Source: Mesobacillus persicus
Lineage (GTDB): Bacteria > Bacillota > Bacilli > Bacillales > Cytobacillaceae
DNA length: 54,533 bases
Assembly: GCF_900109925.1 (NCBI RefSeq)
Contig: NZ_FOBW01000022.1
Coordinates: 1-54,533 of the forward strand
Direction: 5' to 3'
This document shows, piece by piece, positions 1 to 54,533 of this stretch. Each line of letters begins with the position of its first letter. Positions within the stretch are counted from its first letter, which is position 1. The notes beneath the pieces were generated by a model. It saw only the letters and a program-made list of their open reading frames with translations, was not told the origin of the DNA and searched no databases. A program made the position numbers and the translations under genes.

Positions 1-3
1 ATA

Positions 4-120
<117 letters not shown>

Positions 121-125
121 AAATG

Positions 126-157
126 AAAGAACAGCTGCATAAAAGCTGTTCTTTTTT
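126..157 (+). terminator. rRNA operon terminator
   Basis: Perfect 11-bp stem AAAGAACAGCT / AGCTGTTCTTT with a 7-nt loop running into a T tract, directly after 5S rRNA. Confidence 0.9.
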
Positions 158-182
158 GTCTTTTTAGTAAAAATGTTTCAGT

Positions 183-206
183 TTTATTCCCTTTAGGGGG
201 AATAAA
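183..206. repeat. ATTCCC palindrome unit 1
   Basis: Inverted repeat TTTATTCCC / GGGAATAAA (9 bp, 6-nt loop). First member of a cluster continuing to 404. Confidence 0.75.
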
Positions 207-218
207 CTTAATAAACCT

Positions 219-254
219 GCTTGTTATATTCCCTCTACAGGGAATATAACAAGC
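219..254. repeat. ATTCCC palindrome unit 2, 16-bp perfect hairpin
   Basis: Arms 219-234 and 239-254 are exact reverse complements over 16 bp with a 4-nt CTAC loop. It is the strongest palindrome of the cluster. No T tract follows, so it does not look like an ordinary terminator. Confidence 0.85.
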
Positions 255-380
255 AATTCATAGATGATTTTACTGTTTGGACGAATTTTATTCCCCCTAA
301 ATCCCTTTTTATTCCCTCTAAGAGAAGGTATATTCCCCCTAAGAGCAATAAACATACGATTACAGACACTGAAAGTCCAA

Positions 381-404
381 TATATTCCCACTACAGGGAA
401 TATA
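381..404. repeat. ATTCCC palindrome unit 6
   Basis: Inverted repeat TATATTCCC / GGGAATATA with a 6-nt loop. Single-armed relatives lie at about 289-300, 310-321 and 331-342. Confidence 0.75.
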
Positions 405-601
405 AACGCACTGGAGGAGCATAACACGCTAAGATACTTAGATATGCGATGCTTTAAATGCCATCATAGCGATTTTGCAATCATCATTATAGTCAAAATC
501 CCAATATGAATAATAAATTTAAGGATAGACATACAAGGAAAGGTTGATTGTTACATACAATATAAATCAAGTAATCTTTGTAAATGATTATTCTAAAAAT
601 T

Positions 602-631
602 GTATACAACAGGGAGTGCCGGGGCAGAATA
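602..631 (+). promoter_or_regulatory. Sigma-F promoter of gin
   Basis: GTATA (602-606), a 15-nt spacer, then GGGCAGAATA (622-631). This fits the forespore sigma-F consensus GYWTA-N15-GGNRANANTW with one mismatch. B. subtilis csfB/gin is known to be sigma-F dependent, so position and family agree. Confidence 0.75.
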
Positions 632-652
632 GGTGTATGGAGGTGGAGAAAC

Positions 653-856
653 ATGACCAAGATTTTAGCGAAAGAATATTTAGGGGAATCTTGTGTAATC
701 TGCGAACAAAATAAACAATTAGGGATACATCTATACACTTCTTTTATCTGCACGGAGTGTGAAAAAATGATGATTCAAACAGATACGAGTGATCCAAATT
801 ATAAATTTTACGTTGATAAATTACGAAAAGTTACAAAACCAGAAATATTTTCTTAA
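653..856 (+). CDS. gin: Anti-sigma-G factor Gin (CsfB)
   Basis: Small 67-residue zinc-finger-like protein. Gin/CsfB binds and inhibits sigma-G (and sigma-E in the forespore), preventing premature late-forespore transcription. Visible features are C-V-I-C near residue 13, the GIHLYTSFICTECE stretch with the second Cys pair, and TSDPNYKFYVDKL, which closely match the family. The start at 653 follows a strong GGAGGTGG site; a longer frame from 584 lacks one and crosses the promoter. It sits just after an rRNA operon as in B. subtilis, but xpaC and yaaN, which I recall downstream there, are absent. Confidence 0.92.
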   Translation: MTKILAKEYLGESCVICEQNKQLGIHLYTSFICTECEKMMIQTDTSDPNYKFYVDKLRKVTKPEIFS

Positions 857-900
857 TCTGATAGAAAAGTAATGGCGCTCTGCATTTTGATTTTCCTAAA

Positions 901-929
901 AAGCTCTAATATAGGGCTTATTTTTTTTG
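901..929 (+). terminator. gin terminator
   Basis: 8-bp stem AAGCTCTA / TAGGGCTT (one G-U pair) with a 3-nt loop followed by eight T residues. Confidence 0.75.
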
Positions 930-1021
930 TAAGAAACTTGTTTTATAGTAAGAAAGGAGTAAATACTCAACGACTTTGGTAAAATAGATTGGTCAACTAA
1001 ATTTTTATCCGTGGGGACTAT

Positions 1022-2464
1022 ATGGACCAATTACAAACACCGTTATTAGACCAACTTATTTTACATAATATGAAACAACCTATTTCCTTTCATGTACCAG
1101 GACATAAATATGGTGAAATATTTCCAGGGAAAGGCCGAGAGTATTTTACCTCGATACTAAAGTTGGATGCGACTGAATTAACTGGGCTAGATGATCTTCA
1201 TTCACCCGAGGGTGTTATCCTTGAGGCAGAGAAGCTTTTGTCCGATTTATACAAAACAAAAAAAAGCTTTTTCCTTATTAACGGATCAACATCTGGAAAC
1301 TTAGCAATGATTTTATCAGCTTTAGAGGAAAATGACCTTGTTCTAGTGCAGAGGAATTCACATAAGTCCATAATGAATGGAATTCGATTGGCAAAGGCGC
1401 AACCAGTTTTTTTAAGCCCAGAATATAACCAAGAGTCACAAGTGGCCTCAGGGCTCGGCGTGGCAACTGTTAGAGCAGCGATTGAAGCGAATCCCGAGGC
1501 AAAGGCGTTGATCCTTACTTACCCCAATTATTATGGAATGATATATAACCTTAAGGAAATTATTCAATTAGCACATGAGTATCATATTCCTGTTTTAGTG
1601 GATGAAGCTCATGGAGTTCATTTTATTGTGGGTGAGCCTTTCCCTCCTTCAGCTGTTAGTTTAGGAGCAGATATTGTTGTCCAGTCTGCACATAAAACAC
1701 TTCCTGCGATGACTATGGGTGCATATTTGCATTATAATAGTGAGTTTATCTCATTAGATAAAGTGACCGATTATCTACAAATTTTGCAATCAAGTAGTCC
1801 ATCCTATCCGATTATGGCATCATTGGATATTGCTCGGAGCTATCTTGGTACCTTTGAGAAAAAGGACAAGCAATGCCTGCTTAGAAGAATCGAATCTTTT
1901 AGAGAACTAATGGGTGGTATTGAAGGGCTAACTGTAGTGGAAAATGGCACTGGAGATCCGTTAAAGATGATGGTCCGCCACCAAAAGGGACTATTTAGCG
2001 GTTTTAAATTACAACAACTTTTTGAAGAACAAGGGATTTACGCAGAATTAGCCGACCCATTCAATGTTCTATTTGTCCTACCTTTAATGAAGGAAGACAG
2101 TGAATATCCTCTTGAAAAGGTAGTGGACAAATTGTCAGTTGCTATCGCTAGAGAAAAGGGTGGCTCCTATAAACTGGATGGTGCCAGGCACCATCCAGAT
2201 AATTCCCATATTCCCTTTAGTGGGTTAGAGCTGTCTTATAAGGAAATGGCTAGTCGGGAGGAAGAGTTTGTTCCTCTCACTCATGCTGTTGGTCAGGTTT
2301 GTGCCGAGACGATTATTCCTTATCCTCCGGGAATCCCATTGCTGCTACCAGGGGAAAGGGTCCGCTTAGACCATACTGAAAGGTTGGCATACTTAATAGC
2401 ACAAGGGGCTAAAATTCAAGGAGGAGCAAATCTCAATAATAGGATGATAAAAATATATAAATAA
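1022..2464 (+). CDS. yaaO: PLP-dependent Orn/Lys/Arg decarboxylase-family protein YaaO
   Basis: 480-residue fold-type I PLP enzyme of the Orn/Lys/Arg decarboxylase major-domain family. HVPGHKYG near residue 24, the GSTSGNLA cofactor-phosphate region near 88, DEAHG at 194-198 and SAHKTLPAMT at 222-231 (Schiff-base Lys about 225) are all present. Members decarboxylate lysine, arginine or ornithine. The closest well-studied relative is B. subtilis YaaO/SpeA, but substrate cannot be read from sequence. The C-terminal domain ends with the conserved PYPPGIPLLLPGE stretch, so the gene is full length. It lies upstream of tmk, as in B. subtilis. Confidence 0.88.
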   Translation: MDQLQTPLLDQLILHNMKQPISFHVPGHKYGEIFPGKGREYFTSILKLDATELTGLDDLHSPEGVILEAEKLLSDLYKTKKSFFLINGSTSGNLAMILSALEENDLVLVQRNSHKSIMNGIRLAKAQPVFLSPEYNQESQVASGLGVATVRAAIEANPEAKALILTYPNYYGMIYNLKEIIQLAHEYHIPVLVDEAHGVHFIVGEPFPPSAVSLGADIVVQSAHKTLPAMTMGAYLHYNSEFISLDKVTDYLQILQSSSPSYPIMASLDIARSYLGTFEKKDKQCLLRRIESFRELMGGIEGLTVVENGTGDPLKMMVRHQKGLFSGFKLQQLFEEQGIYAELADPFNVLFVLPLMKEDSEYPLEKVVDKLSVAIAREKGGSYKLDGARHHPDNSHIPFSGLELSYKEMASREEEFVPLTHAVGQVCAETIIPYPPGIPLLLPGERVRLDHTERLAYLIAQGAKIQGGANLNNRMIKIYK

Positions 2465-2591
2465 GGTAATCGCTGTCTGGTATAAAAATATGTTTACATG
2501 TTGTTAGCTATTTTAAGTAAACAAGCCGTAAAGCAACAATGGTTAAGGAAATGAGTCTAAAATAAATGAAAAAAGCTGTGGGGGAAGATAA

Positions 2592-3233
2592 ATGAATCAA
2601 GGTTTGTTTATATCAATAGAAGGACCAGAGGGAGCTGGCAAGACGACGATTATTAATTTGCTAGCTTCGCTGCTAGGAGATGAAGGTTTTCAAGTCGTTG
2701 TAACAAGAGAACCTGGTGGGATTGAAATAGCCGAACAAATAAGAGGTGTCATTTTAAACAAAGAAAATACCGCAATGGACGCTAGAACGGAAGCACTTCT
2801 ATATGCAGCAGCCCGTAGGCAACATCTTGTTGAAAAGGTAAGGCCATCACTAGTAGATGGCAAAATCATTCTATGTGACCGATTCATTGATAGCTCTCTT
2901 GCCTACCAGGGATATGCCCGCGGTCTTGGTATTGATGAAGTTCTGTCCATTAATCAGTTTGCGATAGAAGATATGATGCCTAGTTTGACCCTTTATTTTG
3001 ACCTTGATCCAGAGATAGGGCTTGACCGAATAAGTAAAAATAGTGGTCGAGAGGTAAATCGTTTAGACCTTGAAAATCTTGAATTTCATCAAAGGGTAAG
3101 AGAGGGCTATTTGCTGCTAACTGAAAGGTTTCCAGAAAGAATTGTTAAGATTGATTCTTCGAAAGAAATTGAGCAGGTACTCCAAGAAGCAAGAGAAAAA
3201 ATTGGTCAGCTAATTACTAAACTAAGGCCTTAA
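2592..3233 (+). CDS. tmk: Thymidylate kinase
   Basis: Phosphorylates dTMP to dTDP with ATP, a required step of dTTP synthesis in the cytosol. The 213-residue length is normal. P-loop GPEGAGKTT is at 11-19, the dTMP-binding TREPGG at 38-43, the [12 protein letters not shown] signature at 96-107, and a lid around [18 protein letters not shown] ribosome site precedes the ATG. It heads the tmk-darA-holB series. Its stop codon lies inside the rising arm of the terminator that follows, so the darA group may depend on readthrough or its own promoter. Confidence 0.97.
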
Positions 3234-3258
3234 AGTTATAATACTTTAAGGTTTTTTT
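3228..3258 (+). terminator. tmk terminator overlapping the stop codon
   Basis: 8-bp perfect stem CCTTAAAG / CTTTAAGG followed by a T tract. The tmk TAA stop (3231-3233) is part of the left arm. Confidence 0.85.
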
Positions 3259-3374
3259 AAATCACAATTGTTAATTGCGGCGAGGTTGCCTCATTGCACA
3301 CAGGCTGTTGGCTAAGCGTCTTAGGTGGAAATCACAGATTGATAAAAAGAACCATAATATGAGGCATAACATAA

Positions 3375-3812
<438 letters not shown>

Positions 3813-3814
3813 TA

Positions 3815-4035
3815 TAGGCGTGTTATAAGCCAATATTGATTCTATATACTGTTGATTGTGGATTGCTAGGACAAGGGAGACCTAGGTTGAATTGGTCCAC
3901 GTGAGGGACCGATTAACCCCACAGGAACAAAGCGACGAGGGGGCTCCCGGACCGCCCCAAGTTGCGCGAAGTGCCTAGAGCGTAAATCAACAACCGTTTT
4001 ACAGCCTTAAAAAATAAACAGTGTTAATACCCCTA
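3815..4035 (+). repeat. GC-rich modular inverted repeat, copy A (degenerate)
   Basis: Core 3850-3992 is bounded by TGTTGATT and AATCAACA and shares GGGAGACC, AGCGACGAGG, GGCTCCCGGAC and GCGAAGTGCCT with the better-preserved copy C. The left arm is eroded. About 34 extra bases form a GGTCC/GGACC hairpin near 3890-3912. Weak outer arms lie at 3815-3827 and 4023-4035. It sits between darA and holB with no gene of its own. Confidence 0.8.
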
Positions 4036-4063
4036 TTTAAAATATGTAAGCGAGTGATTCAGA

Positions 4064-5071
4064 TTGACTAAAAGCTGGGAAGAATTGGAAGAACTACAGC
4101 CAACCGTTTTAAAAATGCTAAGAAACAGCCTTTTGAAAGAACGGGTGGCCCATGCTTATTTATATGAAGGAATGAGGGGGACGGGAAAGAAGGAAATTGG
4201 GTCCTTGATGGCGAAATGTATATTCTGTCTATCTCCTATTGAGGGGTATAAACCATGTGAAACTTGCTTAAATTGTAAGCGAATCAACAATGGAAATCAC
4301 CCTGATATTCATTTGGTCGAGCCCGATGGCCTCTCGATAAAGAAAGCGCAAATCCATGCATTACAGGGGGAATTCGCCAAAACAGGTGTTGAGTCTAAAA
4401 AGAAGCTATATATGATTGTTCATGCTGACCGGATGACAACAAATGCTGCGAACAGTCTGCTTAAATTTCTAGAAGAACCTCATCCTGGGACCATGGCGAT
4501 ATTAATGACAGAACAGGCGCAACAAATTTTACCGACTATTTTATCTAGGTGCCAAATAATTGGTTTTACGCCATTATCTCCTAAAAATTTGGAAAAGCAA
4601 TTAGTTGAACAAGGAGTAAACCCTGAAGCTGCGCCACTATTTGCTCAGTTGACGAATAATTTTGAAGAAGCGTTAGAATTTAGCCAAAATGATTGGTTTG
4701 CACAAGCACAAAAAATAGTGGTAAAATTATATGAAGTGCTGAAAAAGAATTCCCTAGAAGCTATGGTCACTCTTCAGGAGAATTGGTTTGGGCATTTTAA
4801 AGAAAAAGAACAAATCGACCGTGGTTTGGATTTATTTCTTCTTATTTTTAAGGATTTATTATATATCCAGCTTGGAAAGAACGATCAAATCGTTAACCTG
4901 AGCGAACGTTCCCGCTTGGAGCAATATGCGCTTCAGACAACTGGACGGCGTCTGACTGAGCAAATGGCAGCAATACTAGAAGCAAAAAGAAAGTTGCATG
5001 CCAATATGAATCCCCAGCTACTGATGGAAGAGCTGGTGTTAAAATTGCAGGAGGGATCTTCACTTGTATGA
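4064..5071 (+). CDS. holB: DNA polymerase III subunit delta'
   Basis: Clamp-loader delta' subunit, 335 residues; it works with DnaX and HolA to load the beta clamp. A P-loop-like GMRGTGKK is at 36-43. A zinc-finger cysteine cluster lies at about 52-71 (C-x2-C, then C-x2-C-x2-C). The SRC-motif region reads LPTILSRCQIIGF. Translation most likely begins at TTG 4064: an in-frame stop lies at 4055-4057, and the N-terminus SWEELEELQPTV aligns with B. subtilis HolB. The ribosome site is weak. The stop overlaps the ricT start, implying coupling. Confidence 0.94.
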   Translation: MTKSWEELEELQPTVLKMLRNSLLKERVAHAYLYEGMRGTGKKEIGSLMAKCIFCLSPIEGYKPCETCLNCKRINNGNHPDIHLVEPDGLSIKKAQIHALQGEFAKTGVESKKKLYMIVHADRMTTNAANSLLKFLEEPHPGTMAILMTEQAQQILPTILSRCQIIGFTPLSPKNLEKQLVEQGVNPEAAPLFAQLTNNFEEALEFSQNDWFAQAQKIVVKLYEVLKKNSLEAMVTLQENWFGHFKEKEQIDRGLDLFLLIFKDLLYIQLGKNDQIVNLSERSRLEQYALQTTGRRLTEQMAAILEAKRKLHANMNPQLLMEELVLKLQEGSSLV

Positions 5072-5894
5072 AGTAGTTGGTGTCCGCTTTAAAAAGGCGG
5101 GAAAAATATATTATTTTGATCCCGGAGAACTCGCAATTCAAAAGGATGACTTCGTTATTGTTGAAACTGTTCGGGGTGTTGAATTTGGTAAAGTGGTTAT
5201 CCCCAAAAAACAAGTTGGCGAGAATGATGTTGTTCTACCTTTAAAAAAGGTTGTTAGAATTGCAGACCAAAAGGATCGTCTTATTGTAGATGAGAATAGA
5301 GCAGCCGCCAAAGAGGCGTATGATGTTTGTGGACAGAAGGTGAATGAACATCAACTAGATATGAAACTAGTCGATGTTGAATATACTTTTGATCGAAACA
5401 AGGTTATCTTTTATTTCACTGCAGATGGCAGAGTCGATTTCCGTGAGCTAGTGAAAGACTTAGCAGCCATTTTTCGGACAAGGATTGAACTTCGTCAAAT
5501 CGGTGTGCGTGATGAGGCCAAAATGCTTGGTGGAATTGGACCATGTGGAAGAATGTTATGCTGTTCAACCTTCTTAGGGGACTTTGACCCTGTTTCAATA
5601 AAAATGGCAAAGGATCAAAACCTTTCCCTAAATCCTACGAAGATTTCAGGGCTTTGTGGCCGTTTGATGTGCTGTTTAAAATATGAAAATGACGAGTATG
5701 AATCAGCAAAAGAATTACTTCCTGATCTTGGCGCATACATTGACACTCCGGATGGACGCGGAAAAGTGGTAGGTTTGAACATTTTGCAGCACGTGATGCA
5801 GGTGGATATCCCTAGCCAGGGACGTGTGTTGGAATATACCCTAGATGAGGTAACGAAGGAAGGCGCCGTTTCAATACAATCATCCACAGATTAA
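5064..5894 (+). CDS. ricT: RicT/YaaT, PSP1-domain regulator of RNase Y
   Basis: 276-residue PSP1-domain protein. In B. subtilis RicT (YaaT) joins YlbF and YmcA in the Y-complex, which carries Fe-S clusters, redirects RNase Y and supports sporulation, competence and biofilm formation. Six conserved Cys are seen: C161, C166, C167 (GPCGRMLCC) and C198, C203, C204 (GLCGRLMCC). The start is TTG 5064, preceded by GGAGGG and overlapping the end of holB; the nearby ATG at 5068 is in the holB frame. It matches the family start [14 protein letters not shown]. Confidence 0.95.
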
Positions 5895-5907
5895 TGAGGT
5901 GGAAAAG

Positions 5908-6261
5908 GTGGATAAAAAGGAGATCTTTGATTCAGTCAGTAATATGGAAGCCCAAATTGGAAATCTATATGTACAACTGGGCGAGTTAAAGCAACATTTA
6001 TCGGAAATACTCGAAGAAAATAACTCTTTAAAGTTAGAAAATGATCATCTTAGACGCCGTCTAGAACAAACGACAGAAAAGAAAGAGAACAAAGCTTTAA
6101 AGGGTAAAAAGCCTAACAACAATTCCCTAGATATCGGCGAAGGTTATGATAATCTTGCTCGCCTTTATCAAGAAGGCTTCCATATCTGTAATCTAAACTT
6201 TGGAAGTCCACGTAAAGAAGGAGATTGTATGTTTTGTCTTTCTTTTCTTAATAAAAAATAG
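5908..6261 (+). CDS. yabA: Replication initiation control protein YabA
   Basis: 117-residue negative regulator of DnaA that bridges DnaA and the DnaN clamp and limits re-initiation. An N-terminal coiled coil (about residues 5-60, heptad-rich) is followed by a linker and a zinc-binding tail H92-x-C94...C107-x2-C110 ending FLNKK. Start GTG 5908 has GAGGTGG four to five bases upstream and yields the family N-terminus DKKEIFD. GTG 5899 is also in frame but lies inside that ribosome site. It is third in the holB-ricT-yabA cluster, and a terminator follows. Confidence 0.94.
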
Positions 6262-6267
6262 TTGGCC

Positions 6268-6295
6268 ACCTTCCCCACCCAGGGAAGGTTTTTTT
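6268..6295 (+). terminator. yabA terminator
   Basis: Perfect 8-bp stem ACCTTCCC / GGGAAGGT followed by seven T residues. Confidence 0.88.
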
Positions 6296-6405
6296 CATAA
6301 GTTGGCCATAAAGTTTGATGAAAAAATATATCAAAGTGAAATGGGAACCTTTGATAAGGTACAAAGTAACAGTAAAGTCATTTCCTTAATGATGGAGGTA
6401 ATTCG

Positions 6406-7149
6406 ATGGTTGAATTAAAAGATGATGAAAGACTAGACTATCTCCTAGCAGAAGATTTACGGATTATCCAAAGTCCATCTGTATTTGCATTTTCATTGGA
6501 TGCTGTTCTGTTAGCAAGGTTTGTTTATGTTCCAATTCAAAAAGGAAGGTTAATTGATTTATGCTCAGGGAACGGAGTCATTCCACTTTTCCTCAGTACC
6601 CGGTCAAAAGGGACAATTACAGGAGTAGAAATCCAAGAACGGCTTTATGATATGGCGGTACGAAGCATTCAATATAATCATCTTGAAGAACGTCTTTCTA
6701 TGATTCATGGGGATATAAAGGAGATGTCACAAAAAATTGGGTTTGGAAAATTTGATATAGTTACCTGTAATCCCCCTTACTTTCCAACGCCTGCTAAAAA
6801 GGAAATCAACGAAAATGAGCATTTAGCTATCGCACGTCATGAAATTCTATGTACCTTAGAAGATGCAGTTAAAGCATCTAGCCAGCTTGTTAAACAAGGG
6901 GGCAAAGTAGCATTTGTACATAGACCAGATAGGCTAATTGATATCATTGAACTGATGAGGAAATATCGTTTGGAGCCAAAACGGATCCAACTTGTTTATC
7001 CAAAGCTAGGAAAAGAGGCAAATACGCTTCTGATTGAAGCCATCAAGGATGGAAATCCGGGATTAAAGATTGAAAACCCCCTGATTGTCTATACTGAGGA
7101 GGATGAATACACACCAGAGTTAAGAGATATTTTATATGGAAAAGAATAA
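6406..7149 (+). CDS. trmN6: tRNA1(Val) (adenine37-N6)-methyltransferase-type TrmN6 (YabB)
   Basis: 247-residue SAM-dependent N6-adenine methyltransferase. The SAM-binding [10 protein letters not shown] is at 51-60 and the catalytic NPPYF at 122-126, the signature of the TrmN6/YfiC group that methylates A37 of a tRNA. The start has ATGGAGG about seven bases upstream. It overlaps yazA by 14 nt, and yazA overlaps rsmI, forming a three-gene RNA-modification operon. Target tRNA is inferred from the family. Confidence 0.88.
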
Positions 7150-7423
7150 TCATTACTTCTATGTGCTGTCCTGCCGGGACGGAAGCTTATATGCAGGCTA
7201 CACTAATGACTTAGAAAAACGTGTGAAATTACATAATGAAGGAAAAGGTGCAAAATATACGAGGGGAAGAGGACCAGTTAAGTTGGTTTATTCAAAGGCT
7301 TTTGAAACAAAAAGCGATGCTCTAAAGGCTGAGTATGCCTTTAAACAAATGCCAAGGGCCAAAAAAAATGACTTTTTAACAAGTGAGCTAGGAGGAAATG
7401 ATGCAACAACAGAAGAGTTTTGA
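7136..7423 (+). CDS. yazA: GIY-YIG nuclease-superfamily protein YazA
   Basis: 95-residue stand-alone GIY-YIG domain of the UPF0213/YazA group. The family signature appears as YVL at residues 9-11 and YAGYTND at 19-25, with the conserved Arg at about 29 and Glu in KAEYAFKQM. Biological role is unknown; relatives have been proposed to act in DNA repair or structure-specific cleavage. It overlaps both neighbours (14 nt with trmN6, about 23 nt with rsmI), so it is translated as part of that operon. Confidence 0.88.
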
Positions 7424-8279
7424 ACAAGAAGATGAAAAAGGAATCTTGTATCTTGTCCCTACTCCGATTGGCAATCTTGAGGATATGAGCTTTCGTGCAC
7501 TCAGGATCTTAAAAGAGGCGGATTTGATTGCAGCTGAGGATACAAGAAACACAAGAAAGCTATGTAATTACTTTGAAATTGAAACTCCGGTTTCAAGTTA
7601 CCATGAGCATAATAAGGAATTGAGTGGTAAAAAGATCATTAATCAACTCAAAGAAGGTGCAAAAGTAGCGCTTGTTAGTGATGCAGGCATGCCTACGATC
7701 TCTGACCCGGGGTACGAGCTCGTAGGAGAGGCGATTGCCGAAGGCTTAACTGTCGTTCCATTACCTGGAGCCAATGCCGCCCTGACAGCACTGATTGCAT
7801 CTGGGATCAAACCGCAGCCGTTTTATTTTTATGGTTTCCTACAGCGTGGGAAAAAGGAAAAGCGAAAAGAGCTCGAGTCTTTAGCAAGGCAAGCTGCGAC
7901 GATGATCTTCTATGAGTCACCGCATCGACTTCGTGAGACGCTGGTGGTCATGAAAGAAGTGTTAGGTGATGATAGACAAATTGTCTTATGTCGAGAGTTG
8001 ACGAAGAGATTCGAAGAGTTTATTAGAGGGACTGTTGATGAAGCCCTCCAATGGGTAGAAGAGAATGAGGTTAGAGGCGAGTTTTGTTTAATTATAGAAG
8101 GTGGGAACTTGGCAGACCTGGAGGAAGAATCGATTTGGTGGGAAGAGTTAAGTATGACTGAACACGTAGATCATTATGTTAGTCAACAAAGTATGAATTC
8201 AAAAGACGCGATTAAGCAAGTAGCGAAAGACCGTGGAATTCAGAAGCGGGATGTATATCAAGCCTATCATGTGGAGTAA
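7401..8279 (+). CDS. rsmI: 16S rRNA (cytidine1402-2'-O)-methyltransferase
   Basis: Tetrapyrrole-methylase-fold enzyme that 2'-O-methylates C1402 in the ribosomal decoding centre, partnering RsmH on the same base. YLVPTPIGNLEDM, EDTRNTRKL, SDAGMPTISDPG and PLPGANAALTAL are all family signatures. Two ATG codons are adjacent (7398, 7401). With GGAGG at 7391-7395 the second has the better 5-nt spacing, so 7401 is chosen; the difference is one residue. About 292 residues, typical length. Confidence 0.95.
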   Translation: MQQQKSFEQEDEKGILYLVPTPIGNLEDMSFRALRILKEADLIAAEDTRNTRKLCNYFEIETPVSSYHEHNKELSGKKIINQLKEGAKVALVSDAGMPTISDPGYELVGEAIAEGLTVVPLPGANAALTALIASGIKPQPFYFYGFLQRGKKEKRKELESLARQAATMIFYESPHRLRETLVVMKEVLGDDRQIVLCRELTKRFEEFIRGTVDEALQWVEENEVRGEFCLIIEGGNLADLEEESIWWEELSMTEHVDHYVSQQSMNSKDAIKQVAKDRGIQKRDVYQAYHVE

Positions 8280-8466
8280 ATGGCCTCAGTAATAAAGGGT
8301 TTTCGTAAGGAGTGTTACTAAAATCCTAAAGCCGATTTTAGCGTAAGAACAGCTAGTTCGTTTGTAAGCTCTTTTATTAGTGATTGCTTTATTTAGCTCA
8401 TAATGAGCTGAGCTTGAATATATAGTTTTTGCTCTTTAAAAGCAACTAAGTTTGAGAAAAGAGCCT

Positions 8467-8497
8467 AAAAAAAAGGCTTCTCCTATTGGAGAAGCTT
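8467..8497 (-). terminator. abrB terminator
   Basis: Perfect stem GCTTCTCC / GGAGAAGC with a 4-nt loop. A run of A on the plus strand (8467-8474) supplies the U tract for minus-strand transcription. Confidence 0.88.
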
Positions 8498-8501
8498 TAC
8501 A

Positions 8502-8789
8502 TTAAGCCTTAACAGGCTCGAATGAATTTTGAATTTCACCTAGAAGTTGTTCTGCACCTTCACGGCTAAGGATTAATTTTCCGCCTGCAAGGGAGATGTT
8601 GCCATCAGATACTTCACCAGTAATATGGCATGTCATATTAGGCTTGTATTTTTTCAAGATGATACGATCGTCATCCACATAGATTTCAAGTGCATCCTTT
8701 TCAGCAATACCTAATGTTCTTCTTAACTCAATAGGAATAACTACACGACCAAGTTCATCAACTTTACGAACAATACCAGTAGATTTCAT
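8502..8789 (-). CDS. abrB: Transition-state regulator AbrB
   Basis: 95-residue DNA-binding protein with the N-terminal swapped-hairpin AbrB domain (TGIVRKVDELGRVVIPIELRR), nearly identical to B. subtilis over residues 1-55, and a divergent C-terminal multimerisation domain. It represses many post-exponential genes during growth. GAGGAG lies before the ATG on the minus strand. It is the only protein gene on that strand in the window. Its promoter carries Spo0A boxes, matching the known Spo0A-AbrB switch. spoVT downstream in the window is a paralogue in the N-terminal domain. Confidence 0.97.
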   Translation of the reverse strand: MKSTGIVRKVDELGRVVIPIELRRTLGIAEKDALEIYVDDDRIILKKYKPNMTCHITGEVSDGNISLAGGKLILSREGAEQLLGEIQNSFEPVKA

Positions 8790-8829
8790 TTGTAATAATC
8801 TCCTCTCTCATATAAAAAGTTCTCTATAA

Positions 8830-8846
8830 TTCGTCATTATTCGACA
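8830..8846 (-). promoter_or_regulatory. Tandem Spo0A boxes in the abrB leader
   Basis: On the minus strand TGTCGAA and TGACGAA lie 10 bp apart, about 12-28 bp after the predicted transcription start. B. subtilis abrB has the same arrangement, where Spo0A~P binding represses transcription. Confidence 0.85.
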
Positions 8847-8864
8847 TTTATTTTTATATTTTAT

Positions 8865-8893
8865 ATAATACCAGCCATTCCCATATCCGTCAA
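8865..8893 (-). promoter_or_regulatory. Sigma-A promoter of abrB
   Basis: Minus strand TTGACG (8893-8888), 17-nt spacer, TATTAT (8870-8865). Predicted start is near 8858, upstream of the Spo0A boxes. Confidence 0.82.
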
Positions 8894-9046
8894 TTATTTT
8901 ATTTTTTCTAGGAATGTTAAATTTTTACACATGGTGAAAACCTGATGAAGTAGGGGATTAACAAATGATTGAAGTTATTTTTAGAATTTTAAATAGGTTG
9001 CGAAATATTATTTGATTTTTATCATGGGTGAATAGTGTACACATTA

Positions 9047-9077
9047 TTCGACAAAATCCACGCAAGGCTTCGACAAC
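9047..9077. promoter_or_regulatory. Additional Spo0A-box-like pair upstream of metG
   Basis: TTCGACAAA at 9047-9055 is a perfect reverse-complement Spo0A box, and TTCGACAAC at 9069-9077 differs by one base; they are 22 bp apart. They lie just upstream of the proposed metG promoter. Function is inferred only. Confidence 0.5.
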
Positions 9078-9078
9078 G

Positions 9079-9107
9079 TGGAAAAGCTTATGGAAGAATT
9101 GTATAAT
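9079..9107 (+). promoter_or_regulatory. Probable metG promoter
   Basis: TGGAAA, 17-nt spacer, perfect TATAAT at 9102-9107, 47 bases before the metG start. The -35 matches 4 of 6. No T-box leader structure is apparent in this short leader. Confidence 0.6.
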
Positions 9108-9117
9108 ATCTAATTAA

Positions 9118-11094
<1,977 letters not shown>

Positions 11095-11120
11095 GTTTTT
11101 TAGCAAATTAGACAAACCAA

Positions 11121-11164
11121 AACATAGAAATGTTTCATTTGTAACATTTCTATGTTTTTTTATT
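11121..11164 (+). terminator. metG terminator
   Basis: 14-bp perfect stem (arms 11121-11134 and 11143-11156) followed by T-rich sequence. Confidence 0.9.
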
Positions 11165-11349
11165 TACTTTATTGCTAAACAGTTGACTGAAGAGATAGAA
11201 AATCGTTATGATTTTGTCAAATTTTTATGTTAATTCGGTGTACTTATTTAGTTGCCCATATTTGGAAATGATATTATCAGGTAAAATTGGGACATAAATA
11301 GCAAAATACTTTAGAATGTTATATTAGGTACAAAAAAGGAGTTTTTTTA

Positions 11350-12117
11350 ATGCTATTTGATACGCATGTGCATTTAAATGCAGAGCAATTCAACGACGAT
11401 CTGCAAGAGGTCATTGAAAGAGCGCAGGCGGAAGGAATCACTAAGATGGTTGTTGTTGGCTTTGATCGACCAACGATAACGAAAGCAATTGAGCTTTGTG
11501 AGACATATGAATTTATATTTGCCAGTGTAGGTTGGCATCCTGTTGATGCCATTGATATGCAACCAGAGGATTTAGAGTGGCTGAGGGAACTCTCTGCTCA
11601 TCCTAAGGTAGTCGCAATCGGTGAAATGGGACTTGATTACCACTGGGATAAATCACCTAAAGAGATACAAAAAGAGGTCTTTAAACAACAAATTCAGCTA
11701 GCAAAAGAGGTCAAGCTCCCAATTATCATCCATAATCGTGAGGCAACTGCTGATATCGTAGAAATCCTGCGAACAGAAGGTGCAGATGAGGTCGGAGGGA
11801 TTATGCATTGTTATAGTGGCAGCGTAGAAATTGCAAAAGAATGCATTGATATGAACTTCTATATTTCCTTAGGCGGACCAGTAACTTTTAAAAATGCAAA
11901 AAAGCCAAAAGAGGTAGCTGAAGCGATTCCACTTGAACGATTGTTAATTGAAACAGATTGCCCATATCTTGCGCCACATCCCTACCGTGGGAAACGAAAT
12001 GAGCCAGCTTATGTTAAACTAGTTGCGGAGCAAATCGCCGAGCTAAAAGGGATCTCTTATGAGGAAGTGGCAAAGGCAACAACTGAAAATGCTAAAAAAT
12101 TATTCGGCATAAACTGA
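11350..12117 (+). CDS. tatD: TatD-family metal-dependent hydrolase/deoxyribonuclease (YabD)
   Basis: 255-residue TIM-barrel metallohydrolase. Metal ligands of the family are visible: DTHVH at 4-8, GEMGLDYH near 92-99, IIHNRE, MHCYSG and ETDCPYLAPHPYRG near the C-terminus. TatD proteins have 3'-5' exonuclease activity in E. coli; the physiological substrate here is unproven. AAAAGGAG precedes the ATG. The next gene is yabE, separated by a promoter-containing gap. Confidence 0.9.
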   Translation: MLFDTHVHLNAEQFNDDLQEVIERAQAEGITKMVVVGFDRPTITKAIELCETYEFIFASVGWHPVDAIDMQPEDLEWLRELSAHPKVVAIGEMGLDYHWDKSPKEIQKEVFKQQIQLAKEVKLPIIIHNREATADIVEILRTEGADEVGGIMHCYSGSVEIAKECIDMNFYISLGGPVTFKNAKKPKEVAEAIPLERLLIETDCPYLAPHPYRGKRNEPAYVKLVAEQIAELKGISYEEVAKATTENAKKLFGIN

Positions 12118-12282
12118 TAGAAAATGCTGTCGAAATTTCGAAAGACTTGTCCTATTTATTCTTATTCTTCTAAGTTCTACAGCAATTCTTTGTTACATAG
12201 GATAACCATGTCGACAAGTCCTACTTTCCTTTTGAAAAAACATCTTGCATAATAAGGTCTATGTTCGGGGGAAGTTTTAGGG

Positions 12283-12312
12283 TTGACACGTCGGCAGCAT
12301 AATCTATATAAT
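12283..12312 (+). promoter_or_regulatory. Sigma-A promoter of yabE
   Basis: Perfect TTGACA (12283-12288), 18-nt spacer, perfect TATAAT (12307-12312). Transcription should start near 12319, leaving a very short leader before the ribosome site at 12324-12331. Confidence 0.85.
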
Positions 12313-12354
12313 CACTCGAGAGAAAAGGAGGCGTTTTTCATAGCAGCCAAAGAT

Positions 12355-13539
12355 ATGAAAAACCTGTTTTCCAAGTCTTTGAGTAAGAAAAAGCTGGCAG
12401 TCATTTCTGCTAGTTTGCTAGTGTTCATCACTGTTCTGGGTCTCTTCTTGTATGAAGGAACAAAAAAGACGGTAGCCTTGACGCTAGACGGCCAAGAAAA
12501 AACCATTAAAACGCACGCAGACACAATTGAGGATATATTTGAGGAACTAGACATTTCTCTTGGCAAAGAAGACTATTTATCATTAGCCGCTAATACGGAG
12601 GTAGAGAACAATCTCGAAATCGTATGGAAGCCGGCGAAACAGGTACAGTTGATTGAAGACGGAAAAAGCAAAGTCTATTGGACGGCAACAGACACTGTCG
12701 AGGAATTTTTAGAAGAACAGACAATCAGTCTAAAGGAACACGACAAGTTAAACCCCACCCTGGATACAGAAATAAAACAAGATATGGATATTGACATTCA
12801 AAGGGCTTTTCCTGTAAAAGTAGTCGTTGGTGGGAAAGAACAAGAAGAATGGTCGACTTCGACTACGGTCGCTGACTTTTTATCACAACAAGGAATCACA
12901 CTCAATGATATGGACCGAGTTGAACCTGCACTCACAGAAACCGTTACTGACAAGACCTTAGTAAAGGTCATTCGAGTTGAAAAAGTCACCGATGTAGTGG
13001 AAGAACCAATTAAGTTTGCTGTTGTTACGAAAAATGACAGTAGCTTAGCGAAAGGCAAACAAAAAGTGGTGACTGCTGGCCAGGAAGGTCTGGTCTCTAA
13101 AAAGTATGAAGTCATCATTGAAGATGGAAAAGAAATATCAAGAGAACTAATCAGTGAAACAAAGGTGAAAGATAAAGAAGATAAAGTAGTAGCAATGGGT
13201 ACCAAGGAAATTGCTGTTCAGGTTTCAAGGAAAGCAGCTCCTACTGGTGGCAAGGAGTTCTATGTTAGATCGACTGCCTATACAGCTAATTGCAATGGGT
13301 GTTCGGGCATCACTGCTACAGGTGTCAATTTAAAGGCAAACCCGAATGCGAAGGTTATTGCTGTCGACCCAAGCGTTATTCCGTTAGGGACAAAAGTTTA
13401 TGTTGAAGGATATGGATATGCGACTGCCTCAGATACAGGCTCGGCAATCAAAGGAAATAAGATTGACGTCTTTTTCCCTTCAAAATCACAAGCCTATCGC
13501 TGGGGAAATCGACAAGTGAAAATTAAAGTATTGAATTAA
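12355..13539 (+). CDS. yabE: RpfB/YabE-type cell-wall protein with DUF348, G5 and 3D domains
   Basis: Membrane-anchored, extracellular wall-active protein. From the ATG there are a basic N-terminus, one membrane segment (about residues 14-33), three DUF348 (ubiquitin-like) repeats over about 45-230, a G5 domain around 230-305, and a C-terminal 3D domain with the Asp-rich core DTGSAIKGNKIDVFF. It resembles actinobacterial resuscitation factors and Bacillus YabE/YocH, inferred to hydrolyse peptidoglycan. Start choice is uncertain: the strong AAAGGAGG at 12324-12331 points to codon 12340, an ATA in the same frame, whereas ATG 12355 is 23 bases away. Upstream codons lie within the promoter. Confidence 0.88.
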   Translation: MKNLFSKSLSKKKLAVISASLLVFITVLGLFLYEGTKKTVALTLDGQEKTIKTHADTIEDIFEELDISLGKEDYLSLAANTEVENNLEIVWKPAKQVQLIEDGKSKVYWTATDTVEEFLEEQTISLKEHDKLNPTLDTEIKQDMDIDIQRAFPVKVVVGGKEQEEWSTSTTVADFLSQQGITLNDMDRVEPALTETVTDKTLVKVIRVEKVTDVVEEPIKFAVVTKNDSSLAKGKQKVVTAGQEGLVSKKYEVIIEDGKEISRELISETKVKDKEDKVVAMGTKEIAVQVSRKAAPTGGKEFYVRSTAYTANCNGCSGITATGVNLKANPNAKVIAVDPSVIPLGTKVYVEGYGYATASDTGSAIKGNKIDVFFPSKSQAYRWGNRQVKIKVLN

Positions 13540-13543
13540 TCAG

Positions 13544-13575
13544 AATGCAGGGGACTTTATCCTCTGCATTTTTCA
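13544..13575 (+). terminator. yabE terminator
   Basis: 11-bp stem AATGCAGGGGA / TCCTCTGCATT (one G-U pair) followed by TTTTT. Confidence 0.87.
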
Positions 13576-13597
13576 TTTTTGTGATTTAAGGTATAAT
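13570..13597 (+). promoter_or_regulatory. Possible promoter of rnmV-ksgA
   Basis: TTTTCA, 16-nt spacer, perfect TATAAT at 13592-13597, immediately after the yabE terminator. If used, repeat copy B would lie entirely in the rnmV leader. Confidence 0.45.
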
Positions 13598-13612
13598 ATG
13601 TAATGCAGTCAT

Positions 13613-13938
13613 TAGGCGTGTTTAAATACATTTAATATTCTTATTATATATATAGACGTAAATGTTGCAGAAATGTTTCAGATATTTTTTATTTTTTACT
13701 TTTTTAAAGAGATGTTGATTTCCACTACAGGCACTTCGCTTTCCGCGGGCAGTCCGGGAGCCTCCTCATCGCTTCGCTCCTGCGGGGTCTCCCTTGGCCT
13801 TGCACTCCCGCAGGACATTGAATTTTACATCGTTGAATATGCCCACGCACGAGAAAATGTGCAGTTCATTTTCGAGGAGTCTTCGTGCCTTCCGCTCCAA
13901 TCAACAGTAGTAAATCAACATTTACCTTAACACACCTA
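13613..13938 (-). repeat. GC-rich modular inverted repeat, copy B (long form)
   Basis: Core 13713-13906 is bounded by TGTTGATT and AATCAACA and lies in the opposite orientation to the other three copies. Outer arms TAGGCGTGTT (13613-13622) and its near reverse complement (13929-13938) enclose it. It differs from short copy C mainly by a 63-bp insert at 13816-13878 flanked by AGGA on both sides. It occupies most of the 427-bp gap between yabE and rnmV. A frame of about 85 codons inside is a by-product of the repeat. Confidence 0.88.
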
Positions 13939-13966
13939 TTTTTTACGGAGGAATGACAAAAAATAT

Positions 13967-15398
<1,432 letters not shown>

Positions 15399-15411
15399 AT
15401 AAAATTAAGGG

Positions 15412-15453
15412 CGCAAAAGTAATTTCTCATTGAGATTACTTTTGCGTTTTTTT
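15412..15453 (+). terminator. ksgA terminator
   Basis: Long stem CGCAAAAGTAAT...ATTACTTTTGCG (arms from about 15412 and to 15446) followed by seven T residues. Confidence 0.9.
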
Positions 15454-16065
15454 ATGAGATACATATATGCTTACTCTGGTTTTGAAGACGAATACTCGAT
15501 CAAGGAATTAGAAAAATCACTTTCATACAAGGAATGGAGTTGCAAATTGCATGATAGGGTTAGAGGACCCGTCTTGATAAGTGAAGATGATTTCACTTAG
15601 CTCATCACCTTGATATTACCTACATCTAGAGGGCGGATGTCTGAAACTTAATCATAACTAACCAGCTATAGAACAATAAGGGGAGATATTACCGCTAAAT
15701 GCAGATTAGAACTCATTTTGGGGTAAATAGGGGGAGTTTTTCCCTCTATACAAAGCAAAATCATCTATTTACACGTTTTTCAATGCCGTTAAGGGGAATT
15801 TCTCCCTCTATTTTCACTATTTTCAGTGGCATTCACCAAATAAGGGGAATTCCTCCCCTTATTTATCAGATCAAAGCGCTGGCCTAATTTGCTCGCTAAC
15901 CCGACAAGAGCAACTCTCGCAGTCCCAGATTGCCTTTCTCATAAATGGTGGCTTTTTTCTGAGTTTAGATAGGAAAAGATATTTTATTCAGCTTTAAAAG
16001 TAATAAAGTCTACGAAAAGAAAAAATGAAATGGGAAATTTAGCCCTACTCAACATACAACTTTCT
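15454..16065. other. Gene-free stretch between ksgA and yabG
   Basis: About 610 bases without a convincing gene. The part at 15675-15866 contains four imperfect palindromes of the AATAAGGGGAAT...CTCCCTCTATT type. A frame of 62 codons at 15699-15887 runs through them and has no ribosome site or recognisable product. The rest is AT-rich and featureless up to the yabG promoter. Confidence 0.7.
15675..15866. repeat. Cluster of AAGGGGAAT/CTCCCT palindromes
   Basis: Units begin near 15676, 15727, 15790 and 15839. The last is nearly perfect (AATAAGGGG / CCCCTTATT, 7-nt loop). They resemble, but are not identical to, the TATTCCC clusters near 183-404 and 36005-36071. Confidence 0.65.
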
Positions 16066-16094
16066 CACATATCCACCCGGGATTGCATAGCCTA
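16066..16094 (+). promoter_or_regulatory. Sigma-K promoter of yabG
   Basis: CACA (16066-16069), 15-nt spacer, GCATAGCCTA (16085-16094), fitting the mother-cell sigma-K pattern mACm-N15/16-GCATAnnnTA. B. subtilis yabG is sigma-K dependent. Confidence 0.68.
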
Positions 16095-16142
16095 AAAAAG
16101 AATAACAATACTCTCAGGTAGAGCCGTTTTGGAGTGAAGACA

Positions 16143-17018
16143 GTGAGTATACAACTCATGGATATAGTGGGTAGAGTTTCTTATAATTGCGACATTATGT
16201 TTCGTGTTACAGATATTAAAGAGGAAAATGGCGTCAAAATGGTTGTGTTGTATGGAGAGGATTTCCGACTCGTTGCAGATGCTCCTTATGAAGATTTAAT
16301 TAAGGTGAATCCTAGTGAACGCAAAAGGATGAGTAAGGAAAGCCAATCTAGGGAAGAGCAGTCCTATATTTTATTTCGGCAGGACGTAGAGCTACTTAAG
16401 CAAAAACAGGAGTATGAAGCGACTGATTCTTATAGCAATACCAGTAGTTATTTTCAAATGCCAGGCAGGGTCCTTCATATTGACGGCGATTCAAATTATT
16501 TAAAGAAATGCTTAACATTATATGAACGAGTAGGAGTTCCAGTGTATGGAATCCACTGTAATGAAAAAGAGATGCCGAATAAAATAAGTAGTCTGCTCGA
16601 TTATTACAGGCCAGATATCCTTGTTATTACTGGGCATGATGCTTACTCTAAATCTAAGGGTAACAAGGGAGATATTAATGCTTATCGTCATTCTAAGCAT
16701 TTTGTCCAAACGGTTCGTGAAGCGAGAAAGAAGATTCCTCATCTCGACCAGCTTGTCATCTTCGCAGGTGCCTGTCAGTCACATTTTGAATCACTGATTC
16801 AAGCGGGTGCAAATTTTGCAAGCTCCCCATCCCGGGTAAACATCCATGCATTAGATCCTGTTTATATTGTAGCTAAAATTAGTTTTACCCCTTTTGTTGA
16901 ACGAATCAATGTGTGGGATGTATTGAGGAACACATTAACAGGAGAAAAAGGACTGGGTGGAATTGAGACGAAAGGCGTACTGCGAACGGGGATGCCCTTT
17001 CACAAGCCGAATGATTAA
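16143..17018 (+). CDS. yabG: Sporulation-specific protease YabG
   Basis: 291-residue cysteine-type peptidase that trims coat proteins (SpoIVA, SafA and others) in the mother cell. Long blocks are nearly identical to the B. subtilis protein: YRPDILVITGHDAYSK, HSKHFVQTV, FAGACQSHFESLI and SPSRVNIHALDP; the conserved His and Cys of the second and third blocks suit the catalytic pair. Start GTG 16143 is eight bases after GGAG; GTG 16134 overlaps that site. The sigma-K-type promoter matches late mother-cell expression. Confidence 0.94.
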   Translation: MSIQLMDIVGRVSYNCDIMFRVTDIKEENGVKMVVLYGEDFRLVADAPYEDLIKVNPSERKRMSKESQSREEQSYILFRQDVELLKQKQEYEATDSYSNTSSYFQMPGRVLHIDGDSNYLKKCLTLYERVGVPVYGIHCNEKEMPNKISSLLDYYRPDILVITGHDAYSKSKGNKGDINAYRHSKHFVQTVREARKKIPHLDQLVIFAGACQSHFESLIQAGANFASSPSRVNIHALDPVYIVAKISFTPFVERINVWDVLRNTLTGEKGLGGIETKGVLRTGMPFHKPND

Positions 17019-17045
17019 GCCGCCTAACCAGCGGCTACTTTTTTG
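17017..17045 (+). terminator. yabG terminator
   Basis: 6-bp GC-rich stem AGCCGC / GCGGCT, 7-nt loop, followed by ACTTTTTT. Confidence 0.8.
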
Positions 17046-17168
17046 TATTAAATATTACATAAATTGTTAGTTAGAAGGATATGCTATCTATGTAGAAAAA
17101 TAGAAGAAAATGAAGAAGGAAATATATTGACTTTTATTTTTCACAACTGTTATAATTTATGTTTTTAT

Positions 17169-17198
17169 TTGACGAAAAACGTGTCAGTATGTTATACT
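17169..17198 (+). promoter_or_regulatory. Strong sigma-A promoter of veg
   Basis: TTGACG (17169-17174), 18-nt spacer, TATACT (17193-17198), preceded by an AT-rich run. It resembles the well-known veg promoter of B. subtilis in position and composition. Confidence 0.82.
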
Positions 17199-17219
17199 TG
17201 ACATAGTGAGGTGGACCGA

Positions 17220-17483
17220 ATGCCAAAAACATTATTGGACATTAAGAATGCTCTTGATTCAAATTTAGGAAAAAGACTTTTGCTTAAGGCGAATGGCGGA
17301 CGCAGAAAGACGATTGAACGGTCAGGTATTTTAGCAGAAACCTATCCCTCTGTCTTTGTGATTGAACTTGATCAAGATGAGAACTCTTTTGAACGTGTTT
17401 CATATAGTTATGCGGATGTTTTAACGGAAACGGTACAGATTACTTTCTATGAAGACGCAGCAGGAAATGTTGCTTTAAGTTAA
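17220..17483 (+). CDS. veg: Veg protein, biofilm-related
   Basis: 87-residue protein of the Veg family (DUF1021). The central [22 protein letters not shown] and [18 protein letters not shown] stretches are almost unchanged from B. subtilis. Veg is highly expressed and reported to stimulate biofilm matrix genes by opposing SinR; the mechanism is not established. ATG 17220 follows GAGGTGG. A GTG three codons earlier overlaps the ribosome site and is rejected. Transcribed from the strong promoter above and closed by a hairpin terminator. Confidence 0.94.
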
Positions 17484-17494
17484 TACTGAAGGAG

Positions 17495-17526
17495 GCAGTG
17501 GACAATTTGTTTACTGCTTTTTTATT
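17495..17526 (+). terminator. veg terminator
   Basis: 11-bp stem GCAGTGGACAA / TTGTTTACTGC with G-U pairs and a minimal loop, followed by TTTTTT. Confidence 0.78.
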
Positions 17527-17549
17527 TGGCCAAAAGGATAAATAAGGAT

Positions 17550-17580
17550 TACATGGACTCGATCCATTTAAACGATACTA
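17550..17580 (+). promoter_or_regulatory. Sigma-G promoter of sspF
   Basis: TACATG, 18-nt spacer, GATACTA (17574-17580), close to the sigma-G consensus TGhATR-N17/18-CATACTA. It is expected for a forespore small acid-soluble protein gene. Confidence 0.65.
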
Positions 17581-17614
17581 ATAATGCTGCAGTGGCGAAA
17601 GGAGATGATTTCTC

Positions 17615-17803
17615 GTGGGCAGAAGAAGAGGAGTTATGTCTGAAGGGTTTAAGGAAGAGCTCGCCAAAGAACTTGGTTTCTACGATGTCGTCCAAAAGGA
17701 AGGCTGGGGAGGAATTAAGGCTAGGGATGCTGGGAATATGGTCAAGCGGGCCGTAGAACTGGCAGAGCAGCAGCTCATGAACCAAAACCGAAACAAACAG
17801 TAA
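17615..17803 (+). CDS. sspF: Alpha/beta-type-like small acid-soluble spore protein SspF
   Basis: 62-residue DNA-binding spore protein. [26 protein letters not shown] and the [17 protein letters not shown] helix are the family signature. It coats forespore DNA as a minor species. Start GTG 17615 is 10 bases after AAAGGAG. A longer competing frame in another register (17526-17756) is not a gene. The sigma-G-type promoter and following terminator make it a single-gene unit between veg and ispE. Confidence 0.94.
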
Positions 17804-17871
17804 CTTTTCCACAGGCTAAGCTTTTGCTAATGCCGTGCCTTCAAGATTAAAATCTAAGATGTCACTGCAGT

Positions 17872-17899
17872 AACCGGGGCTTATAGCTCCGGTTCTTTT
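17872..17899 (+). terminator. sspF terminator
   Basis: Stem AACCGGGGC / GCTCCGGTT, 5-nt loop, followed by CTTTT. Confidence 0.82.
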
Positions 17900-18064
17900 C
17901 GTTTCTACGGTTAATGTTATTGAATGATTTATAAGATAAATTTGTGTCTAAAAGATAAAACTTCTTGTTTTCTTTCATCGAAAATTCTTCCATGGGGGTT
18001 TTTTATGGTAAAATAGGACAAAAAATGGACAGCGCCCGAATTATTTTTAAAGTAGGTGGAAGGA

Positions 18065-18934
18065 TTGAAGCTTTTAATAAAAGCACCGGCTAAAATCAAT
18101 TTATCGCTCGATGTTTTACATAAGCGTCCGGATGGTTATCATGAAGTTGAAATGGTGATGACCACAATTGATTTAGCTGATCGGATTGAGCTGAGTTTAC
18201 TCAATCGTGATAGCATCAAAATTCATTCGCAAAACCGGTTCGTCCCAGATGACCAACGAAACCTTGCCTATCAGGCGGCCCTTTTACTTAAGGAACGGTT
18301 CAATGTAAAACAAGGGGTTTCGATAGCGATTGAAAAGACCATCCCTGTTGCCGCAGGACTAGCAGGAGGTAGCAGTGATGCCGCTGCAACATTGAGGGGC
18401 TTAAACAAGCTATGGGGGCTTGGTCTTTCATTAGATGAACTTGCGACACTTGGGGCTGAAATCGGTTCCGATGTTTCCTTCTGCGTCTATGGGGGAACGG
18501 CTTTAGCGACTGGAAGAGGCGAAATTATTAAGCAACTCCCGGCACCACCAACCTGTTGGGTGGTATTAGCAAAACCCTTTATTGGAGTGTCAACGGCTGA
18601 GGTTTACCGTCGATTAAAAATAGATGGATTAAAGCATCCAAATACCTCAGAGATGATACATGCAATCCAGGATAAGGATTTTACGAAGGTTTGCAACAAT
18701 GTGGGGAATGTTTTAGAAGAAGTCACTTTAGGGCTTCATCCCGAAGTTGCCCAAATTAAGGACCAAATGAAACGATTCGGAGCAGATGCCGTTTTAATGA
18801 GCGGAAGTGGTCCAACGGTATTTAGTCTAGTGGAGCATGATTCTCGTATGCACCGGATTTATAATGGTCTCAGGGGTTTTTGTGATCAAGTTTTTGCGGT
18901 AAGGATGCTAGGAGAACGACATCATCTTGATTAA
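18065..18934 (+). CDS. ispE: 4-diphosphocytidyl-2-C-methyl-D-erythritol kinase
   Basis: 289-residue GHMP kinase phosphorylating CDP-ME in the methylerythritol pathway to isoprenoids. [10 protein letters not shown] at the N-terminus, the ATP-binding [15 protein letters not shown] near 90-104 and SGSGPTVF near the C-terminus are the three GHMP motifs. Start TTG 18065 gives the family N-terminus and has AGGTGG five bases upstream; GTG 18056 lies in that ribosome site. It stands alone before purR, as in B. subtilis. Confidence 0.95.
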
Positions 18935-19003
18935 TAATGAAATTTGTTAGGATTTCATCAAAAATCTTTACGAAAACAGCATTCAATAAAGATTCGCTTG
19001 AAA

Positions 19004-19047
19004 AAACCCGTACAATAGTGATATATTAAGGTATAATATTCGGGTTT
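19004..19047 (+). promoter_or_regulatory. purR promoter with paired PurR boxes
   Basis: AAACCCGTACAAT (19004-19016) and the inverted AATATTCGGGTTT (19035-19047) each match AWWWCCGAACWWT at 11 of 13 positions, separated by 18 bp. TATAAT at 19032-19037 lies between, with a weak -35 inside the first box. The layout fits autorepression by PurR. Confidence 0.75.
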
Positions 19048-19059
19048 TGGAGGTTCGCA

Positions 19060-19893
19060 ATGAAATTTAAGCGAAGTGAACGTTTAATTGATATGACGAA
19101 TTATTTACTCGAACATCCCCACGAATTGGTTCCGCTTACCTACTTTGCTGAAAAGTATGGATCTGCTAAATCTTCGATAAGTGAAGATTTAGGGATTATT
19201 AAAGAAACATTCGAAACAAGGGGAATTGGAGTATTGCAAACGGTTCCTGGAGCAGCTGGCGGTGTTAAGTTCCACGTTCATGTAGGTGAAAAAGAGGCAA
19301 CTGCTTTAATAGAGGATCTGTGTACTATTTTTGCTAGCCCTGAGCGATTGCTCCCAGGAGGATACTTGTATTTGAATGATATACTAGGTAACCCAGCAAT
19401 CCTCAGGAAAGTGGGACGAGTGATGGCTTCGGTCTACGCAAAGCAAGACATTGATGCGGTAATGACGGTTGCAACCAAGGGGATTCCTATTGCTTATGCA
19501 GTAGCAGGGTTTCTAAATGTCCCAGTCGTTATTGTTAGAAGGGATCCAAAAGTAACTGAGGGTTCAACAGTAAGCATAAACTATGTATCGGGTTCAACGA
19601 AGAGGATCCAAACAATGGTTCTATCGAAACGGAGCCTTCAAGATCGTTCAAATGTGTTGATTGTCGACGATTTTATGAAGGCAGGGGGCACCATTAACGG
19701 GATGATTGATTTACTTAAAGAATTCAATGCCACCGTTGCAGGTATTGCTGTCTTAGTGGAATCAGAGGAAACAGAAGAAAGACTAGTGGATGATTACACC
19801 TCGCTGGTCCGTCTTTCTAATGTCGACGTTAAGGATAAAAAAATTACTGTTAGCTATGGAAATTACTTTACTAAAAATAAACCAACGGGGTGA
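19060..19893 (+). CDS. purR: Purine operon repressor
   Basis: 277-residue regulator with an N-terminal winged-helix domain (about 1-72) and a PRPP-binding phosphoribosyltransferase-like domain. The PRPP loop VLIVDDFMKAGGT is near 199-211. PurR represses purine synthesis genes and is released by PRPP. GGAGG is seven bases before the ATG. It sits between paired PurR boxes upstream and ridA downstream with a 6-nt gap, as in B. subtilis. Confidence 0.97.
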   Translation: MKFKRSERLIDMTNYLLEHPHELVPLTYFAEKYGSAKSSISEDLGIIKETFETRGIGVLQTVPGAAGGVKFHVHVGEKEATALIEDLCTIFASPERLLPGGYLYLNDILGNPAILRKVGRVMASVYAKQDIDAVMTVATKGIPIAYAVAGFLNVPVVIVRRDPKVTEGSTVSINYVSGSTKRIQTMVLSKRSLQDRSNVLIVDDFMKAGGTINGMIDLLKEFNATVAGIAVLVESEETEERLVDDYTSLVRLSNVDVKDKKITVSYGNYFTKNKPTG

Positions 19894-19899
19894 GAGTAA

Positions 19900-20274
19900 A
19901 TGAAAACTGTACAGACAAGTAATGCACCAGCAGCAATTGGTCCATATTCACAAGGTATTATTGTGAACAATATGTTTTATAGTTCTGGTCAAATCCCTTT
20001 AACAGCAGAAGGAACGATGGTATCTGGCGATGTTAAGGAACAAACTCATCAAGTGTTTAAAAATCTCAACGCTGTGCTTGAAGAAGCGGGAGCCTCTTTA
20101 GATACTGTGGTCAAGGCTACTGTTTTTATTAAAAATATGGATGAATTTTCGGTTATTAATGAAGTGTACGGAGAGTATTTCAGTAGCCATAAACCAGCAC
20201 GTTCAACTGTGGAGGTTGCAAGACTTCCTAAGGATGCACTTGTTGAAATCGAAGTGATTGCGCTCGTGAAATAA
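19900..20274 (+). CDS. ridA: RidA family 2-iminobutanoate/2-iminopropanoate deaminase (YabJ)
   Basis: 124-residue YjgF/YER057c/UK114 trimer subunit that hydrolyses reactive enamine/imine by-products of PLP enzymes. [12 protein letters not shown] near the N-terminus, the catalytic Arg in [21 protein letters not shown] and the expected length define it. Co-transcribed with purR; in B. subtilis YabJ is reported to affect purR regulation. The terminator stem begins inside its last codons and its stop codon is in the loop. Confidence 0.95.
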
Positions 20275-20293
20275 ACGAGCGTATTTTTTTTTT
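20261..20293 (+). terminator. purR-ridA terminator overlapping the ridA stop
   Basis: 7-bp perfect stem CGCTCGT / ACGAGCG followed by a long T run. The ridA TAA (20272-20274) is in the loop. Confidence 0.88.
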
Positions 20294-20520
20294 GCTGAAG
20301 AATTATTAATCTTCAAAACGATGTTGAGGCGGGTAATACCATATTAGGGCAATTACTGTTGAGTTTTATAATTTAAATTATTTGGGGTTAAATTTTTGTT
20401 ATTTTGTACATAATCAGTAAAGTCAATAGGACTTTATACCTCAATTCCGAGAATGACAGGTAACATTTTCCTATGCTTTAATAAATTTATGCAATTTTTC
20501 CAATTTATTTATTTCTAAAG

Positions 20521-20547
20521 AAGGAAAATAGGAATAGTTGTTGAATA
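20521..20547 (+). promoter_or_regulatory. Sigma-H promoter of spoVG with AT-rich upstream region
   Basis: AAGGAAAAT (20521-20529) and TGAATA (20542-20547) fit sigma-H RWAGGAxxT-N11/13-HGAATT with small deviations. Very AT-rich DNA at about 20360-20520 occupies the place of the AbrB-bound AT box known upstream of B. subtilis spoVG. The gap from 20294 contains nothing else recognisable. Confidence 0.68.
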
Positions 20548-20588
20548 AGTTAACTAGAATTTTATCTTTATTGAAGGTGGTGAACATA

Positions 20589-20876
20589 GTGGAAGTAACT
20601 GATGTAAGATTGCGCCGTGTAAATACAGATGGTCGAATGAGGGCTATTGCTTCTATCACACTTGATAATGAATTTGTTGTTCATGATATTCGTGTAATTG
20701 ATGGAAACAATGGACTTTTCGTTGCGATGCCTAGTAAACGCACACCAGACGGAGAGTTTCGTGATATCGCCCATCCAATCAATTCTGGAACTCGTGGGAA
20801 AATTCAGGAAGCCGTTTTGGCTGAATACCATCGTTTAGGCGAACTTGAAGTTGAGTTCGAAGAAGCAGGAGCATAA
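20589..20876 (+). CDS. spoVG: Septation/RNA-binding regulator SpoVG
   Basis: 95-residue Spo[22 protein letters not shown] and [22 protein letters not shown] are essentially identical across Bacillus. It affects asymmetric septation and cortex formation and binds nucleic acids. Start GTG 20589 follows AGGTGGTG; an upstream in-frame TTG at 20538 lies at the promoter and is rejected. Expressed from a sigma-H-type promoter, and under AbrB control in B. subtilis. Confidence 0.97.
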
Positions 20877-20899
20877 TAGATATACCATTCTTTTTTCAT

Positions 20900-20932
20900 C
20901 AGGGGCCTACTCACAAGTAAGGCTCTTTTTTA
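20900..20932 (+). terminator. spoVG terminator
   Basis: GC-rich stem GGGCCTACT / AGTAAGGCTC with one bulge and a CACA loop, followed by TTTTTT. Confidence 0.78.
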
Positions 20933-21317
20933 TTTCTGGTTCTTTTCTCAAAATGTTTCCAACTTTGTTGATTTGTGTTTATCTAAGTTAGATGATTACG
21001 GCAAAATAGTTTTTTATTACATACTTAATAACTACCTCGTGTCGAAATCGAATTAAGGATTTAAACAAAAATCTTCGCGAACCGCCTTAACTTTTAACCG
21101 TTGTGTAAAACACCCGCGCTATGAGCCTCTTTTAGTTTATAGATGGACACTATCGTCCCTGTACTATACCCTTTTTAAAACCCTATAAACCTATTTATTT
21201 CACTTTTTTAAATTTTATTCTATATAAACTTTGTAAAGGTTAAATGATGCCAGCCATCTCTTATGTTGAAATCAATTGAATTTTAGGATATATTTTTAAT
21301 GGATAAAAAGGTAAATT
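20933..21317. other. Gene-free stretch between spoVG and glmU
   Basis: About 385 AT-rich bases with no convincing coding frame, repeat or strong promoter. A single TGTCGAA near 21040 resembles a Spo0A half-box but is not paired. I see nothing else. Confidence 0.6.
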
Positions 21318-21329
21318 GGAGGCCTGTTG

Positions 21330-22703
21330 ATGTCTAATCGTTATGCCGTAATTTTAGCTGCCGGGCAGGGTACGAGAATGAAGTCGAAGCTATACAAAGT
21401 TTTACACCCTGTTTGTGGTAAACCTATGGTTCAACACGTAATTGATCATGTGAGAAGCCTTAATATAGACGAAATTGTCACCGTTGTCGGACATGGAGCA
21501 GAAAAAGTGAAGTCTGAAATTGGGGAAGTAAGCCAGTATGTTCTTCAGGAAGAGCAACTCGGGACGGCCCATGCAGTTATGCAATCAAAAGATATGCTTG
21601 CTGGAAAAGAAGGGACAACGATTGTTGTTTGTGGAGACACCCCGTTAATTAAAGGTGAAACGATGGAGGCACTGTTTCAACACCATGAAAAAACTGGTGC
21701 AAAGGCAACCATCTTAACAGCACAAGCAGAAGATCCGACAGGTTATGGTCGGGTCATGAGAAATGAGCAAGGTCTTGTTGAAAAAATCGTTGAACACAAG
21801 GATGCAACGGAAGAGGAAAGAAGAATCACTGAAATAAACACTGGTACGTATTGTTTTGATAATAAGAGCCTTTTCGAGGCATTGGAGAACGTTGGTAACA
21901 ACAATGTCCAAGGGGAGTATTACCTCCCGGATGTAATTGAAATACTAAAAGAGCAAGGTGAAACGGTTTCGGCCTTTGTCACACAGAGTTTTGATGAAAC
22001 TTTAGGAGTCAATGACCGAGTAGCACTTTCAGAAGCAGAGCGAATTATGAGAAGGCGTATTAATGAAGGGCATATGCGAAACGGTGTAACCTTGATTGAC
22101 CCTGCTAATACTTATATCGCTTCAGATGTTCAAATTGGTTCTGACACGGTCATATACCCTGGAACCGTTGTTTCTGGGCGAACAACAATCGGAACGGATT
22201 GTGTAATAGGCCCTAATAGTGAAATTAGTCATTGTGAGATTGGAAGTAAAACAACTATTCGTCAATCTTCCGCTTTTGATAGCAAAATTGGTTCCGAAGT
22301 GAATATCGGCCCATATGCTCATATTCGTCCGCAGTCACAGATTGACGATGAAGCCAAGATTGGGAACTTCGTTGAAATTAAAAAGGCTGTAATTGGTAAA
22401 GGAAGCAAAGCCTCTCATTTAAGTTATATTGGTGATGCCGAGGTTGGTCAAGATGTTAACATTGGCTGTGGTTCAATTACGGTTAATTATGACGGCAAGA
22501 ATAAACATTTAACTAAAATTGAAGATGGTGCTTTCATCGGATGTAACTCTAACTTAGTTGCTCCTGTTACGGTAGGGAAAGGTGCATATGTAGCTGCAGG
22601 GTCGACGATTACAGAGGATGTTCCTGGAGAAGGTCTGGGCATAGCACGTGCTCGCCAAGTGAATAAGGAAGATTATGTTGGGAAATTAAATTTAAAGAAA
22701 TAA
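21330..22703 (+). CDS. glmU: Bifunctional UDP-N-acetylglucosamine pyrophosphorylase/glucosamine-1-P acetyltransferase
   Basis: 457-residue two-domain enzyme making UDP-GlcNAc for peptidoglycan and teichoic acids. The N-terminal nucleotidyltransferase domain starts with [12 protein letters not shown] and includes the VVCGDTPLI metal site. The C-terminal half is a left-handed beta-helix of hexapeptide repeats (for example [15 protein letters not shown]). ATG 21330 has TGGAGG seven bases upstream; TTG 21327 is the weaker alternative. Directly upstream of prs with a 15-nt gap. Called gcaD in B. subtilis. Confidence 0.96.
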
Positions 22704-22718
22704 CCTGGAGGTTCCTTA

Positions 22719-23675
22719 ATGACGAATCAATATTTAGACCCAAACCTAAAAGTATTTACGCTAAACTCAAACAAAGCACTTGCTGAAGAAATTGCTAAAG
22801 TCATCGGTGTCGAATTAGGGAAATGCTCTGTATCAAGATTCAGCGATGGAGAAATTCAAATTAATATTGAAGAAAGTATCCGTGGATGTGATGTCTATGT
22901 TATCCAATCCACAAGTAGCCCGGTGAATGAAAATATTATGGAATTATTGATTATGATTGATGCGTTAAAACGCGCTTCTGCAAAAACAATCAATTTAGTG
23001 GTTCCATACTATGGATACGCACGTCAGGATCGTAAAGCGAGAGCTCGTGAGCCAATCACCTCTAAACTTGTTGCCAATCTACTTGAAACGGCAGGTGCTA
23101 CACGTGTTATCACACTCGACTTGCATGCTCCACAGATCCAAGGTTTCTTTGATATTCCAACAGACCAGCTAATGGGTGTTCCAATCTTGGCCGATTATTT
23201 TAAAAATCGTGAGTTCAGTGGAGATATAGTTATCGTATCACCTGACCATGGTGGTGTAACTAGAGCAAGGAAAATGGCGGAACGCTTAAAGGCTCCTATC
23301 GCAATTATCGACAAACGCCGTCCAAAACCAAATGTAGCAGAGGTTATGAACATTGTCGGGAATATCGAAGGAAAAACGGCTATCTTAATCGACGACATCA
23401 TTGATACAGCTGGAACGATTACTCTTGCAGCAAATGCACTTGTTGAAAACGGAGCGGTTGAAGTACTAGCATGCTGTACGCACCCAGTTCTTTCGGGTCC
23501 AGCAATTGAGCGAATTCAAAACTCTCAAATCAAGGAGTTAGTTGTAACAAATACGATTGCCCTTCCGGAAGAAAAGCGGATTGATAAAATTGTTGAATTA
23601 TCTGTCGCACCATTAATTGGTGAAGCAATTATTCGTGTCCACGAAGAGCAATCAGTTAGTACGTTATTTGATTAA
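22719..23675 (+). CDS. prs: Ribose-phosphate pyrophosphokinase
   Basis: 318-residue class I PRPP synthetase, converting ribose-5-P and ATP to PRPP for purine, pyrimidine, NAD, His and Trp synthesis. [13 protein letters not shown] (ATP site), the divalent-metal [14 protein letters not shown] and the PRPP loop [14 protein letters not shown] are intact. TGGAGG is seven to eight bases before the ATG. Placement after glmU is conserved. A hairpin terminator follows before the ctc region. Confidence 0.97.
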
Positions 23676-23688
23676 TACACTCCTGGTA

Positions 23689-23716
23689 GAAGGCTTGCCT
23701 AAGGCTAGCCTTTTTT
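23689..23716 (+). terminator. glmU-prs terminator
   Basis: Stem AAGGCT / AGCCTT enclosing a second short pairing, followed by TTTTTT. Confidence 0.8.
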
Positions 23717-23745
23717 CCATTTCAATCGTCCCTACTAAATTAGAC

Positions 23746-23771
23746 GTTTAGATTATTGCTTTTTGGGGCAT
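23746..23771 (+). promoter_or_regulatory. Sigma-B-like promoter of ctc
   Basis: GTTTAG, 14-nt spacer, GGGCAT matches the general-stress sigma-B consensus GTTTAA-N12/14-GGGTAT at 10 of 12 positions. B. subtilis ctc is a classical sigma-B gene. The start of transcription would be near 23778, about 230 bases before the ctc start codon. Confidence 0.6.
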
Positions 23772-23782
23772 TTTTTAAATGA

Positions 23783-23966
23783 TAGGCTGTGTAAAATCAC
23801 ATTGTTTATTTTACATACTGTTGATTGGAGCGGAAGGCACGAAGACTCCTGCGGGAGTGCAAGGCCAAGGGAGACCCCGCAGGAGCAAAGCGACGAGGAG
23901 GCTCCCGGACTGCCCGCGGAAAGCGAAGTGCCTGGAGTGGAAATCAACAGCGTTTGGCACGGCTTA
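23783..23966 (+). repeat. GC-rich modular inverted repeat, copy C (short form)
   Basis: Best-preserved short copy. The core 23819-23949 (131 bp) is bounded by TGTTGATT / AATCAACA. Inner paired segments include GGCAC / GTGCC (23836-23840, 23928-23932), GGGAG / CTCCC (23869-23873, 23902-23906) and CTCCTGCGGG / CCCGCAGGAG. Weak outer arms are at 23783-23795 and 23954-23966. It lies between the sigma-B-like promoter and ctc, so it is probably transcribed as part of the ctc leader. Open frames through it are not genes. Confidence 0.88.
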
Positions 23967-24005
23967 ATGATAAGTCTAAATATGTAGTTGGAAGGGGACA
24001 TAAGA

Positions 24006-24647
24006 ATGAGTGCTGTATTAAAAGCAAGTGAACGTAGTGATTCTTCACAAAAATCAAGCTTAAATCGACTTCGGGCTGAGGGGAATATCCCAGCTGTAAT
24101 TTATGGAAGTAAAAGGGAAAGTAAATCTGTGTATGTTGATAGTATTGAATTTATTAAAACGATTCGAGAAGTTGGCAGAAACGGAATTATCTCGCTTGAT
24201 GTAGACGGGAATAAAACGGATGTTATGTTAAGTGACTATCAGCAGGATTCCATTAAAGGGGATATCTTGCATGCGGACTTCTTTGCCGTAGATATGAAGG
24301 CAGAAAGGGAAGCAACTGTAAGGTTAGCATTAGTTGGAGAGGCAGCAGGTGTAAAGGATGGAGGCGTTCTACAGCAGCCTGTCCATGAACTATCTGTAAC
24401 AGCGACTCCAACCAATATTCCTCAAGTGATAGAGCTAGATGTTTCGAATCTTCAAGTAAATGAAAACTTGACTGTTGCAGATTTGAAGAATACGAGTGGA
24501 AGCTATTCGATTAATGATGAGGATTCCTTAGTGCTTGTATCCATTCTTCCTCCGAAGCAAGAAGAGGAAATCAACTCAGGAGAAGAGCAGGAGCAAGGAA
24601 CTCCAGAGAATGAAGAAGGCAGGGAAACAGAGTCATCTGAAAGCTAG
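24006..24647 (+). CDS. ctc: General stress protein Ctc, ribosomal protein bL25 family
   Basis: 213-residue two-domain 5S-rRNA-binding protein of the bL25/TL5 class. The N-terminal L25 domain (about 1-90) contains the RLRAEGNIPAVIYG motif; a beta-rich C-terminal domain follows, then a very acidic Glu-rich tail (about 185-213). In B. subtilis Ctc is induced by sigma-B and associates with the ribosome. Start ATG 24006 is seven bases after GGAAGGGG; six codons of in-frame upstream sequence overlap that site. Confidence 0.93.
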   Translation: MSAVLKASERSDSSQKSSLNRLRAEGNIPAVIYGSKRESKSVYVDSIEFIKTIREVGRNGIISLDVDGNKTDVMLSDYQQDSIKGDILHADFFAVDMKAEREATVRLALVGEAAGVKDGGVLQQPVHELSVTATPTNIPQVIELDVSNLQVNENLTVADLKNTSGSYSINDEDSLVLVSILPPKQEEEINSGEEQEQGTPENEEGRETESSES

Positions 24648-24654
24648 CAGAATA

Positions 24655-24682
24655 GACGTAACCTTAAGGGTTGCGTCTTTTA
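24655..24682 (+). terminator. ctc terminator
   Basis: Stem AGACGTAACC / GGTTGCGTCT (one G-U pair) followed by TTTT. Confidence 0.75.
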
Positions 24683-24760
24683 TGCTTTCCAATCAAAAGT
24701 GTAAAGTGGCAGACTGTTAATAGAGAAAGAATCAACCGGAAGGGAAATGGGTGGGAAGCT

Positions 24761-25321
24761 ATGAAATTAATCGTCGGATTAGGTAATCCAGGAAAACCAT
24801 ATGAAAATACTAGGCATAATATAGGTTTTGAAGTAATTGATGAACTCTCAAAACGCTTTAATATTCCATTAAGTCAAGCGAAGTTTAAAGGAATGTTTGG
24901 TGCAGGGTTAATTAAAGGAGAAAAGGTCATCCTTTTAAAACCGCTGACCTACATGAATTTATCAGGTGAATCGATTGGAGCTGTAATGGACTATTACGAT
25001 ATCGCCGTTGATGACTTAGTAGTGATCTATGATGATTTGGATCTTCCGACAGGTAAAATAAGATTAAGACAAAAGGGAAGCGCTGGAGGACATAATGGCA
25101 TTCGTTCGACGATTGCTCACGTTGGTACACAAGAGTTTAAACGGATTCGTGTGGGAATTAGTCGACCACAAAACGGGATGGCGATCACCGACTATGTTCT
25201 GGGGAGATTTACAAAGGAAGAGCAGCTTGATATGGAAAAGGCGGTTAAAAAGGCTTGTGATGCTTGTGAAGCTTGGGTCGATATTCCATTCCTCCAAGTA
25301 ATGAATCAATTTAATCAATGA
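24761..25321 (+). CDS. pth: Peptidyl-tRNA hydrolase
   Basis: 186-residue Pth (SpoVC), recycling peptidyl-tRNAs released from ribosomes. GLGNPG at 6-11 with the substrate-binding Asn9, catalytic His19 in NTRHNIGF, the [12 protein letters not shown] motif with the catalytic Asp and GSAGGHNG all conform. Upstream in-frame codons from 24671 overlap the ctc terminator and are rejected. The ribosome site GGGTGGGA is modest. Order ctc-pth-fin-mfd is as in B. subtilis. Confidence 0.96.
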
Positions 25322-25418
25322 TCATAAGTTTATACTAGGAACATAAAATAGGCTAAGTGAATAAGTTCCTCCTAATCCGTAAATAATAGGAATGATAGGA
25401 TATTAGGGAGGGAATCAC

Positions 25419-25649
25419 ATGGCTATGAATTATTATTGCCGTCATTGTGGAACAAAAATAGGTACATTGGATCGATTGTCAGTTCAAAGTGAAAGCCTAG
25501 GTTTCCATAAGCTGACAGAAGAGGAACGCCATGATATGATAACTTATGAAAGTAATGGTGACATTCAAATAAAGTCAATCTGTGAGGATTGTCAGGAATC
25601 ATATGAGCGCAACCCTAGCTATCATGAAAATGATTATCTGATTCACTGA
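25419..25649 (+). CDS. fin: Anti-sigma-F factor Fin (YabK)
   Basis: 76-residue zinc-binding protein that binds RNA polymerase and shifts forespore transcription from sigma-F to sigma-G. Two zinc pairs are visible: CRHC (7-10) and CEDC (55-58), with the highly conserved [16 protein letters not shown] between them. AGGGAGGG lies shortly before the ATG. Together with gin this gives the window both forespore sigma-switch regulators. I could not find a clear sigma-F promoter upstream. Confidence 0.93.
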
Positions 25650-25652
25650 CAC

Positions 25653-25680
25653 GCTTTGGACGTTGGTTCAAAGCATTTTT
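25653..25680 (+). terminator. fin terminator
   Basis: 9-bp stem GCTTTGGAC / GTTCAAAGC (one G-U pair), 4-nt loop, followed by ATTTTT. Confidence 0.82.
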
Positions 25681-25720
25681 CTATTTTTTTTATAGCAACA
25701 ATACTTTATAGAAATTCAAG

Positions 25721-25766
25721 CAAGCTAGATATATTCTAGCTCCAGTGCCAAAGAAGGCCTGGGGCA
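25721..25766. repeat. Two adjacent hairpins upstream of mfd
   Basis: AGCTAGA / TCTAGCT around a TATAT loop is followed at once by CCAGTGCC / GGCCTGG around AAAGAA. No T tract follows. It could be a remnant of a dispersed element or a leader structure; function is unknown. Confidence 0.45.
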
Positions 25767-25790
25767 TTTCTTAGTGAGGGAGAGGTTGGG

Positions 25791-28700
25791 ATGCAAGGGC
25801 TGAAAGCTCTTTTTAGTCGGCAGGATGATGTCCATTCTGTTGTTTCTGGGATGGAGGAAGGCTTAAAAGAACAACTTGTGGCTGGCCTATCTGGCTCAGC
25901 AAGACCTGTTTTTTTAGCCTCTATATACGAAAATACAAATCGAACAGTTCTTGTTGTTACGCATAACCTACTACAGGCACAAAAGCTGTATGATGATTTA
26001 CTAGGATTAATGGGGGAGAATGAGGTCTATCTATACCCGGCAAATGAGTTGATTGCCGCGGAGCTAAGTATATCCTCTCCTGAATTGAAAGCGCAACGCA
26101 TTGAGGCGTTAAATCACATGGCCTCAGGTAAAAAGGGGATTGTCATAGCGCCAATGGCTGGTTTTAGAAAGATTCTACCTCCTAAAGAGCTATGGTCGAA
26201 TTTCCAACTACATTTTACAGTAGGCGAAGAAATTGAAGTGGAAACGGTGCTAAAACAGTTTATTGATATGGGATATGTGCGTTCAGAGTTAGTTTCGGCG
26301 CCTGGAGAATTCAGTGTTAGGGGCGGCATCATTGATATTTATCCCCTTACGGCTGTTGACCCCTATCGAATTGAACTTTTTGATACCGAGGTGGATTCGA
26401 TACGTTCCTTTTCTTTAGAAGACCAACGTTCTAAAGATAAGTTAGAGACGGTCAAGATTGGTCCAGCCACCGAAATTTTACTTGAAACAAACCAACTTGA
26501 GAAGTTGATAACGGGTCTTGAATCGGGTTTAGCAAAAAGTTTGAAAAAGCTAAAGGATGAAAAAGCCAAGAACCAACTGATTCAAAACATCGGATATGAG
26601 CTTGAACAGCTTAAGAACGGTCAGAAACCGGACCAATTATTTAAATATTTATCCATCGCATATGGACAACATCACAGTTTGCTAGATTACCTGAGTGCTG
26701 AGGGACTTATTTTCATAGATGAGATTAGTCGAGTTCAAGAAATGAATGAGTCGCTAAATAAAGAAGAGGCAGAGTGGTATACAAGTCTTCTTGGTGAAGG
26801 ACAAATCGTCCATGACCTAAAAATATCTCACCATTTACCAGATCTGTTGCAACAGACAGCGAAGCCAATTATTTATACAAGTCTCTTTTTAAGACATGTT
26901 CCGAATACCAACCCTCAAAATATCATCAATGTTTCATGCAAGCCAATGCAAAATTTCCATGGGCAAATGAATGTTTTAAAAGCGGAAATCGAGCGCTGGA
27001 AAAAGGGGAATTATGCTGTCGTTCTATTGGGGCCCGATGAAGAACGGACACATAAATTGGAACGCGTTTTAGAGGATTATGAAATTGAAGCTATTCGTGT
27101 CGCGAATACCGATTCGATTATATTTGATAAGGTCCAAATTATTCAAGGTAGCCTGAATAGCGGGTTTGAAATGCCCATTCAAAAAATTGCAGTTATTACG
27201 GAAGAAGAGCTTTTTAATAAAAAAACGAAGCGGCCAAAGCGCCGCCAAAAACTATCAAATGCAGAACGAATTAAAAGTTATTCAGAATTAAAGGTAGGCG
27301 ACTATGTTGTCCATGTAAATCATGGAATTGGAAAGTATTTAGGGATTGAGACTCTAATTATTAATGGTGTACATAAGGATTATCTACATATTCGCTACCA
27401 AGGGTCAGATAAACTATATGTACCGGTTGAACAGATTGATCTTGTTCAGAAATATGTCGGGTCTGAGGGAAAAGAACCTAAGGTATACAAACTTGGAGGG
27501 AATGATTGGAAGCGGGTTAAGAATAAGGTCCAATCCTCCGTTCAGGATATTGCTGATGATTTGATTAAGCTTTATGCCGAAAGAGAGGCCAGCAGGGGTT
27601 ATGCCTTTTCACCAGATGGTGATATGCAAAGGGAGTTTGAAACGTCTTTCCCTTATGAGGAAACTGAAGATCAGATCCGGTCAATTCACGAAATTAAGCT
27701 AGATATGGAAAATGAACGACCGATGGACCGTCTTCTTTGTGGAGATGTTGGTTATGGGAAGACAGAAGTAGCCATAAGGGCAGCCTTTAAAGCGATTGCG
27801 GATGGAAAGCAGGTTGCGTTGCTCGTTCCGACTACTATTTTGGCTCAGCAACATTTTGAAACGATACGGGAAAGATTTCAGGAGTATCCGATTAATATTG
27901 GACTTTTAAGTCGGTTCCGGACTCGAAAACAACAAACCGAAACAATTAAGGGGCTAAAAGCTGGCACAATTGACATTGTCATCGGAACTCATCGAATCTT
28001 ATCAAAGGATATAACTTATCGAGATTTAGGGTTACTGATTATTGATGAGGAACAACGTTTTGGTGTCACTCATAAAGAAAAAATCAAACAATTAAAAACG
28101 AATGTGGATGTTCTTACTCTGACAGCGACCCCAATCCCTCGAACACTTCATATGTCGATGTTAGGTGTTCGTGATCTATCGGTCATTGAAACACCACCGG
28201 AAAATCGTTTCCCGATTCAGACCTATGTTATGGAGTATAACGGTGGACTCGTTCGTGAAGCGATTGAAAGGGAACTTGCAAGAGATGGGCAGGTCTATTT
28301 CCTGTATAATCGTGTCGAGGATATTGAGAGGAAGGCTGAAGAAATTTCAATGCTTGTCCCTGATGCTAGAGTTACCTATGCCCATGGGAAAATGTCCGAG
28401 AATGAGCTAGAGTCTGTTATGCTCGGTTTTCTTGAGGGTGAGTATGATGTCCTAGTTAGCACGACGATTATTGAAACAGGTGTGGATATCCCGAATGTAA
28501 ACACATTACTCGTCCATGACGCTGATAAAATGGGATTGTCCCAACTTTATCAGTTAAGAGGACGTGTTGGCCGCTCTAACCGTGTTGCTTATGCTTACTT
28601 TACTTATCGAAAGGATAAAGTACTAACGGAGGTAGCTGAAAAGCGCCTACAGGCCATTAAGGAATTTACCGAGCTTGGTTCGGGCTTTAAAATTGCAATG

Positions 28701-29327
28701 CGAGACTTATCTATCCGTGGCGCGGGGAATTTATTAGGCGCTGAGCAACATGGTTTCATCGATTCAGTTGGATTCGATTTATACTCACAAATGTTGAAAG
28801 AAGCGATTGAAGAAAGAAGACCAGATCATGAACAAAAGATCCGACCTTCTGTTGAAATTGATTTAGAAGTAGATGCGTATATTCCAGATACCTATATAAA
28901 AGATGGGCATCAAAAGATTGAAATGTATAAGCGATTCCGTGGACTCGAAACGATAAACGATATGGAAGAACTTCAGGAAGAAATGATCGATCGATTTGGC
29001 GATTATCCAGAAGAGGTAGCAAACCTATTTAAGGTCACTGAGTTGAAAATATTTGCGGGAATGGCTGGCGTTCAAACCATTAAACAAGCCAAACAGGAAA
29101 TTACAGTTCATGTATCTGAAGATGGTACTAGTCGTATTGATGGACAAAAGGTTTTTAAAATAAGCAATCAATACCGAAAGAATGTAGGACTCGGAATGGA
29201 TGGAAGTAAGCTAAAAATCGTTATCCATACAAAGGGGCTACAAAAAGATGACTGGCTCAATATTACGTTTGAAATGATCAAGGGGCTTCACGATTCTGTG
29301 AAAGAAGAAGAGAACTCTGTATCTTAA
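25791..29327 (+). CDS. mfd: Transcription-repair coupling factor Mfd
   Basis: 1178-residue ATP-dependent translocase that removes stalled RNA polymerase and recruits UvrA to template-strand lesions. Domain order: UvrB-homology N-terminus (about 1-350), linker, the CarD-like RNA-polymerase-interaction domain near 490-570 (GDYVVHVNHGIGKYLG), SF2 motor with Walker A GDVGYGKTE near 650 and DEEQRFGV near 752, TRG/RecG motif, and the C-terminal regulatory domain. Full length. It follows fin in the conserved order. The downstream gap has no clear terminator. Confidence 0.98.
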   Translation: MQGLKALFSRQDDVHSVVSGMEEGLKEQLVAGLSGSARPVFLASIYENTNRTVLVVTHNLLQAQKLYDDLLGLMGENEVYLYPANELIAAELSISSPELKAQRIEALNHMASGKKGIVIAPMAGFRKILPPKELWSNFQLHFTVGEEIEVETVLKQFIDMGYVRSELVSAPGEFSVRGGIIDIYPLTAVDPYRIELFDTEVDSIRSFSLEDQRSKDKLETVKIGPATEILLETNQLEKLITGLESGLAKSLKKLKDEKAKNQLIQNIGYELEQLKNGQKPDQLFKYLSIAYGQHHSLLDYLSAEGLIFIDEISRVQEMNESLNKEEAEWYTSLLGEGQIVHDLKISHHLPDLLQQTAKPIIYTSLFLRHVPNTNPQNIINVSCKPMQNFHGQMNVLKAEIERWKKGNYAVVLLGPDEERTHKLERVLEDYEIEAIRVANTDSIIFDKVQIIQGSLNSGFEMPIQKIAVITEEELFNKKTKRPKRRQKLSNAERIKSYSELKVGDYVVHVNHGIGKYLGIETLIINGVHKDYLHIRYQGSDKLYVPVEQIDLVQKYVGSEGKEPKVYKLGGNDWKRVKNKVQSSVQDIADDLIKLYAEREASRGYAFSPDGDMQREFETSFPYEETEDQIRSIHEIKLDMENERPMDRLLCGDVGYGKTEVAIRAAFKAIADGKQVALLVPTTILAQQHFETIRERFQEYPINIGLLSRFRTRKQQTETIKGLKAGTIDIVIGTHRILSKDITYRDLGLLIIDEEQRFGVTHKEKIKQLKTNVDVLTLTATPIPRTLHMSMLGVRDLSVIETPPENRFPIQTYVMEYNGGLVREAIERELARDGQVYFLYNRVEDIERKAEEISMLVPDARVTYAHGKMSENELESVMLGFLEGEYDVLVSTTIIETGVDIPNVNTLLVHDADKMGLSQLYQLRGRVGRSNRVAYAYFTYRKDKVLTEVAEKRLQAIKEFTELGSGFKIAMRDLSIRGAGNLLGAEQHGFIDSVGFDLYSQMLKEAIEERRPDHEQKIRPSVEIDLEVDAYIPDTYIKDGHQKIEMYKRFRGLETINDMEELQEEMIDRFGDYPEEVANLFKVTELKIFAGMAGVQTIKQAKQEITVHVSEDGTSRIDGQKVFKISNQYRKNVGLGMDGSKLKIVIHTKGLQKDDWLNITFEMIKGLHDSVKEEENSVS

Positions 29328-29474
29328 CCATATGGATGTAACACAAATGTAAAATTGGAAAGTGTTTCAAAATTCACAGACAAGGGTAATGGATAAGTAT
29401 CAATAAATTGGAATGTTTATCCTACCTCAACTGGTGGTAATTACCCTATTGTATAGGTCTGCTTCTTTGAAATT

Positions 29475-29718
29475 GGCTCTGTTAAAGGACATTGTTGAAT
29501 TTGCTTACCGTTGATTGAAGCGGAAGGTGCTTGACTCCTCGAAAATGAACTGCACATTATCTCGTGCGTGGGCGTATTCGAGGAAGTTATTCAGAGTCCT
29601 GCGGGAGCAGCGGGACAGGTGAGACCCCGCAGGAGCGCAGCGACGAGGAGGCTCACCGCCCGCCCCGCTGTTCGCTGAGCACCTGGAGCGGAAATCAACA
29701 TTCTTGTTTAACAGAGCC
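29475..29718 (+). repeat. GC-rich modular inverted repeat, copy D (long form, second subtype)
   Basis: Outer arms GGCTCTGTTAAA (29475-29486) and TTTAACAGAGCC (29707-29718) are perfect reverse complements over 12 bp. The core is 29509-29700. An internal 61-bp module at 29536-29596, flanked by TCCT, matches 42 of the first 44 bases of the module in copy B. The central stems differ from copy C but keep pairing (GGTGC/GCACC, GTGAG/CTCAC). It lies between mfd and the spoVT promoter, in a 568-bp gap whose remaining bases hold nothing else recognisable. Confidence 0.9.
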
Positions 29719-29779
29719 TTGAATTTAGCAGCTCTTAATAAAAGAATCCTTACCATCTGAGAGAAAATATTCTTGGATA

Positions 29780-29809
29780 TGAATAGAACTTTCCATATGA
29801 AAGATACTA
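29780..29809 (+). promoter_or_regulatory. Sigma-G promoter of spoVT
   Basis: TGAATA (29780-29785), 17-nt spacer, GATACTA (29803-29809); the sigma-G consensus TGhATR-N17-CATACTA is matched at all but one base. spoVT is a known sigma-G gene. Confidence 0.85.
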
Positions 29810-29895
29810 AGTTCAATCATGGTAATGGTGGATAAATAAAGGGTTCAACCATCATTGTCAAATTCAATCATCAGATGAAAGTGAGGCAACGTTGG

Positions 29896-30432
29896 ATGAA
29901 AGCAACTGGTATTGTTCGTCGTATCGATGATTTAGGTAGAGTGGTAATTCCGAAGGAGATTCGGAGAACACTGAGAATTCGTGAGGGTGACCCGTTAGAG
30001 ATTTTTGTTGACCGTGATGGGGAAGTTATTTTAAAGAAATATTCTCCAATTAGCGAATTAAGTGACTTTGCTAAGGAATATGCAGAGGCCTTATATGACA
30101 GTCTTGGGAATCCTGTACTTATATGTGATCGTGACACCTTCATTGCTATAGCTGGAGGTTCAAAAAAGGAATACTTAAATAAAAATATAAGTGAGCTTGT
30201 TGAAAAAACAATGGAAGAACGCACATCTGTACTTATGAATCAACAAGGCACTGTGGCTTTAGTTGATGGAATCGATGATACTGTTTCAGGCTATACAATT
30301 GCCCCAATTATTGCAAACGGAGACCCTATTGGGGGCGTAATCATCTATTCTAAAGAAGGAACTTTAGGTGAAGTTGAACAGAAAGCAGTTGAAACAGCCG
30401 CTGGATTCTTAGCGAGACAGATGGAGCAGTAG
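29896..30432 (+). CDS. spoVT: Stage V sporulation regulator SpoVT
   Basis: 178-residue forespore regulator that modulates sigma-G-dependent genes. The N-terminal AbrB-type swapped-hairpin domain is TGIVRRIDDLGRVVIPKEIRR, and a C-terminal GAF domain covers about 55-178. The length equals the B. subtilis protein. ATG 29896 gives the family start MKATGIVRR; seven upstream in-frame codons are rejected. Its promoter is a near-perfect sigma-G site. A long perfect inverted repeat follows. Confidence 0.96.
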   Translation: MKATGIVRRIDDLGRVVIPKEIRRTLRIREGDPLEIFVDRDGEVILKKYSPISELSDFAKEYAEALYDSLGNPVLICDRDTFIAIAGGSKKEYLNKNISELVEKTMEERTSVLMNQQGTVALVDGIDDTVSGYTIAPIIANGDPIGGVIIYSKEGTLGEVEQKAVETAAGFLARQMEQ

Positions 30433-30457
30433 AAGGCTCTGATAATATAATTAACTA

Positions 30458-30505
30458 AAGGGGGCTGACCCCAAAAGCCATCTAGCTTTTGGGGTCAGCC
30501 CCCTT
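30458..30505. repeat. 21-bp perfect inverted repeat after spoVT
   Basis: Arms 30458-30478 and 30485-30505 are exact reverse complements with a 6-nt CATCTA loop; the inner part is GGGGCTGACCCC-like. The following bases (ATTGTTT) make a poor U tract, so it may be a bidirectional terminator or a dispersed hairpin element. Confidence 0.85.
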
Positions 30506-30560
30506 ATTGTTTAATGAGCAATATTACAGACTCCCTAGTTCAATTCATGGAGATACTTTA

Positions 30561-30569
30561 TGCTATAAT
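30561..30569 (+). promoter_or_regulatory. Extended -10 promoter of yabM
   Basis: TGCTATAAT is a perfect TGnTATAAT extended -10, 33 bases before the yabM start; no good -35 is seen. Confidence 0.5.
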
Positions 30570-30601
30570 ATTTTGATAATGCTATTGGAAGGAGTTGGGC
30601 G

Positions 30602-32218
30602 ATGAAGCCCGTTACAGGATCGCAGGATCTCTTCAAAGGAGCAATGATTTTAACCGTCGCTGCTTTAGTGACGAAATTATTAAGCGCTGTATATCGAGTC
30701 CCATTTCAAAATATTGTTGGGGATATTGGTTTTTATATATATCAACAGGTGTACCCCTTTTATGGAATCATACTAATTTTATCTACTCATGGTTTCCCTG
30801 TTGTTATCTCAAAGCTATACAAAGAACGAATAGCGATAGGGAAACGTCAAGAGGCAACAAGACTTTTAGCCATCTCATTATTCTTTCTTAACCTAATCGG
30901 CCTAGGTCTATTTTTAAGTTTTTTTCTAGGGGCACAATGGCTGGCATCAATCATGGGAGATGAGCAACTTGCCAACCTTTTTAGAATCATGGCATTTCCA
31001 TTTCTTATCTTTCCGTTCACCTCCGTTTTCAGAGGTTACTTTCAAGGGCAAGGAAATATGGTTCCAACAGCTATTTCACAAGTAGGGGAGCAACTTATTC
31101 GAGTTGTGACCATCCTTTTGCTTTCATTTATCTTTATTCAAGCAGGTTATTCCTTGTATACAGCTGGCAGCGGAGCAGTCTTTGGATCAGTAACAGGAGG
31201 CTTGGTAGGTTTAGTTATTCTGGGGTTCTTCTTTTTTCATTCCCAGGATCGTACTCTAATGAATGTATACAGATTTAAGGATTTAACGAAAGAGGCAATA
31301 CCGATTATAAAGACATTGATGTTTCAAGGTTTCGCTATCAGTGTAAGTGGCATGGTTTTGATCCTTCTTCAGCTGGCTGATTCCCTCAATCTCTACAATA
31401 TTCTAACGACGGGTGTATTAACCGATGATGAGGCAAAAGTAGCAAAGGGAGTTTTTGATAGAGGCCAACCATTGATTCAGTTGGGGACCGTTGTTGCTAC
31501 CTCGATGGCATTGTCGCTAGTGCCAGCCATCACTGGAGAAAAGCGAAAGCAACAGATTATTCATAACGTGAGGATTGCCTTGCAATTAAGCCTTCTTGTT
31601 GGTGCAGGTGCTGCAATCGGGTTATTTAGTATCATTGAGCCAACTAATAGGATGTTATTTCAAGACGAACAAGGTTCATTTGTTCTTGGGTTGCTAAGCC
31701 TTGTTATTCTCCCAGGTTCAATCATGATTACCGTTATAGGAATTCTTCAAGGAGTGAATCAGTCTCTCTATCCTGCGGTCATTGTTTTATTCGGCTTTGG
31801 ACTTAAATTTATCCTTAATTATTGTTTAGTTCCTTTCAGTGCGACAAATGGTGCAGCGATTGCGACACTATTAGCGGTTTTCGTGATGTTGGTGTTTCTA
31901 GTTGTGAGACTTAGAAAGATAATGAAGCAACAGATATTGGCTACAGGATATATTGTAAAAGTGTTAATGGCTGCTGGTATAATGGGGGTTTTTCTCCACT
32001 TCTATTTGTTTCTGACGGATTTTCTCTATTTGTACTCAGTCCATTCGCGGATGATTGCCACTTTCCAGGCTCTTAGTGCGGTTGCATTCGGAGCTGTTGC
32101 TTATATAGTGATTGTCATTAAGAGTAAATTATTGCAGGAAAAAGAACTTCTGATGCTCCCATTTGGAAGCAAGCTATTGTTTTTATTGCCAAAAAAGACA
32201 GGAGACGATAATAAATGA
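30602..32218 (+). CDS. yabM: Polysaccharide/lipid flippase-like membrane protein YabM
   Basis: 538-residue integral membrane protein of the MOP/MATE-like polysaccharide biosynthesis exporter family (related to SpoVB and MurJ). It shows about 14 hydrophobic segments spread over the whole length, and the N-terminus LFKGAMILTVAALVTKLLSAVYR is typical. Substrate unknown; relatives flip lipid II or other lipid-linked sugars. AAGGAG lies nine bases before the ATG. It overlaps yabN as ATGA, so yabM-yabN-rqcP form an operon. Confidence 0.88.
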   Translation: MKPVTGSQDLFKGAMILTVAALVTKLLSAVYRVPFQNIVGDIGFYIYQQVYPFYGIILILSTHGFPVVISKLYKERIAIGKRQEATRLLAISLFFLNLIGLGLFLSFFLGAQWLASIMGDEQLANLFRIMAFPFLIFPFTSVFRGYFQGQGNMVPTAISQVGEQLIRVVTILLLSFIFIQAGYSLYTAGSGAVFGSVTGGLVGLVILGFFFFHSQDRTLMNVYRFKDLTKEAIPIIKTLMFQGFAISVSGMVLILLQLADSLNLYNILTTGVLTDDEAKVAKGVFDRGQPLIQLGTVVATSMALSLVPAITGEKRKQQIIHNVRIALQLSLLVGAGAAIGLFSIIEPTNRMLFQDEQGSFVLGLLSLVILPGSIMITVIGILQGVNQSLYPAVIVLFGFGLKFILNYCLVPFSATNGAAIATLLAVFVMLVFLVVRLRKIMKQQILATGYIVKVLMAAGIMGVFLHFYLFLTDFLYLYSVHSRMIATFQALSAVAFGAVAYIVIVIKSKLLQEKELLMLPFGSKLLFLLPKKTGDDNK

Positions 32219-33672
32219 AAAAAGTTCTAGTACTAGGTTTAGGGGCGGGTGACATCGAGCAAGTCCCTTTTGGAGTGTATAAGAAATTAATGGAGCAAGA
32301 AAATCTTTATTTGCGTACTAGGGAACATCCGGTAATCTCTGAACTTGAAGAACAAGGGATAAGTTTTACTTCGTTTGATGCTATTTATGAGCAAAACAGT
32401 GAGTTTGCAGCAGTTTATGATGAAATTTGTGAGCAACTATTATCAAAGGCGGAAACAGCTTCCGTAGTATATGCAGTGCCAGGTCATCCATTAGTAGCGG
32501 AAAGAACCGTTCAATTATTATTGGAAAGGGGAAAAGACCGTGGAATTGAAATAGAGATCGGTGGAGGACAAAGCTTTTTAGATGCAATTTTTCAAGCGTT
32601 AAAAATTGATCCGATAGAAGGGTTCCAATTGCTTGACGGTACTTCCCTGTCCACGGACATGATACGGTTAGATACCCATACCATTATTGGTCAAGTTTAT
32701 GATCGGTTTGTTGCTTCAGAGGTGAAATTGAGCTTAATGGAAAAGCTACCAGATGAATATATGGTGGCCATTGTAACAGCCGCCGGCAGTCAAGCGGAGG
32801 AAATAAAGTGGATTCCCCTATTTGAGCTTGATCGAGAAACAGAGGTACATAATCTAACTTCTATCTATGTTCCGCCAGTAAAGGAGGACCATGTCCTTTA
32901 CCGTGAGTTCGGCACCCTCCGCAAGATTATCGCAGACCTTAGAGGACCGAATGGCTGCCCATGGGATAAAAAGCAAACGCATCAATCCTTAAAAAAGTAT
33001 CTAATTGAAGAAGCTTATGAACTAATTGAAGCTATTAATAATGAGGATATTGATCATATGATTGAAGAGCTCGGAGATGTACTGCTACAAGTCATGCTTC
33101 ATGCTCAAATTGGGGATGATGACGGCTATTTTACGATAGAGGATGTCATTGAGGGAATTTCAGAAAAAATGGTCCGGAGGCATCCACATGTGTTTGGAAA
33201 TGTGGAGGCTGAAAATGTCGAAGAGGTTCTTAAAAATTGGGAAGAAATTAAGCAAGAGGAAAAGGGAGTCACCCAGAAGTCACTTCTTGATGGTGTAGGA
33301 AAAGGGTTACCCAATCTATTAAGAGCAACTGAGTTACAAAAAGAAGCTGCAAAAGTCGGATTTGACTGGCCTGATATTGAGCCTGTCTTAGCGAAAGTAC
33401 AAGAGGAGATATCAGAACTACAGGAAGCAAAACAACAAGGAAAGCTGAAAGATATGGAGCTTGAATTTGGGGACGTATTATTTGCGTTAGTGAATGTAGC
33501 AAGACATTATAAAATAGACCCTGAAGAGGCTTTATTTAAAACGAATCAGAAGTTCTACCGCCGTTTTACTCATATAGAAGAAAAGGTAGCGGCAGGCAAT
33601 CGACCGTTTAATGAGTATAGCCTAGAAGAACTCGATGCATTTTGGGTCGAAGCAAAAGAAAAAGGGAAATAG
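32215..33672 (+). CDS. yabN: YabN: tetrapyrrole-methylase-like domain fused to MazG pyrophosphohydrolase
   Basis: 485-residue two-domain protein. Residues about 1-215 have the tetrapyrrole/SAM methylase fold (LGLGAGDIEQVPFGVYK; VYAVPGHPLVAERT). Residues about 225-485 hold two MazG-like modules beginning GPNGCPWDKKQTHQSL with metal-binding EEAYELIEAI and EELGDVLLQV, then ELEFGDVLFALVN. MazG hydrolyses (d)NTPs, a house-cleaning role; the methylase part has no known substrate. Translationally coupled to yabM. Confidence 0.92.
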   Translation: MKKVLVLGLGAGDIEQVPFGVYKKLMEQENLYLRTREHPVISELEEQGISFTSFDAIYEQNSEFAAVYDEICEQLLSKAETASVVYAVPGHPLVAERTVQLLLERGKDRGIEIEIGGGQSFLDAIFQALKIDPIEGFQLLDGTSLSTDMIRLDTHTIIGQVYDRFVASEVKLSLMEKLPDEYMVAIVTAAGSQAEEIKWIPLFELDRETEVHNLTSIYVPPVKEDHVLYREFGTLRKIIADLRGPNGCPWDKKQTHQSLKKYLIEEAYELIEAINNEDIDHMIEELGDVLLQVMLHAQIGDDDGYFTIEDVIEGISEKMVRRHPHVFGNVEAENVEEVLKNWEEIKQEEKGVTQKSLLDGVGKGLPNLLRATELQKEAAKVGFDWPDIEPVLAKVQEEISELQEAKQQGKLKDMELEFGDVLFALVNVARHYKIDPEEALFKTNQKFYRRFTHIEEKVAAGNRPFNEYSLEELDAFWVEAKEKGK

Positions 33673-33685
33673 GAGTTGAAATGAA

Positions 33686-33952
33686 ATGAGATTAGATAAA
33701 TTTTTAAAAGTTTCTAGATTAATAAAACGTCGTACAATGGCAAAGGAAGTATCGGATCAAGGAAGGATTTTAGTCAATGGTATAGCAGCAAAGGCCAGTA
33801 CGAATGTAAAGGTGGGGGATGAACTTACCGTTCGGTTTGGTCAGAGAGTAGTCACCGTGAAAATTGATCGTATTCAAGAAACAACTCGGAAAGAAGAAGC
33901 GGCCGAGATGTATACGGTTGTTAAAGAAGAAAGACTTTCTGAGACAGAATAA
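33686..33952 (+). CDS. rqcP: RqcP (YabO), S4-domain ribosome quality control factor
   Basis: 88-residue S4 RNA-binding protein. MRLDKFLKVSRLIKRRTMAKEV and GRILVNGIAAKAST are the S4 core. B. subtilis RqcP (YabO) binds stalled 50S-peptidyl-tRNA complexes with RqcH and supports Ala-tailing. AGGAG precedes the ATG by 10 bases; an ATG five bases earlier is out of frame and stops at once. Last gene of the yabM operon, followed by the sporulation/divIC cluster. Confidence 0.93.
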   Translation: MRLDKFLKVSRLIKRRTMAKEVSDQGRILVNGIAAKASTNVKVGDELTVRFGQRVVTVKIDRIQETTRKEEAAEMYTVVKEERLSETE

Positions 33953-33982
33953 ATAGGCTTGTTCTAATCAGTCCCTTACATT

Positions 33983-33990
33983 CATACATA
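33983..33990 (+). promoter_or_regulatory. Possible sigma-E -10 element for yabP-yabQ
   Basis: CATACATA resembles the sigma-E -10 CATACAnT. The expected -35 is poor. Offered because yabP and yabQ are known mother-cell genes. Confidence 0.35.
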
Positions 33991-34029
33991 TGTACAAACC
34001 GTGTATATCACGATTGTGGGGGATTAAAT

Positions 34030-34332
34030 ATGAGCCAATACTTTGAAACAAATCAGCAAAAAACCAATACTCCTGAACATGATGTTATCATGAGGGGAAG
34101 ACGTACACTAGAGATTTCTGGTGTCAAGCAGGTTGAGAGCTTTGATAATGAGGAATTTTTACTAGAAACAGTCATGGGTTTTCTAGCCATTCGGGGACAA
34201 AATTTACAAATGAAGAACCTGGATGTTGATAGTGGGGTTGTTTCCATTAAAGGACGAGTATTTGATCTAGTGTATCTCGACGACCAACACGGGGAGAAAG
34301 CTAAAGGATTCTTTAGCAAGCTGTTCAGATGA
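34030..34332 (+). CDS. yabP: Sporulation protein YabP
   Basis: 100-residue YabP/YqfC-family protein needed for sporulation in B. subtilis through spore coat/cortex assembly in the mother cell. Conserved stretches include RRTLEISGVKQVESFDNEEFLLET and GVVSIKGRVFDLVYLD. The C-terminal KGFFSKLFR fits the family. GTGGGGGA precedes the ATG. Its stop codon overlaps the yabQ start (ATGA), so the pair is co-translated. Confidence 0.92.
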   Translation: MSQYFETNQQKTNTPEHDVIMRGRRTLEISGVKQVESFDNEEFLLETVMGFLAIRGQNLQMKNLDVDSGVVSIKGRVFDLVYLDDQHGEKAKGFFSKLFR

Positions 34333-34961
34333 CGCTGACTACACAATTTCTTACCATGCTATCAATGATAGGTATGGGAAGTTTTTTTGGGGCCTCTCTA
34401 GATACGTATAATCGCTTCTTGCAGAGGCGTAAAAGGAAAAGCTGGATCGTTTTTTTAAATGATATCCTTTTTTGGATTCTTCAAGCCCTGTTCATATTCT
34501 ATGTTTTATTTAGCGTTAATGAAGGTGAGTTGCGATTCTATATCTTTATCGCCCTGCTTTGTGGATTCGCCGCCTATCAGAGTTTGTTGAAACGAGCTTA
34601 TTTAAGATGTCTTGAATGGTTGATTGCTCTGTCGATTTCGACCTATAAAATTTCTGTTAATATCTTTCAAGCGATGGTCTATCGACCGCTTCGCTTTCTG
34701 CTTTTATCAATTATTTCTTTAATTGTGTTAACCGGCAAAGGCATGTTCACTTTATTAAAGACATGTTTATCCATACTGTACTGGATTCTTAAGGTGGCAT
34801 GGAAACCAATTCAACTAATCTTGTCACTTTTGTGGAAACTTTTGCCGAAAAAGATTAAAAAAACCGTCGAGAAATTATATAATAAAATGGCAGGATTTAT
34901 CCATCGGTTCAAGAATTACACTATATCAATGATAAAAAAGCTTAAATCCATTAGAAAATAA
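34329..34961 (+). CDS. yabQ: Sporulation membrane protein YabQ
   Basis: 210-residue mother-cell membrane protein required for cortex formation in B. subtilis. About five hydrophobic segments appear: near residues 1-22, 38-60, 65-80, 115-135 and a long one at about 140-175. The C-terminus is strongly basic and Lys-rich. Family motif SFFGASLDTYNRFL is near residue 18. It overlaps yabP and is 15 nt before divIC. Confidence 0.9.
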   Translation: MTLTTQFLTMLSMIGMGSFFGASLDTYNRFLQRRKRKSWIVFLNDILFWILQALFIFYVLFSVNEGELRFYIFIALLCGFAAYQSLLKRAYLRCLEWLIALSISTYKISVNIFQAMVYRPLRFLLLSIISLIVLTGKGMFTLLKTCLSILYWILKVAWKPIQLILSLLWKLLPKKIKKTVEKLYNKMAGFIHRFKNYTISMIKKLKSIRK

Positions 34962-34976
34962 GGAGGACCGCGAGGA

Positions 34977-35351
34977 ATGAATGCCATTAGAAAACGGAAT
35001 ATCACCAAACTAGAAAACGATTATATGCAGCAGAGCGAAAAAGCAGGTCTTGCAGATAAAAGAAAGAGAAAACGGCTATTCAGACGCCTCGCAGTCTTAT
35101 CCGTCTTTGTCATCGTTCTTTCCTTTTCTATGATTTCAACCTTTATTTCCAAAACTTCTGCCTTAGAGCAGAAGCTGGAAGAGCGAAAAGCGCTTAAAAC
35201 AGAGCTTACTAATCTTGAGAAGCAACAGGTGATTCTCAATGAAGAAATTGTGAAATTAAATGACGAAGAATATATTGCAAAGTTAGCACGGAGAGATTAT
35301 TTCTTATCGCAAGAAGGCGAGATTATTTTTAACTTACCTGAGGGAAACTGA
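34977..35351 (+). CDS. divIC: Cell division protein DivIC
   Basis: 124-residue bitopic FtsB-family protein of the divisome. The cytoplasmic basic N-terminus carries RKRKRLFRR; one membrane span lies near 38-57, then a Leu-rich coiled coil (about 60-95). The conserved EYIAKLARRDYFLSQEGEIIFNLP tail is the DivIC signature. It partners FtsL and DivIB in septal wall synthesis. The gene follows yabQ by 15 nt with GAGGA before the ATG, so vegetative expression must come through or around the sporulation genes. Confidence 0.95.
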   Translation: MNAIRKRNITKLENDYMQQSEKAGLADKRKRKRLFRRLAVLSVFVIVLSFSMISTFISKTSALEQKLEERKALKTELTNLEKQQVILNEEIVKLNDEEYIAKLARRDYFLSQEGEIIFNLPEGN

Positions 35352-35363
35352 ACTGTGGTTTAA

Positions 35364-35393
35364 TTGACACTCTTTTTTTATGTTCGGTATAAT
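35364..35393 (+). promoter_or_regulatory. Sigma-A promoter of yabR
   Basis: Perfect TTGACA (35364-35369), 18-nt spacer, perfect TATAAT (35388-35393), 49 bases before the yabR start. Confidence 0.85.
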
Positions 35394-35441
35394 ATAATGT
35401 AAATTTGATTTTCTATATCTTTAAGGAGGAAAAATCTTTTT

Positions 35442-35867
35442 ATGTCAATCGAAGTAGGCAGCAAGTTGCAAGGGAAAGTAACAGGCATTACGAATTTCGG
35501 AGCATTTGTGGAGCTGCCGGAGGGTTCTACAGGACTTGTCCACATTAGTGAAGTTGCTGACAGTTATGTAAAAGATATCAACGATCACCTAAAGGTTGGC
35601 GATCAAGTCGAAGTAAAGGTCATTAATGTTGAGAAAGACGGCAAGATTGGTTTATCCATTAAGAAAGCAGTCGACAAACCTGAAAGACCAGCAAGACCAG
35701 ATTCCAAACGCCCGCGTAATAGTAAGCCGAATGATAACCGCAATAGTCGTCCTGAAAATTTTGAATCAAAAATGGCGAAGTTTTTAAAGGATAGTGAGGA
35801 TCGTCTCTCTTCATTAAAGCGCAATACTGAGTCAAAGCGTGGTGGCAGAGGGGCTAAAAGAGGTTAA
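35442..35867 (+). CDS. yabR: S1-domain RNA-binding protein YabR
   Basis: 141-residue protein of the general stress protein 13/YabR group. A single N-terminal S1 domain covers residues 5-72 (GKVTGITNFGAFVELPEG, VHISEVAD, KVINVEKDGKIGLSIKK). The remainder is a low-complexity Arg/Lys/Asn-rich tail ending RGGRGAKRG, typical of RNA-contacting extensions. Function in B. subtilis is unknown, possibly ribosome-associated. It has its own strong promoter and terminator. Confidence 0.93.
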   Translation: MSIEVGSKLQGKVTGITNFGAFVELPEGSTGLVHISEVADSYVKDINDHLKVGDQVEVKVINVEKDGKIGLSIKKAVDKPERPARPDSKRPRNSKPNDNRNSRPENFESKMAKFLKDSEDRLSSLKRNTESKRGGRGAKRG

Positions 35868-35903
35868 CTTGCTGCTGAATGTATTCATATAGAAAAAGCT
35901 GAT

Positions 35904-35932
35904 GACAGGTCATTATTGATCTGTCTTTTTTT
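35904..35932 (+). terminator. yabR terminator
   Basis: 9-bp stem GACAGGTCA / TGATCTGTC (one G-U pair) with a 4-nt loop and TTTTTTT. Confidence 0.85.
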
Positions 35933-36361
35933 ATTTAGGGCTAAGTCGCTTTAAGAAAGTAGTTATCAATCAAATTCCAACGCAACAGCATACAAACTGG
36001 GGTATTTATTCCCCGTACAGGGAATAAACGGTCTTAAACAGGGAATAAAATGATCAAAACAGGGAATAAAATTACCTTTTTCAGAAAAATCGATAAGGGG
36101 TGAGGGTATTATAACGTAGTTTTTCCACCAAAACGGCTGATTAGAGCTGAAACTGTGATGAAAATACCCCCCAAAAAAGTCTTTTACTAGTATAGGTAAT
36201 TAGGTTTTGAACCGAAAACGCACTTTTTTGTGTTCTGTAAGTAATAGTAGAGACCTAGGAGTATATAAGTTGAGCGACATACCACAATGGGTATGTCGCT
36301 TTCGTTTTCAATGGATGGTTCATGTTACATGGAAAGCATTTAGGATTAGCTATCCGGAAAC
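35933..36361. other. Gene-free stretch with 21-bp-spaced GGGAATAAA repeats
   Basis: No gene is supported between the yabR terminator and the tRNA terminator. 36005-36071 holds the repeat cluster. A hairpin of 11 bp (AGCGACATACC / GGTATGTCGCT) lies at 36273-36300 with a weak T-rich tail. A 62-codon frame at 36207-36395 crosses both hairpins and is not credible. Confidence 0.7.
36005..36071. repeat. GGGAATAAA cluster with exact 21-bp period
   Basis: TTTATTCCC / GGGAATAAA hairpin (36005-36028), then two further GGGAATAAA copies. The three GGGAATAAA start at 36020, 36041 and 36062, a strict 21-bp period. The last two share a longer unit, AAACAGGGAATAAAA. Confidence 0.8.
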
Positions 36362-36363
36362 AC

Positions 36364-36394
36364 AAAAAAGCACTGGTATGTCCAGTGCTTTTTA
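36364..36394 (-). terminator. Terminator of the tRNA pair
   Basis: Perfect GCACTGG / CCAGTGC stem extended by A5/T5 on both sides, 5-nt loop. It reads as a terminator for the minus-strand tRNAs and may act in both directions. Confidence 0.88.
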
Positions 36395-36397
36395 GAA

Positions 36398-36469
36398 TGA
36401 CCCCTACGGGATTCGAACCCGTGTTACCGCCGTGAAAGGGCGGTGTCTTAACCGCTTGACCAAGGGGCC
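36398..36469 (-). tRNA. tRNA-Glu (TTC)
   Basis: The minus strand folds as a 72-nt tRNA with acceptor GGCCCCT, anticodon loop CTTTCAC (anticodon TTC) and T-arm GGGTTCGAATCCC. The 3' CCA is not encoded. It is the second gene of a two-tRNA transcript. Confidence 0.95.
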
Positions 36470-36480
36470 GTGATTTTATT

Positions 36481-36615
36481 GTCCAGCTGCGGCGCCTAGC
36501 GACTAGTGGACTTCACGCTTCTCCCTACGATAAGTCAAGCACGAATGCGCTAAAGCTCTTCGTGTTTCCTTTATCTCAGTCGAAGCTCCAGTCCATACGT
36601 CGCTGAACAGGCGCC
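36481..36615. repeat. Palindromic element between the two tRNAs
   Basis: GGCGCC with an adjoining AGCGAC (36492-36503) pairs imperfectly with GTCGCT...GGCGCC (36599-36615). Inside, TGGACT, GATAA and CACGAA (36540-36545) each have partners towards 36559-36595. The whole spacer is one long imperfect hairpin. It would be co-transcribed with the tRNAs. Confidence 0.75.
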
Positions 36616-36629
36616 TTCGCTTTTCTATA

Positions 36630-36703
36630 TAGCGGCGGAGGGAGTCGAACCCACGACCTTTCGGGTATGAACCGAATGCTCTAGCCAGCTGAGCTACACC
36701 GCC
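36630..36703 (-). tRNA. tRNA-Met (CAT), elongator type
   Basis: Minus-strand 74-nt tRNA: acceptor GGCGGTG, D-arm AGCTCAGCTGGCTAGAGC, anticodon loop TTCATAC (CAT), T-arm with GGGTTCGACTCCC. It resembles the B. subtilis elongator tRNA-Met rather than the initiator, which begins CGCGGGG. CCA is not encoded. Ile2 (modified CAT) is the less likely alternative. Confidence 0.9.
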
Positions 36704-36733
36704 AAAGTGTAATGCCTTTAAGGCACAAGATAT

Positions 36734-36762
36734 ATAATACCGAGAGAAGTTAAAACTGTCAA
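36734..36762 (-). promoter_or_regulatory. Sigma-A promoter of the tRNA pair
   Basis: Minus strand TTGACA (36762-36757), 17-nt spacer, TATTAT (36739-36734); predicted start near 36727, shortly upstream of tRNA-Met. It is back-to-back with the spoIIE promoter. Confidence 0.85.
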
Positions 36763-36835
36763 TAAAAAATTGAAAGAATCTTGTCGGTTTTTTTCACATA
36801 AACAGTCGAACGAAAAAAGGATGCTTGTCCCTGAT

Positions 36836-36869
36836 TTTGACAAATTTTTGACCTTTTATTCCCTATAAT
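36836..36869 (+). promoter_or_regulatory. Spo0A-dependent spoIIE promoter with 21-bp spacer
   Basis: TTGACA (36837-36842) lies inside a perfect inverted Spo0A box TTTGACAAA (36836-36844), and TATAAT is at 36864-36869, 21 bp apart. A second partial box (TTTTGACC) follows at 36846-36853. The B. subtilis spoIIE promoter is known for the same over-long spacer and activation by Spo0A~P. Confidence 0.82.
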
Positions 36870-36903
36870 GAACAACATCAATAAAATGCGGGGAGTGTAT
36901 GGA

Positions 36904-39375
36904 ATGCAAAATGTAGAAAGGACTGTGGTGAAGCCTACAAGTGAGGTTAATCTTGCGAAACCAAGATTTGAGTTATCTAAGATCTTGACTAAGATGCAGA
37001 CATCGATTGAAAGCTTTTTCCTCAAAAAGGGGTATATCTTTCTTTTTATTGGATTCCTTCTGGGCAGGGCACTAATTTTAGCGAAGTTGACGCCTTTTAG
37101 TCTTCCCTTTTTTGCGGCCGTCTTTTTTATCCGAAGAGATCGTGCACCGATTGCTCTCCTTGGTCTGGTTGCTGGAGCGGCAACGTTATCCCTGGGTGAA
37201 GCAGCATTTACTTTTAGTACGATTGTCTTATTTTTAGTACTATTTCGGTTTGTGTCGAATTGGATGAAAAATGAGTTTAAAGGTCTCCCTATCTTAGTAT
37301 TTACCACTATTTTAACAATAGAATTACTACAGACAGTGATTACCAATAACGGTTTTACGGTATATGGAAGCGCAATGGCTGGTATCGAGGCTGGGTTAGG
37401 ACTGATTCTAGCGTTTATATTTTTACAGAGTATCCCTTTAATGACCGCAAGTAAGCGGAGGCAGTCTTTAAAGACAGAGGAGATTGTCTGTTTAATAATC
37501 ATGCTTGCTTCTATTATGACAGGAACCATTGGTTGGACTTTATACGATATATCCGTTGAACATACGTTGGCCCGATACCTTGTTTTAATATTTTCATATG
37601 TAGCTGGAGCGACAGTGGGGTCAACGGTAGGAGTTGTAACTGGGCTCATCTTTAGTCTTGCGAATCTTTCAAGTTTCTTTCATATGAGCCTTCTCGCCTT
37701 TGCGGGCCTTTTAGGAGGATTGTTAAAAGAGGGTAGGAAAATTGGCGTTTCCATTGGTTTATTAATTGCAACGCTCCTAATTGGAATGTACGGCGAAACG
37801 GGAGTGCCAGTCAGCAAAATGTTACTTGAATCAGGAGTAGCTATCTTGTTATTTCTATTAACGCCAAGTGTGCTTACTTCTAAAATAGCAAAATATATAC
37901 CTGGAACGGCTGAATATACCGCTGAGCAGCAGCAATATATGAGAAAAATGAGAGATGTGACCGCACGTAGGGTGGCACAATTTTCAAATGTCTTTCAGGC
38001 GCTGTCTAAAAGCTTTTCCACAATTGAAGAAAATCCAGATGGGGAAGAACCAGACCGTGACCTTGATTATTTCTTGAGCAATGTCACAGAAAAAACTTGT
38101 CAAACCTGCTTTAAGAAAGATCACTGCTGGGCAAGAAACTTTAATACAACCTATGAATACATGAGTGAAATTATGCATGAATTAGATCAAACAGGCTCCA
38201 TTTCGCCAAAACTTTCAAGAGATTGGGATAAGCACTGTACTCGCTCCAAAAAAGTGAATGATATTATGCAGCAACAACTTACTTTTTATCAGGCGAATCG
38301 TAAATTAAAAAAACAAGTGCAGGAAAGTAGGAAATTGGTAGCAAACCAGCTACTAGGTGTATCAGAAGTGATGGGCGATTTTGCAAAAGAGATTCAACGT
38401 GAACGGGAAAATCATCATAAGCAAGAAGAACAGATTTTAAGTGCGCTTCAGGAATTTGGGATTCAAATTGAACATGTTGAAATCTACAGTCTTGAACAGG
38501 GAAGTGTCGATATTGATATGACCATACCTTATTGTGGAGGCCACGGGGAATGCGAAAAGCTTATTGCCCCTATGCTTTCCGACATTCTTGGGGAAACCAT
38601 TCTTGTTGATTTAGAGGAATGCTCAACCATTCCGAATGGGTTCTGCCATGTAACCTTCAGGTCGGCCAAAGCCTTTGCGGTTACAACGGGCGTTGCTCAC
38701 GCAGCCAAGGATGGCGATTTAATCTCAGGAGACAGTTATTCTACTATTGAACTTGGAGGAGGGAAATTTGCTATTGCCATCAGTGATGGGATGGGTAATG
38801 GTGAACGAGCGCATACAGAAAGTCAAGAAACGCTCAAACTCCTGCAGCAAATTCTCCAATCTGGTATCGAGGAAAAGGTTGCAATTAAGTCGGTCAACTC
38901 GATTTTATCTTTAAGAACAACAGATGAGATTTTTTCGACGCTTGATTTGGCGATGATTGACTTACAGAATGCATCCGCACGATTCTTAAAGATAGGCTCG
39001 ACACCAAGTTTTATAAAAAGAGGAAGTAAAATTATAAAAGTGCAGGCTAGCAATCTACCGATGGGAATTTTACAAGAATTCGAGGTAGATGTAGTAAGTG
39101 ATCAGCTTAAGGCTGGTGATTTGCTCGTGATGATGAGCGATGGGGTCTTTGAGGGACCAAAGCATGTTGAAAACTATGATTTATGGATGAAGCGGAAGAT
39201 TGGTGAGCTCGAAACCAACGACCCCCAAGCAGTAGCCGATTTGATTATGGAAGAAGTGATTCGCTCTCGCTCCGGGATGATTGATGACGATATGACCGTG
39301 GTGGTTGCTAAAATTGACCATAATATCCCTAAATGGGCCTCTATTCCAGTGCAGAATATGAAAAAAGAAGCTTAA
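36904..39375 (+). CDS. spoIIE: Stage II sporulation protein E, PP2C-type phosphatase
   Basis: 823-residue polytopic membrane phosphatase that dephosphorylates SpoIIAA to activate sigma-F and interacts with FtsZ at the asymmetric septum. About ten membrane segments lie within residues 40-320. A central cytoplasmic region has Cys-rich TCQTCFKKDHCW near 398. The C-terminal PP2C domain runs from about 590 to 815, with ISDGMGNGERAHTES and MMSDGVFEG metal-site motifs. ATG 36904 is eight bases after GGGGAG; an ATG at 36868 overlaps the -10 box and cannot be used. Confidence 0.96.
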   Translation: MQNVERTVVKPTSEVNLAKPRFELSKILTKMQTSIESFFLKKGYIFLFIGFLLGRALILAKLTPFSLPFFAAVFFIRRDRAPIALLGLVAGAATLSLGEAAFTFSTIVLFLVLFRFVSNWMKNEFKGLPILVFTTILTIELLQTVITNNGFTVYGSAMAGIEAGLGLILAFIFLQSIPLMTASKRRQSLKTEEIVCLIIMLASIMTGTIGWTLYDISVEHTLARYLVLIFSYVAGATVGSTVGVVTGLIFSLANLSSFFHMSLLAFAGLLGGLLKEGRKIGVSIGLLIATLLIGMYGETGVPVSKMLLESGVAILLFLLTPSVLTSKIAKYIPGTAEYTAEQQQYMRKMRDVTARRVAQFSNVFQALSKSFSTIEENPDGEEPDRDLDYFLSNVTEKTCQTCFKKDHCWARNFNTTYEYMSEIMHELDQTGSISPKLSRDWDKHCTRSKKVNDIMQQQLTFYQANRKLKKQVQESRKLVANQLLGVSEVMGDFAKEIQRERENHHKQEEQILSALQEFGIQIEHVEIYSLEQGSVDIDMTIPYCGGHGECEKLIAPMLSDILGETILVDLEECSTIPNGFCHVTFRSAKAFAVTTGVAHAAKDGDLISGDSYSTIELGGGKFAIAISDGMGNGERAHTESQETLKLLQQILQSGIEEKVAIKSVNSILSLRTTDEIFSTLDLAMIDLQNASARFLKIGSTPSFIKRGSKIIKVQASNLPMGILQEFEVDVVSDQLKAGDLLVMMSDGVFEGPKHVENYDLWMKRKIGELETNDPQAVADLIMEEVIRSRSGMIDDDMTVVVAKIDHNIPKWASIPVQNMKKEA

Positions 39376-39462
39376 TTTTATAATATATGTAAAACTAGTA
39401 TATTTTATCCGTTCCTCGTCGAAAATGGTAACAAATTAACTGGATACGGAGGGATAAATTCG

Positions 39463-40203
39463 ATGAGAACGGGCACTTTAAAGCAAATCTTATTGATTAC
39501 TGATGGATGTTCAAATCAAGGTGAAGATCCAATTGCAATGGCTACACTAGCAAGGGAACAAGGGGTAACCATAAATGTCATTGGTGTAATGGAACAAGAT
39601 GTTATCGATGATCAAGGGTTGAAGGAAATCGAAGGGATTGCTCTTTCTGGTGGAGGTGTGAGCCAGGTAGTGTATTCACAGCAGCTTTCCCAGACTGTTC
39701 AAATGGTAACGAGGAAGGCTATGACTCAAACCTTGCAAGGAGTTGTAAATAAAGAGCTGCAGCAAATCCTCGGTGGAACTAAGAAAATGGAAGATTTGCC
39801 TCCTGAAAAACGGGGAGAAATAATGGAAGTTGTTGACGAATTAGGGGAAACTGTCGAACTAGATGTGTTGATTCTAGTGGATACTAGTGCGAGTATGACT
39901 CATAAACTTCCTACGGTTAAAGAGGCCTTGCTCGACCTTAGTTTAAGTTTAAATGCCCGTTCTGGTTCGAATCGTTTTTCTGTGTTCGCCTTCCCTGGAA
40001 AAAAAGTAGAGGTAGAGAAACTGCTCGATTGGACGCCAAATTTAGAATCTCTTACAACGATTTTTTCAAAGCTTTCGACTGGAGGGATTACCCCAACTGG
40101 ACCTGCAATCAAGGAAGCGATTAGCTATTTCCAGCAGAAAAAACGGTCACTAAGGAGTATGCTATCCCGTGATGATGAACAATTCTTTGAAGAGTCTATC
40201 TAA
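39463..40203 (+). CDS. yabS: VWA-domain protein YabS
   Basis: 246-residue von Willebrand factor A-type protein. MRTGTLKQILLITDGCSNQGEDP opens the fold, and the MIDAS motif DTSASMT lies near residues 139-145 followed by GGITPTGPAIKEA. No signal peptide. The role is unknown; it is genetically linked to the kinase YabT between spoIIE and tilS in B. subtilis as here, suggesting a joint function. Its end overlaps the yabT start by about 35 nt. The ribosome site is ACGGAGG. Confidence 0.88.
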   Translation: MRTGTLKQILLITDGCSNQGEDPIAMATLAREQGVTINVIGVMEQDVIDDQGLKEIEGIALSGGGVSQVVYSQQLSQTVQMVTRKAMTQTLQGVVNKELQQILGGTKKMEDLPPEKRGEIMEVVDELGETVELDVLILVDTSASMTHKLPTVKEALLDLSLSLNARSGSNRFSVFAFPGKKVEVEKLLDWTPNLESLTTIFSKLSTGGITPTGPAIKEAISYFQQKKRSLRSMLSRDDEQFFEESI

Positions 40204-41143
40204 ACTAAGTCCAGGGACAGTGATACATGGGAAGTGGCATCGGAATCAGTATACAATCATTAAAGAGCTTGGCAATGGTGCCAATGGAGTTGTCTACCTT
40301 GTTCGCGACAGCAGTCGACAAGTTGCTCTTAAAATTAGTGACAATCCTTCCTCAATTATCTCAGAGGTCAATGTTTTAAAATCCTTTACCAAGGTCCAGG
40401 GATCTGCCCTTGGGCCTTCTTTGTTTGATGTGGATGACTGGGAAACGGTGGGCAAGCAGTTCAGCTTCTATGTGATGGAATTCATTAAAGGGCCGAACCT
40501 TTTGACCTTTATACAACAAAAGGGGCCAGAGTGGCTAGGCGTTTTATTGCTTCAGCTTCTAGCTGACTTAGATGTATTACATGAAAAAGGCTGGGTGTTT
40601 GGAGACTTAAAGCCGGAAAACTTATTAGTAAATGGACCTCCTATTCGAGTGCGGTGTATTGATGTTGGTGGAACAACTATAAAAGGGAGAGCAATCAAGG
40701 AATTTACGGAGTTTTACGATCGTGGCTATTGGGGTATGGGGAGTCGTAAAGCTGATGAGCGCTATGATTTATTTGCTGTCGCCATGGTTATTATTAACAC
40801 GGCCTATCCTGGGCGGTTTAACAAGACAACAGGCGGAATATCTCAGTTAATGGGAATGGTGAAGCAGAAGCCTGAATTGAACTTATATCAATCAATAATA
40901 AAAAATGCCTTATCGGGGAATTATCAGACTGCCGGTGAGATGAGAAGAGACGTTTTGGCCGCCTTGCAGCCACGTAAACAAAAAAGCGATGCAGGAAATC
41001 AAGTAAAATCAAGAAGTCAGCTCCATAGGAATGGGGCGAAGAGAAATGTAACTAAGAAGAAAGGCGGTTTGTTTGAGACCGCTCTTATTATCCTAACCCT
41101 ATCGTTTCTATATTTTTTTTATATTTATGTTCAGATTCTATAA
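40169..41143 (+). CDS. yabT: Hanks-type serine/threonine kinase YabT
   Basis: 324-residue bitopic kinase. Gly loop GNGANG (35-40), Lys55, catalytic Asp146 in GDLKPEN, DVGG at 165-168 in place of the usual DFG, and a C-terminal membrane anchor (about 303-322) are visible. It lacks extracellular PASTA repeats. B. subtilis YabT acts at the septum during sporulation, is stimulated by DNA and phosphorylates RecA. A Lys/Arg-rich segment (about 260-300) before the anchor fits DNA contact. Start GTG 40169 or ATG 40172; AAGGAG is at 40152-40157. Confidence 0.92.
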   Translation: MMMNNSLKSLSKLSPGTVIHGKWHRNQYTIIKELGNGANGVVYLVRDSSRQVALKISDNPSSIISEVNVLKSFTKVQGSALGPSLFDVDDWETVGKQFSFYVMEFIKGPNLLTFIQQKGPEWLGVLLLQLLADLDVLHEKGWVFGDLKPENLLVNGPPIRVRCIDVGGTTIKGRAIKEFTEFYDRGYWGMGSRKADERYDLFAVAMVIINTAYPGRFNKTTGGISQLMGMVKQKPELNLYQSIIKNALSGNYQTAGEMRRDVLAALQPRKQKSDAGNQVKSRSQLHRNGAKRNVTKKKGGLFETALIILTLSFLYFFYIYVQIL

Positions 41144-41148
41144 TTCGC

Positions 41149-41179
41149 TTGAAACCTTTCATGCGTTTTTCCGTATAAT
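41149..41179 (+). promoter_or_regulatory. Possible tilS promoter
   Basis: TTGAAA, 19-nt spacer (long), perfect TATAAT at 41174-41179, 31 bases before tilS. Confidence 0.5.
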
Positions 41180-41209
41180 AGGGATAGCATCTACAAAGGG
41201 AAGAATATA

Positions 41210-42592
41210 ATGGAAAAAAAGGTCGAACGATTTCTAGCAAGCCATGGATTTAGTTTACATGGTAAATCATTAGCAGTTGGTGTATCGGGGGGGCCAGACT
41301 CTCTTGCCTTATTGCATTATTTATGGACAGTAAGTCAAAAAAGTAAGCTGAGAATTGTTGCTATACATGTTGATCACATGTTCAGAGGGAAGGAGTCATA
41401 TGAGGAAGCCTTATTCGTTCGCGACTTTTGTCAGAAAAGGAACATTCCGTTCGAAATGCAACAAGCGAATGTACCCGAGTATATTGAACAAACGGGGAAG
41501 AGTTCTCAGTTGGCTGCTCGTGAACTAAGATACAGTTTTTTTGAGCAAATGATGAAAAAACATCGATTAAGTTACTTGGCATTAGGTCATCATGGAGATG
41601 ACCAAGTTGAAACGATTTTAATGCGGTTAACTAGAGGGAGTTCTGGTAGGGCAAGGGCAGGCATTCCATTTATCAGGGCCTTTGAGGCTGGGTTTATTAT
41701 TCGCCCGTTTTTGAACCTGTCGAAACAAGACCTTGAAAGCTATTGTGAACGCCATCAGCTTGAGCCACGAAGAGATTCGAGTAACGAAAAGGAAACCTAT
41801 AGTCGAAATCGTTTCAGGAAGATTGTTCTTCCATTTTTAAAAAAGGAAAACCCACTAGTTCATGAGCATTTTCAACGTTTTAGTGAAGAAATGGAAACAG
41901 ATGATGCTTATTTGACTGAATTAACTTCATTGAAAATGAATAAAGTAATGGAGAAAACCAAGGAAGAAGTCATCATTACGATTGGTGCCTTTCTAGAAAT
42001 GCCAATGCCTTTACAAAGGAGAGGGATTAAACTAATATTAAACTATCTTTATGAAGAACAACCTTCTTCACTTTCAGCTGTACATATCGATAGTATTTTT
42101 TCAATGATCCGTAATCCGCATCCCTCCGGCTCACTTGATTTTCCAAGTGGATTAAAAGTGATTCGTTCCTATGGGAAATGTTCTTTTCAACTTCGTCCCA
42201 TTGATTCTCAGCCATATGAGTACAAGCTATATGGTCCTGGAAGTATACAATTGCCAGAAGGCGGAGTCATTATAGCGGATTATTACTCTAATCAAGTAGA
42301 TGAACAGCAAGGCATCGTTTCGTTTCTTGTCAATATTGAAGAAACGGGCTTACCGTTGATTATTCGAACAAGAAGAGCTGGTGACCGGATGACATTGAAA
42401 GGAATGGTGGGTTCAAAGAAGCTTAAAGAAATTTTCATCAACGAAAAAATCCCAATCAGCGAGAGGGATAAATGGCCAATTATTACTGACAATGTTGGAA
42501 ACATTCTTTGGTTGCCAGGCTTAAAAAAATCCAGCCATGCAACAGAAGGCGTCGAAGTCGGTAAGTTAATGTATCTACACTATAAGCAATGA
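41210..42592 (+). CDS. tilS: tRNA(Ile)-lysidine synthase
   Basis: 460-residue PP-loop ATPase that attaches lysine to C34 of tRNA-Ile (CAU), changing decoding from Met to Ile. The SGGPDS loop is at 26-31, with [10 protein letters not shown] and [12 protein letters not shown] typical of the N-terminal domain. The C-terminal TilS domain has [31 protein letters not shown] precedes the ATG. It leads the conserved tilS-hprT-ftsH series and overlaps an unused ATG upstream of hprT. Confidence 0.96.
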
Positions 42593-42615
42593 TTTCTTCA
42601 GGGGGCACAAGAATC

Positions 42616-43161
42616 ATGAAACAAGATATTGAAAAAGTATTAATTTCAGAAGAAGAATTACAAGAAAAGACAAGAGAACTTGCCGCTAAATTAACAGAGG
42701 ACTATAAAGATCTTTATCCTCTTACCATTGGTGTGTTAAAAGGGGCAATGCCTTTTATGGGCGACCTGCTTAAGCGTATGGACACTTATCTAGAAATGGA
42801 TTTCATGGATGTTTCTAGTTATGGGAATTCTACTGTTTCATCTGGTGAAGTAAAGATTCTCAAAGACCTTGATACTTCTGTAGAGGGTCGTGATGTCTTA
42901 ATTATTGAAGACATTATTGATAGTGGACTGACGCTTAGCTATTTAGTAGAGCTATTCCGCTACAGGAAAGCTAAATCAATTAAGATTGTTACCCTACTAG
43001 ATAAGCCTTCTGGTCGCAAGGTTGATCTTCAGGCAGATTATGTAGGTTTTATCGTTCCAGACGAGTTTGTCGTCGGTTATGGCTTAGATTATGCGGAAAG
43101 ATACCGAAACCTTCCTTACATAGGGGTTTTAAAGCCAGAGATTTATACAAAAAGCGAGTAA
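42616..43161 (+). CDS. hprT: Hypoxanthine-guanine phosphoribosyltransferase
   Basis: 181-residue type I phosphoribosyltransferase salvaging hypoxanthine and guanine to IMP and GMP. The PRPP motif [13 protein letters not shown] and the flexible-loop [13 protein letters not shown] are intact; [10 protein letters not shown] and [18 protein letters not shown] are family blocks. ATG 42616 gives the family N-terminus and follows AGGGGGC; ATG 42589, overlapping the tilS stop, lacks a good site. In Bacillus HprT also interacts with FtsH, its neighbour. Confidence 0.96.
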
Positions 43162-43265
43162 AATGTTTTGAAAGACACGTTGGTGACAAGGTGAATTCCT
43201 TGTATAGCGATAATTTTGTGTGATAAGATTTACTATAGTCTGTTGAGCGTGGGAGGAGGTAAGGG

Positions 43266-45236
43266 ATGAATCGGATTTTCCGTAATACCATCTTTTATTT
43301 ATTAATATTTTTAGTCATCATTGGTGTTGTTAGCTTCTTTAATGGAAGTAACCAGCCTACAGTGCCAGTTGCTTATGATCAATTCATTGAAGACCTTGAA
43401 AATGGCAAAGTAGAGTCACTTACCATACAGCCAGAACGTGGCGTCTATGAAGTAAGAGGGCAAATGGTAGGAGCCGAAGATGAATCTTTTATTACTTATG
43501 TTTGGAACAGTGAGGCTCAGCTAGCGGAGATAAGGTCGTTTGCTGAAACCGCTAATGTGGAGGTATTGCCAGCTAAGGAAACGAGCGGCTGGGTTACATT
43601 CTTAACATCGATTATTCCGTTCGTAATCATCTTTATCTTATTCTTCTTCTTGTTAAACCAAGCACAGGGTGGCGGAAGCCGAGTGATGAACTTCGGTAAA
43701 AGTAAAGCCAAACTGTACAATGACGAGAAGAAAAAGGTGCGTTTTAAGGATGTTGCGGGTGCAGATGAAGAGAAACAAGAACTTGTAGAGGTAGTTGAAT
43801 TCTTGAAGGATCCTCGTAAATTTGCTGAATTAGGAGCGAGAATTCCTAAGGGGATTTTGTTAGTTGGACCTCCTGGTACAGGTAAAACCTTGCTTGCTCG
43901 TGCTGTTGCGGGTGAGGCAGGCACACCATTCTTCTCAATCAGTGGTTCTGATTTTGTGGAAATGTTTGTTGGTGTGGGTGCATCTCGTGTGCGTGATTTG
44001 TTCGAAAATGCGAAGAAAAATGCACCATGTATTATCTTCATTGATGAAATTGATGCAGTTGGTCGTCAGCGTGGAGCTGGTCTCGGTGGTGGACATGATG
44101 AGCGTGAGCAAACGTTGAACCAATTGCTTGTTGAAATGGATGGATTTGGCGCTAATGAAGGAATTATCATTGTTGCTGCAACAAACCGTCCGGATATTCT
44201 TGACCCAGCGTTGTTAAGACCTGGTCGTTTTGACCGTCAAATTACAGTTGACCGCCCAGATGTTAATGGTCGTGAGGCTGTTCTACACGTACATGCACGC
44301 AATAAGCCGTTATCTGATTCTGTAAATATGCGCGCGATTGCGCAACGCACACCAGGATTCTCTGGTGCCGATCTTGAAAACCTTCTTAATGAAGCAGCTC
44401 TTGTAGCAGCTCGTCGAGACAAGAAGAAAATCGAGATGGAAGATATTGATGAGGCAACCGACCGTGTCATAGCTGGACCAGCGAAAAAGAACCGGGTGAT
44501 TTCGAAAAAGGAACGAAACATCGTAGCCTTTCATGAGAGTGGACATACGGTTATTGGTCTGACTTTGGACGATGCGGATATTGTTCATAAAGTGACCATT
44601 GTACCAAGGGGTCAGGCTGGTGGATATGCGGTCATGATGCCTAGGGAAGATCGTTACTTCATGACAAAGCCAGAGCTGCTTGACAAAATTACGGGCCTTC
44701 TTGGCGGCCGTGTTGCTGAAGAGATTGTCTTTGGTGAAGTTAGTACTGGTGCCCACAACGACTTCCAGCGAGCAACTGGAATTGCCAGAAAAATGGTAAC
44801 CGAGTATGGAATGAGCGATAAACTAGGACCACTTCAATTTGGTCAGGCACAAGGTGGCCAAGTGTTCCTTGGGCGTGACATTGGCAACGAACAGAATTAC
44901 TCTGATGCCATTGCCTATGAAATTGATCTCGAGATTCAACGAATTATTAAGGAGTGTTATGCGAAGGCGAAACAAATCCTTACAGATAACCGGGATAAAC
45001 TTGATATCATTGCTCAGACATTATTGGAAGTGGAAACTCTAGATGCAGAACAAATTAAACACCTGGCCGATCATGGGACTCTTCCTGATCGTAGTTCTTC
45101 CACAACGGTAAAAACTGGTGATGAAGATCTGAAGGTTAACATCAACAAGAAAAAAGATGAACCAGAAGAAAAGCCTCAATCAAATGAGGAAAATAACGAT
45201 CAAGAGAACGAAAACGAAGATAAACCTAAAGAATAA
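43266..45236 (+). CDS. ftsH: ATP-dependent zinc metalloprotease FtsH
   Basis: 656-residue membrane AAA+ protease acting in membrane quality control and, in B. subtilis, sporulation entry. Two membrane segments (about 5-24 and 112-133) flank an extracellular loop. Walker A GPPGTGKT is at 201-208, then the [11 protein letters not shown] Walker B, the SRH region [17 protein letters not shown] and the zinc site HESGH at 423-427. The acidic, low-complexity tail from about 615 is usual. GGGAGGAGG precedes the ATG. Confidence 0.98.
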
Positions 45237-45243
45237 ACATGTG

Positions 45244-45272
45244 AGGCGCTCCTTTAAAGAGCGTCTTTTTTC
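45244..45272 (+). terminator. ftsH terminator
   Basis: 7-bp stem GGCGCTC / GAGCGTC (one G-U pair), 7-nt loop, followed by TTTTTTC. Confidence 0.85.
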
Positions 45273-45351
45273 TTTTAGGATTATAAAAATCTATGGTATG
45301 ATGTTGGCAGGTTTGGGATTCGAAAAAATTTTCTTTTAAGTGGTGATAGAT

Positions 45352-46131
45352 ATGATATTTGTAATTGACGTAGGGAATACGAATATTGTTTTGGGTGTTT
45401 ATGATCAGGATGAATTGAAACATCATTGGAGAATTGAAACGAACCGTCATAAAAGTGAAGATGAGTATGGAATGGCGGTTAAGGCATTGTTTGAACATGT
45501 TAACTTATCATTCCGTGCTATCGATGGCATCATTATCTCCTCTGTTGTTCCACCAATTATGTTTGCTTTAGAAAGAATGTGTCAAAAATATTTTCATATC
45601 AAACCTTTTGTTGTTGGTCCTGGCATAAAAACGGGCTTAAACATCAAATATGAAAACCCTCGTGAAGTAGGAGCTGATCGTATTGTAAATGCGGTTGCGG
45701 GTATACAGGAATATGGAAGTCCGTTAATCATTGTTGATTTTGGAACAGCGACTACATATTGTTACATCAATGAACACAAACAATATATGGGTGGCGCGAT
45801 AGCTCCGGGAATTGGAATATCGACGGAAGCCCTTTATTCAAAGGCAGCTAAATTGCCTAGGATTGAAATTACTCGACCTGATGACATTATCGGCAAGAAT
45901 ACCGTAGCTGCCATGCAGTCAGGAATTTTATATGGATATGTTGGTCAAGTGGAGGGAATAGTTAAACGGATGAAAGCCATCGGCGGACCTGATCCTACCG
46001 TCATTGCAACGGGGGGACTAGCAGGGTTAATTGCTGATGAATCTAGCGTCATTGATATTGTCGACCCATATTTAACCCTTAAGGGTCTTCAGCTAATCTA
46101 TAAGCGTAATCAGGAAACTACTAAAAGCTAA
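45352..46131 (+). CDS. coaX: Type III pantothenate kinase
   Basis: 259-residue CoaX, first step of coenzyme A synthesis and unrelated in fold to CoaA. The ASKHA phosphate motifs DVGNTN (5-10) and [25 protein letters not shown] and [11 protein letters not shown] are all visible. Start ATG 45352 yields the family N-terminus [14 protein letters not shown] 45340 in frame overlaps the ribosome site AGTGGTG. It heads coaX-hslO-yacD. Confidence 0.95.
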
Positions 46132-46160
46132 CATGTATGTCAGCGAGAAAGGAGCAGCAA

Positions 46161-47039
46161 ATGAGTGATTATTTAGTTAAAGCCCTTGCGTTTAATGGAC
46201 AAGTCAGGGCATATGCTGTTAAGAGTACGGAAACAGTGGGGGAAGCTCAGCGGAGGCATTATACTTGGCCGATTGCTTCGGCAGCTCTGGGTCGTACACT
46301 TTCAGCGGGTGTAATGATGGGGGCTATGTTAAAGGGTGAAGAGAACTTAACCATAAAGGTAGAAGGTGGCGGACCGATTGGTTTAATCCTTGTTGATAGC
46401 AACGCAAAAGGACAAGTCCGTGGTTATGTTTCTAATCCACACGTTCATTTTGATTTGAATGAGCACGGGAAGCTTGATGTTAGAAAGGCTGTTGGGACAG
46501 AGGGGATACTTTCTGTTGTCAAAGATATTGGTCTACGCGATTATTTTACCGGGCAAGTTCCGATTGTGTCTGGTGAACTAGGAGAAGATTTTACATATTA
46601 TTTTGCGACCTCTGAGCAAGTGCCTTCCTCTGTAGGAGTAGGAGTTCTTGTTAACCCGGATAATACGATAAAAGCTGCCGGTGGATTTATTATTCAGTTA
46701 ATGCCTGGTGCGGAGGACGAAACAATTACGCAGATTGAGACTAGGCTAAAAGAAATCCCGCCAGTGTCGAAACTAATTGATAAAGGTCTATCTCCAGAGG
46801 AGTTATTAAAAGAAGTGTTAGGAGAAGAAAATGTGAGTTTTCTTGAGACGCTCCCAATTGCATTTACTTGTAAATGCTCTAAAGACCGGTTTGCTAATGC
46901 CATTATTAGCCTTGGAGAAGAGGAAATTAATGATATGATTGAAAAAGATGGGCAGGCCGAGGCACAGTGCCACTTCTGTAATGAGAAATATGTGTATACA
47001 GAAGAGGAGTTACACGAACTTAAAAAAGAAGTGAAATAA
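46161..47039 (+). CDS. hslO: Redox-regulated chaperone Hsp33
   Basis: 292-residue holdase activated by oxidation. The zinc-binding redox switch is C237-x-C239 and C270-x2-C273 near the C-terminus ([17 protein letters not shown]). The N-terminal domain has [18 protein letters not shown] and the [22 protein letters not shown] substrate-binding surface. AAAGGAG is seven bases before ATG 46161; eight in-frame upstream codons are rejected. It lies after coaX as in B. subtilis (yacC). Confidence 0.95.
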
Positions 47040-47066
47040 ACACATGAAGATACGGGGGAAACCGGG

Positions 47067-47939
47067 GTGGAGAAAAAACAGCTTAGGCTAGCCGTATTGA
47101 TTTTGGCTATCGTAAATGTCCTGACAATTGTTTTTTTTCTGTTGAAGCCTGATGCGAGTAGGGAGACGGTCGCAACAGTAGGAAATGATAAGATCACTAG
47201 GCAGGAATGGTTGAATGAGCTAGAGACGAGGTATGGAGAAGACACGCTTCGTGATTTGGTTGATAAGAAAGTCATAGAGACACTGGCTAGTGACTATGAT
47301 ATTAAAGTTTCTGATTCGGACCTTGAACAAGAACTAACTATGTATAAGGCTTTGTATGGAACACAGGGTCAATTTAGCGGGGAAGAATGGGAGGAGCAGG
47401 TTAAACTAAGCCTACTTCTAGAAGAGTTGCTAACTAAAGATGCAATGTTTCCTGAAGAGGATTTAAAGGAATATTATCACCAAAATAGAGATTTTTATGA
47501 TATCCAGGCCTCCTATCACCTTTCTCAAATTATTGTTAAATCATTCGCAGAAGCCGACCAGACGGTGAAAGAACTCGAGGAAGGTTCGAGTTTTGCCGCC
47601 CTTGCCATGGAGCGTTCGCGAGACGAGTTCTCAGCCAATTATGGCGGGGATATTGGTTTCGTTTCTGAAAATGATGAAACCGTAGAACAGACAATCCTAA
47701 CAGCAGTGCAGGATATGAAACCAGGAACATGGTCCGAACCGATCCAGCTTGATTCAGGATATGCCGTCATCTTTTTGCATGAAAAGCTGGAGGGGCAAGA
47801 ATACTCATTTGAAGACGTTAAAGAACAAATTCGCCGGCAGATGGCGATTGAGCAAATGGAGATTCCTGTTTCTGCGCAAGCGTTCTGGGAAGAAGCAGAG
47901 GTAAGTTGGTTTTACGGTAATGAAGAAGAAAAGGAATGA
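47067..47939 (+). CDS. yacD: PrsA/SurA-like peptidyl-prolyl isomerase YacD
   Basis: 290-residue membrane-anchored extracytoplasmic protein. An uncleaved signal anchor lies at about 6-25; there is no lipobox Cys, unlike PrsA. A SurA_N-like helical region (about 35-130) is followed by a parvulin domain at about 140-235 (YHLSQIIVKSFAEADQTVKEL, GGDIGFVSENDETV, GTWSEPIQLDSGYAVIFLHEK). Substrates unknown. GTG 47067 starts 27 bases after hslO with GGGGGAA upstream, consistent with co-transcription; a terminator follows. Confidence 0.85.
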   Translation: MEKKQLRLAVLILAIVNVLTIVFFLLKPDASRETVATVGNDKITRQEWLNELETRYGEDTLRDLVDKKVIETLASDYDIKVSDSDLEQELTMYKALYGTQGQFSGEEWEEQVKLSLLLEELLTKDAMFPEEDLKEYYHQNRDFYDIQASYHLSQIIVKSFAEADQTVKELEEGSSFAALAMERSRDEFSANYGGDIGFVSENDETVEQTILTAVQDMKPGTWSEPIQLDSGYAVIFLHEKLEGQEYSFEDVKEQIRRQMAIEQMEIPVSAQAFWEEAEVSWFYGNEEEKE

Positions 47940-47947
47940 ATGAGAGA

Positions 47948-47980
47948 CGGCATGAACCAATGGTTTATGTCGGTTTTTTT
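47948..47980 (+). terminator. coaX-hslO-yacD terminator
   Basis: 11-bp stem CGGCATGAACC / GGTTTATGTCG with G-U pairs, followed by TTTTTTT. Confidence 0.83.
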
Positions 47981-48023
47981 CTTCAAAAAAGTAAATCTTC
48001 ACATAATTAACACAGTAAAAAGA

Positions 48024-48052
48024 TTGACAATTGTTTAGAAGATTGGTAAATT
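48024..48052 (+). promoter_or_regulatory. Sigma-A promoter of cysK
   Basis: Perfect TTGACA (48024-48029), 17-nt spacer, TAAATT (48047-48052). Confidence 0.7.
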
Positions 48053-48057
48053 TTAAT

Positions 48058-48082
48058 TAAACCAATAAAAATACTCGGAATA
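48058..48082 (+). promoter_or_regulatory. Possible CymR operator upstream of cysK
   Basis: TAAACCAATA followed 9 bases later by GGAATA resembles both halves of the CymR consensus as I remember it, but the spacing is 3 bases short. Its place just after the promoter would suit repression, and B. subtilis cysK is under CymR control. Confidence 0.3.
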
Positions 48083-48097
48083 AAGAGAGGGATTATG

Positions 48098-49021
48098 ATG
48101 GCACAATTTGCAAACTCTGTAACTGAATTGATTGGACAAACGCCAATTGTTAAGCTAAATGGACTTTCGGATGAAAATAGTGCAGATGTATACCTGAAAT
48201 TAGAATACATGAATCCTGGCAGCAGCGTAAAAGATCGAATCGCCCTTGCGATGATTGAAGCAGCCGAAGAAAGTGGCAAGCTAAAGGCAGGAGATACTTT
48301 AATTGAGCCGACAAGTGGAAATACTGGTATCGGGCTTGCAATGGTAGCCGCTGCTAAAGGTTATAAAGCTATCTTGGTAATGCCAGAAACAATGAGTATG
48401 GAGCGCCGCAACCTTCTAAGAGCTTACGGGGCTGAACTAGTCCTAACACCTGGACCAGAAGGCATGAATGGGGCGATAAAGAAGGCTGGAGAGCTAGCTG
48501 AGGAACATGGATACTTTATGCCTCAACAGTTCAAAAACTTTGCTAACCCAACTGTTCATGAAAGAACAACAGGACCTGAAATTGTGGCTCAAATGGGCGA
48601 ACAATTGGATGCCTTTATTTCAGGTATTGGAACTGGTGGAACGATTACTGGTGCAGGGAAAGTCCTACGCGAAAACTACAAGGGCATTAAAATCGTTGCC
48701 GTAGAACCAACAGATTCTCCGGTTTTATCAGGTGGCAAACCAGGCCCTCATAAAATTCAGGGAATTGGCGCAGGTTTTGTTCCAGATGTACTAGATACAC
48801 AGGTTTACGATGATGTAATTCAAGTACAAAACGAACAGGCATTCGAGTATGCGCGCCGTGCAGCAAAAGAAGCTGGCATACTTGGTGGAATTTCTTCAGG
48901 AGCTGCTATTTACGCAGCATTGCAAGTAGCTAAGGAGCTGGGCAAAGGTAAAAAGGTGTTAGCGATTATCCCAAGTAACGGAGAACGTTACCTAAGCACA
49001 CCATTGTATCAGTTTGACTAA
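48098..49021 (+). CDS. cysK: Cysteine synthase A (O-acetylserine sulfhydrylase)
   Basis: 307-residue fold-type II PLP enzyme making cysteine from O-acetylserine and sulfide; in B. subtilis it is also the co-regulator of CymR. PLP Lys is at about 45 in GSSVKDR. The PTSGNTG substrate loop and [12 protein letters not shown] phosphate site are intact. ATG 48095 and 48098 are adjacent; GAGAGG at 48085-48090 favours the second, which also matches family length. In B. subtilis pabB follows, but here the folate genes begin with folP. Confidence 0.96.
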
Positions 49022-49041
49022 AGTGGATGATAGAAAGAAGG

Positions 49042-49073
49042 GGAGGCAGGCCATGGGTCTAGCCTCTTTTTTG
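49042..49073 (+). terminator. cysK terminator
   Basis: Stem GAGGC / GCCTC with further weak pairing inside, followed by TTTTTT. Confidence 0.75.
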
Positions 49074-49264
49074 AGTAATGTGGTGTTGTAGTGAATGTGC
49101 CTCCCTTCCTCGGTAAAAGGTGGTCGTGGGTTACCTTGAGCTTATAACAACAACCTTTAATGCCCTTATGAAAAAATGCAACTTAGCTCATCATCATGTA
49201 TGATGTTATTTGGGAAATGATAGAATGAATGATGAACTTTTAGCTACTGAATCAGGAGGACAAA

Positions 49265-50107
49265 ATGGACCAAAGTACTGGAGTGATTAAGGCGGGACCT
49301 TACCGACTCAATTATCAAAAGAAAACACTCATTATGGGTATTTTAAATGTAACCCCAGACTCTTTTTCAGACGGTGGGAAGTACAATCAGGTTGAGGCGG
49401 CGTTGAAGCGTGTAAGTCAGATGGTTGAAGATGGTGCAGATATTATTGATATCGGTGGCGAATCAACTAGGCCGGGATATACTCGGATCTCGCAGGAAGA
49501 AGAAATTGAGCGGATTGCACCAATTATTGAGGCAATCAGTAAAAACATTGATGTTGCCATCTCAGTAGACACTTATAAGGCAGGGGTTGCAAAGCAGGCG
49601 TTAGAGGCTGGTGCCCATATCATTAATGATATATGGGGGGCGAAAGCTGATCCTGATATGGCGAAGGTTGCAGCTGAATTTGATGTCCCAATTATTTTGC
49701 AGCATAATCGACAACAACAGGACTATGCCTATTTTATTCGTGATGTATTTAATGATCTATATAAAAGTGTTGGTCTTGCGCGGATGGCAGGAGTCAAACC
49801 TGAAAACATCATTTTGGACCCTGGTATCGGGTTTGCGAAAAGCCATGAACAAAACATAGAAATCATGCAAAATCTCGATACAATGGTATCATTGGGCTAT
49901 CCAGTACTCCTTGGAACATCAAGGAAATCAATAATAGGGAATGTACTTGGGCTTCCTGTGAACGAGCGATTAGAAGGGACAGGGGCGACGATTTGCTATG
50001 GAATACAAAAAGGGTGTCAGTTGATTCGTGTCCATGATGTCAAGGAAATGGCAAGAATGGCAAAGATGATGGACGCCTTGAACGGAAAGGAAACTGATAA
50101 TGGATAA
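49265..50107 (+). CDS. folP: Dihydropteroate synthase
   Basis: 280-residue TIM-barrel enzyme (Sul in B. subtilis) condensing dihydropterin pyrophosphate with p-aminobenzoate, the target of sulfonamides. GILNVTPDSFSDGGKY, DIGGESTRPG and the C-terminal GTSRKSIIG are the substrate and phosphate motifs. GGAGG is six bases before the ATG. It starts the folP-folB-folK-yazB-dusB cluster. pabB, pabA and pabC, usually between cysK and this gene in B. subtilis, are missing. Confidence 0.96.
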   Translation: MDQSTGVIKAGPYRLNYQKKTLIMGILNVTPDSFSDGGKYNQVEAALKRVSQMVEDGADIIDIGGESTRPGYTRISQEEEIERIAPIIEAISKNIDVAISVDTYKAGVAKQALEAGAHIINDIWGAKADPDMAKVAAEFDVPIILQHNRQQQDYAYFIRDVFNDLYKSVGLARMAGVKPENIILDPGIGFAKSHEQNIEIMQNLDTMVSLGYPVLLGTSRKSIIGNVLGLPVNERLEGTGATICYGIQKGCQLIRVHDVKEMARMAKMMDALNGKETDNG

Positions 50108-50459
50108 AATTCATCTAAAACAAATGCAATTCTACGGCTATCATGGTGTATATCCAGAAGAAAACAAACTTGGGCAACGTTATGCGGTCGACCTTACAGT
50201 TGAAGTTGACCTGTCTAAGGCAGGTATAAGCGATCGACTAGAGGACTCAATTAATTATGCAGAGCTCTATAATATATGTAAGGAGATTGTAGAGGGGAAG
50301 CCTTACAATCTTGTAGAAGCAGTTGCAGAAAAGATTGCTGCAACTATATTAGAAAAGTATAATGCCATAGGCATATGCCATGTGATGGTTATTAAGCCTG
50401 ACCCGCCTATCCCAGGACATTACCAGTCTGTTGCGGTAGAAATCACAAGGGGTCGTTAG
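50100..50459 (+). CDS. folB: Dihydroneopterin aldolase
   Basis: 119-residue tunnel-fold enzyme converting dihydroneopterin to hydroxymethyl-dihydropterin. FYGYHGVYPEENKLGQRYAV, INYAELYNI and the C-terminal IKPDPPIPGHYQSVAVEI are family signatures, including the conserved Glu and Lys active-site residues. It overlaps folP by eight bases and ends one base before folK, so the three folate genes are translationally coupled. Confidence 0.95.
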   Translation: MDKIHLKQMQFYGYHGVYPEENKLGQRYAVDLTVEVDLSKAGISDRLEDSINYAELYNICKEIVEGKPYNLVEAVAEKIAATILEKYNAIGICHVMVIKPDPPIPGHYQSVAVEITRGR

Positions 50460-50460
50460 G

Positions 50461-50973
50461 ATGGATAATATCGCTTATATCGGGGTTGGCTCTAATATCG
50501 GGAACCGACTAGACTACATATCCGAAGCTGTAAAAAGGCTTGACCATCATAAGGAGATAAAGGTGGTAAATACTTCTTCTATTTATGAGACAGATCCCGT
50601 CGGGTATACAAATCAAGCGTCATTTCTAAACATGGTCATCAAGATAAGAACAACTCTTGCTCCTCTTGCGCTATTGGAGAGTTTACTTTTTATAGAGGAA
50701 GAACTTGGGAGGAAAAGGGAGATTAAGTGGGGGCCACGAACATTAGACCTTGACATTTTGCTCTATAATCAAGAAAATATAAAATCAGAGAAGTTAATGA
50801 TTCCTCATCCTAGGATGTTGGAGCGGGCTTTTGTGATTGTTCCGTTATTAGAAGTAGATTTGCAATTAAACTTGCCAGGTATTGTCGATCGTGACAGTTT
50901 ACGAGATAAAGAAGGAGTTCGAATATGGAAGCGGAAAAATGGGGAAGACGTATTCGCGCTTTTCGAAAGCTAA
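50461..50973 (+). CDS. folK: Hydroxymethyl-dihydropterin pyrophosphokinase
   Basis: 170-residue HPPK transferring pyrophosphate from ATP to the pterin. YIGVGSNIGNR at the N-terminus, FLNMVIKIRT, and the metal/pterin motif WGPRTLDLDILLY are diagnostic. It lies directly after folB. Its last 49 bases are also read in another frame as the start of yazB, an overlap that constrains both sequences. Confidence 0.96.
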   Translation: MDNIAYIGVGSNIGNRLDYISEAVKRLDHHKEIKVVNTSSIYETDPVGYTNQASFLNMVIKIRTTLAPLALLESLLFIEEELGRKREIKWGPRTLDLDILLYNQENIKSEKLMIPHPRMLERAFVIVPLLEVDLQLNLPGIVDRDSLRDKEGVRIWKRKNGEDVFALFES

Positions 50974-51146
50974 AAGGTTTTACGCAAGAGAGTTTTGCAA
51001 AAGAACTAGGAGTCTCTGTCTCGGTTCTAGGGGAAATAGAGAGAGGGAATCGTATGCCGGATGAATCCTTTAAGCAACAAGTTGCTTATATGCTCAAAAT
51101 TAGTGTCGAGGAATTAGCGCCACCAGAGGAGAGTAAGCAACGATAA
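50925..51146 (+). CDS. yazB: XRE-family helix-turn-helix protein YazB
   Basis: 73-residue small DNA-binding protein consisting of one lambda-repressor-type HTH (RAFRKLKGFTQESFAKELGVSVSVLGEIERGNRMPDESF). GAAGGAG is seven bases before the ATG. It begins inside folK, overlapping by 49 nt. A regulator in the folate operon could act on it, but no target is known in the family. Order folK-yazB-dusB matches B. subtilis. Confidence 0.92.
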   Translation: MEAEKWGRRIRAFRKLKGFTQESFAKELGVSVSVLGEIERGNRMPDESFKQQVAYMLKISVEELAPPEESKQR

Positions 51147-51171
51147 AATATCATAATGCTGGGGGTAGAAG

Positions 51172-52173
51172 ATGCTAAAAATTGGTGACGTTCAAATTGA
51201 TAACCCCGTCGTACTCGCACCGATGGCTGGGGTATGTAACTCAGCATTCCGCCTAACTGTTAAGGAATTCGGTGCTGGCCTTGTATGTGCAGAAATGGTT
51301 AGCGATAAAGGGATTGTCTTTCAAAATGAAAGAAGCTTAGACATGCTTTATATAGATGAAAGAGAGTACCCTTTAAGTTTGCAAATTTTTGGCGGGAAAA
51401 AGGATACTCTTGTTGAGGCAGCGCGTTTTGTTGATAAACATTCAAATGCGGCGATTATCGATATCAATATGGGTTGCCCTGTGCCGAAGATTACTAAATG
51501 CGATGCAGGAGCAAAATGGTTGCTTGACCCAGACAAAATTTACGAGATGGTTGCAGCAGTAGTAGATGCTGTTGATAAACCAGTAACAGTTAAAATGCGT
51601 ATGGGTTGGGATGAAGACCACATCTTTGCAGTAAAAAATGCCCAAGCGGTTGAGCGTGCGGGCGGCAGTGCGGTCGCCCTCCATGGACGTACTCGTGTTC
51701 AATTATATGAAGGCACTGCGAATTGGGATATTATTCGTGAGGTAAAACAATCAATTAATATTCCGCTGATTGGCAACGGTGACGTTGAAACTCCGCAAGA
51801 TGCGAAGCGCATGCTCGATGAGACTGGTGTTGACGGTGTAATGATTGGCCGTGCCGCGCTTGGGAACCCATGGATGATTTACAGAACGGTGAAATACCTT
51901 GAAACAGGTGAACTTATCGGTGAACCTTCTGTACGTGAAAAGATTGATGTCTGTTTGCTTCACCTAGATAGGTTGATTGCTCTAAAAAATGAAGATGTCG
52001 CTTGTCGTGAAATGCGTAAGCATGCAGCATGGTACCTTAAAGGTGTCCGCGGAAATGCAAAAGTACGAAATGCTGTGAATGAATGTAGTACCCGCGACCA
52101 GTTCGTAACATTGCTGACAAACTATGTAAATGAAGTGGAAGAGAAAATGGCCTTAGAGTCACAGGCAGTTTAG
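51172..52173 (+). CDS. dusB: tRNA-dihydrouridine synthase (DusB/YacF)
   Basis: 333-residue flavoenzyme reducing uridines in the tRNA D-loop. FMN-binding LAPMAGVCNSAFR, the catalytic Cys of MGCPVPKITKCDAGA (at the usual position, C in GCP and the second in TKC) and GRAALGNPW are visible. GGGGGTAGAAG precedes the ATG. It is last in the folate cluster and followed by a strong terminator. Which uridines it modifies is not visible from sequence. Confidence 0.94.
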   Translation: MLKIGDVQIDNPVVLAPMAGVCNSAFRLTVKEFGAGLVCAEMVSDKGIVFQNERSLDMLYIDEREYPLSLQIFGGKKDTLVEAARFVDKHSNAAIIDINMGCPVPKITKCDAGAKWLLDPDKIYEMVAAVVDAVDKPVTVKMRMGWDEDHIFAVKNAQAVERAGGSAVALHGRTRVQLYEGTANWDIIREVKQSINIPLIGNGDVETPQDAKRMLDETGVDGVMIGRAALGNPWMIYRTVKYLETGELIGEPSVREKIDVCLLHLDRLIALKNEDVACREMRKHAAWYLKGVRGNAKVRNAVNECSTRDQFVTLLTNYVNEVEEKMALESQAV

Positions 52174-52222
52174 TTTGACTTTTCGAACACCTTTTTCTAT
52201 AATACCACTATTACTAATTAAG

Positions 52223-52252
52223 ACTGCCAGCGGTTATACTGGCAGTTTTTTT
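52223..52252 (+). terminator. folate-dusB operon terminator
   Basis: Perfect 8-bp stem ACTGCCAG / CTGGCAGT followed by TTTTTTT. Confidence 0.9.
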
Positions 52253-52361
52253 GCTATTATAACGAATTACCATGTCTGAGATGGTTAATTTGTGTAAAAT
52301 AATATAGGGAACTCTATTAGTGGGAAATTACATATCAATAACAATTTAATAATTGGAGTGA

Positions 52362-53852
<1,491 letters not shown>

Positions 53853-53854
53853 TT

Positions 53855-53899
53855 AAAAAAGCAAAGCAGTGTGTCCAACACATGCTTTGCTTTTTTTTT
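53855..53899 (+). terminator. lysS terminator
   Basis: Stem GCAAAGCA-GTGTG / CACA-TGCTTTGC flanked by A6 and T9 runs; strong and symmetrical. Confidence 0.9.
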
Positions 53900-54045
53900 A
53901 TATTCAGATTGAAGAGAATCTTCATCCTCTATTAAATGTGTGAAAATGAACATATAAGTTTAACGGGTCCCTGATAAAAGAATAACTCCCTAGTAGTTTG
54001 AAAAGTCTTACTTTATTATTAGATGAAAAAAGTTTAAAAAAACTA
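53900..54045. other. Gene-free AT-rich region upstream of rRNA promoters
   Basis: AT-rich sequence with no gene; A/T tracts near 54010-54045 just upstream of P1 could act as an UP element. Confidence 0.6.
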
Positions 54046-54074
54046 TTGCTATGCCTCGGTAAGGATGGTATATT
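54046..54074 (+). promoter_or_regulatory. rRNA operon promoter P1
   Basis: TTGCTA (54046-54051), 17-nt spacer, TATATT (54069-54074). The start is probably the G near 54082; G initiation is usual for Bacillus rRNA promoters sensing GTP. Confidence 0.78.
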
Positions 54075-54130
54075 AATATTCGTTGCTGCGAGACGGCAAA
54101 AGTTAACAAGTTGAAGCAATGAAAAACTTG

Positions 54131-54159
54131 TTGACATCATTAACTGGTTTTGTTAATAT
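54131..54159 (+). promoter_or_regulatory. rRNA operon promoter P2
   Basis: Perfect TTGACA (54131-54136), 17-nt spacer, TAATAT (54154-54159). A G occurs near the expected start at 54166. The tandem arrangement with P1, about 85 bp apart, is typical. Confidence 0.85.
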
Positions 54160-54188
54160 ATAAGAGTTGCTAAAACAGCAACAACGAA

Positions 54189-54296
54189 TTGTTCTTTGAA
54201 AACTAAACAAACAAGCGTCAACAAACAATATTTATCATATCTTCTATTAGAAGAATATGAGCCAACGTTTTATTTTATGAGCTAATCACTCTACTT
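54189..54296 (+). promoter_or_regulatory. 16S leader with boxA-like sequence and processing stem
   Basis: TTGTTCTTTGAAAACTAA near 54189 is the boxA-type antitermination leader common to Bacillus rRNA operons. TCATATCTTCT / AGAAGAATATGA forms a hairpin at about 54236-54261 before mature 16S. Confidence 0.7.
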
Positions 54297-54533
54297 TTAT
54301 TGGAGAGTTTGATCCTGGCTCAGGACGAACGCTGGCGGCGTGCCTAATACATGCAAGTCGAGCGGACTGATGGGAGCTTGCTCCCTGATGTTAGCGGCGG
54401 ACGGGTGAGTAACACGTGGGCAACCTGCCTGTAAGACTGGGATAACTCCGGGAAACCGGGGCTAATACCGGATAATTCATTCCCTCTCATGAGGGAATGC
54501 TGAAAGACGGTTTCGGCTGTCACTTACAGATGG
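54297..54533 (+). rRNA. rrs: 16S ribosomal RNA (5' part, cut by window end)
   Basis: Starts TTTATTGGAGAGTTTGATCC, the standard 16S 5' end, and continues through AGCGGCGGACGGGTGAGTAA to the V2 region. Only about 237 bases are inside the window. The V1/V2 helices are Bacillaceae-like and suggest Neobacillus or a neighbour rather than B. subtilis; this is from memory, not a search. Confidence 0.97.

Follow-up and report, generated by a model that had tools for sequence, protein, structure and literature searches.

GC-rich intergenic repeats of Mesobacillus persicus as IS1595-type MITEs with a conserved hairpin core

Four GC-rich repeats (copies A to D) are interspersed among the genes of a 54,533-nucleotide stretch of Mesobacillus persicus DNA, hereafter the window, raising the question of whether they are mobile elements or structured RNAs of their host. 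A sequence-only reading had hesitated between a non-autonomous element and a structured RNA domesticated in leaders. The four cores that it delimited by TGTTGATT/AATCAACA-type ends (CGTTGATT in copy D) were recovered on the sequence at the same coordinates, copy B was indeed inverted, and the G+C content of the cores ranged from 0.54 to 0.62 against 0.40 for the whole window. The ends quoted by that reading are internal, as the full elements reach further out, to terminal inverted repeats (Table 1). Its GGAGYGGAA segment, described on both sides of the cores, is exact in copy C only: copy B has GTAGTGGAA on one side, the left segment of copy D is GAAGCGGAA, and copy A is without a recognisable left core half. 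The coding status of the four copies was judged from a mechanical ORF list only, and the neighbouring genes are those that we take to be darA, holB, yabE, rnmV, prs, ctc, mfd and spoVT.

Table 1 Anatomy of the four window copies, and loci of an IS1182-like element bearing the same type of core
Feature	Position	Strand	Remarks
Copy A, full MITE	3817-4006	+	190 bp; left core half lost or replaced
Copy A, outer ends			degenerate, GGCGTGTTATAA.. / ..TTTTACAGCC
Copy A, target duplication	3809-3816; 4007-4014		left TTAATATA, right TTAAAAAA; 6/8 match
Copy A, core	3850-3992	+	34.1 bits, lowest R1 score among the matches listed
Copy B, full MITE	13698-13936	-	239 bp; long core
Copy B, outer repeats	13936; 13698		both degenerate, GGTGTGTTAAGG.. 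at 13936, ACTTTTTTAAAG.. at 13698
Copy B, target duplication	13690-13697; 13937-13944		TATTTTTT; 8/8 identical
Copy B, core	13713-13906	-	long form; extra hairpin module ~13833-13878
Copy C, full MITE	23785-23964	+	180 bp; short-form core
Copy C, target duplication	23777-23784; 23965-23972		left AAATGATA, right TAATGATA; 7/8 match
Copy C, core	23819-23949	+	GGAGCGGAA at 23827-23835, GGAGTGGAA at 23934-23942
Copy D, full MITE	29475-29718	+	244 bp; best kept outer repeats of the window copies
Copy D, left terminal inverted repeat	29475-29502	+	GGCTCTGTTAAAGGACATTGTTGAATTT
Copy D, right terminal inverted repeat	29691-29718	-	inward reading GGCTCTGTTAAACAAGAATGTTGATTTC
Copy D, target duplication	29467-29474; 29719-29726		left TTGAAATT, right TTGAATTT; 7/8 match
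Copy D, core	29509-29700	+	long form; extra hairpin module ~29538-29583
IS1182-like element, genome G017	L365, L366, L367, L375, L376		

Ends, target duplications and the source of transposase

The terminal inverted repeats span about 28 bp with the pattern GGCTSTGTTAAA-N6-TGTTGATTT, which is clear in copies C and D and degenerate in A and B. The AATCAACA end of the sequence-only reading is the inner portion of the right repeat of copy D. All four copies are flanked by matching 8-bp stretches (Table 1); that of copy B lies directly 5′ of the downstream gene's GGAGG. As evidence, copy A brings a weak duplication and a core of which half is missing. In a set of 25 copies, chosen because both their ends were present, the identity between flanks was 0.74 at 8 bp and lower at the neighbouring lengths (0.55 at 7 bp, 0.52 at 9 bp), while shuffled flanks at 8 bp gave a mean of 0.41 (sd 0.039) and a maximum of 0.54 in 500. 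Comparison of syntenic gaps revealed a clean empty site for copy C, TTTTTTTAATGATAAGTCTAAA, in a genome of the same genus (G003, L259). The copy D gap measured 231-297 bp in six genomes of the genus vs 550 here, with a junction that was not cleanly aligned. A motif search of the relatives' gaps listed for C and D (30 and 28 others) found no core, hence these two copies are not conserved leaders. In the copy A gap, the same kind of search found the core in one other species (L205).

The family was searched for with a model (R1) in the source genome, and further genomes were searched too. The source genome yielded at least 115 matches, a lower bound since 150 of 1071 first-look candidates were scored, and 51 of the 61 genomes searched were positive, own genome counted. 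The repeats are thus not unique to the window, nor is their similarity limited to short motifs, as the cores align with 29 more genomic copies. By this count, the family is widespread in Bacillales. No Rfam family matched over the window copies at the gathering threshold, and a set of four loci with cores, searched up to an E-value of 1, gave a sole match (E 0.92) outside the core. Full-text literature searches retrieved no description of the family, and a query with the core strings returned unrelated papers only.

The same ends accompany IS1595-family transposase genes in other Bacillales. The end pattern occurred with at most 4 mismatches in 33 of 56 IS1595 transposase loci, on both strands in 24; these loci partly overlap, and the base-shuffled expectation was 0.15 matches. 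A mis-spaced version of the pattern performed no better than chance, with a single match in 26 loci and, when 5 mismatches were allowed over 30 loci, about as many matches as in shuffles. A 1902-bp element from another Bacillales genome (L150) has 0 mismatches at each end, TTCTTTTA on both sides and a transposase matching NF033547 IS1595 at 1.7e-62. Together with L140, L143, L159, L163, L164 and L167, it belongs to a set with 0-2 mismatches per end. Based on the shared ends, the 8-bp duplication, the empty site and the matching transposase element, we firmly assign the family to IS1595-type MITEs, which bears out the non-autonomous element of the earlier proposal.

Meanwhile, the draft genome of the source contained no PF12762 (DDE_Tnp_IS1595) match and, at E 1e-20, nothing related to the ISCaje6 transposase. 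It consists of 40 contigs, and a multi-copy transposase could fall in the gaps. As the whole draft held no PF12762 match, the element encodes no IS1595 transposase and is an IS1595 derivative, not an autonomous insertion sequence. With no matching transposase found in the draft, the copies of the source genome are probably now immobile and decaying.

The hairpin core and its orientation

In the core alignment, 94.2% of the cells were paired, and two-sided (compensatory) changes amounted to 399 cells vs 73.5 in shuffles (sd 12.1); an alignment by MAFFT only gave 314 vs 75 (sd 11). These counts cover related sequences, so that the events are not independent. The core fold is kept by compensatory changes. 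The RNA fold of copy D had a z-score of -5.1, and the top strand gave the more stable fold for 56 of the 60 cores with the highest scores. The apparent direct repeat GGAGCGGA is best read, from its pairing pattern, as a non-canonical stem stretch with GGA opposite GGA around a paired GC. We also considered whether it might be the duplicated target of core insertion, a reading that we do not prefer since the sequence is near-identical across the contexts seen.

At tandem sites of the source genome, the core lay in sense with the flanking genes in 53 of 64 cases. Gene strands were taken from a crude ORF caller, whose 120-aa cut left 25 of the 115 copies without usable flanking ORFs and 1 too far from them. 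In two relatives, sense orientation held at 9 of 9 tandem sites (G023), where it is inseparable from a leading-strand bias, and at 9 of 13 (G040), which is not significant. With the replication origin placed from the ctc gene, leading-strand cores made up 21 of 23 matches listed in G023, 15 of 26 in G040 and 6 of 22 in G042. In a set of 80 loci, 13 of 23 matches lay on the plus strand. In the source genome, convergent and divergent sites followed the contig majority strand at 11 of 20, vs 52 of 64 in sense at tandem sites (Fisher p = 0.035). Transcription thus fits the source-genome bias better than replication strand, but weakly, and the replication-strand explanation was set aside.

A mobilised insertion with a tolerated passenger as the proposed explanation

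We consider it very probable that the repeats are MITE insertions with IS1595 ends, mobilised in trans and carrying a hairpin passenger that may aid their tolerance. As the ends and duplications suggest, the ~28-bp ends would be cut by an IS1595-type transposase acting in trans, and the element would insert into AT-rich intergenic DNA with duplication of 8 bp. The interior would be the passenger, a long hairpin of conserved fold. Read as sense RNA, this hairpin may render insertions tolerable, in which case sense copies between co-directional genes would survive better. This role of the core is inferred.

The structured-RNA half of the earlier proposal fared less well. Were the core a host RNA, a leader regulator or mRNA stabiliser that happens to be multi-copy, the covariation, the stabler top-strand fold and the sense placement at 53 of the 64 tandem sites would be expected. 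However, the bias was non-significant in one of two relatives (G040), the terminal repeats, 8-bp duplications and empty site demonstrate insertion, the core is missing from the relatives' C and D gaps listed, and Rfam offered no match, which makes this explanation very unlikely. That the family is a REP/BIME-like repeat on which a RAYT (Y1) transposase acts is still harder to credit and in our judgement extremely improbable. The source genome does have two Y1_Tnp genes, and the core is palindromic with a GGAG tetranucleotide, but neither gene has a family copy within its 3.3-kb locus, and one of them has an unrelated repeat, GGGGACGGTTC.., at its flanks. The link was therefore dropped. To our knowledge, neither 8-bp duplications nor long terminal inverted repeats are expected of REPs.

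In a census by a substitution-only pattern (random match rates 2.9% left, 0.8% right), 35 of the 115 cores had both IS1595-type ends, 40 had one and 40 neither, thus the tie between the core and the IS1595-type MITE is not a strict one. Decayed ends missed by the pattern, as in window copy B, explain some of the 40 end-less cores. In copies from the relative G023, the core lies between IS1595 ends of a second kind, GGCTGTTTTCG-type, which in L426 flank an IS1595 transposase with the duplication TTATTTAT. An IS1182-like element of G017 has two inverted cores, one on each side of a truncated transposase frame that scores 216 of 270 bits, under the IS1182 model cut-off, and in a plasmid IS1182 (L091) a single core adjoins an intact transposase gene. 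Forms without a core, 73-89 bp long, occur in the source genome and two others. The core-less form of L069 has a single GGAGCGGA and an unrecognisable right outer end; that of L174, from a different family, has a single GGAGCGGA, GTTGATTGGAGCGGAAATCAAC.

One could read these contexts, the paired cores of the IS1182-like element and the single GGAGCGGA retained in L069 and L174 as signs that the core itself is a mobile unit, entering and leaving transposons at GGAGCGGA repeats, with the IS1595-type MITE as its commonest vehicle in the source genome. We regard this as rather unlikely: in the contexts displayed the flanking repeat is GGAGCGGA or a near match, whereas a target duplication should differ by site, no enzyme for core movement was found, and repeats at the hairpin base would yield the same core-less products through slippage or recombination. 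A related and unlikely idea sees in the core a transferable tolerance module that several unrelated Bacillales transposon families each acquired, by a transfer route of its own, for rendering their insertions harmless or useful on read-through as RNA, with selection on both fold and orientation. The trans-mobilised MITE, our preferred reading, accounts under the IS1595-type label for repeats in many genomes, and the shared conserved core raises the question of whether a folded passenger spreads among unrelated transposons by buffering the host against insertions.

Comparison with known elements

Intergenic MITEs that fold strongly in mRNAs are known from other bacteria, such as the ERIC, Correia and RUP-type elements, and the present family resembles them, although they belong to other transposase families. 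With the ISCaje6-like IS1595 family it shares the GGCTCTGTTAAA-N6-TGTTGAT ends seen in L150, L140, L143 and L167. It differs from IS1595 insertion sequences in lacking a transposase, in its length of 180-244 bp in the window and probably in its large conserved hairpin. The IS1182-like element of G017 bears an identical-type hairpin core, but its ends are CAGATTGTCGAGAAAGG / CAGGCTGTCGAAAAACC and the core is internal. Duplications of 8 bp, as found here, are a trait of the IS1595 family (PMC8101967). Bhal-1 of Bacillus halodurans is a conserved stem-loop family (type I, 74 bp, 36 copies; PMC2267715), which could be a relative of the present MITE or unrelated to it. The repeats bcr1-bcr18 are likewise short mobile Bacillus repeats, of 100-400 bp, and are set apart from the family by their published description, which confines them to the B. 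cereus group and links them to TTTAT motifs (PMC6542083).

Family size, spread and true ends

The four GC-rich repeat copies that the sequence-only reading had placed in the window (A to D) lie where it put them, and the covariance-model search of genome and relatives that it had proposed extends the family well beyond the window. With copy C as query, 47 matching stretches were found in the genome of Mesobacillus persicus (40 of 162 candidates scored). From an alignment of 33 copies, a covariance model of the GC-rich core (R1) was built on 30 short-form copies. It gave at least 115 matches in the 4.64-Mb draft (40 contigs), a lower bound because 150 of 1071 first-look candidates were scored. 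R1 matches occurred in 51 of 61 genomes, this one included (at most 55 candidates scored per genome), which belong to the same genus, to further genera of its family and to further families within the order.

The end motifs proposed earlier are present but are not the true termini. In the printed flanks similarity goes on: on the left, GGCTGTGTTAAAGGACATTGTTGATTTT begins about 34 bp further out, and on the right, TTTAACASAGCC ends about 16-18 bp beyond the proposed end. The right AATCAACA of that reading is the inner portion of the right terminal repeat, and the same sub-motif recurs as its left TGTTGATT. A pattern search at up to three mismatches found 23 left ends, against 0 matches for the reversed control at the same tolerance. 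Flank identity peaked at exactly 8 bp, at 0.74 versus a shuffled mean of 0.41 (sd 0.039, maximum 0.54 in 500 shuffles), among the 25 copies admitted for having both ends matching. A substitution-only census of the 115 cores counted both IS1595-type ends in 35, the left only in 15, the right only in 25 and neither in 40; copy B falls in the last class, yet its degenerate ends and perfect duplication are visible. Core-less elements also occur.

Copies in the window, with target duplications, and core-less elements
Element	Position or source	Strand	Length	Gene gap	Duplication	Remark
Copy A	3817-4006			darA-holB	TTAATATA/TTAAAAAA	
Copy B	13698-13936	minus		yabE-rnmV	TATTTTTT/TATTTTTT	
Copy C	23785-23964			prs-ctc	AAATGATA/TAATGATA	
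Copy D	29475-29718			mfd-spoVT	TTGAAATT/TTGAATTT	
L072	own genome		74 bp			core-less
L319	own genome		73 bp			core-less
L075	own genome		89 bp		perfect	core-less, partly deleted
L204	another genome		75 bp			core-less
L174	another genome, different from that of L204		81 bp			core-less

Insertion sites in relatives

Syntenic gaps shorter than 3 kb, located by tblastn, were scanned for core and end motifs. The comparison with relatives suggested earlier yielded a clean empty site for copy C: same-genus genome G003 (L259) has an uninterrupted TTTTTTTAATGATAAGTCTAAA with a single copy of the duplicated target. By motif screen, no core motif appeared in the 30 other prs-ctc gaps, one of which (L266) held an end motif. 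Neither core nor end motifs appeared in the 28 other mfd-spoVT gaps, with the exact junction of copy D unaligned. Among 67 darA-holB gaps, L205 has a core and L248 a weaker motif; the 68 yabE-rnmV gaps held one weak core motif (L229) and the short core-less element L204.

The darA-holB gap measures about 470 bp in many relatives, which would fit an extra gene that we take to be yaaR, and 12-90 bp in others. Our own gap (3812-4064) spans about 250 bp, most of it taken up by copy A, and thus the extra gene appears to be absent here. In L080 (own genome) and L350, another GC-rich repeat (AAGCGGAAGCGCCTTG..GGCGCTGG) lies within copies of the core and interrupts them. By eye, similar sequence lies in rnmV leaders of other species (L178, L184, L205), which may make this leader a hotspot for repeats. 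At L070 2724-2962, L361 4988-5079 and L349 1364-1455, own-genome cores are interrupted or abutted by group II intron sequence (Rfam RF02005, RF00029). Separately, L038 (G000:C26, about 40696-41031) carries a RAYT-like Y1 transposase gene between unrelated palindromic repeats (GGGGACGGTTCTTTTGCTTCC and its complement) and may represent a REP system in this genome.

Fold and orientation of the core

The core fold is kept by compensatory change. Across 105 distinct rows fitted to the model, six of them antisense, 94.2% of cells were paired (82.0 shuffled), with 399 two-sided changes versus 73.5 (sd 12.1), which are not independent events since related sequences share changes; sliding the partner by 1-3 columns lowered pairing to 32-49%. 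A MAFFT-only alignment (100 rows, antisense rows removed) gave 90.5% pairing (80.3 shuffled) and 314 two-sided changes versus 75 (sd 11). In the fold, GGAGCGGA on the left lies opposite GGAGCGGA on the right, GC pairing with GC and GGA facing GGA, where sheared G-A pairs might form. We favour reading this repeat as a structural stem stretch, because the pair at columns 13-237 changes (CG 71, GC 11, UG 7 and UA 5 in the 105-row alignment) and genome G040 carries variants, GTAGCGAA among them, on both sides of the core.

With ORFs of at least 120 aa, 64 of the 115 own-genome copies lie between co-directional genes, 53 of them in the sense orientation (binomial p = 1e-7); the rest comprise 14 convergent, 11 divergent, 25 without a usable flank and one too far away. 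Sense counts at other cuts were 57/72 (80 aa), 43/53 (160 aa) and 26/33 (200 aa). Elsewhere, all nine co-directional sites in G023 (14 of 29 matches fetched) and nine of 13 in G040 (26 of 32 fetched) were sense. Where a contig has a clear majority strand, 52 of 64 tandem sites agree in direction with their genes; of the remaining sites, 11 of 20 agree with the majority strand. RNA energies favoured folding of the top strand over the bottom in 56 of the 60 best-scoring cores, and DNA energies did so in 58. This preference and the orientation bias weakly suggest selection on a transcribed form of the core.

Partner transposons and known systems

Searching plasmid records with the left end recovered ISCaje6, annotated as IS1595-like and bearing the same kind of ends, and single-gene cassettes that have both ends but lack a transposase. 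These cassettes (L114, L115, L117), from plasmids of Alkaliphilus and Aneurinibacillus, hold small genes, a GNAT protein in L115, between IS1595-type ends with no annotated transposase, and resemble mobile insertion cassettes. At E 1e-20, 83 of 397 Bacillales genomes have relatives of the ISCaje6 transposase and our draft has none; likewise, PF12762 matches 17 of 61 genomes and not our own. Since this genome is a draft, a transposase copy may have been lost in assembly gaps. Of 56 loci at which an IS1595-type transposase was matched, some of them overlapping, 33 carry the end pattern and 24 carry it on both strands, against 0.15 matches in total in base-shuffled controls. The clearest, L150, is 1902 bp long, with both ends at 0 mismatches, TTCTTTTA on either side, a 344-residue transposase (NCBI IS1595 model, 1.7e-62) and a second ORF. 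PMC8101967 gives 8-bp duplications as usual for IS1595 elements, and GG ends for Merlin, their eukaryotic kin.

The core also occurs in other carriers. Many matches in complete genome G017 are inverted pairs: five loci (L365, L366, L367, L375, L376) share a 1899-1917 bp element with two inverted cores inside, and L368 and L372 hold a form of about 1.4 kb, likewise with two. Outer ends are alike, and most flanks repeat one another. Of the two loci examined for ORFs, L365 shows a frame of 251 residues that hits the IS1182 model at 7.9e-64, under its cut-off, and L368 shows two shorter frames. On a Peribacillus plasmid, a core sits directly beside an intact IS1182 transposase gene. By eye, among 14 printed G023 loci, a GGCTGTTTTCG-type left end appears in three (L411, L413, L417) and ACGAAAA-like sequence closes most right flanks; on a Niallia plasmid, GGCTGTTTTCG-type ends surround an IS1595 transposase with duplication TTATTTAT. 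Among L369-L382 of G017, inverted core pairs stand 0.5-2.5 kb apart without the common 1.9-kb element, with GGCAAAGTTNTGGTCTA-like sequence in several outer flanks.

The repeat matched no Rfam family. The family was undescribed in published full text searched on Bacillus repeats, MITEs, IS1595, IS1182 and four core strings, with subscription literature mostly outside the search, and in the portions consulted of PMC2267715, PMC6542083, PMC9208149 and PMC8101967. The Bhal-1 stem-loop family described in PMC2267715 may be a relative. We class the repeat as a new MITE family of IS1595 type, carrying an unusual passenger core that is shared and conserved in structure.
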